From assembly GCA_029263015.1 (NCBI GenBank), contig JAJCYI010000033.1, positions 1-48,221 on the forward strand: DNA of 48,221 nucleotides. The letters run 5' to 3'. The translations under genes were made by a program, and so were the position numbers. Within the stretch, counting starts at the first letter, position 1. Each line of letters starts with the position of its first letter. The notes under the pieces were generated by a model. That model ran no database searches. It saw nothing but the letters and a program-made list of their open reading frames with translations, and was not told the DNA's origin. Origin of the DNA: Saprospiraceae bacterium (GTDB taxonomy: Bacteria; Bacteroidota; Bacteroidia; Chitinophagales; Saprospiraceae). Positions 1 through 48,221 of the stretch are shown here, piece by piece.

Positions 1-84
1 TTCTCGCAAACTGCCGAAATAGTTTATCTTTTGTCTTGCTATTTCTTCGGTCTCATATGTTACCGTTATTGTGGTCTTGGCCAT
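1..84 (-). CDS. N-terminus of an unidentified protein, runs off the window
   Basis: An ATG at 84 on the minus strand opens a frame that continues without a stop to base 1 (28 codons, beginning MAKTTITVTYETEEIARQ). The start is supported by a Bacteroidota -7 box (TATCTTTG, 104..97) just upstream, so the transcript leader would be short. The visible part is too short to assign a family. The rest of the gene lies to the left of the window. Confidence 0.45.
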   Translation of the reverse strand, partial: MAKTTITVTYETEEIARQKINYFGSLRE

Positions 85-96
85 GATCGTTTTTTG

Positions 97-104
97 CAAA
101 GATA
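97..104 (-). promoter_or_regulatory. -7 box TATCTTTG
   Basis: TATCTTTG matches the TAnnTTTG -7 element of the Bacteroidota primary sigma factor. It sits 12 bases before the ATG at 84. No good -33 TTTG is visible at the expected 18-base distance, so the assignment rests on the -7 box and its position. Confidence 0.45.
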
Positions 105-137
105 CCCACTTGGCCTAAATTATTTATTTTCTTTTAC

Positions 138-545
138 TTAGAGGAATTTAAAGGGAAAGAACGAGAAAAATATTTGATTGAACAACTTACAAGCCTGAAG
201 TTTTATATTTTTCAAACTGACCAAAGTTGTCCATTTATTACAAGTGATAATCCAGGATTTTCTATTACCCCTGAAGAAAAAATCGTAAATACTGGATTTT
301 CAAATTGGAGTGCATTTTCATTTCCTCTCAATCCAACAAATCTCTTTTTAATTTACAAGGGTAGCAAAGAGGAATGGGGTACAATATTTAAAAGAATACA
401 TTTATGCAAAGCAGATAGAACATTTGTAGAACAAGCGAATAAAGCAGCTATTGTTAATTGTAACCATTCAGTTTTCGCCAATAAAAAGCTCATTCTCGAT
501 ACATTAAATCAAACATTTAGAATTCCTTTTCAATCAACTAGTTAA
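138..545 (+). pseudogene. 5'-truncated DUF4238-like gene remnant
   Basis: The frame from about 138 to 545 encodes the C-terminal part of what looks like a DUF4238 protein: the segment FITSDNPGF resembles the conserved TSDNP motif of that family, followed by an F-P-L-N-P stretch and a late conserved N-H-x-V. DUF4238 proteins usually have about 250-300 residues, so roughly half is missing. The frame is open upstream to base 87, but there is no ATG; the first usable start is a TTG at 174, and upstream codons already read like coding sequence (EEFKGKEREKYLIEQL). The missing half is replaced by the promoter of the divergent gene at 84. AT-rich compared with thrS. Most likely a decayed accessory gene; a short expressed product from TTG 174 is possible. 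Confidence 0.5.
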
Positions 546-583
546 AAAGAGCTTTAGGGGTAATGTGAACCTAAAGCTCTTTT
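545..583. terminator. Bidirectional terminator between DUF4238 remnant and thrS
   Basis: A 14-bp perfect stem (AAAAGAGCTTTAGG, 545-558, with CCTAAAGCTCTTTT, 570-583) has an 11-base loop. T-rich sequence follows on the plus strand (TTTTGCTTAATTTTTTT) and the stem itself starts with an A-run, so it can stop both the convergent remnant and thrS. It overlaps the stop codon of the remnant. Confidence 0.8.
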
Positions 584-600
584 GCTTAATTTTTTTTGAA

Positions 601-2520
601 TCAGAGCAACCCCTTAAACCACTCCACAAACTCATCCACTGACTTCGCTCCCAAATCCCCTTCTCCCTGCTTCCTCACACCAACGGTGCCCCCCTCTTCT
701 TCCTTCTCCCCGACGATCAGCATATATGGGATTTTCTTCAACTCATTGTCACGTATTTTCCGACCAATGCTTTCGGTGCGGTCATCGATGATACCACGAA
801 TGTCGTGTTCAGCGAGTTTGGCCTTCACAGCCTTGGCGTAGTCGATGTATTTGTCACTGATCGGCAACAGGGCAAATTGATCGGGTGCCAGCCAGAGCGG
901 GAATTTTCCAGCACAATGCTCGATCAGTACACCGATGAAACGCTCCATGGAGCCGAACGGAGCACGATGAATCATCACCGGACGATGGGGTGCGTTGTCG
1001 GAGCCGATGTATTCCAGTTCGAAGCGTTCAGGCAGATTGTAATCCACCTGGATAGTGCCCAACTGCCAGGAGCGGCCTAGCGCATCCTTTATCATAAAAT
1101 CGAGTTTCGGGCCATAAAAAGCAGCCTCGCCCAATACCGTCGTCGTTTCCAGCCCTGCCTCGGCTACAGCGTCAACGATAGCCTTTTCTGCTTTTTCCCA
1201 ATTCTCGTCGGAACCGATGTATTTGTCTCTGTTATCAGGGTCGCGGAGGGAGACCTGGGCAGTGTAATTGTCGAAACCCAGTTTTTTCAAGACCAACTTC
1301 GTCAAGTCGAGCACACTGAGGAATTCCTCTTTCACTTGATCGGGTGTACAGAAAATGTGAGCATCGTCTTGCGTAAAACCGCGTACCCGTGTCAACCCAT
1401 GTAGTTCGCCGCTCTGTTCGTAGCGATAAACCGTTCCGAACTCGGCAATGCGGATCGGTAGTTCTTTATAGGAATGCGGTTTATTGCCAAAAATTTCACA
1501 ATGGTGCGGGCAGTTCATCGGTTTCAGTAAAAACTCCTCGCCTTCCCGTGGCGTGTGGATAGGTTGAAAACTATCCTCGCCGTATTTGGCATAATGACCA
1601 GATGTCACATACAATTCCTTTTTGCCCAAATGCGGCGTGATGACAGGCTGATAGCCTCGCTTGATCTGCTCTTCTTTCAGAAAATTTTCAAGGCGGGCGC
1701 GGAGGGCTGTTCCTTTTGGCAACCAGATCGGTAGGCCAGCGCCTACTTTTTCGGAAAACATGAATAGTTCCAACTCGGTGCCCAATTTCCGGTGGTCCCG
1801 CTTTTTTGCCTCTTCGAGCATTTCGAGGTATTCCGTCAGTTCTTTATTTTTTTGAAATGACACACCATAGATGCGAGTCAATTGCTGGCGGTTTTCATCG
1901 CCACGCCAGTATGCACCGGCCACGTTCATCAATTTCACCGCTTTGATTTTTCCAGTATTTGGAATATGTGGCCCACGGCAGAGGTCGGTGAAATTGCCTT
2001 GCGTATAGAAAGTGATCGTGCCGTCTTCGAGGTCTTCGATCATCTCCAATTTATATTCGTCGCCTTTTTCTGTGAAATATTTGAGCGCATCAGCTTTGCT
2101 CACTTCTTTGCGGATATATTCGTTTTTCTGGCGGGCGAGTTCGAGCATCTTCTCTTCTATCCTTTTAAAATCATCGCTCGAAATCTGCTGGCCTCCTGGG
2201 TCTATATCATAATAGAACCCGTTTTCAATGGCTGGCCCAATGGCAAATTTTACACCTGGGTAAAACGCTTCCAAAGCTTCCGCCATAAGGTGCGCCGATG
2301 AGTGCCAGAAGGTCGCTTTACCATCTTTGTCGTTCCAGGTGAGCAGTTGTAATGCAGCGGCTTCATTGATCGGACGATTGGCGTCCCAAACTTCGCCGTT
2401 GACTTTTGCCGAGAGAACGTTCCTCGCCAATCCTTCGCTGATGGATTTGGCAACGTCCATGGCGGAAGTGCCTTTTTCTACTTGACGGATGCTGCCGTCG
2501 GGTAAAGTAATATTTATCAT
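601..2520 (-). CDS. thrS: Threonine--tRNA ligase
   Basis: Cytoplasmic class II aminoacyl-tRNA synthetase that charges tRNA-Thr. 639 residues, a full-length bacterial ThrRS. Order of domains: TGS domain (about 1-61), editing domain with the zinc-hydrolase-like H73-x3-H77 pair and a later C-R-G-P-H motif, then the catalytic core with the PMNCPHHC motif (zinc-binding Cys) and class II motifs 2 ([17 protein letters not shown]) and 3 ([14 protein letters not shown]), and a C-terminal anticodon-binding domain ending at VEWFKGLL. The start [10 protein letters not shown] is the normal beginning of the TGS domain. In many bacteria infC follows thrS; here the next thing downstream is a terminator and a gene remnant, so thrS is monocistronic. 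A -7 box lies 111 bases upstream of the ATG. Confidence 0.97.
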
Positions 2521-2630
2521 TTTATTTTTAGTGATTTGAAATCAGTGATTAGTTGGGGATGTTGATGAAGTAGGTAATTACGGGCGATCTCTTCAAAAAG
2601 TTCTTCCCCAGAGGTATTTTTTGGAAGGCG

Positions 2631-2638
2631 CAAAATTA
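2631..2638 (-). promoter_or_regulatory. Candidate thrS -7 box TAATTTTG
   Basis: TAATTTTG followed by CGCC on the minus strand fits TAnnTTTG and the TTTGCGCC context also seen at gyrB and ruvX in this window. It would give thrS a leader of about 105 bases. I see no clear T-box or other leader structure between 2521 and 2630; T-boxes are mainly known from Firmicutes. Confidence 0.4.
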
Positions 2639-2710
2639 GTTTTTTTTGAAATACATGAAAACGAGAAAGGAGAGTAAGCCAAATGGCAAATTCCTCAAAA
2701 GGGAAAATTA

Positions 2711-2931
2711 GTAACGGTCAAAGAACAACTTCCCGATTTATGCTGATTCTTTTGCTCTTATTTTTTTCTTTAAAACTCAGTCATAGTAGCAACAATACTC
2801 TTTTTTTCTACCCAGCATTTGACCCCTCTGGGGTCAGTTTGAAAAAGTGAACGGTAGAGATTTTTTTAAATTACCTGCCTGCCGGAAGGCAGGTAATTCC
2901 CCCTAAAATCGTGAACTTATTTGACCGTTAC
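2711..2931. repeat. Composite palindromic region with nested hairpins
   Basis: The 866 bases between thrS and the FAD oxidoreductase hold no convincing gene. Within them GTAACGGTCAAA (2711-2722) is the exact reverse complement of TTTGACCGTTAC (2920-2931), with further pairing inwards (CGATTT with AAATCG). Nested inside are TGACCCC-tct-GGGGTCA (2820-2836) and a near-perfect TACCTGCCTGCCGG palindrome (2872-2895). The interior has a weak match to the CATAG core of the 160-bp palindrome family (TCATAGTAGC), so it may be a diverged member carrying insertions. Confidence 0.6.
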
Positions 2932-3144
2932 GTACAGAATAAAGCGGTGTCAGAATAAGGTATTGTCAATTTTCAGGATTGCCAACAGTGTTCATATGCG
3001 GACAAGAAGCGTCCATGTTTGAACGTAATATTTTGTTAAAATAGAATCGGTTTTTTTTGTAAAACATTGAAAATCAGTTTTTTGTAAATATCGGCATAGG
3101 CATTGTCCACTTATTGACATCTTCAGTTTTTAAATTTTTTCCGG

Positions 3145-3179
3145 AAGGAGAAAGGAAGCCTTGAGCTACCTTTCTCCTT
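3145..3179 (+). terminator. Terminator-like hairpin without an obvious upstream gene
   Basis: AAGGAGAAAGG (3145-3155) pairs with CCTTTCTCCTT (3169-3179). A second short stem, AGC-CTTGA-GCT, closes the loop, and TTTCTTTTT follows. On the plus strand this is a good intrinsic terminator, but no plus-strand gene precedes it; on the minus strand the U-run is missing. It could end a small RNA transcribed rightwards from about 2940-3140 or belong to a decayed gene. Confidence 0.45.
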
Positions 3180-3386
3180 TTCTTTTTCCCGGCCTTTTGT
3201 TTTTGCAATATAAATAACAAGCCTCTGGCTTGGATTGCCATACCAGAATAAAATCTGTTTTTCTGACCAAAACCTCGTATGGTCAACGTACCGACAGCTC
3301 TAACAGAAAGAAACTTTTTTACAAAACTTCATACCTTTTTTAGCGTCTTTTCCTACCTTGACCCCCAGCAAAACGAAACTTGCCAA

Positions 3387-4724
3387 ATGCATATAGTCAT
3401 AATTGGAAATGGAATTGCGGGCATCACTGCTGCCCGCCATATTAGGAAACGCAGCGACCACCAAATCACTGTCATCTCAGGAGAGACTGATCACTTTTTC
3501 TCGCGTACAGCTTTGATGTACATCTATATGGGCCATCAGCGCTTTGAAGATACAAAACCTTATGAAGATTGGTTTTGGGAAAAAAACCGCATTGAATTGT
3601 TGCGAGGCGTTGTGGAAAAAGTGGATACAAAAACCAAAAAACTCCACTTCCTCAGTAAAAGGGAAATGGCCTACGACAAGCTCATTCTCGCTTGTGGTTC
3701 AAAATCTAACAAGTTCGGCTGGCCCGGCCAAGACCTAGACGGGGTGCAGGGCCTATACAACTACCAAGACCTCGAAGCAATGGAATATTCGAGCTCTGGC
3801 CTACAGCAAGCCCTTATTGTCGGAGGAGGTTTGATAGGCATTGAAATGGCGGAGATGTTTCATTCACGTCACATTCCAGTCACGATGTTGGTACGGGAAA
3901 AGAGCTTTTGGAAAATTGTATTGCCTTTGGAAGAATCTGCCATGATTAACAGGCATATCCTGGAAAACGGCATTGACCTACGGTTGGAAACAGAAATGAA
4001 AGAGATTTGGGGAGAAAAGGATGGCCGAGTGAAAATGGTGTTGACAACCAAAGGGGAAAAAATCCATTGTGGTTTTGTCGGCCTCACGGTCGGGGTCAGC
4101 CCGAACATTGAATTTCTGCGTTTTGGTGAAATCGAGCTGGAGAAAGGCATCCTCGTTAATGAATATTTGGAAACCAATGTGCCCGATGTTTATGCCATCG
4201 GCGATTGTGCTCAATTGCGAGAGCCTAAGCCTGGTCGTCGACCGATAGAAGCGGTTTGGTATACTGGTAGAATGATGGGCGAGACGGTAGCACATACGGT
4301 TTGTGGAACCAATACATCATACGATCCTGGCATCTGGTTCAATTCTGCCAAGTTTTTCGATATCGAATACCAAGTATATGGGACTGTCTTGGCCAACCCA
4401 CCTGAAGATCACGCCTCCATCTATTGGGAGCATCCTGCTGGCCGCATGAGCATCCGCATTGTGTATGACAAAAATGATGGGGCTGTCATTGGTTTCAACC
4501 TGATGGGGGTTCGTTATCGGCATGAAGTCTGTGAAAAATGGCTGCGCGAAAGAACACACGTGGAGGAGGTCTTGCAGAACTTAGGAATTGCCAACTTTGA
4601 TCCTGAATTTTACAAAGAGTATGAAGGGGAAGTAATTAAAATTTATAACCAACAAACTGGTAATAACCTGTTATTGAAAAAGAAAAGGGGACTTTCAAGG
4701 GCATTAGAATTCTTGAAAAACTAA
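3387..4724 (+). CDS. NAD(P)/FAD-dependent oxidoreductase
   Basis: Two-dinucleotide-binding-domain flavoprotein of the pyridine nucleotide-disulfide reductase class, related to ferredoxin/rubredoxin reductases and the NirB N-terminus. 445 residues from the chosen ATG. FAD motif GNGIAG (7-12) directly at the N-terminus, second Rossmann motif VGGGLIGIEMA (145-155), and the FAD-contacting VYAIGDC (268-274). No CxxxxC redox disulfide follows the first motif, so it is not a disulfide reductase. The longer frame from 3279 adds 36 residues without family character, while MHIVIIGNG is the typical start; TACCTTG about 30 bases upstream resembles a -7 box. It is followed after 22 bases by a membrane polyferredoxin, so the pair probably moves electrons between NAD(P)H or a soluble donor and a membrane acceptor. 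The physiological substrate is unknown. Confidence 0.85.
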   Translation: MHIVIIGNGIAGITAARHIRKRSDHQITVISGETDHFFSRTALMYIYMGHQRFEDTKPYEDWFWEKNRIELLRGVVEKVDTKTKKLHFLSKREMAYDKLILACGSKSNKFGWPGQDLDGVQGLYNYQDLEAMEYSSSGLQQALIVGGGLIGIEMAEMFHSRHIPVTMLVREKSFWKIVLPLEESAMINRHILENGIDLRLETEMKEIWGEKDGRVKMVLTTKGEKIHCGFVGLTVGVSPNIEFLRFGEIELEKGILVNEYLETNVPDVYAIGDCAQLREPKPGRRPIEAVWYTGRMMGETVAHTVCGTNTSYDPGIWFNSAKFFDIEYQVYGTVLANPPEDHASIYWEHPAGRMSIRIVYDKNDGAVIGFNLMGVRYRHEVCEKWLRERTHVEEVLQNLGIANFDPEFYKEYEGEVIKIYNQQTGNNLLLKKKRGLSRALEFLKN

Positions 4725-4746
4725 GGAACAAATTCAACAATAACGA

Positions 4747-6528
4747 ATGATGCTAAAAAAAATCGGCATAACACTTTTTGTCATAGCCTTGCTGGTGTTT
4801 ACGGCTATGCTCGGCCTCGACAGTTACCGACTCAGCTCTGAAAGCATTGCTACCAATAGTGAATTTCACAAAAAGGAAATACTCGCCCAGGCGGAAGCTG
4901 TTGGTATGGTCGGCAAGGAATACACATCCAGTTTTGCCTTTATTTCCGATTTTAAAATGGTGTTGGAAAATGCCCAACAATCGCTGAATGGGCAAGAATT
5001 ACCCGATGGGGTGAGTGAATGGGATTTTAAAATAGGCAGCTGGAACGTGAAAGATTATACTTTCCAAACAGTGCAAAATTCAGGGGAGGGTTTGGTGTCA
5101 AAAAATCCGCTGCTGTTTTTCCTGCTTACTTTTGGTCTGGGCATTTTGGGTGGGCTGTTGTACATCTTGCCAAATTTCCAAAGTATTCCCGGTATCAAAA
5201 ACAACCATGTTTACCATCGTTCACTGACCCGCGGGCTAAAAGTGGGACTGCGCGGTTCTTTTCTGGCGGCAACTGTTATCGGCGTTATCGTATTCGGTTT
5301 TTTTTATATGAATGGCGACCTATTCTGGCCCATTACGACTGCTGTTATGGCATTGGTCATTATTGGCTTGGTGTTGTTTTACGAAAAGCAAAAGAAAAAT
5401 ATCGGCGACCGTTCTGCTTCCCCTGACCTGACTGGCTGGCTTGGCGTTTTTACTGGTGTTTATTTGATTGGTTTCTATATTTTGCTCTATTGGTCGCCAC
5501 AGTATTTGACGCCGTGGATAGTCATGGTTAGCCCAATCAGTGAGGTACTCAGCGGCAATCCCGCTAGCCAATGGTTTTTATATGGACTGTTATATACGGT
5601 TATCGTGATTGTGATGGGTGTGCGGATGATCGCCAAATACCGCCATAATAACTACCAAGTTGTACGCACACTTTCAGTCATGTTTTTCCAGACGTGCATT
5701 GCATTTATATTACCGGAGATATTGGTAAGGTTAAACCAACCTTATTTCGATTTTAAAAATATATGGCCGCTGGACTATGATTTCTTTTTTGATTGGAACC
5801 TGAACACGCTAATGGAGAGCGGCAGCCTTGGCATTTTTATGCTCGTGTGGGGAGTTGTATTGACCGTGATTGGCGTTCCCCTCATCACTTATTTTTTTGG
5901 AAAACGTTGGTACTGCTCGTGGGTCTGCGGCTGCGGTGGACTGGCCGAAACGATGGGCGACCCTTTCCGCCAACTTTCTGATAAAAGCCTAAAAGCTTGG
6001 AAATACGAACGCTGGATTATCCATAGTGTCCTGGCCTTTGCTGTTGTAATGACAATTTTGGTTCTCTATACCTATTTCACGGGGGCGTATAATGTCCTCT
6101 TCCTCAACAGTGATACTGTGCGGACTTGGTATGGTTTCCTCATCGGCAGTGCTTTTGCGGGCGTTGTCGGCACAGGCTTTTATCCACTAATGGGTAATCG
6201 GACCTGGTGTCGGTTTGGATGTCCGCTTGCTGCTTATTTGGGATTGGTGCAAAAGTTTAAGTCCCGTTTCCGCATCACCGTTAACGGTGGCCAATGCATA
6301 TCCTGTGGTAACTGCTCGACCTATTGTGAAATGGGCATTGATGTGCGCCACTATGCCCAACGGGGGCAGGATGTAGTGCGGTCATCTTGCGTTGGCTGTG
6401 GCGTATGCGCTGCTGTTTGTCCTCGTGGTGTTTTGCGTTTGGAAAATGCTGGGGAGGATGTTGCAACGAGGACGGAGGATTTGAAGGTGATACATATTGC
6501 GGAAGGGGAGGTGAGGATTTTGAATTAA
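4747..6528 (+). CDS. Membrane-bound 4Fe-4S polyferredoxin (NapH/NosR/CcoG-like)
   Basis: 593-residue integral membrane iron-sulfur protein. N-terminal transmembrane helix (about 4-24), a periplasm-sized segment, then about nine further helices. Cysteine groups: C390, C394 and C396 (WYCSWVCGCGG) and C488, C492 (WCRFGCP), as in NapH/NosR-type proteins, followed by a ferredoxin tail with two full 4Fe-4S sets (C517, C520, C523, C527 and C548, C551, C554, C558). These features show an electron carrier linking the quinone pool or a membrane partner to cytoplasmic redox proteins. It forms an operon with the upstream flavoprotein. None of the usual partners (nos, nap or cco genes) is in the window, so the pathway is not identified. 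The unusual part is the N-terminal 110-residue segment between helices 1 and 2, which I do not recognise. Confidence 0.8.
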   Translation: MMLKKIGITLFVIALLVFTAMLGLDSYRLSSESIATNSEFHKKEILAQAEAVGMVGKEYTSSFAFISDFKMVLENAQQSLNGQELPDGVSEWDFKIGSWNVKDYTFQTVQNSGEGLVSKNPLLFFLLTFGLGILGGLLYILPNFQSIPGIKNNHVYHRSLTRGLKVGLRGSFLAATVIGVIVFGFFYMNGDLFWPITTAVMALVIIGLVLFYEKQKKNIGDRSASPDLTGWLGVFTGVYLIGFYILLYWSPQYLTPWIVMVSPISEVLSGNPASQWFLYGLLYTVIVIVMGVRMIAKYRHNNYQVVRTLSVMFFQTCIAFILPEILVRLNQPYFDFKNIWPLDYDFFFDWNLNTLMESGSLGIFMLVWGVVLTVIGVPLITYFFGKRWYCSWVCGCGGLAETMGDPFRQLSDKSLKAWKYERWIIHSVLAFAVVMTILVLYTYFTGAYNVLFLNSDTVRTWYGFLIGSAFAGVVGTGFYPLMGNRTWCRFGCPLAAYLGLVQKFKSRFRITVNGGQCISCGNCSTYCEMGIDVRHYAQRGQDVVRSSCVGCGVCAAVCPRGVLRLENAGEDVATRTEDLKVIHIAEGEVRILN

Positions 6529-6553
6529 ACATTCGCAAAGCCCTAAATCTTCT

Positions 6554-7442
6554 TTAAGATAAACGACGAGTCAACTCCTTTTTATCCGTTTGTTCTTTAT
6601 AAAATGAGGTTAATTTTTCAATGTACTCATCTAAAAATTCACTATTCACAATATCAAACCAGTAGTATACTGCACCTGAAATATTTCTTTCAAGATATCT
6701 ACAAAACTTCAATGTGGATATTTCATTTTGCTTTACTTTCCATAATTTAGAATCAATTACTAATACTGGGTGCAATATTATAAATTCTCCCATTTTACCT
6801 AAAATATATTCTAACTGCTTTTCTACTGAAAAGTTAACATACTTTTTATTTAGCTGGATTTGGAATTTTAGATCAGAAGAAAACTTACTCCAATTACTTT
6901 TGCAAATGCTATCAACAACTGAATTTAATGCCTTTCCAGCCCTCCAAACCACAGAAGCTTCTATATCTTTGACTTTACCAATATTTGTTTCTTGAAAAGA
7001 GCCACAAATTTGGATGTCAAAATCCATTGGGTTAACGTAATTGTCAGATCGTTCAAATACAAATTTTTCTGACATTTTTTGGTCTAACTTTCTTTTAATT
7101 GAGCCTGACTCATATTTATCCAATTGAGATTTATTTAAAATTTTCGAAATACCTTTCAAATCATTATCCTTCCAATCATTTCCAATCCAAAAGTGATTGT
7201 TTTCATATATAGCTTGATCTAAATATTCTGTGAATACAATATGAAAGTCTTTGGCTGATTTACATTCTACTATTATTTTTATTTCAAGACAGATTGATTT
7301 TTCTACAATTCCTCCTAGCCAAACCTGTCTCCCTAGTACATCCATCTCTCTTGACTTCTTTGTGTTGTAGTCAAAATATTTTGGAGAATGAATAGGATTC
7401 CATTTGAATTTTTTTAGTGTATGGAAAACCTGTAACTCACTA
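6554..7442 (-). pseudogene. PD-(D/E)XK nuclease-fold gene lacking its start codon
   Basis: The first ATG in frame (7345) gives 263 residues, but the sequence upstream in the same frame is clearly coding: an alpha-1 helix with conserved Glu (NSELQVFHTLKKFKW), then PKYFDYNTKKSREMDVLG, then EIKIIVECK. Together these form the restriction-endonuclease-like core: E in helix 1, the D of REMD, and the E-x-K of VECK. ATG 7345 would cut off helix 1 and begin inside the REMD motif. Between the frame's upstream stop (7459-7457) and 7346 there is no ATG, GTG or TTG. The coding similarity ends exactly where a 164-bp palindromic element begins (7443), so the element appears to have replaced the first few codons. 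AT-rich, unlike its neighbours, so probably acquired. Function of the intact protein unknown; possibly defence-related. Translation from an unusual start such as ATT cannot be excluded. Confidence 0.65.
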
Positions 7443-7606
7443 TTAAGTAGGTGGAGTTAAATAATCGACACTTTTGACGAGGTTATTTTTTCGTCAGACA
7501 AGGCAAAAAAAAATAGCATAGCCATAGCTACGGTCATTTTTTTTAACATAGTATGGCGGAAAAAGAGGCCGCCAAAAGTGTCGATTATTTGAGTTCACCT
7601 ACTTAA
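7443..7606. repeat. 164-bp palindromic element, copy 1
   Basis: The 34-base arms (7443-7476 and 7573-7606) pair with about three mismatches. The centre contains an A-tract, GCATAGCCATAGCTACGG and a T-tract, that is CATAG facing CTACG. Three other sites in the window share this layout and length. It sits between the 5' end of the nuclease gene and the 3' end of the ATPase gene. Confidence 0.8.
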
Positions 7607-7667
7607 GCGAAGCTACTGCCAATCCATTTAAGAGTTTCTCTTTTAAATTATTATTTGACGACATTAA

Positions 7668-8822
7668 TTATGGCTTTTCATGATGAATGCTAAACCCGAC
7701 AAACTCCTCAAAATTATCCCTGCTAATTACCTCCGTTTCCGAATTCGGATAAGCCTTTAAAAAAGTAGCGGGAATACGGCCTTTTCTTTTAGGGTTCCAT
7801 TTGAATTCAAATGCTGACATTCTTCCGCCGCTTTCTTCGATATAGTCAATTTCCTGTTGGGCCGTTGTCCGCCAAAAATACGCGTTGTAATAATGCTCTG
7901 AATAGGTATTGTTTTTCATCCTTTCCACAATCAGGAAATTTTCCCATAACGCCCCAATATCTTGCCTGGCTTCGACGGTATTAAAATTTTTTATAATGGA
8001 GTTCCTGATTCCATTGTCGTAAAAATAAATCTTCTTGCCTTTCTTTATTTCATTCCGCACATTGCGGCTCAGAGAAGACAACCTGAAAACAACATAGCTT
8101 TTTTCCAGCAGGTCAATATATTTTTCCACTGTGGTTGGGTCTGCGCCAATCAATTCACCTATTTCTGTGTATTTGATTTCATTGCCGACCTGAAGGGCGA
8201 GTGCTTGCAATAGTTTTACGATCAGGGAAGGTTTTTTTACTTGATCCAGCGTCAAGAGGTCCTTGTACATCAAGCCATCGGCCAGGTCATTCAGTATTTT
8301 CTGTGAAATGCCCGTTTCATTCGTTTTGACAACTTCTGGATAATATCCATAAACGAGCCTGTGTTCCAATAAAGATCTTTCTTTCAACAGGCCATGATGA
8401 CTGACCATTTCAATGAAAGAAAGAGGGTAAAGCGGGTATTCAAATTTCCGGCCTACCAATGATTCTTTTGTTTCAGAAGCAATATCGAGTGAGGAAGAGC
8501 CGGTGACAATCAGTTGAATGTTTTTGAAATGGTCGGTTATCAATTTCAGCATTAGCCCAGCGTTGTGCAATCGTTGAGCTTCGTCAATCACCACGATCTG
8601 GTTGTTTGAAAGTATGGCTTCCAATCGGGCAAGGGATACATCTTTCAATTGGTTTCTCGTCTCGGGATCATCGCCAGTTAGCCAGAGGGTGTTTTCACCT
8701 CTCCCATCTACAATTTGTTTGGCCAAAGTTGTTTTTCCGACTTGCCTTGGGCCAATGATAATGATGGCTTTTCCTTTACCTATCCATTCAAGGATTTTAC
8801 CTTCTTGTGTTCTGGAAATCAT
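7668..8822 (-). CDS. AAA_14/DUF4143 family ATPase
   Basis: 384 residues. Walker A GPRQVGKTT (about 24-32), Walker B IVVIDEAQ followed by a sensor GSSSLDI, then a DUF4143 region with a winged-helix-like part (TEIGELIGADPTTVEKYI) and a C-terminal nuclease-fold-like strand pattern (YIEESGGRMSAFEFKW). This is the widespread, strain-variable family often annotated as 'ATP-binding protein, DUF4143'; its biological role is unsettled, with toxin-antitoxin or mobile-element links suggested by distribution rather than proven. Full length and apparently intact. The gene stands alone: a 54-base hairpin separates it from gldB upstream, and a palindromic element lies downstream. Confidence 0.88.
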   Translation of the reverse strand: MISRTQEGKILEWIGKGKAIIIIGPRQVGKTTLAKQIVDGRGENTLWLTGDDPETRNQLKDVSLARLEAILSNNQIVVIDEAQRLHNAGLMLKLITDHFKNIQLIVTGSSSLDIASETKESLVGRKFEYPLYPLSFIEMVSHHGLLKERSLLEHRLVYGYYPEVVKTNETGISQKILNDLADGLMYKDLLTLDQVKKPSLIVKLLQALALQVGNEIKYTEIGELIGADPTTVEKYIDLLEKSYVVFRLSSLSRNVRNEIKKGKKIYFYDNGIRNSIIKNFNTVEARQDIGALWENFLIVERMKNNTYSEHYYNAYFWRTTAQQEIDYIEESGGRMSAFEFKWNPKRKGRIPATFLKAYPNSETEVISRDNFEEFVGFSIHHEKP

Positions 8823-8843
8823 TTTTTAAGCGAAAGTATAATA

Positions 8844-8897
8844 AAAACAGATTCAAATCTAAAATAACTATGATTATTTCGGATTTGAATCTGTTTT
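8844..8897. repeat. Short palindrome between gldB and the ATPase gene
   Basis: AAAACAGATTCAAATC (8844-8859) pairs perfectly with GATTTGAATCTGTTTT (8882-8897). The 22-base loop contains a second self-complementary stretch, AAATAACTATGATTATTT. Its ACTATGATTATTT apex resembles the GCTATGGTTATTTTTT core of the long palindromes, so it may be a shortened relative. It could also act as a terminator for gldB on the minus strand. Confidence 0.65.
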
Positions 8898-8918
8898 AAC
8901 CATGTTTTCCGAAAACCC

Positions 8919-9962
8919 TTATCGCTTCGGTTTATACTTTGAGCCATCCATGATTGCCTGTGCATCCCTCATTCTGATCAATTCTTGCAAAGTCGTTTCT
9001 GGGTTTCTTTTCATATAAGCCTTCACGATCTGCCAGCCGAGCCAATTGGCGGTGCGCCCAGGTGCGCCATCTGGCATGCCGGGGGAGTTGGGACTGTACT
9101 CGATGTACTTTCTGAACTTGCCCATTTCACCAGAATATAACAGGTCTTCAGAGATGAAATAAGCCCAGACGTTTGCCTCATTATTATTTACCCAATCGAC
9201 CTGTCGTTGGGTAAATTCCAATCTGATGCTATCCGGCGTGAGTGGCAATAGTTGGTCGAGCAGGTAAAGTTCTTTGCCATTGTGTACCATGTAGTCCAAC
9301 AGCTTGTTGCCCTTTGCACCTCCCAACAGGTCTTGCACGAGCATCTTCATGGATTTCATGACGATGTGGTCTTTGTTGAACGACCGGGTAAGGTATTGGG
9401 AAAAGTTAGGATTGGCAGGGTTGAAAACTTGGTATGGATATCCTTCTCCAAGGTAAAAGTCGAGGCCGATACCAATCGAATTGTCACCGTATAAAAAGCC
9501 GCCAATAGTGTATTCCGAAACATAAGTCACCACCTCACCAGAGAGAGGCTGGAGGGGGAAATAGTATTTGTAAAATTTGAATGCTTGTCCAAAATCCTTT
9601 TTTATACCAATGAGGTCAGGAAAAACAATTTGGCAGGTATCGTACAGTTTCCGCACATTTGGATGGGCGATAAATCCACGGACATATTCGGCATGGCCTC
9701 CCGGTGCGATCCTTGGATCTTTTGAACCGAGAACCTGGCCAAAGAATATTTCAGCAAATTCGCCATAACGGGTTTCTAATTGTGGCAAACCTTTAGCCAT
9801 GTCATTGGTGTCAAGTGCAAAAAGAGCTTGATCGAAACGCTTCAAATCTACTGGCACCTCAATGCTTGAAACGTCTGGAATATCTTTAACTTCGCCGCTC
9901 TGACAAGCGTAAATGGAAATTAGGGTTAGAAAAAAAAGAAATGAAGTGTTTTTTGCGTTCAT
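8919..9962 (-). CDS. gldB: Gliding motility lipoprotein GldB
   Basis: 347 residues with a lipoprotein signal peptide: hydrophobic stretch and lipobox ending at C20 (SIYAC). The body matches the GldB pattern: VDLKRFDQALF near the N-terminus, a GGFLYGDNSIGIGLDFYLG segment, NGKELYLLDQLLP, WVNNNEANVWAYFIS, and the conserved end PGRTANWLGWQIVKAYM...SKYKP. In Flavobacterium, GldB is needed for gliding and belongs to the gene set around the type IX secretion machinery, though its biochemical role is not known. It sits back to back with a beta-barrel gene. Its presence agrees with the two type IX cargo proteins further on. Confidence 0.88.
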   Translation of the reverse strand: MNAKNTSFLFFLTLISIYACQSGEVKDIPDVSSIEVPVDLKRFDQALFALDTNDMAKGLPQLETRYGEFAEIFFGQVLGSKDPRIAPGGHAEYVRGFIAHPNVRKLYDTCQIVFPDLIGIKKDFGQAFKFYKYYFPLQPLSGEVVTYVSEYTIGGFLYGDNSIGIGLDFYLGEGYPYQVFNPANPNFSQYLTRSFNKDHIVMKSMKMLVQDLLGGAKGNKLLDYMVHNGKELYLLDQLLPLTPDSIRLEFTQRQVDWVNNNEANVWAYFISEDLLYSGEMGKFRKYIEYSPNSPGMPDGAPGRTANWLGWQIVKAYMKRNPETTLQELIRMRDAQAIMDGSKYKPKR

Positions 9963-10054
9963 GCTTTTGCTTGTTAGCCATTAATTGTTGGACGTTAGCT
10001 AAATGCAAAAAAGCCTAAAGCCAACAGCCATTATTCAACCAAAAACAAAAATAG

Positions 10055-10756
10055 ATGAAAAAAATTGTTGCGATAGTTGCATTTTTCATATTGACACAAG
10101 CTGCCATGCTCTCGCAAGGTGGCGATTTGCAATTGGGGTTTCAGATCAGCCCGATGTTCTCTATCATGTCAACAGATGACAACACCATCAATAGCAACGG
10201 GACCAACCTCGGCCTGAAATTGGGGATGAGGGGGGAATTTTATTTTCGTGAGAACTATGCTTTTATTGCTGGGCTGGGCTTCTCATTCAATACAGGTGGT
10301 ACGCTTCGCCACGAAAAATTTAGTGATACTTGGCAGAGATCTGATCTGCCAGCCGGTGTTCTTCGACCATTTTCAGCGAATACAGAATTGAAATATAGCC
10401 TTCAATATGTGGAAATCCCGTTTGGACTAAAGTTCAAAACCAAAGAATTTGGTTATTTCCGCTATTATGCAGAAATGCCTGTGTTTACTTTAGGTTTCAA
10501 ATCGCAGGCACGTGGGGCAATCTCCTCTCCCAATGTGAATAAGGATAAAATAGACATCAAAAAAGAGGTGTTGCCGCTTGCTTTTTCCTGGGGGCTTGGC
10601 GTTGGCGTTGAGTATTCTGTGGGTGAAGGGACGGCTCTTGTTGGTGGTATTTCTTATCAACGACAGTTTACCGATGCGACCAAAAACTACAAACCAGATG
10701 TGGATTCAAAAGCAGTGATCACGAATATTATCATCCGCATAGGAGTGATGTTTTAA
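10055..10756 (+). CDS. Outer membrane beta-barrel protein, PorT-like family
   Basis: 233 residues. Signal peptide MKKIVAIVAFFILTQAAMLSQ with cleavage about residue 21. The rest alternates hydrophobic and polar residues as in an eight-strand barrel, with the family landmark YVEIPFGLKFKT and a last strand ending in F (IIIRIGVMF). This fits the outer-membrane beta-barrel group that includes PorT, an accessory protein of type IX secretion. The divergent gldB neighbour makes a PorT-type role plausible, but many unrelated small barrels share the fold, so I leave the symbol blank. Confidence 0.7.
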   Translation: MKKIVAIVAFFILTQAAMLSQGGDLQLGFQISPMFSIMSTDDNTINSNGTNLGLKLGMRGEFYFRENYAFIAGLGFSFNTGGTLRHEKFSDTWQRSDLPAGVLRPFSANTELKYSLQYVEIPFGLKFKTKEFGYFRYYAEMPVFTLGFKSQARGAISSPNVNKDKIDIKKEVLPLAFSWGLGVGVEYSVGEGTALVGGISYQRQFTDATKNYKPDVDSKAVITNIIIRIGVMF

Positions 10757-10766
10757 AAAACAAAGT

Positions 10767-10863
10767 CGTGAGTTGTTGAGTTATGAGTTATTGAGCTGAA
10801 ACACTTTAACTCGCAACTCGCAACTCGCAACTCGCAACTCAACAGCTTAACAACTTTCAACTC
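10767..10863. repeat. Low-complexity palindrome made of GAGTTGTT / AACTCGCA words
   Basis: The left half has GAGTTGTTGAGTTATGAGTT-like words; the right half has four tandem copies of AACTCGC followed by AACTCAACAGC. The halves are largely reverse complements. It fills the spacer between two plus-strand genes, ending 7 bases before the mscS start. One of about nine such spacers in the window, each with its own word. Confidence 0.65.
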
Positions 10864-10870
10864 CCCCTGC

Positions 10871-11695
10871 ATGGATCAAGATAAGCTTACCAAATACTGG
10901 GATCAATTTATAGATTATTGTGTCACGTTTGCCCCCAAATTATTGATGGCGGGCATTGTCCTTTTTGTGGGGTTCTGGATCGTGAAAAAAGTTGTTACCA
11001 TTTTTCAGATTACACTCGAAAAAGCAAAACTCAGCCAAGAGATAAGAGGGTTTTCCCTTTCGTTTGTAGGGATGACTTTGAAAATTGGCATCGTGCTTTT
11101 TGCGGCGAGTTTTCTTGGATTTCAGATGACCTCCATCGTTGGCATCTTGGCAGCGGCGAGTTTTGCTGTTGCATTTGCTTTGCAGGGAAGTTTGGCCAAT
11201 TTGGCATCGGGCATTCTCATCATGGTTTTCCGGCCTTATAAAATTGGCGATATGGTAGAAGTGAATGGGAAATTTGGAAAGGTTGATGACATTAAAATCT
11301 TCAGCACAGTCATTTCCACTCCAGGATTAAAAACGCTGATTATCCCGAATGGGAAAATAATGGAAAATACCATTATCAATTTCTCAGAAAAAGGGGCGAT
11401 CAGGTTGGAGTTGAATATAACCATGCCTTATGAGGAGAGTTACCCAAAAGTGAAAGAAATCATCCTATCTACCCTAAGATCAATACCCTTGGTTTTGGAC
11501 GATCCTGAGCCACAGGTCGGTATCGAAAACTTTGATAGCCACAATATTATCCTCGCTGTCCGGCCATTTGTTTTGCCCGATAATTATTGGGAAGGGATTT
11601 TTGAAACCCATCAGGAAATAAAAGCAGCGTTCAGTAAAAACAATATTAAAGTGGCTTATTCAGAAGGCGTGGAAATCGGGCCGATCGGGAATTGA
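10871..11695 (+). CDS. mscS: Small-conductance mechanosensitive channel, MscS family
   Basis: 274 residues, the size of E. coli MscS (286). Three predicted helices: about 20-40, 62-80, and the pore-lining TM3 at 88-112, rich in Gly/Ala (GILAAASFAVAFALQGSLANLASGI). Then the beta domain with FRPYKIGDMVEVNGKFGKV and the conserved IPNGKIMENTIINFS, and a C-terminal alpha/beta domain. It opens under membrane tension and releases solutes on hypo-osmotic shock. A remnant that looks like a potassium channel follows, so this spot once held two ion channels. Confidence 0.93.
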   Translation: MDQDKLTKYWDQFIDYCVTFAPKLLMAGIVLFVGFWIVKKVVTIFQITLEKAKLSQEIRGFSLSFVGMTLKIGIVLFAASFLGFQMTSIVGILAAASFAVAFALQGSLANLASGILIMVFRPYKIGDMVEVNGKFGKVDDIKIFSTVISTPGLKTLIIPNGKIMENTIINFSEKGAIRLELNITMPYEESYPKVKEIILSTLRSIPLVLDDPEPQVGIENFDSHNIILAVRPFVLPDNYWEGIFETHQEIKAAFSKNNIKVAYSEGVEIGPIGN

Positions 11696-11760
11696 TTGTT
11701 TAGCTCCAGATACTTAGCTGCTAAAGTGCCCAACCGTTTCCACAATGAAACATCTCTTCC

Positions 11761-11922
11761 ATGGCACTTATTTCAAAGTTCAGAAAAAAATTGAAGGAAG
11801 CCGATGACCTCGGCTTCGGTACTAAAATTACCGGTGAAAGTTATCGCCTGATGGAAAAGAATGGGAAGTACAATGTGCAGACCATTGGAAAACGGCCTGC
11901 ACTAATTTTACCTGATTTCTGA
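11761..11922 (+). pseudogene. N-terminal remnant resembling an inward-rectifier K+ channel
   Basis: A 53-codon frame starting MALISKFRKKLKEADDLGFG and reading on through TKITGESYRLMEKNGKYNVQ resembles the cytoplasmic N-terminus of bacterial Kir-type channels (pattern LGFGT...RLINKDGSFNV before the first helix). It stops just after GKRPALILPDF, before any transmembrane segment, so the pore and C-terminal domain are missing. It lies between mscS and the 3' end of the protease gene, whose stop follows 19 bases later, suggesting a deletion that joined the two. The family match is from memory of the motif and needs a profile search; a genuine small protein is the alternative. Confidence 0.45.
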
Positions 11923-11940
11923 CCCCTGACTCCTATTACT

Positions 11941-13056
11941 TCACCTATGCAAATTTGCCTCGCTACTTCCTTTTAGCATTATTCCTTGTTTTTTCATCGT
12001 AACACCATTGCGGATAATGTCAACTGAAATGGCATCACCAGGACGGAATCGGGCGACTTGTTCCTGTAGTTCAGGAACAGTGTTGGTCTTATGGCCATTC
12101 ACGGCTACAATAACGTCGTTCATTCTTAAGTCAGCGTCTTCTGCACTGCTGCCATCATCCACTCGCCGCACCAAAATGCCAGCAACTTCAGTGAGTTCCA
12201 AATCGGCAGCTATTTCCTCATTGACATCGAGGATGCGAATGCCAAGAAAGGCACGTCTTACTTCACCGTATTCTTTGAGGTCGCGGATTATCTTTTTAAC
12301 CAAGTTGGCGGGGATGGCAAATGAATAACCTTCGTAACCACCTGATTCACTCATAATAGCAGAATTGATCCCAACAAGTTCACCTTTCATGTTGACGAGC
12401 GCACCGCCACTGTTGCCGGGGTTGACCACGGCATCTGTCTGGATGAAACTCTCAATGGCATAAAGCCCTTGCAGGATGTTTATGTTGCGGCCTTTTGCAC
12501 TGACAATGCCTGCGGTCACAGTTGAGGTCAAATTGAAAGGGTTGCCAACGGCAAGTACCCATTGGCCCACGTCCACTTTATCGGAGTCCGCATATCGAAG
12601 AGTCGGCAGGTTTTTTTCGTCAATTTTCAAAAGAGCGAGGTCAGTGGTTGGGTCCTTGCCGATCACTTTAGCCCGGTAGGTATGTTTATTTGACAAAGTC
12701 ACTTCGACCCTGCCCCCACTATCTACTACGTGGTTGTTGGTGATGATATAGCCACTGCGAGAAATGATGACCCCAGAACCACCAGATACAGGTTCATAGC
12801 CATTTAAACTTTTAACGGTGATGTTGACCACGGCCTCCGTCACCAGTTTGGATGTTTCCACAAAATTCTGTGGCACATAATAATCCGTTGATGGTTTTAC
12901 ATTGGTGGGTTCTTGTTTGAGTCCAGTAAAATGAACTTCAGGGGTTGCAGGTTTTTTTTCAGAAGTAATGTCTTTTTTAAGGTAGTTGAAAAGTAATAGC
13001 GTCAAGGCGGTGTTGAAGAGTAAAGTGGCCACAAGGGCCCATCCAGACTTTTTCAT
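11941..13056 (-). CDS. HtrA/DegP-type serine protease with one PDZ domain
   Basis: 371 residues. N-terminal membrane anchor (about 6-24), linker, trypsin-like domain with catalytic triad H109 (NNHVV), D139 (TTDLALL) and S216 (GNSGGAL), then a single PDZ domain (about 268-360; LGIRILDVNEE...VDDGSSAEDADLRMNDVI). One PDZ and an uncleaved anchor resemble DegS, but the sequence is also close to the general DegQ/HtrA group of Bacteroidota. Envelope protein quality control is the likely role. It is transcribed alone, convergent with mscS and its neighbouring remnant and divergent from the acyl-CoA dehydrogenase gene. Confidence 0.9.
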   Translation of the reverse strand: MKKSGWALVATLLFNTALTLLLFNYLKKDITSEKKPATPEVHFTGLKQEPTNVKPSTDYYVPQNFVETSKLVTEAVVNITVKSLNGYEPVSGGSGVIISRSGYIITNNHVVDSGGRVEVTLSNKHTYRAKVIGKDPTTDLALLKIDEKNLPTLRYADSDKVDVGQWVLAVGNPFNLTSTVTAGIVSAKGRNINILQGLYAIESFIQTDAVVNPGNSGGALVNMKGELVGINSAIMSESGGYEGYSFAIPANLVKKIIRDLKEYGEVRRAFLGIRILDVNEEIAADLELTEVAGILVRRVDDGSSAEDADLRMNDVIVAVNGHKTNTVPELQEQVARFRPGDAISVDIIRNGVTMKKQGIMLKGSSEANLHR

Positions 13057-13356
13057 AAGCTTTTTAAATTTACGGGTGATTAAAAATTGGTTCGTTCTGT
13101 TTCCAGTAATGTAAAGTATGGACAGAACAATTGGTTCAATGAAGTATAAATGGGTTTTTCAAGAAAAAATTTGGTCTGACTTAGTTTTAACGAAAGCAAT
13201 AGCGGAATTATCTATAAAGCAGCCAATTTTTTTTGAGAAATGGTGGCTAATGGCAGACGAACGGCATTTAAGTAGTGCTTTGACTAATTTAATTGAGTGT
13301 ATCTTAAGTGTTTGAAAAACATTTGATAGGAGGTGTGCGTTCTCTTTCTGCAAAAA

Positions 13357-13374
13357 TTAGCGAATATTCGCTAA
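13357..13374. promoter_or_regulatory. Operator palindrome 1, TTAGCGAATATTCGCTAA
   Basis: A perfect 18-base palindrome about 105 bases upstream of the acyl-CoA dehydrogenase start. A second near-identical copy lies 66 bases downstream, centre to centre, and the likely -7 region (CCTCTTTG, about 13395-13402) lies between them. Such palindromes are typical of TetR- or FadR-like regulators of fatty acid oxidation; no regulator gene is in the window. Confidence 0.7.
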
Positions 13375-13422
13375 ATAATCAGGCATAAATATTGCCTCTT
13401 TGCAAAAACAGGTTTAAGTTTG

Positions 13423-13440
13423 TCAGCGAATATTCGCTAA
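13423..13440. promoter_or_regulatory. Operator palindrome 2, TCAGCGAATATTCGCTAA
   Basis: Same motif as at 13357-13374 with one changed base in the outer arm; the inner 14 bases AGCGAATATTCGCT are a perfect palindrome. It ends 37 bases before the acyl-CoA dehydrogenase ATG and downstream of the presumed promoter, a position suited to repression. Confidence 0.7.
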
Positions 13441-13477
13441 ATTTTGCAAAAATTAACATTCAATAAATTATTTAGCC

Positions 13478-15265
13478 ATGGGAGACACAGCAACTAAAAC
13501 CTCCGTCCTGAAAGGAGGTGAATTTATTATCAATGATGCCTACGCAGAAGATATTTTCATTCCTGAAAATTTTACTGAAGAACACCGCATGGTGGAGCAG
13601 ATGGTCAAGGATTTTATCAAAGAGTCTGGAGAAAAAGCTGCTAAAATAGAATATCAAGTGGAATTGATGGAGAAGGCCGGAGAGCTTGGCCTGCTCGGTT
13701 CGCACACCCCGGAAGAATACGGCGGGATGCTGATGGACACGAATACCAATACCGTTATTTATGAAGCCTTGGGCGGGTTTGGTGGTGGTTTTACAACAAC
13801 GATTGCTGCCCATACAGGTATTGGGACGTTACCTATCTTATATTATGGTACAGAAGAACAGCGCAAGCATTATCTGCCCAAATTGGCTTCAGGCGAATGG
13901 AAAGCATCGTACTGTCTCACCGAACCTGGTTCCGGTTCTGATGCACTTGCCGCTAAGACCCGTGCTGACCTGACGGACGATGGCAAACATTACATCATCA
14001 ATGGTCAGAAGATGTGGATTACAAATGCAGGATTCGCAGATGTTTTCATCGTTTTTGCCCAAATAGATGGTGATAAATTTACAGGGTTCATCCTCGAAAA
14101 AGGCATGCCGGGACTAACCCTTGGGGCCGAAGAGGAGAAGCTGGGTATTAAAGGATCGTCCACCCGCCAAGTGTTTTTTGAAAATGTAAAAGTACCCGTT
14201 GGTAATGTTTTGGGTAAAATAGGAAAAGGCCATCACATTGCTTTCAACGTCCTCAATGTTGGGCGTTACAAGCTGGGTGTACTGAGCCTCGGCGGTGCAA
14301 AAGCTGGTATCACGACAGGCGTGAAATATGCCAATGAGCGCCACCAGTTCAAAGTACCTATTTCGAGCTTCGGTGCGATCAAATATAAATTGGCTGAAAT
14401 GGCTATCAGGACTTTTGCTTTGGAAAGTATGGTGTACCGCATATCTGATCTCATGCAGGACAAACAGTATGTTTTGATGAAAGAAGGGATGTCCTATGCC
14501 GAAGCCAAGTTGGATGCTGCTGAAGAATACGCTATTGAATGTGCTATCACAAAAGTGTATGGCTCTGAAGTGACTGACTATGTGGTAGATGAGGTGGTTC
14601 AAATACATGGGGGAAATGGTTTTTCTGAAGAATACAAAGCCGCTCGGGCGTACCGTGATGCCCGAATCAATCGTATATATGAGGGCACCAACGAGATCAA
14701 CCGGATGCTCATGGTCTCACAATTATTGAAACGGGCGATGAAAGGAAATTTGGACATCGTTGGCCCAGCTTGGGAGGTGCAAAAAGAACTGGCATCCATG
14801 CCATCTTTTGAGCGGCCCAGTGGCACTTATGGTGAGGAACAAAAGGCATTAAAGGATTTTAAAAAAACCATCCTCATGGTGGCTGGTGCAGCTGCCAAAA
14901 TGCAGATGGATGGCCTCTTGAACCTTAAAGAAGAGCAGGAAATCTTGATGAATGTTGCCGACATGATGATCGATACCTACCTCGCAGAGTCCACTTTGTT
15001 GCGGGTGGAGAAATTGTCGGGAATGTCTTCCAAAAAATACGGCCAGGAAGTTTACGATGCTCTCTTAAGGGTGTTCTTTACCGACGCTACGGACCGTATT
15101 CAGAAAAATGCCAAGGATGCACTGGTCTCATTTGCCGAAGGCGATTTGCTGAAAACACTGTTGATGGGCCTGAGACGGTTTGGAAAATATCCGCCAACCA
15201 ATGTGAAAAACGCCCGGCGACTGATTGCTGATAAGTTGATCGAGGCCGATGAATATTGTTTTTGA
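13478..15265 (+). CDS. Acyl-CoA dehydrogenase
   Basis: 595 residues, the long form found in B. subtilis FadE and in VLCAD-like enzymes. It catalyses FAD-dependent alpha,beta-dehydrogenation of acyl-CoA, the first step of beta-oxidation. Landmarks: CLTEPGSGSDA and MWITNAGFADVF (flavin and substrate contacts), QIHGGNGF, and the catalytic base E402 in RIYEGTNEINR. About 170 residues follow that site, an all-helical extension (EEQKALKDFKKTILMVAGAAAKMQ...) typical of the long class. The gene stands alone behind two identical operator palindromes, so it is probably repressed until fatty acids are present. A terminator follows at 15388. Confidence 0.93.
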   Translation: MGDTATKTSVLKGGEFIINDAYAEDIFIPENFTEEHRMVEQMVKDFIKESGEKAAKIEYQVELMEKAGELGLLGSHTPEEYGGMLMDTNTNTVIYEALGGFGGGFTTTIAAHTGIGTLPILYYGTEEQRKHYLPKLASGEWKASYCLTEPGSGSDALAAKTRADLTDDGKHYIINGQKMWITNAGFADVFIVFAQIDGDKFTGFILEKGMPGLTLGAEEEKLGIKGSSTRQVFFENVKVPVGNVLGKIGKGHHIAFNVLNVGRYKLGVLSLGGAKAGITTGVKYANERHQFKVPISSFGAIKYKLAEMAIRTFALESMVYRISDLMQDKQYVLMKEGMSYAEAKLDAAEEYAIECAITKVYGSEVTDYVVDEVVQIHGGNGFSEEYKAARAYRDARINRIYEGTNEINRMLMVSQLLKRAMKGNLDIVGPAWEVQKELASMPSFERPSGTYGEEQKALKDFKKTILMVAGAAAKMQMDGLLNLKEEQEILMNVADMMIDTYLAESTLLRVEKLSGMSSKKYGQEVYDALLRVFFTDATDRIQKNAKDALVSFAEGDLLKTLLMGLRRFGKYPPTNVKNARRLIADKLIEADEYCF

Positions 15266-15380
15266 GAAATACTTATGTAGTGATTCGTGAGTAGTTGATT
15301 AGTGATTGATTCGCCAAAATATTGATAATCAATTGTTTGTCCGAAAATATATTGCCAATCAACAACTATTTACACCACTA
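15266..15380. repeat. Low-complexity palindromic spacer
   Basis: Words of the type GTGATTCGTGAGTAGTTGATT in the left half face AATCAACAACTATTTACACCAC in the right half (AGTTGATT / AATCAACA, TTGATAATCAATTG in the middle). It fills the spacer downstream of the acyl-CoA dehydrogenase stop, before the terminator. Confidence 0.55.
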
Positions 15381-15387
15381 GAGGAAA

Positions 15388-15427
15388 TAAAAAAAGCCTT
15401 GAGGAATTGTTCCTTGAGGCTTTTTTT
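15388..15427 (+). terminator. Intrinsic terminator after the acyl-CoA dehydrogenase gene
   Basis: AAAAAAAGCCT-tg-AGGAA and TTCCT-tg-AGGCTTTTTTT form a stem with one 2-base internal mismatch and a TTG-containing loop, followed by seven Ts. The A-run/T-run ends make it potentially bidirectional. Confidence 0.85.
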
Positions 15428-15464
15428 ATTGACGTCGAACAATTAACAACCAATAACCAATTCA

Positions 15465-15472
15465 TACCTTTG
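15465..15472 (+). promoter_or_regulatory. ruvX -7 box TACCTTTG abutting the start codon
   Basis: TACCTTTG ends four bases before the ruvX ATG (TACCTTTGCGCCATG). With a start point a few bases after the box, the mRNA would be leaderless or nearly so. The same 15-base string occurs at gyrB. Confidence 0.7.
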
Positions 15473-15476
15473 CGCC

Positions 15477-15896
15477 ATGCCAAGGATTATGGGTATTGAT
15501 TACGGTACGAAGCGCACCGGCATTGCGGTGACCGACCCGTTGCAAATTATCGCATCGGGTCTGACAACCATCCCGACCAATGAAGTTTTCGACTTCCTTG
15601 GAAGTTATTTCGAGGAAGAAGAAGTCGAAAAAATAGTAGTCGGCGAACCAATGCATGCCGATGGCAACCCTTCTCAGATTGCTCATTTAGTGGTCGGGTT
15701 TGCCCGAAAACTCAAAAAGCAGTTCCCAGGGGTCGAAGTCGTGATGCACGACGAAAGAGGGACTTCGGTTGCGGCAAAAGAGATTATTGTGCAAAGTGGG
15801 ATACGCCAAAAAAAGCGCCGTGACAAATCGCTCGTCGATAAGATCGCTGCTGCCCTGATCCTTGAAGATTATATGAATAATTTTAGTGATTGGTAA
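15477..15896 (+). CDS. ruvX: Putative pre-16S rRNA nuclease YqgF/RuvX
   Basis: 139 residues, RNase H-fold protein. N-terminal strand with the metal-binding Asp (MGIDYGTKRTGIAVTD), IVVGEPMHADGN, and the C-terminal HDERGTSVAA and DKIAAALILEDYM motifs are all present. In E. coli YqgF matures the 5' end of 16S rRNA; the older name 'Holliday junction resolvase' is by fold only. It is followed after 48 bases by def, and the two are probably co-transcribed. Confidence 0.93.
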   Translation: MPRIMGIDYGTKRTGIAVTDPLQIIASGLTTIPTNEVFDFLGSYFEEEEVEKIVVGEPMHADGNPSQIAHLVVGFARKLKKQFPGVEVVMHDERGTSVAAKEIIVQSGIRQKKRRDKSLVDKIAAALILEDYMNNFSDW

Positions 15897-15944
15897 TCTC
15901 TGACCCTGGCAGGCCACAGATTGTTGAACACGACTAATTACAAC

Positions 15945-16529
15945 ATGATTTTACCGATATATGCTTACGGGCAACCCGTTTTAAAAAAAGTCGCACAAGA
16001 TATTGATAAGGATTATCCTGACCTGAAAGGACTCATCAACAATATGAAGGAGACCATGCACAATGCCGAGGGAGTTGGCTTGGCCGCTCCACAGATTGGC
16101 CTTTCGATCCGCTTGTTTTTAGTGGATACGCTGACTTCACAGGAAAAGGATAAAGAGGAAGATGGCAAAGAGCCAGAGTATCAGGGCATTAGGAAGGTTT
16201 TTATAAATGCCGAAATGATTGAAGAGACGGGCAAGGACAATACTTTTGAGGAAGGCTGCCTCAGCATCCCTGACATCACTGGTGATGTGGACCGACTTGA
16301 CACGATCAAAATCAGATACCTTGACGAAGATTTTGTAGAATACGTAGAGGTCTTTGATGGTACCAATGCCCGCGTAATTCAGCACGAATATGACCATCTT
16401 GAAGGTATTCTTTTTACCGAGAAACTCAAGCCCTTGAAAAAGCGAATGCTGAAGAGGAAGCTGGAGAATATTAAAAAGGGAGTGGTGGAAAAGAAGTACA
16501 AAATGAAGTTTGTTATAGCAAGGAGATGA
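15945..16529 (+). CDS. def: Peptide deformylase
   Basis: Removes the formyl group from the N-terminal methionine of new proteins. 194 residues from ATG 15945; the frame could start at TTG 15921, but MILPIYAYGQPVLK is the usual beginning. All three family motifs are intact: GVGLAAPQIG (43-52), EGCLSIP (103-109, metal ligand C105) and QHEYDHLEG with ligands H147 and H151. An acidic insertion (SQEKDKEEDGKEPEYQ, about 65-80) between strands is common in Bacteroidota enzymes. Downstream partner of ruvX. Confidence 0.95.
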   Translation: MILPIYAYGQPVLKKVAQDIDKDYPDLKGLINNMKETMHNAEGVGLAAPQIGLSIRLFLVDTLTSQEKDKEEDGKEPEYQGIRKVFINAEMIEETGKDNTFEEGCLSIPDITGDVDRLDTIKIRYLDEDFVEYVEVFDGTNARVIQHEYDHLEGILFTEKLKPLKKRMLKRKLENIKKGVVEKKYKMKFVIARR

Positions 16530-16570
16530 GCGTATGCTGACTTCCAATCATTTGAGCACCCATCAATAAA

Positions 16571-16617
16571 AGTATGTCTATAATTGGTTTTCAGGAAAAA
16601 GAAATTATAGACATACC
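16571..16617. repeat. Hairpin before the GSCFA gene
   Basis: AGTATGTCTATAATT (16571-16585) pairs with AATTATAGACATACC (16603-16617), 14 of 15 positions. The loop contains CAGGAAAAAGA, similar to the GAAGGAAAAAGAAC segment of the long palindromes. An ATG inside the left arm (16574) is therefore unlikely to be the start of the next gene. Confidence 0.65.
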
Positions 16618-16630
16618 TTATCTGCCAACC

Positions 16631-17617
16631 ATGAAATTCCGCACCCAAATTCCTGCTGAACGATCAGGGGTGGCAATCTCCCACCAGCACCCTATTCTAT
16701 GTCTTGGGTCTTGTTTTGCGGAGCATATCGGAATGAGGTTGAAACAGTTCAAGTTCCCGGTTTTGGTCAATCCATTTGGCATTATTTACAATCCGGTTTC
16801 CATAGTAGAAGGAATGGAAAAGGTGCTGTCTGGCAATGATTTTACAGAAAATAACCTATTCGAAAACCATGGGCTTTGGCACAGCTATGCCCACCACGGC
16901 AAATTTTCCCATCCTAATAAACTGACTGCGTTAGAAAATATGAACCGCTCTCTTGCCGAGGTCCGTCTTTTTATTGAGAAAACAAATCGCCTCATACTTA
17001 CCCTCGGCACCGCCAATGTTTTTGTTTTAAAAGAAAATAATACAGTCGTTGCCAATTGTCACAAAATGCCTGGCCATATATTTGACCGCCGCCGCTTGTC
17101 AGTGGAGGAAGTGGCAGTGCCGATCATTTCCATTTTACAAAAACTAAAAGCCAAGACGCCAGATTTGGAAGTAGTCGTTACGGTCAGCCCAGTGCGGCAT
17201 TTGAGGGACGGTTTGGTGGAAAACCAACGGAGTAAGGCGACTTTAGTGCTTGGATTGGAATCGGTTTGTCAGGCATTGTCTTTTGTACATTATTTTCCTT
17301 CTTATGAAATAATGCTGGATGACCTGCGGGATTACCGATTTTATGAAAATGACCTCTCGCACCCCAATGAAATGGCCATTGATTATATTTGGGAATATTT
17401 TGAGAATGCTTTTTTTAATGAAAAAACAAAGACGCTGAGCCAGCAGGTAGCACAAGTCGTAGCGGCGGCAGAACATCGTGCGTTTCACCCAGCATCAACA
17501 GCACACCAGGCCTTTTTGCGAAAGCAGATAGCGGTAATTGAGAAGCTTGAAGAAGCTCATTTAGGGTTGGATTTTACAAAGGAAAAAGGGCTGTTCGAAA
17601 AGGGGCTGCTCCCGTGA
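16631..17617 (+). CDS. GSCFA domain protein
   Basis: 328 residues from ATG 16631 (MKFRTQIP, the typical start of this family; the longer frame from 16574 begins inside a hairpin). The name-giving motif appears as LGSCFAEHIG (about 28-37), followed by NPFGIIYNP, LTLGTANVF, TVSPVRHLRDG and DLSHPNEMAIDYIW. The domain belongs to the SGNH/GDSL-like hydrolase group: Ser of GSCFA and the Asp/His of DLSHPN are the likely catalytic residues, but no substrate is established. Common in Bacteroidota and often near def or ruvX-type genes. Confidence 0.85.
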   Translation: MKFRTQIPAERSGVAISHQHPILCLGSCFAEHIGMRLKQFKFPVLVNPFGIIYNPVSIVEGMEKVLSGNDFTENNLFENHGLWHSYAHHGKFSHPNKLTALENMNRSLAEVRLFIEKTNRLILTLGTANVFVLKENNTVVANCHKMPGHIFDRRRLSVEEVAVPIISILQKLKAKTPDLEVVVTVSPVRHLRDGLVENQRSKATLVLGLESVCQALSFVHYFPSYEIMLDDLRDYRFYENDLSHPNEMAIDYIWEYFENAFFNEKTKTLSQQVAQVVAAAEHRAFHPASTAHQAFLRKQIAVIEKLEEAHLGLDFTKEKGLFEKGLLP

Positions 17618-17624
17618 ATTAATC

Positions 17625-17806
17625 TATGATTTCCTAAATTTCAGTAAACAAAGGGCGAGACTCATGCCAGTACACTTGGCAGGTTCAGGGCGAATTTCGG
17701 AAATCTTGGCACTTGCTTCTCTGGGAGATTTTCGAAATTGCCTGTGGGCAGTAGCTTGAAATGTGCAGTGGTCTTTTTCAAATTGTCAGAAATTTCAGAA
17801 ATCATA
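17625..17806. repeat. 182-bp palindrome between convergent genes
   Basis: TATGATTTCCTAAATTTCAG (17625-17644) pairs with 17787-17806 at 17 of 20 positions. Nested inside are TGCCA-gtacac-TTGGCA and a stem of GGCGAATTTCGGAAATC (17689-17705) with GATTTTCGAAATTGCC (17727-17742). It overlaps the last codon and stop of the minus-strand gene. It lacks the CATAG core of the 160-bp family. Confidence 0.65.
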
Positions 17807-18356
17807 AAAACCGGAGTGCCAAATACCTCGTCTCAAGTGCTTCGTTCCCAGCATCATTGAATAAGTAGAAAATAAAAACGGTACCTTGGCCTTCCTTGCA
17901 CAATGCTGTCAGCCGGCAGTTCTTTTTATCCGAAAAAGCTTCTTTTGGTGTGAAAAAATAAGTCATGCCCCAGTCGGCATTGAAGTCTTGGAGCAGGGTT
18001 TCTTTCGCAGGCTGGATGGCAGAAATAACGGCCTCGTCAGCATTGGTAGCCACGTTGGAAAGCGTCGCAAAAGTGCTGACATGAGGGTTTACCGAATTTG
18101 GGTTGTCCTCATTCCAAGGGATGACAAAATACCGGATGTCCATATCTTCCTTGGAAGAACGGATCGCAAAATGGCAGTCTTGGAATTCATTCTTGGCAGG
18201 CCGGTAGTCCTTGTAACCTGCGTCGAGTGGTTCAAAAAATTCCAGCCTGGCTTTTCCCAATAACTGGTAAAAATGCGGTGGAATATCTATCTTTTGTGAA
18301 ATGACGGAATGCGCCAGCAACAGAAGTGCGATGGCGGGTAGGAATACTTTTTTCAT
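17802..18356 (-). CDS. Exported protein of unknown function
   Basis: 184 residues from the ATG at 18356, chosen because it gives a clean signal peptide (MKKVFLPAIALLLLAHSVISQ); the longer frame to 18401 reads through a low-complexity spacer. The mature part has no repeats or membrane segments. I do not recognise a family, but visible features are a DCHFAIRSS and a DIRYFVIPW stretch, a TYFFTPKEAF segment, and a C-terminal strand-rich end (VFIFYLFND). Two cysteines (NCRLTALC) could form a disulfide. Probably periplasmic or surface-located. It lies downstream of gyrB on the same strand with a palindromic spacer between. Confidence 0.7.
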   Translation of the reverse strand: MKKVFLPAIALLLLAHSVISQKIDIPPHFYQLLGKARLEFFEPLDAGYKDYRPAKNEFQDCHFAIRSSKEDMDIRYFVIPWNEDNPNSVNPHVSTFATLSNVATNADEAVISAIQPAKETLLQDFNADWGMTYFFTPKEAFSDKKNCRLTALCKEGQGTVFIFYLFNDAGNEALETRYLALRFL

Positions 18357-18364
18357 AGCCGAGT

Positions 18365-18446
18365 GGATTTGAATAATGGATAATAAGTAATGAATAACCA
18401 TTAATGACAGGGTTTTTCGTTACTCGTTGTTCATTACTCATTAAAA
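18365..18446. repeat. Low-complexity palindromic spacer
   Basis: GAATAATGGATAATAAGTAATGAAT in pieces on the left faces CGTTACTCGTTGTTCATTACTCATTA on the right (TAATGAATAAC / GTTGTTCATTA). It fills the whole spacer between gyrB and the exported protein gene. Confidence 0.55.
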
Positions 18447-20471
<2,025 letters not shown>

Positions 20472-20613
20472 TCATGACAGTGCAAGGGGATTGGGTTTTC
20501 TAAAAAAAGAATGGAGTTTAGTGGCTGCGGAAGTGATGTTAAACTGGGGGTGGAAAGGGCTGTGGGGTAGGTACATTTTGGGGGAATCGACAGGAGAAGA
20601 ACACGCTTTTCCT

Positions 20614-21909
20614 TCATAAATACTTACCCAGATCCTCCATAATGTCAAATACCACCTTCCGGCAATAATCTTCCAACTCCTCCTCTGTCTCAAAAAGTTT
20701 GGAGTCTAATTCCTCCTCGGTAAGTAATTCAATGATCTCCTGCAGTATCTTTTCTTTTACAGCTTTGTCGGATATCCTGTCAGGTATGGAGTCACCGTAC
20801 TGTTTTATGATAAGGCCCACCGTTAAATTGATAACAACTCCATCAATCAGATCAGTAGGCAACATGCCGGCAGTTAGGATATCGGCGATTTCCATTTGCT
20901 CCTTTTCAGTAAGGTCTTCTATGGCAGCAAGGTTTAAAACGGAAAAGGGTTTAAAATCTTTATCCAATAAAAATCCGACTCCACCGGTCAGTATGATTTT
21001 GCCGATCATAAATGTGACCATCGGCTTCCAATCTCCAGGATAGAACTCCCTCTGTTGTGTATCCCCTTCCATCTCCCACATTTCACCAATGGCGGATTCA
21101 AGATCTGTCATCAAGTCATCTAAAAAATCTTCATCGTAAGCTTCCTCCAGTTCATCAAATTCCCCATCAAGCATATCCCCAATGAGGCTGGCTACCACTA
21201 CGTGAAGCATATAATCCAACCGTTGTTCTTCCGAGAAAGATTGAGCCTTGATATCAATTGCTGCCTGGGGTAAAAGTTCTTCCCGCCAGTTTGAGGCAGG
21301 ACCAAATTCAAGGTCGTCGTCAGGCCCAGGTATTTGGGTAAGAAAATGGAAATTACCTTGTCCCAGTTTTTTTTCCAGTTTGGCTATGATTGCAGGGGCG
21401 TTGTCATCAGGGCCATCGACGTAAAATGGCATGCCATCCTTGCCAAATTCAGTCTCCACGAACTCAACGTCTTCCACATCGGGCAGGATGTACTCAGTCA
21501 CCTCAAAACCTTTGTGCGGTTCAAAGCCAATGTCCTCGGCATATTCGATGGCACCGTAAATGAGGTTGAAAGCATGGTTGGGGTCACAGGTTTCAGCGCT
21601 GACGGCTCCGAATTGTTGTTCGTTCATGCTCTCGATTGTTTCTTCGTAATCATTAATGGTCATGTCATGTCGGAAGAAAGTATCTTTCAGTCCGAGGCAC
21701 CAAGTATCCACAAGGTAAAACCCGACGATGAGGTCTCCATTGGGCTTTTTCCGGGCAACGATGATGTCATACTTTCCGCCCTCAGCGCCTGCATTGGTGA
21801 TTCGACATTCGTGAATGGGGTAGCTGCGGGCTTTCTTTTTGACAAGTACTGATGGCTTGAGGCTGAAGGTCAGTCTTCCCGTGTTTTTCTTTTTCCTTTT
21901 TTTTGACAT
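20614..21909 (-). CDS. Conserved protein of unknown function, acidic
   Basis: 431 residues from ATG 21909 (MSKKRKKKNTG); the frame extends eight codons further to 21933. Basic N-terminal tail, then a recognisable but unnamed domain (about 30-130: PIHECRITNAGAEGGKYDIIVARK...FYLVDTWCLGLKDTFF), which I have seen in proteins of several phyla, some with SEC-C zinc tails. The rest is strongly acidic and helical, with no zinc motif, no membrane segment and no catalytic pattern that I can name. It may be a cytoplasmic adaptor, but this is a guess. On the gyrB strand, 181 bases upstream of gyrB, which has its own promoter. Confidence 0.75.
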   Translation of the reverse strand: MSKKRKKKNTGRLTFSLKPSVLVKKKARSYPIHECRITNAGAEGGKYDIIVARKKPNGDLIVGFYLVDTWCLGLKDTFFRHDMTINDYEETIESMNEQQFGAVSAETCDPNHAFNLIYGAIEYAEDIGFEPHKGFEVTEYILPDVEDVEFVETEFGKDGMPFYVDGPDDNAPAIIAKLEKKLGQGNFHFLTQIPGPDDDLEFGPASNWREELLPQAAIDIKAQSFSEEQRLDYMLHVVVASLIGDMLDGEFDELEEAYDEDFLDDLMTDLESAIGEMWEMEGDTQQREFYPGDWKPMVTFMIGKIILTGGVGFLLDKDFKPFSVLNLAAIEDLTEKEQMEIADILTAGMLPTDLIDGVVINLTVGLIIKQYGDSIPDRISDKAVKEKILQEIIELLTEEELDSKLFETEEELEDYCRKVVFDIMEDLGKYL

Positions 21910-21984
21910 GGTGGCTATTTTTACGAAAAACAAAGTTGGGAAAATTTATCTGGAGAAGACCCATTCCCTGATTAATTTGTTTTC

Positions 21985-22148
21985 ATAAGTAGTCGAGTTT
22001 AAATATTTTCCAGTTTTTGTCGAGCTTATTTTTCTGAAGTACAAGGCAAAAAAAGTGAACATAGTGGAGCTACGCAAACTTTTTTTAACGCAGTAATTCA
22101 GATAAAGAAGCCGAGAAAAGCGGAAGTTATTTAAACTCGACTACTTAT
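21985..22148. repeat. 164-bp palindromic element, copy 2
   Basis: Arms ATAAGTAGTCGAGTTTAAAT and its exact complement, with further inward pairing (TTCC/GGAA, TTTT/AAAA). The centre is an A-tract, ACATAGTGGAGCTACGC and a T-tract. It lies between the divergent starts of the 431-residue protein gene and the P450 gene, so it cannot be a simple terminator there. Confidence 0.8.
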
Positions 22149-22174
22149 ATCTGCAACCATAAATAAAATTACCC

Positions 22175-23545
22175 ATGCCATCCACCGTTCCCATTTTTAA
22201 AGGCAAAAACCCAATTCTCCCAGGGGCAGAATTTATTTCCGATCCCTATAAATTTTCATTGGGCCCAGGCCGTAGTTTCGGTGATTTTTTTCAGATACCG
22301 TTTTTCTTCAGGAAAATATTTTTTACCACAAATTTGGAGGTGATAAAACATGTGCTGCAAACCCACCAAAAGAAATATGTAAAAAGCATCGCTTACCGCA
22401 ACTTGAAATTGGCATTGGGCAACGGCCTCATCACCAGCGAAGGTGAAACCTGGCGGCGAAACCGCAAACTGGCACAGCCTGCGTTTTATAAAACCCAGCT
22501 CGAAGGACTGTACCAAGCCATGACAGGAGTTGCCGAGCGCTATTGCCAGGATTTAACCGAAAGAATAAAAACAAATGTCACGTTGGAAATCACGGAAGAA
22601 ATGATGTCCGTGACCGCGGATATTGTGCTAAAGGCATTGTTTAGTTCTGAAAACCCAGCAGCCATTTCAGAAATGTACCGAATCATGGTGGATTCGCAGG
22701 AATACATAATGATGCGCACGATTGCTCCCTATCTTACACCGTTCAGCTATATAAATGGTAAACACCGACGTTTCCGAAAGGACATGGATTGGTTTGATGG
22801 TCACCTTTACAATTTGATAAATGAAAGAAGAAAGGAAAGCGGTCCAGCGAACGATCTTCTCTCAATGTTGCTGCACGCCAGATATGAGGATACGGGCGAA
22901 CCGATGAGCGACCAACAACTACGTGACGAGGCAATTACCCTTTTCGCCGCTGGCCACGAAACGTCCTCTAATGGACTTTCTTGGACTCTTTATTTGCTCA
23001 CGCAACATCCAGAAATTATGCAAAAGCTGAGAATGGAAGTGGACAGGGTGTTGGGTGACCGAACGCCATCATTTGAAGATTTGCGTAAGCTCACTTATAC
23101 CATGCAGGTGATCCAAGAAAGCATGAGGCTGTACCCTCCGGCATTTGCTGTGGGGCGTGAGCCATTGGAGGATGACGAAATCCTCGGCGTGAAAATTCCA
23201 AAAGGTTCGGCTGTTTTCATTAGCATCAGTGGATTGCACCGCGATCCCAAGTATTGGGAGCGGCCAGATGAATTTTATCCAACTCATTTCGACACAGAAA
23301 ATGAAAGAAATAGGCCACGCATGGCCTATATGCCATTTGGTGCTGGCCCTCGGATGTGTATTGGCAACCATTTTGCATTGATGGAGATGCAATTGCTGCT
23401 GGCCATGTTGGTCCGCCAGTTCGACCTAGAGTTGGTGACCAACCGACCAGTTGTTGCACAACCGCTCATAACATTGAAACCCAAACACGGAATCAAGATG
23501 CGGATACATCCCAGAAAGATACCAGCTTACATGGGCATTGAGTAA
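22175..23545 (+). CDS. Cytochrome P450
   Basis: 456 residues. Heme-thiolate monooxygenase: C-helix WRRNRK (93-98), I-helix oxygen-activation motif AGHETSS (259-265), K-helix E315-x-x-R318, and heme loop FGAGPRMCIG (388-397) with ligand C395. Soluble, no N-terminal anchor. Sequence style is that of the CYP102-like/fatty-acid hydroxylase group common in Bacteroidota, but substrate cannot be read from sequence. No ferredoxin or reductase gene is next to it, so redox partners must be elsewhere. The gene starts 26 bases after a palindromic element. Confidence 0.93.
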   Translation: MPSTVPIFKGKNPILPGAEFISDPYKFSLGPGRSFGDFFQIPFFFRKIFFTTNLEVIKHVLQTHQKKYVKSIAYRNLKLALGNGLITSEGETWRRNRKLAQPAFYKTQLEGLYQAMTGVAERYCQDLTERIKTNVTLEITEEMMSVTADIVLKALFSSENPAAISEMYRIMVDSQEYIMMRTIAPYLTPFSYINGKHRRFRKDMDWFDGHLYNLINERRKESGPANDLLSMLLHARYEDTGEPMSDQQLRDEAITLFAAGHETSSNGLSWTLYLLTQHPEIMQKLRMEVDRVLGDRTPSFEDLRKLTYTMQVIQESMRLYPPAFAVGREPLEDDEILGVKIPKGSAVFISISGLHRDPKYWERPDEFYPTHFDTENERNRPRMAYMPFGAGPRMCIGNHFALMEMQLLLAMLVRQFDLELVTNRPVVAQPLITLKPKHGIKMRIHPRKIPAYMGIE

Positions 23546-23898
23546 TAGGGTTTTTGAATTTTGAATATAAAATATTGATAATAATATCCATATTTAAACC
23601 TCACGTTAGTAGCTTCTTTTCAACAATAAGCAAGCACATCACAAACATTTTCGGCAAACACTTTGATGGTCATGGACTTTTAAAATAGTCTTAAGGTCTA
23701 TTGCATTCTCCTCCCTTTGCAAGGATCCTGATCTACAATTTGATATCGTTTCCCACCCCCTCGTTTACCGATTTACTACTGAAATATTCCACTGGAATAA
23801 AGCTGATCGCTATGTACCTGCTTTTATTAAAAGTGAGGAGCGAAAAGATTTTGCCTTTGGTTTTCAAAAGAAACAAACCTTGTCCGATCATGAGAACC
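23546..23898. other. 353-base AT-rich intergenic region
   Basis: No convincing gene: the frame that runs through 23701-23898 starts at TTG and joins the next gene in frame, but it lacks family character before the signal peptide at 23899. It contains an AT-rich stretch with partial symmetry (AAATATTGATAATAATATCC) and no clear TAnnTTTG box. Probably promoter and leader of the downstream surface protein. Confidence 0.5.
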
Positions 23899-26328
23899 AT
23901 GAAAAAATTATTGACTTCTATTTTCTTTTTGCTGGCTTTTACTTCCTTGTTTTCACAAATAAAATACAAGATAGAAGTGCTGCCTGATGGAGAGACGTAT
24001 CTCGTTTCGTTTGTTTCGAGTGAAACATACAATGCACCATTGAACAAAGTTGCTTCTGGACAGATCACTATCCGGATGCCTCATGGGGTAGGGGTCAATA
24101 GCTTCCAAGTGACAGACCTGACAATGGAGACCCCAGGTGCCGAATGGCAAGCGGCCGATGTGGTAAATGCGCCTCCGGAAGCACCATCCTTCGATTATGT
24201 TTCTTTTGGTCTGATAACGGCGGGAACAGATGTCTATGACTTTCAGACTGGTGTGGAAATACCTGTTTTTTCTTTTAAAAATGGCGCTGATTTTTGTGCG
24301 GACAGCATTGAGATAATCAGGAATAATGAAGACCCTTTTTCCCCTCCAAATTCGCTTGGGGCGAATGTGGGCAATACCATTGTTGTGTTGGGAGCTGGTT
24401 TTGTAAATGCATTTTCTGGTACGATCGGCACGGGTGTGGTGCCCTGCACACCAGGCACCTTATGTACCGATGAAACGGTGATCCCAGTAGCGGGCTGCGA
24501 GAGCTTGGTTTATCAGGGGCTGACCTTTACACAAGATACAGTCATTGACCTTCACTATACTTCTTCTACTGGTTGCGATAGCGTGTTCCTGGCCCAAATT
24601 ACCATTGAGGAAGCCTTGTTTACCATGGTAGATACCTTTATTTGCGAAGGTGAAATATTTAAAGGAATTGAAATTTTACAGGAGGAAGAAATCATGGAGA
24701 CTTTCACCAGTAGCAATGGTTGCGACAGTACGGTGACTTACCACATCACCGTTTTACAACCTACTTCTTCCAATAGCGATATGACAGTACTGGCTGGTCA
24801 ATTGGTCAATGGTATCCAGGTCTTTTCGGACACCACTGTTATTGCTACTTTGGTAAATGAGGTTGGATGCGATAGTATTGCCACCGTTGATGTGACAATT
24901 TTCAATATCCCGACCTCCACGGTCAATGCAGAACTTTGTCTGGGTGAGAGTTACGACGGTATTTTTTTCATCCAGGATTCAAGTTATGTGGACACTTTGG
25001 TCAGCGTGACTGGGTTTGATAGCCTAGTAGTTACTAATGTTTCTGTTTTCGACACCTATTTCATTTCAAACAATGTTTTCCTGTGCGAAGGCGAAATTTT
25101 TAATGGTGTCCCGTATTTCACGGACACCAGTTTTTCAGAAGATTTGATGACTGTGCAAGGTTGTGACAGTGTCATTACCACCAATATTTTAGTACTAGTT
25201 CCCGAAATAATTCCGGTGGATACAGCCATTTGTTTTGGCGAAACCTTTTTGGGCATCCTGTACCAGGAGGACACAGTTTTTACTGAAACAATCATTTCGG
25301 GTAATGGCTGCGACAGCCTTATCCTCCAGACCAATCTACATGTAACCCCCGCAGTAAATGCCATTATTGATGGGGATACCGAAATATGCTCAGGAGATAC
25401 CACGACCCTTACCGCCTTGGGAGGCATCAGTTATCTATGGAGCACGGGCATCAATTCCAATAGCATTGTGGTAAGTGGAGCGACAACAGTTTCTGTCACT
25501 GTGACCAACGCTGGCGGATGTGAAGATATCGCATCGGCGATCATATTGGAATCTGGTTTGTCTGCACAAGCAAATGTTGTGAATCCAAGGTGCAATGGTG
25601 ATTTAAGTGGTTCGATCAATTTCACGGAAGTGAGTGGAGGGTTTGAGCCTTATGTATATTCCATTGATGGTGGTAATTTTTTTACTACTGAGGCTGAATT
25701 TGAAAACCTCTCGCCCGGTGAATTTTCATTGGAGGTGATGGATGCATTTGGGTGCTATTGGCAAGAAATCGTAGAGATGACGGTTCCCGATGAAATTTGG
25801 CTGGATGCAGGTGCCGGTGAGGAGATAAATTTGGGTGAATCGGTGTTCCTCCGGGCTTTTACAAATCTATCTGTACCGGATTCGATTATCTGGTCGCCAA
25901 GCGACGGGCTGGAATGCCCCAATTGCTTGGAGACCAGCGCCCGACCACTTGAAACAACAACTTACCGGATTGTAGTATTGGACGAAAACGGGTGCTCGTC
26001 TGAAGCGAAAGTGACCATAGTAGTTCGATCTGGCTACAACGTATTTGTACCGAATATCTTCTCTCCAAATGGTGATGGCTTCAATGATTCTTTCACAGTT
26101 TTTAGTGGTGATAATGTTCAGGAAGTCCTTCATTTTACAGTTTTTGAACGCTGGGGAGGCCAAGTGTTTTCTACTAAAAATATCCAAACAAATGACCTAG
26201 CCATTGGCTGGCATGGCGAATGGCGGGGCAAGTCGGCCCCAGAAGGCACTTATGTTTGGATGGCCGAGGTGGAATTCATAGACGGGCATATTGAGCTGTT
26301 CGAAGGGAGTGTCGGATTGGTGCGGTAA
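23899..26328 (+). CDS. Surface protein with six GCDS repeats and T9SS type B sorting domain
   Basis: 809 residues from ATG 23899, chosen for its signal peptide (MKKLLTSIFFLLAFTSLFSQ). After a 170-residue N-terminal domain comes an array of six repeats of about 65-70 residues, each with a leading C-x-G-E/S-x-F-x-G-I segment and a trailing GCDS motif (the fourth reads GFDS). Then a SprB-like Ig module (CSGDTTTLTALGG..., CNGDLSGSI...SPGEFSLEV) and the C-terminal gliding motility-associated domain: VFVPNIFSPNGDGFNDSF ... FERWGGQVFS ... GTYVWMAEV. That domain directs export through type IX secretion with type B (PorP/SprF-dependent) anchoring. Probably an adhesin or matrix protein. Confidence 0.88.
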   Translation: MKKLLTSIFFLLAFTSLFSQIKYKIEVLPDGETYLVSFVSSETYNAPLNKVASGQITIRMPHGVGVNSFQVTDLTMETPGAEWQAADVVNAPPEAPSFDYVSFGLITAGTDVYDFQTGVEIPVFSFKNGADFCADSIEIIRNNEDPFSPPNSLGANVGNTIVVLGAGFVNAFSGTIGTGVVPCTPGTLCTDETVIPVAGCESLVYQGLTFTQDTVIDLHYTSSTGCDSVFLAQITIEEALFTMVDTFICEGEIFKGIEILQEEEIMETFTSSNGCDSTVTYHITVLQPTSSNSDMTVLAGQLVNGIQVFSDTTVIATLVNEVGCDSIATVDVTIFNIPTSTVNAELCLGESYDGIFFIQDSSYVDTLVSVTGFDSLVVTNVSVFDTYFISNNVFLCEGEIFNGVPYFTDTSFSEDLMTVQGCDSVITTNILVLVPEIIPVDTAICFGETFLGILYQEDTVFTETIISGNGCDSLILQTNLHVTPAVNAIIDGDTEICSGDTTTLTALGGISYLWSTGINSNSIVVSGATTVSVTVTNAGGCEDIASAIILESGLSAQANVVNPRCNGDLSGSINFTEVSGGFEPYVYSIDGGNFFTTEAEFENLSPGEFSLEVMDAFGCYWQEIVEMTVPDEIWLDAGAGEEINLGESVFLRAFTNLSVPDSIIWSPSDGLECPNCLETSARPLETTTYRIVVLDENGCSSEAKVTIVVRSGYNVFVPNIFSPNGDGFNDSFTVFSGDNVQEVLHFTVFERWGGQVFSTKNIQTNDLAIGWHGEWRGKSAPEGTYVWMAEVEFIDGHIELFEGSVGLVR

Positions 26329-26402
26329 AAGCACCATTGCATACTGCCTAAAATCAATGGCCTAATTGATATTTGTCACCCATTCGAGGTGCTTTTCTTT
26401 TC
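26326..26402 (+). terminator. Terminator-like structure after the type B protein
   Basis: AAAAGCACC pairs with GGTGCTTTT across a long loop that holds a second stem, CCATTG/CAATGG; TCTTTTC follows. The long loop makes it weaker than the other terminators listed. Confidence 0.45.
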
Positions 26403-26431
26403 TATTTTGACTGCAACAAAAACGTGGTAAA

Positions 26432-27280
26432 ATGAAAAAGATAAAAAGCATCCTCTTCCCTACTGATTTTTCTGAGACCTCACAAAATGCTTTCCGTTAT
26501 GCGCTTTGGTTTGCCGACAAATGCGGAGCAGATATAGACCTCCTGCATGTCGTTTATCCCGAAGCAGAACCAATGGATTTCCCCGTGGTGGTGGCCCGTG
26601 CCACCAAAGATAAAATTGAGACGGCCAAGCAGATGATAAAAATATTTTTTGCATCTGGAATGGCACAGGTAGAGGTTGGGCACCAATTGGAAAAAATGCC
26701 AGATGTGCGGCCCAGTGTCGAGATGGGGGTTGCTTCTGTTGTAATCTCGGAGGTTGCCAAGGAGAAAGGAGCGGACTTGATAATAATGGGTACGCAGGGA
26801 GAGCATAATTCATTTGAGCGAACGCTTGGAAGTGTGTCCACTGCTGTCCTTCGCAAGGTTGCCTGCCAGGTGATCCTAGTTCCTGCGGGTGCAAAATTTA
26901 AAAACATTGATACTGTTGCCTATGCCACCGACCTGGCGGAGGCCGATCCCTATCATATTTGGGAAACGGGTAAACTAATGGACCCGTTCCGCCCAATTAT
27001 CCGAGTTGTTCACGTGAGAAGGGAAGGGGAAAAGAGACCTTTGAAGATGCAGGATATAAAAGCATTCTTTGAAAATCGGACTCCTGCTCTTCAAATAACC
27101 TATCACGACTTTACCAGCGATAACGTTGTTACAGAACTTGATGACTTTGCCAAAGGATGGGATGTTGACTTAATGGTGATGTACAAGCCGCGCCGCAGTT
27201 TTTTTGAGCGGATATTCCACCGCAGCGTTACGAAAAAAGAGACGTTTCACACCCATGTCCCTTTATTGATATTGAAGTAA
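26432..27280 (+). CDS. Universal stress protein, two tandem UspA domains
   Basis: 282 residues: first Usp domain about 1-148 with the start MKKIKSILFPTDFSETS and the ATP-binding signature GTQGEHNSFERTLGSVS, second domain about 150-282, more diverged, lacking a full G-x-x-G-x-H signature. Cytoplasmic, likely ATP-binding through domain 1 and dimerising within one chain. Tandem Usp proteins of this size are common in Bacteroidota. Its stop codon directly abuts a palindromic element. Confidence 0.9.
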   Translation: MKKIKSILFPTDFSETSQNAFRYALWFADKCGADIDLLHVVYPEAEPMDFPVVVARATKDKIETAKQMIKIFFASGMAQVEVGHQLEKMPDVRPSVEMGVASVVISEVAKEKGADLIIMGTQGEHNSFERTLGSVSTAVLRKVACQVILVPAGAKFKNIDTVAYATDLAEADPYHIWETGKLMDPFRPIIRVVHVRREGEKRPLKMQDIKAFFENRTPALQITYHDFTSDNVVTELDDFAKGWDVDLMVMYKPRRSFFERIFHRSVTKKETFHTHVPLLILK

Positions 27281-27440
27281 GGGAGTAGGCAATAAATAAG
27301 CTACCCAATTTTGCGAAGTTATTTTTCCTTGTAAAAGTGCTTGAAAAACTAAGAATAGTGGGGCTATGGTTATTTTTTCAAGTGTTTTTAGAAGGAAAAA
27401 GAACGAGCCCAAATGGGTAGTTTATTGGTTGCCTACTCCC
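27281..27440. repeat. 160-bp palindromic element, copy 3
   Basis: Arms GGGAGTAGGCAATAAATAAG... and ...TTTATTGGTTGCCTACTCCC. The centre is AAAAACTAAGAATAGTGGGGCTATGGTTATTTTTT, here given in parts: an A-tract, AATAGTGGGGCTATGG and a T-tract. The right inner segment AGAAGGAAAAAGAACGAGCC is shared with copies at 35.5 kb and 41.1 kb. It begins at the base after the usp stop codon. Confidence 0.8.
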
Positions 27441-27494
27441 TAAAGCCTTCGGCCATTGGCATTTTGTGAGCCTTTCAAACAGCGGTGTAAATTT

Positions 27495-27527
27495 AGAAGC
27501 GACGCTTTTTAGAAAAGCGTCGCTTCT
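27495..27527. terminator. Strong hairpin downstream of usp
   Basis: AGAAGCGACGCTTTT (27495-27509) pairs perfectly with AAAAGCGTCGCTTCT (27513-27527) around a 3-base loop. Only a weak T-stretch follows (TGCTTTG), but the A/T-tipped 15-bp stem is terminator-like. Nothing else notable is seen between 27441 and 27644. Confidence 0.6.
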
Positions 27528-27644
27528 TGCTTTGTCAATACTTGATATTCAACTACACTGACTTCAACTTTAAGGTAATCTTGGTTTTACCAAATCCTAT
27601 CTTATCTTCACCTTCCAATCATTCACGAAAAAAAATCAGACAAA

Positions 27645-29252
27645 ATGAACAAGCCAACTACCTGTCTTAAACAGTATTCCCTTTTATTATTGATCGTGAC
27701 GCTACTGGTCCCATCTTCTGTTGTGTTTGGCCAAAAACGCAAAGTGAAAAAACTGAAAGAAGAAGTCAAACAGGCCATTGATGACAAGGCCAAAATAGCC
27801 CAGGTGATGGTGGACAAGGTTTTTAGTTTTTCAGAACTCGGTTTTCAGGAAGTCGAGACATCCAAGTATCTCACCGATATTTTAAGAGAAAATGGTTTTG
27901 AAATAGAACATGGTATATCGGGCATCCCAACTGCGTGGATGGCAAGGTGGGGCAGTGGCAAACCGGTCATTGCATTGGGAAGTGATTTGGACTGTATCCC
28001 AAAAGCTTCCCAGAAACCAGGGGTCGCTTATCACGATCCAATTGTTGAAGGTGCTCCAGGGCATGGGGAAGGTCATAATTCAGGATCCCCACTCAACATA
28101 ATAGCAGCCATCGAAGTCAAAAAAATCATGGAGCGGGAAGGGTTGCCGGGCACACTGGTGCTGTGGCCGGGGGTGGCAGAAGAGCTGGTCGGCACAAAGG
28201 CATTTTACACTCGTGACGGTTATTTTGACGAAATTGATATTTCCATTTTTACGCATGTTTCTAATAATTTGAGTGTGTCATACGGGCAGGCCAGGGGCAC
28301 CGGTTTGATTTCTGTGCAATTTGAATTTGAGGGGGAGGCAGCCCATGCCGCTGGATCGCCTTGGCGTGGCAGGAGTGCAGCAGATGCAGTAGAACTGATG
28401 AACATCGGCTGGCAATATCAGCGGGAGCACCTTGATCCGTTGCACCGTTCCCACAGTGTCATCACAAATGGCGGCGATCAGCCTAACGTCGTTCCCTCGA
28501 AGGCATCTATTTGGTATTATTTCCGGCACGTGACCTACCCCAAGATCATGGAGGTGTACGATCGGGCAAACAAAATAGCCGAAGGTGCTGCCCTCATGAC
28601 CAATACGACTATGACGAAAAAAGTGCTGGGTTCTGCATGGCCTCGCCATTTCAACCAGGTGATCGCTGAAACGATGTATGAAAATATCAAGGAGGTAGGC
28701 CTGCCAACATGGAGCGATGCTGACCAAACACTGGCCGTGGCCATCCAAAAAGAAGTAAACTCACCAAAAGACACGACTGGCCTGGCCACTGAACTGGACA
28801 AGCTCGGCCTTCCTGTGATGAACCCCATCAGTGGTGGGTCTGACGACATTGGTGACATTTCCTGGAAATTGCCAACAGTCACGTTGCGCTTTCCTTCCAA
28901 CGTGCCTGGGCTGCAAGGCCACCACTGGTCGAATGCCGTCGCCATGGCGACGCCCATCGCCCATAAAGGCGTGGTTGCTGGCGCAAAAGTAGTGGCCACT
29001 ACCTGCCTTGATTTTATCATGGATGAAACATTGGTGGATGCTGCGTGGAAGTATTTCCGGGAGGAACAAGGCATGAAGCAAAAGTACATTCCTATGGTGA
29101 CGGAGGATGATTCTCCAGCCATCTATCTCAACAAAGAAATCATGGAAGAATTCCGCCCCCAATTGGAGCCGTTTTATTATGATGAAACGAAGTATGGTAG
29201 TTATTTGGAGCAGTTGGGCGTGGCGTATCCGACGGTGCGGGAGGAAAAATAA
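27645..29252 (+). CDS. Exported M20 family amidohydrolase (AbgB-like)
   Basis: 535 residues. Signal peptide about 1-30 (LLLLIVTLLVPSSVVFGQ). Metallopeptidase family M20 fold: GSDLDCIPKASQ (first metal ligand Asp), GHGEGHNSGSPLN (ligand His region), GVAEELVGTKAFY (catalytic/ligand Glu pair), dimerisation domain with AAHAAGSPWRGRSAADAVELMN, and a late SGGSDDIGDISW. This resembles AbgB, the p-aminobenzoyl-glutamate hydrolase subunit, and related amidohydrolases rather than dipeptidases. A periplasmic location would mean it acts on external amides or folate breakdown products; no AbgA or AbgT partner gene is seen. Confidence 0.85.
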   Translation: MNKPTTCLKQYSLLLLIVTLLVPSSVVFGQKRKVKKLKEEVKQAIDDKAKIAQVMVDKVFSFSELGFQEVETSKYLTDILRENGFEIEHGISGIPTAWMARWGSGKPVIALGSDLDCIPKASQKPGVAYHDPIVEGAPGHGEGHNSGSPLNIIAAIEVKKIMEREGLPGTLVLWPGVAEELVGTKAFYTRDGYFDEIDISIFTHVSNNLSVSYGQARGTGLISVQFEFEGEAAHAAGSPWRGRSAADAVELMNIGWQYQREHLDPLHRSHSVITNGGDQPNVVPSKASIWYYFRHVTYPKIMEVYDRANKIAEGAALMTNTTMTKKVLGSAWPRHFNQVIAETMYENIKEVGLPTWSDADQTLAVAIQKEVNSPKDTTGLATELDKLGLPVMNPISGGSDDIGDISWKLPTVTLRFPSNVPGLQGHHWSNAVAMATPIAHKGVVAGAKVVATTCLDFIMDETLVDAAWKYFREEQGMKQKYIPMVTEDDSPAIYLNKEIMEEFRPQLEPFYYDETKYGSYLEQLGVAYPTVREEK

Positions 29253-29284
29253 CCTCGGCTGGATTTCTCTAACAAACTAGTTCT

Positions 29285-30175
29285 TCATGCCTCCAATATC
29301 AAGCGAAATTGGACCAAATCTGGGAATTGGCCATAATCAAAATTTTGCAAAACAAACTTGTAATAATTTTTGAATGAAAACTGGCAGGCTAAAAATTCTT
29401 CCCTTTGACTTATCGCTTTCTGGAGGTCTTTGGCATGAAACCAAACCATGAATTGCTTTGATCCAAAAAACTGTTCGTCAAATTTTCCACAGAAAAAATT
29501 GAATACCTGTTCAAATCGCCCACTTGTCAAAATATCATCTTCATTGCTTACACCTATCAATGCACGGGCACCTCCGGGCATGCTGGTAGCCATATTTTGC
29601 ACATTCTCGACTATCCGAAATGCTTCTCTGAGGCAATCTTCCTGACTGAGCGATTCAGGTAATATGCCGCTTCCCTCCGTCCAAGTTGTTCCAAGATTTA
29701 TTCTCTGCCTCACCGCACCAAGGCTGTGCCTTGCAGCCGAATAATATTTGAGCTTTTCTGCTTCCTCTTGGAATACCATACCTGCATCTTCAATGCTACT
29801 TATACCAATTGCAATTTCTTTTTCTTGAACAAATCGAAATAGTGTCTCAGGGCTGAGTAAATAGTTCTCAATGGTTGCCCGGTGGGAAAAATATATCTTG
29901 GGATTATTCCCTATTACCAGTTGCGGAGTTTCAGGAACGGGGGCATCAAAATCCCTATCACGAAATCCGATTGCATTTTCATTGTTTTTTTTCTGGAGAC
30001 CGCTTCCTCGATGTAAAAATCCCAGCATGAAATTTGGCAAGTTTGTCTTTCCTCCTGCCGGAATAATGAGCGGGACTATTGGATACGATGGTAATTCCCT
30101 CAATATCTTTTCGAGTACTTTTCGATCATAGCTTTCTGCCCCTCCTTCACAAAATATGAATTTTATTTCCCCCAT
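29285..30175 (-). CDS. DUF4435/TOPRIM protein, AriB-like effector of a PARIS-type pair
   Basis: 296 residues. TOPRIM-like core: strand IKFIFCEG with E10, then GFRDRDFD with D73/D75, then HRATIENYLLSPE with E103, the pattern of DUF4435 proteins. In PARIS anti-phage systems the DUF4435 protein AriB is the toxic effector, held by the ATPase AriA and released on phage triggers; it acts as a tRNA nuclease. Here it follows the ATPase gene with its ATG one base after the ATPase stop (TAAAATG), so translation is coupled. Both are intact. The alternative is a split OLD-type nuclease that is not a functional PARIS. Confidence 0.7.
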   Translation of the reverse strand: MGEIKFIFCEGGAESYDRKVLEKILRELPSYPIVPLIIPAGGKTNLPNFMLGFLHRGSGLQKKNNENAIGFRDRDFDAPVPETPQLVIGNNPKIYFSHRATIENYLLSPETLFRFVQEKEIAIGISSIEDAGMVFQEEAEKLKYYSAARHSLGAVRQRINLGTTWTEGSGILPESLSQEDCLREAFRIVENVQNMATSMPGGARALIGVSNEDDILTSGRFEQVFNFFCGKFDEQFFGSKQFMVWFHAKDLQKAISQREEFLACQFSFKNYYKFVLQNFDYGQFPDLVQFRLILEA

Positions 30176-30176
30176 T

Positions 30177-31250
30177 TTATAACCTAATTATTTGGGTTTC
30201 GGGAATCATGGTTGCAACATCATCTGAATGGGTCGTAATAATAAATTGGTTGTTGTTCCCCAAAGTAGGCAATGCCCGGATAAGAGCTTGTTGCAGCGGT
30301 GGATGCAAATGCAGTTCGATTTCGTCTATCAATATAATTGAATTGTCAATGTTCCAATTAGCAAAATCAATCAATATTGGGAAAATAGCCCTTTCACCAC
30401 CTGACATCTCAGAAAGCTCATAGTCCATTCCGTTTTTCGAAAGCCAAAAATCTTCTTCTTCAAGCAATTGATCGGGCATCATCTTTGGGGATGAACCTTG
30501 GAAACGCCTCATTGGAAATATTTGCCGGTATTTTTCTTCAAGTTCTTGGTATATATTTCGTTGGTTTTCTCTTGGCTCAAATTCCTCACTGTTCCAATGG
30601 TTGTTGAAATGCGACCAGCTTACCATCAATTTCCTGAGCTGTGATTCATCTACTTTTTGGGGAACTCCTTCCCCGCCATTTTGAGGTGCCAAAATGCTTG
30701 ATGCGGTACGCTGTTCATGATACCAATATATTGACCCCACTCGGGAAAGCAATTGATTGAAATCGGGGACAAAGCGTGCCAATTGAAGTGCATATTGATA
30801 ACCTTTAGTTTGGAAATATGCATGAATGCCTCTGGGAGCTATGACTTTCTCGTTGTCATAATCCAGCCTGATTTCAATTTCTGGGAAATTGCCCACTTCA
30901 AAGTAATTTCTATCAGGGTATTCTTCTGCCAGCCGATTACTGTATTCCCGCGTTGCAACTAGTTCATCCTCGCTAAATTGAACGGAGGCTCTTACTTCAA
31001 TCGGCATTCTTCCTGTCTGTATTAATTCATAATTAAACCCAGGGTATTCCAATTCCGAGGATTTAAAATGCGGTTTGGCCACTGCACCGACAAGCATTGC
31101 AATGGCCTGAAGGACAGAAGATTTTCCAGAACCATTTTCACCAACCAACAACGTAATATCATTTACTTCACCTTGTTCATCGCAAAAATCGAATACTTTA
31201 TTTGTCCTGAATTTTTTATAATGACTTAATGATATATTTTTTATTTTCAT
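30177..31250 (-). CDS. AAA/ABC-type ATPase, AriA-like
   Basis: 357 residues. Walker A GENGSGKSS (37-45) directly after the SMC/RecF-like start MKIKNISLSHYKKF; ABC signature LSEMSGGERAIFP; Walker B IILIDEIELHLHP; switch His in TTHSDD. This is the AAA_15/AAA_21 group that includes AriA, OLD and Septu/RecF-like defence ATPases. Unlike one-gene OLD proteins the TOPRIM is encoded separately in the next gene. Somewhat shorter than PARIS AriA proteins that I recall (about 400-450), so it may be a compact branch. It has its own promoter (31295-31324) downstream of the atpG terminator, so the pair is an independent insertion next to the atp operon. Confidence 0.75.
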   Translation of the reverse strand: MKIKNISLSHYKKFRTNKVFDFCDEQGEVNDITLLVGENGSGKSSVLQAIAMLVGAVAKPHFKSSELEYPGFNYELIQTGRMPIEVRASVQFSEDELVATREYSNRLAEEYPDRNYFEVGNFPEIEIRLDYDNEKVIAPRGIHAYFQTKGYQYALQLARFVPDFNQLLSRVGSIYWYHEQRTASSILAPQNGGEGVPQKVDESQLRKLMVSWSHFNNHWNSEEFEPRENQRNIYQELEEKYRQIFPMRRFQGSSPKMMPDQLLEEEDFWLSKNGMDYELSEMSGGERAIFPILIDFANWNIDNSIILIDEIELHLHPPLQQALIRALPTLGNNNQFIITTHSDDVATMIPETQIIRL

Positions 31251-31294
31251 TATTGAAGCACATTTTCATTCAAGTGAGAACTCACAAATTTACA

Positions 31295-31324
31295 CAAATA
31301 TATATCAAGTTATTCAGTAACAAA
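31295..31324 (-). promoter_or_regulatory. Promoter of the PARIS-like pair
   Basis: On the minus strand TTTG (31324-31321), an 18-base spacer and TATATTTG (31302-31295) match the Bacteroidota -33/-7 consensus, with the same 18-base spacing as at atpB. The leader would be about 40 bases. The AT-rich stretch from here to 31493 contains no gene that I can see. Confidence 0.6.
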
Positions 31325-31493
31325 CATGGTTATAAGGCTACCACCAGCATAACTTTCAATTTGTCATTCGATTTCAATTTTATCGAAAGTTCAACTTGAA
31401 TAACCTTTTTGTATGTTTCGATTGGTAAGCACTCACAACCACAACTTTATTGAAATTAGCCAACGGCTTAATAATGGAAAATTAATGACCAAA

Positions 31494-31527
31494 CAAAAAA
31501 AGGGGCGCTGCATTGCAGCACCCCTTA
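31494..31527 (-). terminator. Terminator of the atp operon after atpG
   Basis: On the minus strand AAGGGGTGCTGCA / TGCAGCGCCCCTT forms a GC-rich stem with one mismatch, followed by seven Ts. A textbook intrinsic terminator 55 bases after the atpG stop. Confidence 0.9.
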
Positions 31528-31580
31528 CATTTTGGATATACTCTTAGAATCGGTTTCGGTATTGAGCGCTTGTTCGGTAT

Positions 31581-32474
31581 TTAAGCGCTTTCCAATGCTG
31601 CCGCACCACCGACGATCTCAAGGATCTCACCAGTGATGGCTTCCTGACGGGCTTTGTTATAACTGAGTTTTAGGTCTTTCAACATTTCCTGGGCGTTTTC
31701 AGTCGCTTTGTCCATGGCCGTCATCCGCGCACCGTGTTCGGAGGCGTGGGTGTCGAGCAGGTATTTCTGGAAAGTGGTTTGCAGGATATTGGGTACGAGT
31801 TCTTCGAGCAAGGTCTGCATGTCCGGCTCGAAAGTGTAATCAGCAACCATGCCGGAGGTTTCGCCTTCTATTTCCATCTTCGGAACGGGCAACCACTGGT
31901 CTGTCTCGGCGAACTGCATCGCAGCATTTTTAAAACGTCCATAAGAGACACTGACCGAATCGTAATCACCGTTTGAAAAACCATCCATCAACTGCTGGGA
32001 AACCACGGCGATATTCTCAAAGCTTAAGTTGTCGAAAATCTCCACATAATCATTGACGATGGTGCAGTTTGGGTATCTTTTTTTAAAGAACTCATACCCT
32101 TTTTTACCAATACAAAGGATGGTCAGGTTGCCTTCATTACGGACATCGGCGTATTGGCTGCTGATGTTTACAACGGCTGATTTTATCACATTGGAATTGA
32201 ACGCACCACACAGACCCCTGTTGGAGGTAACTACGACAACACATGCCTTTTTTACAGGCCGTTCCGTGCCAAAGGAAGTATTGGCAGCGCCACCAAGGTT
32301 AGAGAGGATGTTGCGCAACATCTCATTCAGTTTGTTGGCATAAGGACGCATCTGCTGGATGGCAGTTTGTGCCCGGCGCAACTTGGATGCCGAAACCATT
32401 TTCATGGCTTTGGTGATCTGCTGGGTACTCCCAACAGATTTGATCCTGTCCCTTACTGCTTTTAAATTTGCCAT
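31581..32474 (-). CDS. atpG: ATP synthase gamma subunit
   Basis: 297 residues from ATG 32474 (MANLKAVRDRIKSVGSTQQITKAMKMV..., the standard N-terminal coiled-coil helix). The longer frame to 32522 reads through a palindromic spacer and is rejected. The C-terminal helix ends EILEIVGGAAALESA. Central rotor shaft of F1. It closes the B-E-F-H-A-G cluster; beta and epsilon (atpD, atpC) are not here, as is usual in Bacteroidota, where they lie elsewhere. Confidence 0.95.
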   Translation of the reverse strand: MANLKAVRDRIKSVGSTQQITKAMKMVSASKLRRAQTAIQQMRPYANKLNEMLRNILSNLGGAANTSFGTERPVKKACVVVVTSNRGLCGAFNSNVIKSAVVNISSQYADVRNEGNLTILCIGKKGYEFFKKRYPNCTIVNDYVEIFDNLSFENIAVVSQQLMDGFSNGDYDSVSVSYGRFKNAAMQFAETDQWLPVPKMEIEGETSGMVADYTFEPDMQTLLEELVPNILQTTFQKYLLDTHASEHGARMTAMDKATENAQEMLKDLKLSYNKARQEAITGEILEIVGGAAALESA

Positions 32475-32546
32475 TTTAATTAATGGTGAATGGTAAATAG
32501 TGAGCAGTGAATTATTCACCATTCACCATTCACCATTACTATATCA
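32475..32546. repeat. Palindromic spacer atpA-atpG
   Basis: ATGGTGAATGGTAAATAGTGAGCAGTGAAT in pieces on the left faces ATTCACCATTCACCATTCACCAT on the right, read on the plus strand (word GGTGAATG, three tandem copies of its complement). It fills the junction completely. Confidence 0.65.
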
Positions 32547-34133
32547 TCATTTCGAAAACTGTTGGGCCAATTCGCCCGCTAATTTTTCCATTGTTCCAGT
32601 ACCTTCGTCGGTCAGTTTACCTGCCTGGAGTTCTTTCAAAACATCTGGGTGGAGTTGCTCCATTTTCAAAAGGTACAGTTCTTCAAACTCAGCCACCTTG
32701 TTTACAGGGACCTCTTTCAGCAATCCTTTCATGCCCAGGTAAATGATGGCTACTTGTTTTTCAACAGCAACTGGGGAGTATTGTGGCTGCTTGAGGATTT
32801 CCACGTTGCGCTTTCCTTTTTCCAAAACGGCTACGGTTGCTGCATCGAGGTCGGAACCAAACTTAGAAAAGGCTTCCAGCTCCCTGTACTGTGCTTGCTC
32901 GATCTTCAGTGTACCAGCCACTTTTTTCATGGACTTGATCTGTGCAGAACCACCTACCCGGCTTACCGATATACCCACGTTGATCGCAGGGCGGATACCT
33001 GAGTTGAACAGGTTGGTCTCCAAGAAAATCTGACCATCGGTAATAGAGATTACGTTGGTTGGGATATATGCAGAAACGTCACCTGCTTGTGTTTCGATGA
33101 TAGGAAGTGCGGTCAAAGAACCTCCTCCTTTTACCAAACCGGATTCTTTCAGGCTTGGTGGGAGGTCGTTCATGTTTTGGGCGAGGCCATCATCAGCGAT
33201 GATTTTCGCAGCACGCTCCAGTAAACGGGAGTGCAGGTAAAAGATGTCACCTGGATATGCTTCACGTCCTGGAGGGCGGCGCAGCAAGAGGGAAACCTCA
33301 CGGTATGCAACGGCCTGTTTTGACAAATCATCAAAAACGATGAGTGCTGGACGGCCAGTGTCGCGGAAATATTCACCGATGGCGGCACCAGTATAAGGTG
33401 CATAGAATATCAGCGGTGCTGGATCAGCAGCAGATGCAGAAACGATCACAGTATAAGCCATGGCGCCAGCCTCCTCAAGGGTCATGGCGATATTGGCCAC
33501 GGTCGATGCTTTCTGTCCAGATGCTACATAGATACAGTAAACAGGCTCGCCCTTGTCGTAATATTCTTTCTGGTTGATAATGGTATCAATGGCAATCGCC
33601 GTTTTTCCGATCTGGCGGTCACCGATTATCAATTCTCTTTGTCCACGACCAATCGGGATCATAGAGTCAATCGCTTTGATACCTGTCTGCAAAGGCTCGT
33701 TCACTGGCTGGCGATAAATAACGCCAGGAGCTTTGCGCTCCAAGGGCATTTCGTATTTCTTGCCACCGATAGGGCCTTTTCCGTCAATGGGCTGCCCCAA
33801 AGAATCGACAACACGGCCAAGCATTTCCTCTCCTACTTGCAGGGAAGCAATACGGCCCGTGCGGCGCACGGTCGAACCTTCACTAATGTGGTCGCCTGGG
33901 CCCATCAATACGACTCCAACGTTGTCCTCCTCCAGGTTCAGCACGACTGCTTGCACGCCAGTTTCAAATTCGACCAATTCACCGGCCTGTGCTTTGTTCA
34001 AGCCATATACGCGGGCAATACCATCACCTACTTGGAGTACGGTGCCGACTTCTTCTAGATCAGTGGCAGTATTGAAACCGCTTATTTGTTGTTTGAGTAT
34101 CGCTGATATCTCATCAGGTTTTACGTCAATCAT
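32547..34133 (-). CDS. atpA: ATP synthase alpha subunit
   Basis: 528 residues. P-loop GDRQIGKTA (171-179), the alpha-type Gln in place of a GxxxxGKT beta loop; conserved [47 protein letters not shown] and the [17 protein letters not shown] segment near the arginine finger. Non-catalytic nucleotide-binding subunit of F1. About 15-20 residues longer than the E. coli protein (513), due to C-terminal insertions. Confidence 0.97.
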
Positions 34134-34229
34134 AGTTTATAAAATTTCGGTGACGGTTGACGGCTGATGGCTGACGGGCAAAATGAACGAGATACGTCCG
34201 CCGTCTGTCGTTGGCCGTTGGCCGTCTTT
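34134..34229. repeat. Palindromic spacer atpH-atpA
   Basis: GACGGTTGACGGCTGATGGC faces GTCGTTGGCCGTTGGCCGTC (plus strand). The word GACGGC and its complement GCCGTC recur on each side. GC-richer than the other spacers. Confidence 0.55.
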
Positions 34230-34799
34230 TTATGATGCAATTATTTTCGAGATATAAAGATTGTCTTTGAATTCTTTTTTCAACAGGGCCAGCTTGTGGG
34301 CCACACTTGCGTCGTAGAGTTTGTCTTCAAATTCCACGACAAAACCACCAATGAGGTCAGGGTTGATAGCTGTCTGCAACTCAACATTGTCATCGGTCAC
34401 GTTACTTTCGACCAGTTTTTTGTGAATGTCTTCCACGGCTGCGTCGCCCAGCTTGGTGGCCGTTGTCAATTTTACGGAAGAGATGTGCTTTAGCTTTTTG
34501 TGCTGGACGATGAACGCCTTACCGATGTCTGCCAATAACGGTTCACGGCTTTTTTTCAATAAAATATTTAAAAAGGCCATGGTGAGTTCATCGTATTTAC
34601 CAGAAAAGAGTTTGTCAAAAACCTTTTCCTTTTTATCGGTATTGACGATCGGGCTTTTCAGCATCAGCCAAAAATCCCTGTTTTCACAGACTTTGTTAAA
34701 AGATTCCACATCTTCCAATATTTTGTCCAGCTTGCCATATTCTTGAGCAAGGTCAATGAGGGACTTGGCATATCTCGTGGCTACTCTTTGTACTGACAT
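34230..34799 (-). CDS. atpH: ATP synthase delta subunit
   Basis: 189 residues, OSCP/delta family: RVATRYAKSLIDLAQEYGKL at the N-terminus and the C-terminal INPDLIGGFVVEFEDKLYDASVAHKLALLKKEF signature. Links F1 to the peripheral stalk. Position between atpF and atpA is standard. Confidence 0.94.
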   Translation of the reverse strand: MSVQRVATRYAKSLIDLAQEYGKLDKILEDVESFNKVCENRDFWLMLKSPIVNTDKKEKVFDKLFSGKYDELTMAFLNILLKKSREPLLADIGKAFIVQHKKLKHISSVKLTTATKLGDAAVEDIHKKLVESNVTDDNVELQTAINPDLIGGFVVEFEDKLYDASVAHKLALLKKEFKDNLYISKIIAS

Positions 34800-34883
34800 A
34801 ATAATGAGTGAATGATAGAATGAGAAAATGATAGAAAGGATGGTCTAAATATTCACCCATTCAATCATTATCTCATTCACTCA
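34800..34883. repeat. Palindromic spacer atpF-atpH
   Basis: AATGAGTGAATGATAGAATG on the left faces CATTATCTCATTCACTCATT on the right; the outermost AATGAGTGAATGA is matched by TCATTCACTCATT. Fills the junction. Confidence 0.65.
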
Positions 34884-35396
34884 TTAGTTTAATTTAATTT
34901 CTCCAACCAGCTCGTTCACAAATGCTTCCTGCTTGGCATTGCCCGCTAATTCTTTGCGGATCACCTTCTCGGCAATGTTGAGGGACATGGCACCCACTTG
35001 GTTTTTCAGTTCGATGATGGCAGCCATTTTCTGGTGTTCGATCTGTTCTTTTGCGTCTGCAACGATCTTCTGGGCTTCTATTTTAGCCTTGTCTTTAGCT
35101 TCGGCAACAATTCGGTCGCGGACTTCTTTGGCTTCTTTCAAAATCTTTGAACGTTCCTCGCGGGCTTGTGCCAACAATTCTTCATTCTCAGCTTTGAGAT
35201 TGGCCATGTCCTGGCGTGCTTTTTTGGCTTGATCCAAAGAATCCTGAATATCATGTTCCCTTTGTTTCAGTGCTTCTGCAATGGGGCGGAAAGCAAATTT
35301 TCCAATGGTAAACCAAAATAAGAGGAAGATCAAGAAGGTCCAGAAAAGGAGACCAAAGTCGGGCACTATTACTGTAAAATCAGCGAGAAAAATCAT
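34884..35396 (-). CDS. atpF: ATP synthase b subunit
   Basis: 170 residues: one N-terminal transmembrane helix (about 10-30, FGLLFWTFLIFLLFWFTIG) and a long, charged, heptad-rich helix (KQREHDIQDSLDQAKKARQDMANLKAENEELL...) that forms the peripheral stalk. Ends ELVGEIKLN. Confidence 0.94.
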   Translation of the reverse strand: MIFLADFTVIVPDFGLLFWTFLIFLLFWFTIGKFAFRPIAEALKQREHDIQDSLDQAKKARQDMANLKAENEELLAQAREERSKILKEAKEVRDRIVAEAKDKAKIEAQKIVADAKEQIEHQKMAAIIELKNQVGAMSLNIAEKVIRKELAGNAKQEAFVNELVGEIKLN

Positions 35397-35437
35397 TTGA
35401 ATATTATTGATTGCTAATTGTTGATTGTTGTTTTTTC

Positions 35438-35599
35438 AGGAATGAGGCAACAATAAAATGTACATGATTGGATTAGTCATTTTTTTCTTTTAAGGAACTT
35501 TAAAAATCTGTGCATAGCCTATCTACGGACTTATTTTTAAGGTTTCTTAGAAGGAAAAAGGGCAAGCCAAGACGTATATTTTATTGTTGCCTCATTTCT
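35438..35599. repeat. 162-bp palindromic element, copy 4, inside the atp operon
   Basis: Arms of 26 bases beginning AGGAATGAGGCAACAATAAA pair at 24 of 26 positions. The centre is TTTAAAAATCTGTGCATAGCC and TATCTACGGACTTATTTTTAA. The right inner segment AGAAGGAAAAAGGGCAAGCC matches copies at 27.3 and 41.1 kb. It separates atpE from atpF. Confidence 0.8.
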
Positions 35600-35603
35600 A
35601 AGA

Positions 35604-35640
35604 AGACAGGCCCGGCGACCAACCGTCCCGAAGCCTGTCT
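35604..35640. terminator. Hairpin immediately after atpE
   Basis: AGACAGGC (35604-35611) pairs with GCCTGTCT (35633-35640), with an inner CGG/CCG pair. On the plus strand TTTTTCTTT follows; on the coding (minus) strand no T-run follows, so it is more likely a processing or stabilising structure at the 3' end of atpE than a full stop for the operon. Confidence 0.55.
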
Positions 35641-35658
35641 TTTTCTTTGTAGGTATGA

Positions 35659-35955
<297 letters not shown>

Positions 35956-37218
35956 TTAATGGTGCGCTTCTTCAGTTGCTGCTCCTATATATGAAGCTGT
36001 CAAGATGGTGAATACAAATGCCTGGATAAAGGCTACCAACAATTCAATGGACATCATGAACATGGTCAGCACGGTAGAACCGACAGCTGTACCAAGACTT
36101 GCCCCCCATTGGCCTTTTCCGAACATAAATATTAGGCCGACAAAAATGACGATAACCATGTGGCCTGCCGTGATGTTGGCAAACAGACGCAATGTCAGGG
36201 TGACAGGCTTAATGAAAACACCAAGTATTTCAACAGGTGTCAAGATGGTCTTGACCCATGCAGGTACACCCGGCATCCAAAATATATGTTCCCAGTAATT
36301 TTTGTTGCCGTTTAAGTTGACCACAAAAAAAGTGATGACAGCTAGTACCAAGGTTACGGCAATGTTGCCAGTTACGTTGCTGCCACCAAATATTGGAATT
36401 TGGCCGAAGAGGTTCAGTCCTAAAATGAAAAAGAAAAGGGACATCAGGAACGGCAGGAATTTTTCCCATTTGTGGCCGAGGAAAGGCTTGGCCACCTCAT
36501 CCTGAATAAAAACGAACAAGGTCTCCATCAAAGTTTGCACACCTTTAGGCGCCATTCCTGCCCTGTTTTTGTATGCCTTAGCAACTGAAAAGAACAGCCA
36601 AGCCATTAAAGCAAAAACGATGAGCATAGCGACCACATTTTTGGTCAATGAAAAATCATAAAAGGAAGTGATGCCTCCGCCGAACACACCACCATCTGCG
36701 GTGCTCCTTGCATCAACTGCCCAGAGGCGGTCATTATAGCATATGGCGTTCACCTCTTTTTCCTTGCCATCCTCCAAAGTTATCGTGGTGTGAAACCCGT
36801 GGTTGTTAATTTCCACTTCACCATCAGGAAAACTGTTGTCTCTGATATTGTGTACCATCCCGCCAACCAGCACGTACCCTTCAACGGCAACGTGACCATT
36901 GCCATGCCCATGGTCGTCTGTGTGGAATTTCCCAGAAGAAAAAAACGACCATCCGTTTTCAGGTGCATAAAGCATACATGGGAGTGGCAAACTGAAAGGC
37001 CCGATGTTGTAAATATTCTGATCAGAAATGTGGTGGAAAGCGGTTGCCCCAGGATTGAACTCCCCTTCTTCTATATGACCACAGCCCTCTTCATGAGGAT
37101 CGGTAGTGGCTTGTTGCTCGTGTCCATGGCCATCATTGTGATCGTGTCCATGATCTTGTGAAAAAGCAAAAGTTGAAAGGAAAAAAAGGCAAATAAAACT
37201 TAGGATATATCGGCGCAT
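35956..37218 (-). CDS. atpB: ATP synthase a subunit with His-rich exported N-terminal extension
   Basis: 420 residues, about 150 longer than E. coli AtpB. Signal peptide (about 1-21), then a His/Asp-rich segment (DHGHDHNDGHGHE and later HTDDHGHGNGH) and a roughly 130-residue soluble domain before the first membrane helix (about 193-212). Core: helices with the essential R344 (LTLRLFANITAGH) that faces the c ring. It forms the proton half-channels. Such an extended AtpB is normal in Bacteroidota; the histidine clusters suggest metal binding at the periplasmic side, which is inference. The operon starts here; no atpI or atpZ gene is upstream in the window. Confidence 0.95.
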   Translation of the reverse strand: MRRYILSFICLFFLSTFAFSQDHGHDHNDGHGHEQQATTDPHEEGCGHIEEGEFNPGATAFHHISDQNIYNIGPFSLPLPCMLYAPENGWSFFSSGKFHTDDHGHGNGHVAVEGYVLVGGMVHNIRDNSFPDGEVEINNHGFHTTITLEDGKEKEVNAICYNDRLWAVDARSTADGGVFGGGITSFYDFSLTKNVVAMLIVFALMAWLFFSVAKAYKNRAGMAPKGVQTLMETLFVFIQDEVAKPFLGHKWEKFLPFLMSLFFFILGLNLFGQIPIFGGSNVTGNIAVTLVLAVITFFVVNLNGNKNYWEHIFWMPGVPAWVKTILTPVEILGVFIKPVTLTLRLFANITAGHMVIVIFVGLIFMFGKGQWGASLGTAVGSTVLTMFMMSIELLVAFIQAFVFTILTASYIGAATEEAHH

Positions 37219-37265
37219 CTAAATCTTTTTTTTGGTGCTTACAGACCCCTTTTTGAAAATTCGTG

Positions 37266-37296
37266 CAAAGGTAGTATTTACATGAAGTTTTCAAAA
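37266..37296 (-). promoter_or_regulatory. atp operon promoter
   Basis: Minus strand TTTTG (37296-37292), 18-base spacer, TACCTTTG (37273-37266): a full match to the Bacteroidota -33/-7 consensus. The leader to atpB would be about 40 bases. The remaining sequence to 37505 shows no gene. Confidence 0.75.
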
Positions 37297-37505
37297 CGCA
37301 GCACTTCTTTTTTTCAAGCTATTTAAAAAGTTTTTTAAGCATTGAAAATCAGAAAGTTAAATGCATCACATTTAATTTTGTTAAATATTTTACAGGACTC
37401 AATATGGATGAAAGAATATTTTGAAATCGGACGGCATTCGGAAGTTTGTTTTCCAAAGGCGGGGATTTGAAAAATACAAAAGAAGAGGCGGAAGTGACGG
37501 CGCTT

Positions 37506-38216
37506 TTATTGAGATGGTTTGTTGCCCATGGATTCTCCCCAGTTCCCAGTCAATATTTTTTCCTTCCTGTTTTTTTTCATTAATTCTTGAAATTCGTTCC
37601 GCGAAATGGGTTTGCCGCCCAGGCTTCCAAGGTGCTGGGTCTGCTGTTGGCAATCGATCAGATTGTAGCCCATTTTTTCGAGTTTTTTGACCAATGTGAT
37701 AAACCCGAACTTGGAGGCATTATTCACCTTGGCAAACATGCTTTCGCCAAAAAAGCATTTGCCCAGTGCGACACCATACAGCCCACCGACCATTTTATCA
37801 TTTTCCCAAATTTCGACGGAATGTGCGTAGCCAAGCTGGTGGAGCATTTCGTAAGCGCCGATCATGCTTTCCGTGATCCAGGTATTGCTATCATCTTGCC
37901 CTTTCCTGGGTTTCTGGCATTGGCGTATCACTTTGGAAAACGCTTGGTCGTATGTGACCTGGAATTTTTCCTGGTTGAAATAAGGCCTCATACTTTTGGC
38001 GATTTTTAACTCAGAAGGGAAAAGTACAAACCGTGGATCTGGCGACCACCAGAGAATTGGTTCGTCGGGACTGAACCATGGGAAGATGCCTTGTTTATAG
38101 GCTGCCAATAGCCGTTCTGGTGACAAGTCGCCACCAATGGCGAGAATGCCCTCATTGCCAGCTAACTCTGGTGACGGGAAAAAGAGCGTATCCTTTGAAA
38201 GCCAAAAAACGGGCAT
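37506..38216 (-). CDS. aat: Leucyl/phenylalanyl-tRNA--protein transferase
   Basis: 236 residues. Adds Leu or Phe from charged tRNA to N-terminal Arg/Lys, creating N-degrons. Family landmarks: GLLAIGGDL-like start (GILAIGGDLSPERLLAAYKQGIFPW), ILWWSPDPRFVL, the TWIT segment, GYAHSVEIWE, GGLYGVALGKCFFGESMF and LIDCQQQTQHLGSLGG. The gene for ClpS, which recognises exactly these N-degrons, is 143 bases upstream on the same strand. It has its own promoter box at 38321..38314. Confidence 0.95.
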   Translation of the reverse strand: MPVFWLSKDTLFFPSPELAGNEGILAIGGDLSPERLLAAYKQGIFPWFSPDEPILWWSPDPRFVLFPSELKIAKSMRPYFNQEKFQVTYDQAFSKVIRQCQKPRKGQDDSNTWITESMIGAYEMLHQLGYAHSVEIWENDKMVGGLYGVALGKCFFGESMFAKVNNASKFGFITLVKKLEKMGYNLIDCQQQTQHLGSLGGKPISRNEFQELMKKNRKEKILTGNWGESMGNKPSQ

Positions 38217-38283
38217 TTCTCAAATCAATAATTTGGTGTGTAAATGTTTGAACGGTCCTAAACGAGGTACTGTGAACGAGAAA

Positions 38284-38312
38284 CGGGCAAATGGAAGAAG
38301 TCCATTTGCCCG
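38284..38312 (-). terminator. Hairpin between clpS and aat
   Basis: CGGGCAAATGGA (38284-38295) and TCCATTTGCCCG (38301-38312) form a perfect 12-bp stem with a 5-base loop. On the minus strand TTTCTCGTT follows. It may end the clpS transcript, but it also starts right after the aat -7 box, so it would be the first structure of the aat mRNA. Confidence 0.6.
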
Positions 38313-38313
38313 C

Positions 38314-38321
38314 CAAAGATA
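38314..38321 (-). promoter_or_regulatory. aat -7 box TATCTTTG
   Basis: TATCTTTG on the minus strand, two bases before a perfect hairpin, about 97 bases before the aat ATG. No good -33 match seen. Confidence 0.5.
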
Positions 38322-38359
38322 GAATTATATTTTTCAACCTTACTGTTCAAGCCAATTAG

Positions 38360-38671
38360 TTATTCCCCTTCTTCGATCACTACCGACAATCCTCTATCTG
38401 TCAGGGCCTCCTTGGGTGGTCGCAACTCTTTGAAAGGAGCTGTTTTTACAGTGGCCTTGCCTTTGGTGTGGATGATGAGAGAAAGCTGTTCGGCTTGCTC
38501 TGAAGTGTGTTCCAAAATTTCCACAAAGCTTTGGATGACCCAGTCAAAAGTGTTCACCTCATCATTATAAACGATCAATTGTGAGATGGTTCCAGTGCCG
38601 ACATCTTCGCTTATATTTTCTTTGATGAGCACATCAATGTCTTCGTCCGGAAGTAGTGGATTGTAAGGCAT
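38360..38671 (-). CDS. clpS: ClpS adaptor for the ClpAP/ClpCP protease
   Basis: 103 residues. Conserved core VYNDEVNTFDWVIQSFVEIL with the N-degron pocket Asn/Asp (YNDEVNTF), EQAEQLSLIIHTKGKATV, and ending with LTDRGLSVVIEEGE. Presents substrates with Leu, Phe, Tyr or Trp N-termini to Clp ATPase. Next to aat, so the N-degron writer and reader are neighbours; the Clp ATPase itself is not in the window. Confidence 0.93.
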   Translation of the reverse strand: MPYNPLLPDEDIDVLIKENISEDVGTGTISQLIVYNDEVNTFDWVIQSFVEILEHTSEQAEQLSLIIHTKGKATVKTAPFKELRPPKEALTDRGLSVVIEEGE

Positions 38672-38689
38672 AGTCTTGATTTGGTAAGT

Positions 38690-39157
38690 TTACAAAGATT
38701 CCAATGTTGATTTGACGGCATCAAAGTTCGGCATTTCTGCTGGATTATCCAAGACCTCTGCATAACGAATCATGCCGGTTTTGTCAACTACAAATGCCGA
38801 CCGTTTGGAAACGCCTTTCATGCCAAGCACCCATTCTTCGTACAAAGCTTCGTATGCCCGCGACACTTCTTTGTTGAAATCGGAGAGCAATTGGAAGTTG
38901 AGATTCTGGTCTTCCTTGAATTTTCCCAGCGTGAAAACCGAGTCCACAGAAATAGCCAGGACCTGTGTGTCCAAGTTTTGGTAAAAAGAAATGTCATCTC
39001 GTGTGCTGCACATCTCTTTGGTGCAAACGCCTGTGAAAGACTGGGGAAAAAACAAAACAACTACGTTCTGTCCTAGAAAACTATCGAGTGAGATTTCTTT
39101 TTTTTCGCTATTGTACAGTTTAAAGTTGGGGGCCTTATCGCCTGTTTTTAGTGACAT
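38690..39157 (-). CDS. Peroxiredoxin (AhpE/BCP type)
   Basis: 155 residues, thioredoxin-fold peroxidase. Active-site PQSFTGVC (38-45) with peroxidatic C45; a second Cys at C50 gives the C-x4-C spacing of BCP-type atypical two-Cys enzymes. Arg of the active site in KRSAFVVD. Reduces hydroperoxides with thiol donors. Separated by only 18 bases from clpS, so probably co-transcribed with it. A 12-bp inverted repeat lies upstream (39183-39233). Confidence 0.9.
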   Translation of the reverse strand: MSLKTGDKAPNFKLYNSEKKEISLDSFLGQNVVVLFFPQSFTGVCTKEMCSTRDDISFYQNLDTQVLAISVDSVFTLGKFKEDQNLNFQLLSDFNKEVSRAYEALYEEWVLGMKGVSKRSAFVVDKTGMIRYAEVLDNPAEMPNFDAVKSTLESL

Positions 39158-39182
39158 TTTAATTGATGTTTTATTATTGATG

Positions 39183-39233
39183 AATTATCTTGGAAAGGGA
39201 TACCTGTTTTAAACATACCTGTCCAAGATAATT
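39183..39233. promoter_or_regulatory. Inverted repeat upstream of the peroxiredoxin gene
   Basis: AATTATCTTGGA and TCCAAGATAATT are exact complements 27 bases apart; within lie two direct ATACCTGT copies. It is 26 bases before the peroxiredoxin ATG. It could be a regulator site, a leader hairpin, or another spacer palindrome; nothing in the sequence decides. Confidence 0.45.
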
Positions 39234-39358
39234 TTTGCAAAAAAAGACAATCCACGCTGCATTTTGTTCTTTTGCCGTTAAAATAAATTTAAATCCTCGG
39301 TCAATATTGTCGCGAAATTGAATAGTTGGCGTTTTGGGGTGACTCAACTCCTGATTGC

Positions 39359-40273
39359 ATGACAACACTGACCACATCACTCGACCACATGGATGCCACC
39401 AAAAGGGCTTATGTAGAATTGCACATTGCAGTTTTCCTTTGGGGGTTCACCGCTATCCTTGGTGACCTGATCCAACTCTCTGCCCTGATGTTGGTTTGGT
39501 GGCGGGTACTTATTACTAGTGTCAGCCTGCTCTTTTTCATAAAAGGCGGTAAAGCGATCCTCCAATTGCCCCGCAAAACCATTTTGAATTTTGCTTTTGT
39601 TGGAGCACTCACCGGCCTACATTGGTTGACCTTTTTTGGAGCGATCAAACTTTCGAATGCCTCGATCGCCCTGGTTTGTATGGCCACCACTGCTTTTTTT
39701 ACAGCTGTCATGGAGCCGCTTATTCTAAGGACCAAATTCAAATACTGGGAAATTTTCTTGGGGTTCCTTGTTATCCCCGGCATGGCCTTGGTGGTGGACA
39801 ACGTTGATGCGTCCATGCACGCGGGCATTTGGGTGGGGCTGGCCTCTGCTTTCCTCGCCTCCGTGTTCAGTATTTTAAATAAAAAATGGATCAAAAAGGC
39901 CGGGCCGTACAGCATTACATTTATTGAGATGACAAGTGCCTGGGTCGTGTTGTGTTTGTTGTTGCCTTTTTTTGTGGAGTTAGATTCCTTGCCCGAAATC
40001 CTTCCTTCGGCAAAAGATTTTGCCCTATTATTGGTGTTGGCGATCGGCTGCACAACTTTTACTTGGGTGCTGGCGCTGCGGGCGTTGGAGCACCTTTCTG
40101 CTTTTGCTTCCACCCTCACGGTAAACCTCGAACCAGTTTATGGCATCTTCCTCGCCTGGGTTATTTTGAACGATAGCAAAGAATTGTCTTCTGGGTTTTA
40201 TTGGGGAGTGTTGTTGATTTTGTTAGTGGTGTTCAGCTATCCGCTTTTGAATAAGATGATGAAAGAGAGGTGA
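39359..40273 (+). CDS. EamA/DMT-superfamily transporter
   Basis: 304 residues from ATG 39359 (a second ATG at 39389 is also possible; the frame before 39359 starts with TTG). Ten predicted transmembrane helices in two EamA repeats: HIAVFLWGFTAILGDLI at the start of repeat 1 and IWVGLASAFLASVFSILNKKWI at the start of repeat 2, with the late FASTLTVNLEPVYGIFLAWVIL motif. Exports or exchanges small metabolites; substrate unknown. Stands alone. Confidence 0.88.
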   Translation: MTTLTTSLDHMDATKRAYVELHIAVFLWGFTAILGDLIQLSALMLVWWRVLITSVSLLFFIKGGKAILQLPRKTILNFAFVGALTGLHWLTFFGAIKLSNASIALVCMATTAFFTAVMEPLILRTKFKYWEIFLGFLVIPGMALVVDNVDASMHAGIWVGLASAFLASVFSILNKKWIKKAGPYSITFIEMTSAWVVLCLLLPFFVELDSLPEILPSAKDFALLLVLAIGCTTFTWVLALRALEHLSAFASTLTVNLEPVYGIFLAWVILNDSKELSSGFYWGVLLILLVVFSYPLLNKMMKER

Positions 40274-40334
40274 TTTAGTAAGGTTGAAGATGGTTGAGTT
40301 GGTTTATATTCCTCCTTTATAAAGAAAAGATAAA

Positions 40335-40886
40335 ATGAAGAAAATTTTGAAAATATTAGGAATATCAATTTTAATAATAGTCCTTTTCAGGGGGTGGATT
40401 TATAGGTTAACCGTAAACTATACGAAAGTTGGAGAGAGAGAAACAATTAAATTAACTGACGAAAAATTGATTGCAGAAATAAAAGATGAAACCGAGAATA
40501 GAGCATTAAGCTTGATCGAAATTGTTGAAATATCTAAAAAGATTACCAATAGAAAATTGAGCTTTACGAGCAAAAACGTATCAAAAAATCCAAGTGAATT
40601 GATAAAAACTGGAAAAGCAAACTGTGTTGGATATTCAGCGATGTTTAATTCAATAACAGACTATCTGATAAATCGGGAAGAAAAAGCAGGTATGTTGGAA
40701 ACAAAACACTTGATTGGAAGAATGGATTTTTTAGGACTTGATTTGCACCCTTTTTTTGATAGTCCCTTTTTTAGAGATCACGATTACAACCAAATCAAAA
40801 ATTTAGAAACAGGAGAAATAATATGGATTGATCCCAGTGTAAGTGATTACCTGAAAGTTGATAGGATTTCTTCACGTCCCCGATAA
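40335..40886 (+). CDS. Membrane-anchored transglutaminase-like protein
   Basis: 183 residues. N-terminal transmembrane anchor (about 5-23). A possible Cys-His-Asp triad of the transglutaminase/papain-like fold: C97 (GKANCVGYSAMF), H149 (FRDHDYNQI) and D166 (EIIWIDPS). The order and spacing fit the core of that superfamily, but helices and strands around it are short, and overall similarity is not something I recognise. AT-rich, and its stop is two bases before the next gene. Role unknown; a protease or amidase acting at the membrane is possible. Confidence 0.6.
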   Translation: MKKILKILGISILIIVLFRGWIYRLTVNYTKVGERETIKLTDEKLIAEIKDETENRALSLIEIVEISKKITNRKLSFTSKNVSKNPSELIKTGKANCVGYSAMFNSITDYLINREEKAGMLETKHLIGRMDFLGLDLHPFFDSPFFRDHDYNQIKNLETGEIIWIDPSVSDYLKVDRISSRPR

Positions 40887-40888
40887 CG

Positions 40889-41125
40889 ATGGTTGAAATA
40901 ATTGTTGAATTCATAGTTTACCTATTCGTCCAAATAATTTTTCAAAGATTGATTCTGGGATTTTTCAAAGCGGTAAAATTCATAGGAATTTTCATCTTAA
41001 AATTGGTAACTTTAAGCAATAAGTCCATTGAAGAGTTGAAAGTAAAATATGCCGATTCGAGCAAGCCATATTTCCTTGGATTTGGATTTATTATCGGAAT
41101 GGTATATTTGATTCTTTTCAGGTAA
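40889..41125 (+). CDS. Small membrane protein of unknown function
   Basis: 78 residues: one long or two short hydrophobic helices (about 3-40), a polar middle (NKSIEELKVKYADSSKPY) and a second helix (about 60-77). It starts two bases after the transglutaminase-like gene, so the two form one unit. The middle segment resembles small Bacteroidota proteins without assigned function. AT-rich like its partner. Confidence 0.6.
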   Translation: MVEIIVEFIVYLFVQIIFQRLILGFFKAVKFIGIFILKLVTLSNKSIEELKVKYADSSKPYFLGFGFIIGMVYLILFR

Positions 41126-41129
41126 TGGT

Positions 41130-41186
41130 TCAGTCGAGAAGGAAAAAGAACAAGCCAGAATGAGGGACTCATTCACTCCTTACTCC
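41130..41186. repeat. Half copy of the palindromic element family
   Basis: GAGAAGGAAAAAGAACAAGCC, written in parts as GAGAAGGAAAAAG and AACAAGCC, matches the right inner segment of copies 3 and 4, followed by an ACTCCTTACTCC end like copy 3. The left half and the CATAG core are missing. A small stem, GAATGAG-gga-CTCATTC, is inside. It overlaps the stop codon of the radical SAM gene. Confidence 0.6.
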
Positions 41187-42205
41187 GCCCATACCTTGCA
41201 CCCTTCCGTGCAATTGGTGCAGATGTCGATCTTGTCCCGTCCGTTCAATAGGGTTTTCCGGAAGCGGGAATATTTCTCTCCCTGCCAAATTTCCCGAAAT
41301 GAAATATCTTTCAAGTCGCCCAGTTGATGAGTAGCATCTTTGTCAAAACAGCATGGGACAACCAGCCCGTCCCAGGTGACGACGCAGGCATGCCAGAGTT
41401 TCCAACAATGGTTGAGCAGCTTGTTTTTAACCTGCCAAGTACCGTCCTGTTTTTCTTCGTAACGGGCATATTTCCGGATGGTCGGAATTAGTTCATTGCC
41501 ATGTTCGTAATCATAGACCTGGGCGGTTTTTAGTTTCACTTCGTTAATGCCAATTTCTTTTGCAAGGCGGTATATTTCGGGGATTTGATGCTCGTTTGGA
41601 CGCACCACAAGGAATTGGAAAATGATATGCGGCGTTTTTGATTTTAATTTCTTTTTCCATTTCACCACATTTTTTGCTCCCTGTAAAACAACTTCCAGCT
41701 TTCCTTCTTTGCGGTAGCTCTCATAAGTTTCTTGGGTGGTGCCGTCCACCGAAACTATAAGCCGGTCGAGGCCAGATTCAATGGTTTTACGTGCATTCTC
41801 ATTGTTCAAAAAATGACCGTTGGTGGAGGTGATGGTGTAAATGCCCTTGCTCCTCGCATATTTCACCATGTCCAAAAAATGAGGGTTGATATATGGTTCG
41901 CCCTGGAAATAAAAAATCAAGTAGAGCAGATCCCTGCAGGTTTCATCAATGATGCCTTTAAAAAAATCCGATTTTAAGTTTCCGGTTGGCCGGGTGAAAG
42001 CACGGAGGCCGCTTGGACACTCTGGGCAGCGCAAGTTGCAGGCCGTGGTGGGTTCAATTGAAATGGTCATCGGCAAGCCCCATTGTATCGGTTTCCCGAT
42101 CCAATTGGTAAGGCGGTAGGAAGAAAACAGTTTCGCCACGTTCCAAAGCCGGCGAGGGGTCAGCTTGGAGAAGAAGTTCGATATGTCGTGATGGTGAAAT
42201 TTCAC
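41180..42205 (-). CDS. Radical SAM/SPASM domain protein
   Basis: 341 residues from GTG 42205; the frame extends to ATG 42253, but those 16 codons lie inside a low-complexity palindrome and encode only Phe/Leu, so GTG is preferred. Radical SAM cluster motif CNLRCPEC (C-x3-C-x2-C), glycine-rich YFQGEPYINP, and a C-terminal SPASM-type set (CVVTWDGLVVPCCFD ... CTNCTEGC) for one or two auxiliary clusters. Enzymes of this class modify peptides or small molecules. No precursor peptide gene is evident nearby. Two glycosyltransferase genes lie upstream on the same strand, a neighbourhood known for rSAM-associated transferases. Confidence 0.85.
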   Translation of the reverse strand: MKFHHHDISNFFSKLTPRRLWNVAKLFSSYRLTNWIGKPIQWGLPMTISIEPTTACNLRCPECPSGLRAFTRPTGNLKSDFFKGIIDETCRDLLYLIFYFQGEPYINPHFLDMVKYARSKGIYTITSTNGHFLNNENARKTIESGLDRLIVSVDGTTQETYESYRKEGKLEVVLQGAKNVVKWKKKLKSKTPHIIFQFLVVRPNEHQIPEIYRLAKEIGINEVKLKTAQVYDYEHGNELIPTIRKYARYEEKQDGTWQVKNKLLNHCWKLWHACVVTWDGLVVPCCFDKDATHQLGDLKDISFREIWQGEKYSRFRKTLLNGRDKIDICTNCTEGCKVWAE

Positions 42206-42312
42206 AAGTAAAAAGTAAAAGGGCAAAAGTAAAAAGGTAAAAGTAAAAAACATGGATGCACAACTTTTTACTTTTTACTTTTGCCCTTTTACTTTTTACT
42301 TATCAAAACAAC
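42206..42312. repeat. Low-complexity palindrome between divergent genes
   Basis: AAGTAAAAGGGCAAAAGTAA words face TTTACTTTTGCCCTTTTACT, a nearly perfect mirror around ACATGGATGCACA. It lies between a minus-strand and a plus-strand start, so it is not there as a terminator. Both reading frames that run out of it encode Phe/Leu-rich stretches that can be mistaken for signal peptides. Confidence 0.7.
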
Positions 42313-42789
42313 ATGATTTCAGAAAAAACAATAGACCAGGTCATTGGCCAATTTGAAGCAGAAGAAGCTCATTATGAGCAGGCGATCCTCGAATTCGGCG
42401 AAAGCCAGCCAGCTGTTTTATCGTTCCTGCTTTCCGACCAGGAAGGGGCACTGGCAGATGATGAGCGGGATTTTATGCTTTATCTCGCCGTTGTTATTTG
42501 GCAGTCAGTTGAACATGTTGGACCATCGCCCGAAATGATTTCAGCTCCAGAAATCAACGAGACGGAAGAGGCCAATTGGGCGGTCATGGACAAAGCCAAA
42601 GGCCGCACTTTCCGCGACCGGCTGGATGTTTTTTTTAAAAATACACCGCAGGAGGATTTACTTGCATTTATCGAAGATTCATTGACCCTGGAAGAAATCG
42701 ATGACGGCAATGAAGGTATTAAAATTACCAAAGAAGGAGTGGAACCTATGTTTGTCGTTTTGAAAACGGTGGTGGACGTTTTGAGTTAA
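42313..42789 (+). CDS. Conserved hypothetical protein
   Basis: 158 residues from ATG 42313 (MISEKTIDQVIGQFEAEEAHY); upstream codons to 42256 belong to the palindrome. Acidic, helical, no membrane segment. Landmarks: a FGESQPAVLSFLLSDQ segment, DDERDFMLYLAVVIWQSVE and ALSLEE-like LAFIEDSLTLEEID. I do not recognise a named family, but the composition looks like a real cytoplasmic protein. It is alone on its strand between the radical SAM and DUF2064 genes. Confidence 0.7.
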   Translation: MISEKTIDQVIGQFEAEEAHYEQAILEFGESQPAVLSFLLSDQEGALADDERDFMLYLAVVIWQSVEHVGPSPEMISAPEINETEEANWAVMDKAKGRTFRDRLDVFFKNTPQEDLLAFIEDSLTLEEIDDGNEGIKITKEGVEPMFVVLKTVVDVLS

Positions 42790-42822
42790 CTAAAAGTAAA
42801 AAGTAAAAAGTAAAAAGTTGGC
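42790..42822. repeat. Tandem AAAAAGT words
   Basis: Three tandem copies of AGTAAAA between the hypothetical gene's stop and the DUF2064 gene's stop. The same word builds the palindrome at 42206-42312, 480 bases away, so the word spread locally. Confidence 0.5.
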
Positions 42823-43413
42823 TCAAATTTCCCAACCATATTTAATCCAGTCTTCTTCGTAATCTATATCGGAAAGGGTAGGGAGCAGGAAATATGTTTT
42901 ATTTAATTCATTAATATTTTCAATTGTTTTTTTTGCAACCGTATTTGTGCTCCATTCTATATTTTCAAAAATATGCGGTGTTGGGGTTTTCATTCCAATT
43001 AAATAATAACCTCCGTCGTGGGTTGGCCCCAAAACTAAATCGTGGGTATTTAATTTTTTAAAACCTTCCTGGATTATTTTTGCGGATATATTCGCAATGT
43101 CACCACCAATTAAAATTACTTTATGGTATGGCGGCATCGTGTCAATAAATGCATTGGACATGCGCTCGCCAAGGTCTTCCCCCCGTTGTGTTTTTTTGAT
43201 AAATAAATTATCTTTCCACCTGCCATTTATTTCAATAAAAGAACTATAAAAAACGCATCTATCACAATTTACATTCAATGCTTCTTGTTGGGTTCGTTCC
43301 AATAATGCACGATATATTTTTACAGCCATGTCATTGCCCACGGTCGCAGCCAAACGGGTTTTTATTTTTCCCGGTTGGATGTTTTTAATAAAAACAATTA
43401 AGAGTTCTTTCAT
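42823..43413 (-). CDS. DUF2064 family glycosyltransferase-like protein
   Basis: 196 residues, nucleotide-diphospho-sugar transferase fold of the type TIGR04282 (rSAM/selenodomain-associated transferase 1). Landmarks: FIKNIQPGKIKTRLAATVG (nucleotide-binding start), QRGEDLGERMSNAF, VILIGGDIANIS and LGPTHDGGYYLIGM. The family is known mostly through its co-occurrence with radical SAM genes; here one lies about 600 bases downstream on the same strand. The acceptor is unknown. Confidence 0.85.
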   Translation of the reverse strand: MKELLIVFIKNIQPGKIKTRLAATVGNDMAVKIYRALLERTQQEALNVNCDRCVFYSSFIEINGRWKDNLFIKKTQRGEDLGERMSNAFIDTMPPYHKVILIGGDIANISAKIIQEGFKKLNTHDLVLGPTHDGGYYLIGMKTPTPHIFENIEWSTNTVAKKTIENINELNKTYFLLPTLSDIDYEEDWIKYGWEI

Positions 43414-43466
43414 TCTTTTATTTTGGTGTTTTCCAAAGGTTAAGTAAGTCGTTATTTACTGAGCAC

Positions 43467-44177
43467 TTAGTTGAATAAATTGTATTTTAAGATACAATAA
43501 ATCGCCCTTAGCCCGTCTTTCCAATTTATTTTTTTACCTTCTGCATAGGTTCGGCCATAATAAGAAATGCCCACTTCATAAATACGGACTTCAGGAATGC
43601 GGGAAATTTTTGCTGTCACTTCAGGCTCGAAACCAAAACGGTTTTCCTGCAGGTCAAGCCCCTGGATAATTTCACGCCGGAAAAGTTTATAGCAGGTTTC
43701 CATATCCGTCAGGTTGAGGTTGGTGAAAGCATTGGACAGCATGGTGAGAAACTTGTTGCCTAAAGAATGCCAAAAGAATAAAATCCGGTGTGGGTTGCCA
43801 CCCATAAATCGGCTTCCATAAACAACGTCGGCTACACCCTCCAACATTGGTTTAAGCAACAAATTGTACTCCCTTGGGTCATATTCCAGATCGGCATCCT
43901 GGATGATGATAAAATTGCCCGTCGCTTGCTTGATACCAGTGTGCAAGGCTGCTCCTTTGCCTTTATTGGTTTCGTGTTTGTGGTAGTTGATGTGGGTAGC
44001 TGGATTGTTTTTCTGATAGGATAAGATGGCAGCTTCTGTTTCGTCAGTGGAGCAATCGTTGATTATAATGACTTCTTTTTCGAGGTTCTGCTTCAATTCC
44101 ACCGCTTGCACTCTGTCAAGGATGAGGTGGATGGTCCGAGCCTCGTTAAAGGCAGGTATGATGATCGACAATTTCAT
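43467..44177 (-). CDS. Glycosyltransferase family 2 (polyprenyl-phosphate type)
   Basis: 236 residues, GT-A fold. Start [42 protein letters not shown], DxD motif as QDADLEYDP, and [11 protein letters not shown]: the pattern of DPM1-like transferases that move a sugar to polyprenyl phosphate. No C-terminal membrane helices, so it is peripheral. Together with the DUF2064 and radical SAM genes it forms a loose same-strand cluster. Confidence 0.9.
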
Positions 44178-44241
44178 AGTCGTTTGTTGAATTTGAGGCG
44201 CAAAGAAATAAAATTATTCGTCTATTGTCTAAAATCTATTA

Positions 44242-45669
44242 TCATAATTCTCCCACCTTTTCCAAAAGCCATTTTTTGGCGGCAACAGCTTTGCAATTTT
44301 CAATTTGTTTTTTTACTTTTTCTATGGTTGTTTTATCATAAGGCGCAATTGAGGATAGTTTTTTGGTAAACCGCAAAGTGTTCATGCATTGTTGTTTCAT
44401 TTCTTTTGAGATTAATCGGTTGCGCCTTAAATAAATGCGGAATGAATCGGTCAGGGAATCGAGGGCGAGGTACTCGTCCAGTTCGAAATAAGTACGGGTC
44501 AATAATAATTTACTGCCAATTGCATAAACAATGGTTTGGTATTCAACTTCCCTTAATTGTTCGATTACTTTTTCGAATTCTTTTTTATGAAAGTATAGAT
44601 TTGCTAAATTATAGTTAACTGCATTTTCTTGATCGGACTTTGGTAAATGTTGACTATAATTTTGAATAAAATTTTCCACCCAATTAAATTCTTTTACATG
44701 CAAAGAAATAGTGATGATATTTTTATAATGATGTGGGTTTAATTCCCCGTTTTCAAAAATTATTTTTTGATCGAGTCCTGTTTTATATAAAGAAAAAAGT
44801 TCGAGATAGTATTCTGATCTTCCGTTGTTTATTTTAGTATCGATGCAGTAATTCATCAGGTGGATGAAAAGTGTTTGCAATTCTTTTTTTTGAAAGCAAT
44901 GCCCATCGTTTTCCAATAGGCTTTTTAATTGCTGGAAAATATGTTCTTCGTCCCGTTTCAATATCATTTGAGCAACCAGGTACCAGGCCTTCACGGCTGG
45001 TTCATGGATGTAAATCGAACTAGGCAAATAATCCATCAGGCCAGGCAACATGTGGATGGCCGCTTCTCCTGACACCATGTTTTGATAGCCAAGGTTGTCG
45101 CAATAGTGTTCCAGTTTTTTTGAGAAATAATAACAGTCCAGGTGATAATCCGCTTTTTCCAAAAAGTCGAATGAAGCGGTCTTGTTAGCGTTGTGCTCCA
45201 AATGCTCTCTTTGGCGGCGCTGCAAAGCATGGGAAAGGAAATGGTAGTCCGCATCTTTGTACCCTGTTTTTCCGAGGTCAGCATTCATCTGCCTGACCAC
45301 TCCGTTAAAATGTTTTTCGAGACGGGTATCGGCAAGGGCATGAAGCAAAAAAACCTGACTGGTGGACGGGTTGGATTTATACTTTTGATGGGACATGAAA
45401 TCCGTGGCAAGTCGTAACAAATCAGAGCAGAGTCGCCGGAAACGGGTGTCGTTATATGACTTGCTTGGAAACATTTTTTTCCAAATCTCCAACTTGCCAA
45501 TCGTATTGCCTGTCTTTGTGGCTGGCGTGAGTTCGTTTTTGATTGTATCAAAAAGCAGCACAAGCTCTTGGTTCTCGTTGAAGAAAGGGGAATTGACGTA
45601 TTTCCCGAAATGAGACAGCTCGTTTGACGGGAATGTTTGGAGCAAGGTGAAAAGTTTAATGTTCTTCAT
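44242..45669 (-). CDS. Bacteroidota-specific helical repeat protein
   Basis: 475 residues from ATG 45669 (MKNIKLFTLLQTFPSNEL); the frame extends five codons further. Start pattern KLFTLLQTF...HFGKYVNSPFFNEN...LEIWKKMFP...YNDTRFRRLCSDLLRLATDFM recurs in many paralogous Bacteroidota proteins that I know only as hypothetical. The remainder is all-alpha with TPR-like helical pairs (NLANLYFHKKEFEKVIEQLREVE). Cytoplasmic, no catalytic motif. The role is unknown; a scaffold is the simplest reading. Confidence 0.72.
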   Translation of the reverse strand: MKNIKLFTLLQTFPSNELSHFGKYVNSPFFNENQELVLLFDTIKNELTPATKTGNTIGKLEIWKKMFPSKSYNDTRFRRLCSDLLRLATDFMSHQKYKSNPSTSQVFLLHALADTRLEKHFNGVVRQMNADLGKTGYKDADYHFLSHALQRRQREHLEHNANKTASFDFLEKADYHLDCYYFSKKLEHYCDNLGYQNMVSGEAAIHMLPGLMDYLPSSIYIHEPAVKAWYLVAQMILKRDEEHIFQQLKSLLENDGHCFQKKELQTLFIHLMNYCIDTKINNGRSEYYLELFSLYKTGLDQKIIFENGELNPHHYKNIITISLHVKEFNWVENFIQNYSQHLPKSDQENAVNYNLANLYFHKKEFEKVIEQLREVEYQTIVYAIGSKLLLTRTYFELDEYLALDSLTDSFRIYLRRNRLISKEMKQQCMNTLRFTKKLSSIAPYDKTTIEKVKKQIENCKAVAAKKWLLEKVGEL

Positions 45670-45914
45670 GTATATTTGCCGCAATAAGATTCAAAATTAA
45701 TTTATTTTAAAAACTGATAATCAATTAGTTATGATTGATATGGTATAATAAGATTTGGTACAAATCTAAACTTTTGTCTTCTTCTTTTAATTGCTAAAAC
45801 CACACTTTTGTAATAGGAATAGCAGTTTTAATTGAGATCTATTTATGTTAAACTAGCCCCCATTTACCGATAAACCACTGTAAACCAGTATTTTCCCATC
45901 TCAAACTTGACGCC
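45670..45914. other. Intergenic region before the T9SS type A gene
   Basis: 245 bases, AT-rich, between divergent starts. I see no gene, no clear TAnnTTTG box and no strong palindrome. Presumably both promoters. Confidence 0.5.
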
Positions 45915-47762
45915 ATGACGAATATGAGAAAGACGCTACTTTCGGGATTGTTTTCATTGACCTTGCTTCTGGTTGGGGGGCATCTTGCTGCCCAATGCAG
46001 TTTTGAAGGCCAGGTAATCGACCTTTCCAGCAGCTCCACTTGTAGCAAAGTCATCCTTTCCTATGATAATTTTGAAATTTTGGCACCCTTGGACGCATCT
46101 GCTCTAAGCACCATTGATATTGGGGCTGAAATCCAATTTTCATATACATTGGATACGCTGGGCCAAGCATGTGCCGCAGGAATACCGATACTGCTAACTT
46201 GCGTGGAAGTGACCAACCAGCCTGCGCCTGATTGCATTGCAGATTTTGTTTTCTTTGCAGATTTTGACAATAATTACCCCGTGGCATCTTTCCAGCCTCT
46301 GGCGGTGGATGCTAACCTCCAATATACCTGGGACTTTGGTGATGGGGAAATTGCCTATGAACCGATCGTGACCCATGCCTTTTCCGGACAAGGTTTTTAT
46401 GAAGTTTGCCTGACGCTTTCAGGGGGTAATTGTGGGCAAACAGTAAACTGCCAAACGGTTGATTTGAATGAGTGCCATGCTGCATTCCATACGGAGGGCA
46501 ACGACGGGACTGTCAATTTTTTCAACACTTCTTCTGGAAATTATACCGATTGGGAATGGAGCTTGGGCAACGGGGCGGAGCTACAAAATACTTTTTTGGA
46601 AACTTTTGATTACGGTGAAATAAACATCTACACCGTTTGCCTTACTGTATGGAATAACAATGGTTGCAGTTCCAAATATTGTGATTATGTGTTCACTGGG
46701 TCGGGCGATGTATGCGAATTCGCGACTTGTGTTTATCCTGGTGATACCAATTGGGACGGATCGGCCAATGTGTATGACCTTTTGCCGATCGGCGTTGGGC
46801 ATGGAACGGAAGGCCCTCCCAGGCAGCTCGATGATGTAGATTTGGCGCTTGACTGGTCGCCGCAATATGCACCTGATTGGGGGCTTGAAACCATTAATGG
46901 CAATGATTACAAACATCTTGACTGTAATGGTGATGGAAATGTCGATGGAGAGGATGTTGAAGCCATTGAAGTGAATTACGCTGCCCCTTCAAATATTTTT
47001 ATGGTGCAAGCAAATGGAGCACCTACTGTTTGGCTGGATTTTGAGTGGGACACTATTTTAATTGATGACAATACGCCCGCTACCATTGAATTGGAGGCAG
47101 ACCTAATGATTGGAACCCCTGATCTGCCGATGGAAAACCTCCGCGGTTTTGCGCTCCAGATGAACTATCCGGAAGACAAAGTTGTGAGCGGTGGGATTGA
47201 GGTGGACTACAGCGACAATTCTTTTTTTGGCAATTCGAATCACATCCTTTGGTTACAAAAAGACAGGTATGACGATGGTGGGGAATTTGACCTTGGGTTT
47301 ACCAAAAAGAGTGCAGCTGCAGAAGGATTTGGAAAAATTGCCACTGTGAAATTCATCGTTATCAGCGATGTATTAGCCCGTGACCAATCAGCTACCCAAT
47401 TCACCGTTTCACTTGAAGATGTGGTGGCCGTCAACCCTGACGGGGCTATGCTGACGATTGGCGAATTGTTGCCATCTACTGTTTATGTAGTGAACAAAAT
47501 GACAACCGCTACCAACAACGAGTGGCTGAACAGTCAAGTAACTGTTTTCCCGAACCCAGCCACCGAAAAAGCAATTGTACAAATCAATGACCTAAAGGCT
47601 GAACAATTGGAAGTGTTCAATGCTCTGGGGCAGAAAGTACAAGCTGAAACGGGCAGCTCGGATTACTTTGAACTGAATACTGCTGATTGGGAGAAAGGCA
47701 TTTATTTAATTAAAATACAAACCGATCAAGGGATGGCGAATAAGCGCTTGGTCGTACAATAA
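45915..47762 (+). CDS. Secreted PKD, dockerin-like and cohesin-like protein with T9SS type A signal
   Basis: 615 residues. Signal peptide about 1-27 (LLSGLFSLTLLLVGGHLAAQ). PKD domain with YTWDFGDGE (about 135-145) and a second PKD-like module (DWEWSLGNGAELQ). Then two calcium-loop sequences, GDTNWDGSANVYDLLPIG and DCNGDGNVDGEDVEAI, as in type I dockerins, directly followed by a cohesin-like domain (LRGFALQMNYPED ... GFGKIATVKFIV). The C-terminus is a type A sorting domain (VFPNPATEKAIVQI ... LEVFNALGQKV ... GIYLIKIQTDQGMANKRLVV). Exported by type IX secretion and anchored or released at the surface. Confidence 0.88.
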   Translation: MTNMRKTLLSGLFSLTLLLVGGHLAAQCSFEGQVIDLSSSSTCSKVILSYDNFEILAPLDASALSTIDIGAEIQFSYTLDTLGQACAAGIPILLTCVEVTNQPAPDCIADFVFFADFDNNYPVASFQPLAVDANLQYTWDFGDGEIAYEPIVTHAFSGQGFYEVCLTLSGGNCGQTVNCQTVDLNECHAAFHTEGNDGTVNFFNTSSGNYTDWEWSLGNGAELQNTFLETFDYGEINIYTVCLTVWNNNGCSSKYCDYVFTGSGDVCEFATCVYPGDTNWDGSANVYDLLPIGVGHGTEGPPRQLDDVDLALDWSPQYAPDWGLETINGNDYKHLDCNGDGNVDGEDVEAIEVNYAAPSNIFMVQANGAPTVWLDFEWDTILIDDNTPATIELEADLMIGTPDLPMENLRGFALQMNYPEDKVVSGGIEVDYSDNSFFGNSNHILWLQKDRYDDGGEFDLGFTKKSAAAEGFGKIATVKFIVISDVLARDQSATQFTVSLEDVVAVNPDGAMLTIGELLPSTVYVVNKMTTATNNEWLNSQVTVFPNPATEKAIVQINDLKAEQLEVFNALGQKVQAETGSSDYFELNTADWEKGIYLIKIQTDQGMANKRLVVQ

Positions 47763-47788
47763 TCATAAAGAGTTTTCCCGAGCAAAGT

Positions 47789-47823
47789 AAAAGTCCAGTT
47801 GGCGATATGCCAGCTGGACTTTT
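47789..47823 (+). terminator. Terminator after the T9SS type A gene
   Basis: AAAAGTCCAGTTGGC and GCCAGCTGGACTTTT form a stem with one mismatch around a 5-base loop; TTTTGCTTT follows. The A/T tips allow use from both sides. Confidence 0.8.
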
Positions 47824-47828
47824 GCTTT

Positions 47829-48005
47829 GGAACAGTTCAAAAATAAATTACCACTCTTGACTGTTTCTTTTTCTCTCTAACTTTGTTGAAAATACCTGCC
47901 TGCCGGCAGGCAGGCTCGCCATAACCCTGCTATGTCTGCGTTTTTCGCCTTGTTAGAGAAAAAAATAATCCACCCAAGAACGTCAATTTATTTATGCACT
48001 GTTCC
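47829..48005. repeat. Palindromic element, copy 5, reversed and carrying an insertion
   Basis: Outer arms GGAACAGT / ACTGTTCC with AAATAAATT / AATTTATTT; inner arms TCTCTAAC / GTTAGAGA. On the reverse strand the core reads ACAAGGCGAAAAACGCAG then ACATAGCAGGGTTATGG, as in copies 1-4. It differs by a perfect 20-base palindrome at 47895-47914; without this it would be 157 bp, close to the other copies. Confidence 0.7.
47895..47914. repeat. 20-base palindrome CCTGCCTGCCGGCAGGCAGG
   Basis: A perfect palindrome inserted in copy 5 of the long element. A one-mismatch version is at 2874-2893, also inside a larger palindrome. GC content far above the surroundings. Confidence 0.8.
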
Positions 48006-48012
48006 TTTTGGA

Positions 48013-48221
48013 ACTGGACTTTTGACGCAGTTTTTTTCAAAGTAGCCAGATAACGAATGTTCAATATGGCAGTGGATTATACATTGTTAAAATAATTATT
48101 TGGGGTTTTGGGAAAACGCTCCGTTTTCCCAAAGCATCAAAAAATAGTTTTCCAAATGTGTTTTTATCTGAAAATCAGACACATCTGTTTTTTCAATTTT
48201 AAATCACGTCAAAAGTCCAGT
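48013..48221. repeat. Inverted repeat ACTGGACTTTTGACG spanning the window end
   Basis: ACTGGACTTTTGACG (48013-48027) and CGTCAAAAGTCCAGT (48207-48221) are perfect complements 179 bases apart. Inside is a strong hairpin, TTGGGAAAACG-ctc-CGTTTTCCCAA (about 48111-48138), and TCTGAAAATCAGA. The structure probably continues past the window. No gene is visible from 47763 to 48221. Confidence 0.6.

Follow-up and report, generated by a model that had tools for sequence, protein, structure and literature searches.

The palindromes of about 160 bp dispersed over the window, the 48,221-nt stretch of Saprospiraceae DNA analysed here, are MITEs: they are short, non-coding and multi-copy, two of their subfamilies have ends that match those of IS, and they are flanked by target duplications. 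We propose, with a probability of roughly two in three, that these MITEs carry IS-derived ends, are moved in trans, and contain an inner module that is selected as a folded single strand.

A sequence-only reading had placed five full palindromes and one half copy in the window. All five full copies stand where it put them, and inverted repeats were computed at all five; the exact boundaries it gave were off by 0-3 bp (Table 1). Folding was computed for copies 1 and 2, and the reversed copy is real, with an insert of about 20 bp. Two models were used for scoring. R1, built from 19 sequences with the five window copies among them, gives these copies 97.6 to 173.8 bits; R2, built without any of the five, though from their relatives, recovers all of them (E 2e-18 to 9e-5). 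The half copy is also present and was identified as a remnant of a right arm; it had no match to R1 at E≤0.01 nor to R2 at E≤10. The flanking consensus GAAGGAAAAAG..AGCC that had been described is not common to every subfamily: copies 1, 2 and 5 have AAGGC as their left box (with right partners AACATAG, AACGCAG and AACAAAG, respectively), whereas the box is absent from copies 3 and 4. The left TAA of copy 3 doubles as the stop codon of the ORF at 26432-27280.

Table 1. Palindromic elements in the window, with their flanking bases and model scores.
Feature	Subfamily (first bases)	Position	Strand	Left flank	Right flank	R1 (bits)	R2 (E)	Remark
Copy 1	F1b (AGTAGGTGGAGTT...)	7446..7603	+ (canonical strand +)	TA 7444-7445	TA 7604-7605	156.9	1.9e-17	F1b ends match IS630-like L277
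Copy 2	F1 (AGTAGTCGAG...)	21988..22145	+	TA 21986-21987	TA 22146-22147	173.8	2.2e-18	
Copy 3	F2 (GGGAGTAGGC...)	27281..27440	+	TAA 27278-27280	TAA 27441-27443	99	6.6e-5	F2 ends match ISAzo13-like L283/L314
Copy 4	(GGAATGAGG...)	35439..35598	+	TCA 35436-35438	TAA 35599-35601	98	8.6e-5	Imperfect duplication
Copy 5	F3 (GGAACAG...)	47829..48005	-	TTT 47826-47828	TTT 48006-48008	97.6	3.8e-12	Reversed, CCTGCCTGCCGGCAGGCAGG palindrome inserted
Right-arm remnant		41130..41186	.					Core missing; by eye

The source genome holds at least 150 R1 matches, including subfamilies of near-identical copies, which shows that the palindromes are not products of chance. The matches listed fall at about 143 distinct places; at least seven of the matches are a listed copy read again from its other strand, so these copy numbers are inexact. 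R1 matches occur in 28 of 60 genomes, the source genome included. Among the 80 stretches listed, relatives of the repeat come from named Bacteroidota and Methylococcales and, from MAGs only, from Sulfurimonas and Deltaproteobacteria.

The outer 30 bp or so of two subfamilies match the terminal repeats of IS in the same genome. F2 has GG ends, a 3-bp TNA duplication and an ISAzo13-like partner: the IS at L283/L314 (1.3 kb; PF07592, 4.6e-60) matches the F2 ends at both of its own ends (blastn, 93.3% over 30 bp and 90.6% over 32 bp) and is bordered by TTA on both sides. F1b has TAAGTAG ends, TA as its target and an IS630-like partner (L277; PF13358, 102 bits), whose right end matches at 87.5% over 32 bp by blastn and whose left end matches by eye. 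Flanking triplets were counted for 86 distinct copies of 87 (18 F2, 14 other GG-ended, 49 GT-ended and 5 other). They are identical in 17 of the 18 F2 copies (12 TAA, 5 TTA; shuffle mean 9.4), the exception being a copy without a left flank, in 8 of the 14 other GG-ended copies (shuffle mean 2.8), and in none of the 5 remaining ones; owing to the model boundaries, this count scores the copy at 47829 as a miss, though its flanks read TTT/TTT. GG-ended copies from other genomes, with triplets read by eye, have identical ones in 8 of 11 cases (P 0.005). One empty site shows the TA duplication for F1: an F1 copy is nested inside an F2 copy (L063 compared with L129), the empty site has a single TA, and the filled site has TA and AA around the insert, one TA having changed to AA.

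These ends bear on two further points of the sequence-only reading. It had contrasted the palindromes with classical MITEs, which were said to keep the same terminal repeats from copy to copy; since the arms are IS-matched and different copies carry different ends, this contrast was wrong. It had also offered insertion of the core into existing hairpins as one explanation. That idea is not supported, because the arms move together with the core: subfamilies share whole elements of about 160 bp amid different flanks, and the outer arms of two subfamilies match IS terminal repeats.

Between the ends lies a hairpin module of about 100 nt with an asymmetric internal loop, or box, and a conserved apical CATAGC..GCTACG stem; ends of several types accompany it, and its hosts span several phyla. 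The covariation of the arms that had been noticed by eye is borne out: in an alignment of 73 sequences, 486 cells are changed on both sides against 168 in shuffles (0 of 500 shuffles), such changes affect 24 of 28 pairs, and the covariation score is 0.625 against 0.195 for shuffled and at most 0.19 for slid controls, although kinship among sequences can lift such counts above shuffles. The 73 were chosen by length from 94 references, a few of normal length being omitted as well. Because the contig rows were picked by the core pattern, the core letters in them are not independent evidence. Rfam gave no match at gathering score across the window and a single one in 11 other loci (Flavo-1, at some distance from the element in L206); at E≤5, copy 2 had seven matches (five microRNA families, a snoRNA and isrF), all far under their gathering scores.

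Could such elements be ordinary MITEs, that is, inverted duplications of IS ends whose covariation reflects inherited matching halves and not selection on folding? The F2 and F1b ends agree with this. So do three weak R1 matches within IS loci, with scores of 13.0-14.1 bits and E values of 0.48-0.87 (those in L307 and L315 lie at IS ends), and a half palindrome upstream of an ISAzo13-like gene (L309, 81.5% over 65 bp). From these weak matches and the half palindrome, the core could derive from an IS end. The compensation in the outermost arms can likewise be explained by terminal-repeat identity, but that of the inner part is not. Moreover, by blastn the partner IS of F2 and F1b match the elements over their terminal 30-32 bp only, and R2 detects no core in them; neither the conserved asymmetric box nor the strand bias described below (81 elements against 3) is predicted. 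We regard this explanation as rather unlikely.

The imperfect pairs on one strand are mostly G-U and purine-purine. With orientation defined by motifs, G-U pairs number 336 and A-C pairs 76 in the outer stem, and 81 of 95 elements favour G-U, 3 favour A-C and 11 are tied; the 95 remained after near-duplicate removal from 194 of 230 items, the other 36 lacking a located core and both boxes. A recount on alignment A2 gave 199 G-U against 23 A-C; G-U prevails in 65 of its 73 sequences and A-C in 1. The bias is uneven along the stem: the ratio is 107:7 adjacent to the box, 31:20 at 10-20 bases from it (not significant) and 8:6 over the outermost 12 bp. For the short stem inside the box, a first count was 52:52 and the aligned A2 count 32:1, the structure of the latter coming from a program that accepts G-U pairs; crude ratios for the entire hairpin, with box and core counted in, are 320:179, 120:86 and 413:375. 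In a cruciform the two strands would be equivalent, so that the G-U excess on one strand indicates that one strand folds. The earlier suggestion that the folded form is selected is supported and is refined to what looks like a single strand, RNA or ssDNA, in place of a double-stranded cruciform. G-T pairs in ssDNA could yield an equal bias; we lean slightly towards an RNA transcript over a hairpin in lagging-strand or transferred ssDNA.

A preference for one strand also recalls integron attC sites, which have a variable folded stem and unpaired bases that choose the strand. The palindromes might then be attachment sites of a strand-selective, site-specific recombinase, consistent with their variable stem, conserved internal loop and regular length (56 of the 101 pattern-selected elements having 110-bp flanks pair over 158-171 bp). 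However, they differ from attC in having target duplications and, in two subfamilies, IS-matched ends, which makes this reading very improbable. A locus with five copies within 5.8 kb (L129) holds ordinary genes on both strands and is no array; a cassette-array reading of it was set aside on this ground.

That the elements are palindromes of the REP/BIME kind, mobilised by a tyrosine transposase of the RAYT (TnpA-REP) type, seems to us extremely improbable. Many REPs start with GTAG, as F1 does, and the genome has eight Y1_Tnp matches, six of them over the curated cut-off. Yet R2 finds none of these elements at the eight Y1 loci, so that the partner proposed earlier, of RAYT or IS200 type, is present in the genome but has no element beside it; the most stable folds at several of these loci are, by eye, other short palindromes. 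GG-ended families, furthermore, have no GTAG start, and their duplications are of 3 bp.

Returning to MITEs that carry a selected module, we propose that IS630-like and ISAzo13-like transposases would mobilise F1b and F2, respectively, in trans, and that the remaining subfamilies may use related enzymes. Selection would act on the single-stranded fold of the canonical strand during propagation, and the module may serve the element through stability or the presentation of its paired ends. Alternatively, the hairpins could serve the host as regulatory RNAs, terminators or mRNA-processing sites, spread by transposition and kept for regulation. Their mostly intergenic position (11 of 217 overlap an ORF of at least 100 aa) would suit this, but among elements of clear orientation 42 are co-directional and 32 antisense (P 0.30), with no clear preference, and near-identical copies are presumably young; we see little chance for a host role. 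Since no preferred orientation relative to host genes emerged, the module more likely serves the element than the neighbouring gene. Of the elements with clear orientation, 44 are classed as divergent and 31 as convergent.

The ISAzo13 transposase (PF07592) is matched in 7 of the 60 genomes, all within the 28 that have R1 matches; the other 21 have no PF07592 match. Three genomes with at least 48, 39 and at least 48 R1 matches (G010, G028 and G037; both strands may count) have no match to PF07592 or PF13358, so that many families have either no enzyme or none that is recognised. Plasmids gave no partner IS for the CTAG-ended family or the CTAGAAGCC end (1 and 31 records, none usable; the TATACTTCG end lay outside this search), and among the 25 clusters listed of neighbouring proteins (from 1075 ORFs) no transposase cluster was seen by eye.

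We further raise, tentatively and at less than even odds, the idea that the module, a mobile non-coding structure under selection as a folded single strand of RNA or ssDNA, crosses bacterial phyla as MITE cargo, has acquired the ends of at least two transposase families and would itself, in place of the ends, be the conserved selfish unit. To our knowledge, neither the spread of hairpin MITEs in bacteria nor the reason for their long stems has been settled. In the present case, two subfamilies have a partner IS that is identifiable within the genome itself, target duplications can be read, and a simple count of G-U against A-C points to one folding strand, so that the choice between RNA and ssDNA is directly testable. 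The presence of the core across phyla suggests that a MITE's interior can be a selected, exchangeable part and not filler.

As a kind of element, MITEs are well known; for a strand-selective core on the ends of two transposase families and across phyla, no description was found in the listed titles and abstract openings from CC-licensed PMC literature. ERIC (IRU/RU-1), in the excerpts of PMC2229807 and PMC2759123, is an intergenic element with a long hairpin and a TA target, and YPAL (RU-2) is described there as a hairpin MITE of about 167-168 bp. By eye, ERIC has CAAG and AACGCAG at similar spacing, but it differs in its apical stem and length (127 bp), and neither R1 nor R2 detects it. Because the look-alike motifs did not exceed shuffles (z 0.9-1.1 for ERIC and 0.0, at background, for YPAL), kinship with both was rejected and membership dropped. 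IS of the ISAzo13 family share the terminal repeats and TNA duplication of F2, whereas the palindromes have no transposase and the core appears in IS as weak or partial matches at most. RUP (IS630-Spn1), as described in an excerpt of PMC2229807, is an IS630-related MITE, short, non-coding and multi-copy, with IS630-type ends and a TA target; compared with that description, the present elements carry the same core also on ISAzo13-type ends, occur in other phyla and have a conserved, strand-specific fold.

Direct reading and an inverted-repeat search both recovered, at their reported positions, the palindromes described by the sequence-only reading. The window is contig 33 of a 6.95-Mb draft genome, which gave at least 150 matches (E≤1) to R1, a model built from 19 sequences including the window's five full copies; 7 of the matches listed are the opposite strand of an already listed copy, leaving at least about 143 places, pieces at contig ends included. 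Scaled from five full copies in 48 kb, several hundred copies per genome would be expected, as an estimate only. Identity within subfamilies (F1, F1b, F2 and F3 among them) is 93-99%. Since at least 48 of the 86 matches to F1b ends lie no more than about 170 bases from where a contig stops, recent F1b copies probably interrupted the assembly.

Aligned in one orientation, an element shows, from the outside inward, 2-3 flanking bases; ends of ~30 bp that vary by subfamily; a stem; an asymmetric internal loop, the box (left side AAGGC, right side AACGNAG or a variant of it); a short inner stem; and an apical CATAGC..GCTACG hairpin. The box is absent from copies 3 and 4, whose motif scores are -3.5 and 8.0; copies 1, 2 and 5 score 20.6 to 46.0. 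In a pattern-selected set, pairing spans 158-171 bp in 56 of 101 elements, the remainder being truncated or over-extended pairings. Several copies contain a 20-bp palindrome, CCTGCCTGCCGGCAGGCAGG, at differing points.

Coordinates of the palindromes and associated features (L, locus; G, genome)
Feature	Location	Remark
Copy 1	window 7446..7603	F1b
Copy 2	window 21988..22145	F1
Copy 3	window 27281..27440	F2
Copy 4	window 35439..35598	
Copy 5	window 47829..48005 (-)	F3
CCTGCCTGCCGGCAGGCAGG inserts	window about 47900-47920; L025, L030, L031, L129	
AAAGTAAAAAG-type inverted repeat	window 42195-42307	45 nt, 91% complementary
Weak R1 match in that repeat	window 42226-42295	E 0.005; taken for chance
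Nested F1 insert	L063 1501-1662	in apical region of F2 copy
ISAzo13-like fragment	L318 about 1389-1813	beside half of L094-type copy, in apical region
Copy with two end types	L129 2651-2834 (G000:C13)	outer ends not pairing mutually; possible end-exchange recombinant
Half palindrome	L309 (G000:C18) 1150-1330	upstream of ISAzo13-like transposase gene; 81.5% over 65 bp to L131:1971
Second MITE (ACTGGACTTTTGACG...CGTCAAAAGTCCAGT)	window 48013-48221 (contig end); L056 about 1910-2123	in L056 nested in F1 copy
Inverted-repeat element (CAGGGTGAACGAAAAGTC...)	L043 about 2095-2262	near end of F1 copy; short target duplication
Flavo-1 RNA (RF01705) match	L206 2860-3007	44 bits; away from palindrome

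Double changes occur in 29 of 51 pairs of the R1 alignment. In an alignment of 73 diverse sequences (A2), 90.9% of cells are paired, against 67.8% in shuffled and 39.7-53.0% in slid alignments, and 486 cells are changed on both sides against 168 in shuffles; neither the paired-cell nor the double-change value was reached in 500 shuffles, a comparison in which related sequences can surpass shuffles and the structure was derived from the alignment under test. Despite this kinship caveat, the central claim of the sequence-only reading, that the arms covary, is borne out.

In a cruciform both strands fold, and a G-T pair in one strand corresponds to A-C in its complement, so no preference between the two would be expected. 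Elements were oriented from the letters of core and box alone, and G-U and A-C were counted equally as mismatches; across 95 non-redundant elements the outer stems then contain 3572 Watson-Crick, 336 G-U, 76 A-C, 387 purine-purine and 100 pyrimidine-pyrimidine pairs. G-U is in excess in 81 elements and A-C in 3, with 11 ties; in the pattern-oriented set alone the figures are 47 and 1 of 57. From the box outward, G-U:A-C runs 107:7, 31:20 (not significant), 53:13, 71:8, 66:22 and 8:6, the last being the outermost 12 bp, which are 95% Watson-Crick and serve as an internal control. The stem inside the box first gave 52:52, in an alignment that ran through unpaired bases adjoining the core. Under the A2 consensus structure, the three helices gave 128:18, 32:1 and 39:4, with G-U favoured in 65 of 73 sequences and A-C in 1, a count that leans toward G-U since the predicting program accepts it. 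Crude counts taken across entire hairpins, with both box and core, are weaker (320:179, 120:86 and 413:375). Within F1 and F2, changes yielding G-U (C>T or A>G) were counted at 32 sites and changes yielding A-C (G>A or T>C) at 16; the bias therefore does not stem from a single mutation type. We read these sequence patterns as pointing to selection on one folded strand, which could be RNA or single-stranded DNA, as both fit the data alike. Overlap with an ORF (minimum 100 aa) is seen in 11 of 217 elements of clear orientation, and the 149 with neighbours on both sides comprise 42 co-directional, 32 antisense, 44 divergent and 31 convergent cases. Since no host-gene orientation is clearly favoured, the strand-specific fold more likely serves the element itself.

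Identical triplets, TAA or TTA, flank 17 of 18 F2 copies; flanking triplets are also identical in 8 of 14 other GG-ended copies in the host genome and, by eye, in 8 of 11 in other genomes. GT-started copies show TAA...TTA, i.e., TA on each side, in 40 of 49 cases. An empty site is provided by the nested copy at L063: the uninterrupted L129 relative has a single TA there and the occupied site is bordered by TA and by AA, from which we infer a TA duplication with one base change. From the insertions at L063 and L318, it looks as if the palindrome apex were a favoured target. For the second MITE, a 1.65-kb stretch with similar ends (L305; weak DDE_Tnp_1 match, 20.9 bits, below cut-off) is a possible autonomous partner.

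A RAYT/IS200-type partner, as suggested from the sequence alone, did not emerge: none of the eight Y1_Tnp matches in the genome adjoins these elements. Searching five genomes for PF13358 and PF01609, then checking the ends of matches, turned up L283, an IS of 1.3 kb flanked by TTA at either end. Its ends, GGGAGCAGGTAAAAAATAACCTACCCA, agree with F2 ends at 93.3% over 30 bp and 90.6% over 32 bp. The protein encoded by L283 has a PF07592 match (ISAzo13; 4.6e-60) and scores 189.6 bits in NCBIfam, below the cut-off of 200. The same genome holds an IS630-like IS (L277). It begins with TAAGTAGATTGGTTAAAAGAAACGACACTTTT and finishes with the inverse of TAAGTAGGTTGCGTTAAACAAACGACACTTTT, sequences that resemble the TAAGTAGGTGGAGTTAAATAATCGACACTTTT of F1b (right end 87.5% over 32 bp). 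G016 contains IS similar to each of the two (L282/L310, L276), and a TTA-GGG start with an AAATA block recurs in 3 of 5 cyanobacterial plasmid loci that encode related transposases. R2, a model built from relatives without the window's five copies, found no core in L276-L305, save a separate copy in L301; R1 matched weakly at three places in L306-L315 and L330-L334 (13.0-14.1 bits, E 0.48-0.87), of which two lie at IS ends (L307, L315). The half palindrome at L309 may be a remnant, a fusion or the origin of the core. Of 60 genomes, 7 have PF07592, and every one of these belongs to the 28 (host included) with R1 matches; G010, G028 and G037 have at least 39-48 R1 matches, yet neither PF07592 nor PF13358. 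The IS link is thus good for two of the subfamilies only.

R2 matched 16 of 296 genomes drawn across the phylum, host included, and the core pattern occurs in at least 116 stretches of named genomes. Among the 80 stretches listed are Bacteroidota (Phaeodactylibacter and other Saprospirales, Lewinella, Chitinophagales, Fulvivirga, Arenibacter, Algibacter), gammaproteobacteria (Methylomonas, Methyloprofundus, Bathymodiolus methanotroph symbionts, a Lysobacterales MAG), Sulfurimonas MAGs, and Deltaproteobacteria and Myxococcota MAGs. Presence in Bacteroidota and Gammaproteobacteria, backed by isolate and symbiont records, is fairly safe; records from other groups are MAGs alone. The Lysobacterales record and one from Sulfurimonas share their metagenome labels with Methylomonas bins and may therefore reflect binning errors. 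When 33 core-pattern places were folded and judged by eye, most, not all, showed the same design; in L159 and L211 (both Sulfurimonas MAGs), L244 and L258, the inner 99-nt hairpin alone is paired, without palindromic outer arms.

Rfam has no match in the window, and titles and abstract openings of the CC-licensed literature searched name no such element. ERIC resembles these elements in overall design and has two short motifs in common with them; kinship was not supported, as R1 and R2 do not detect ERIC and its motif score (z 0.9-1.1) is not above shuffles. By this score, copies 1, 2 and 5 are recognised (z 7.2, 9.9 and 4.5), copy 4 hardly (z 2.3) and copy 3 not (z -0.3), so a diverged relative could be missed. 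YPAL/RU-2 and RU-3 score at background. The element is real, well structured and of the MITE kind; its unusual feature is the combination of a conserved strand-selective core, terminal repeats of two transposase families and presence in several phyla.
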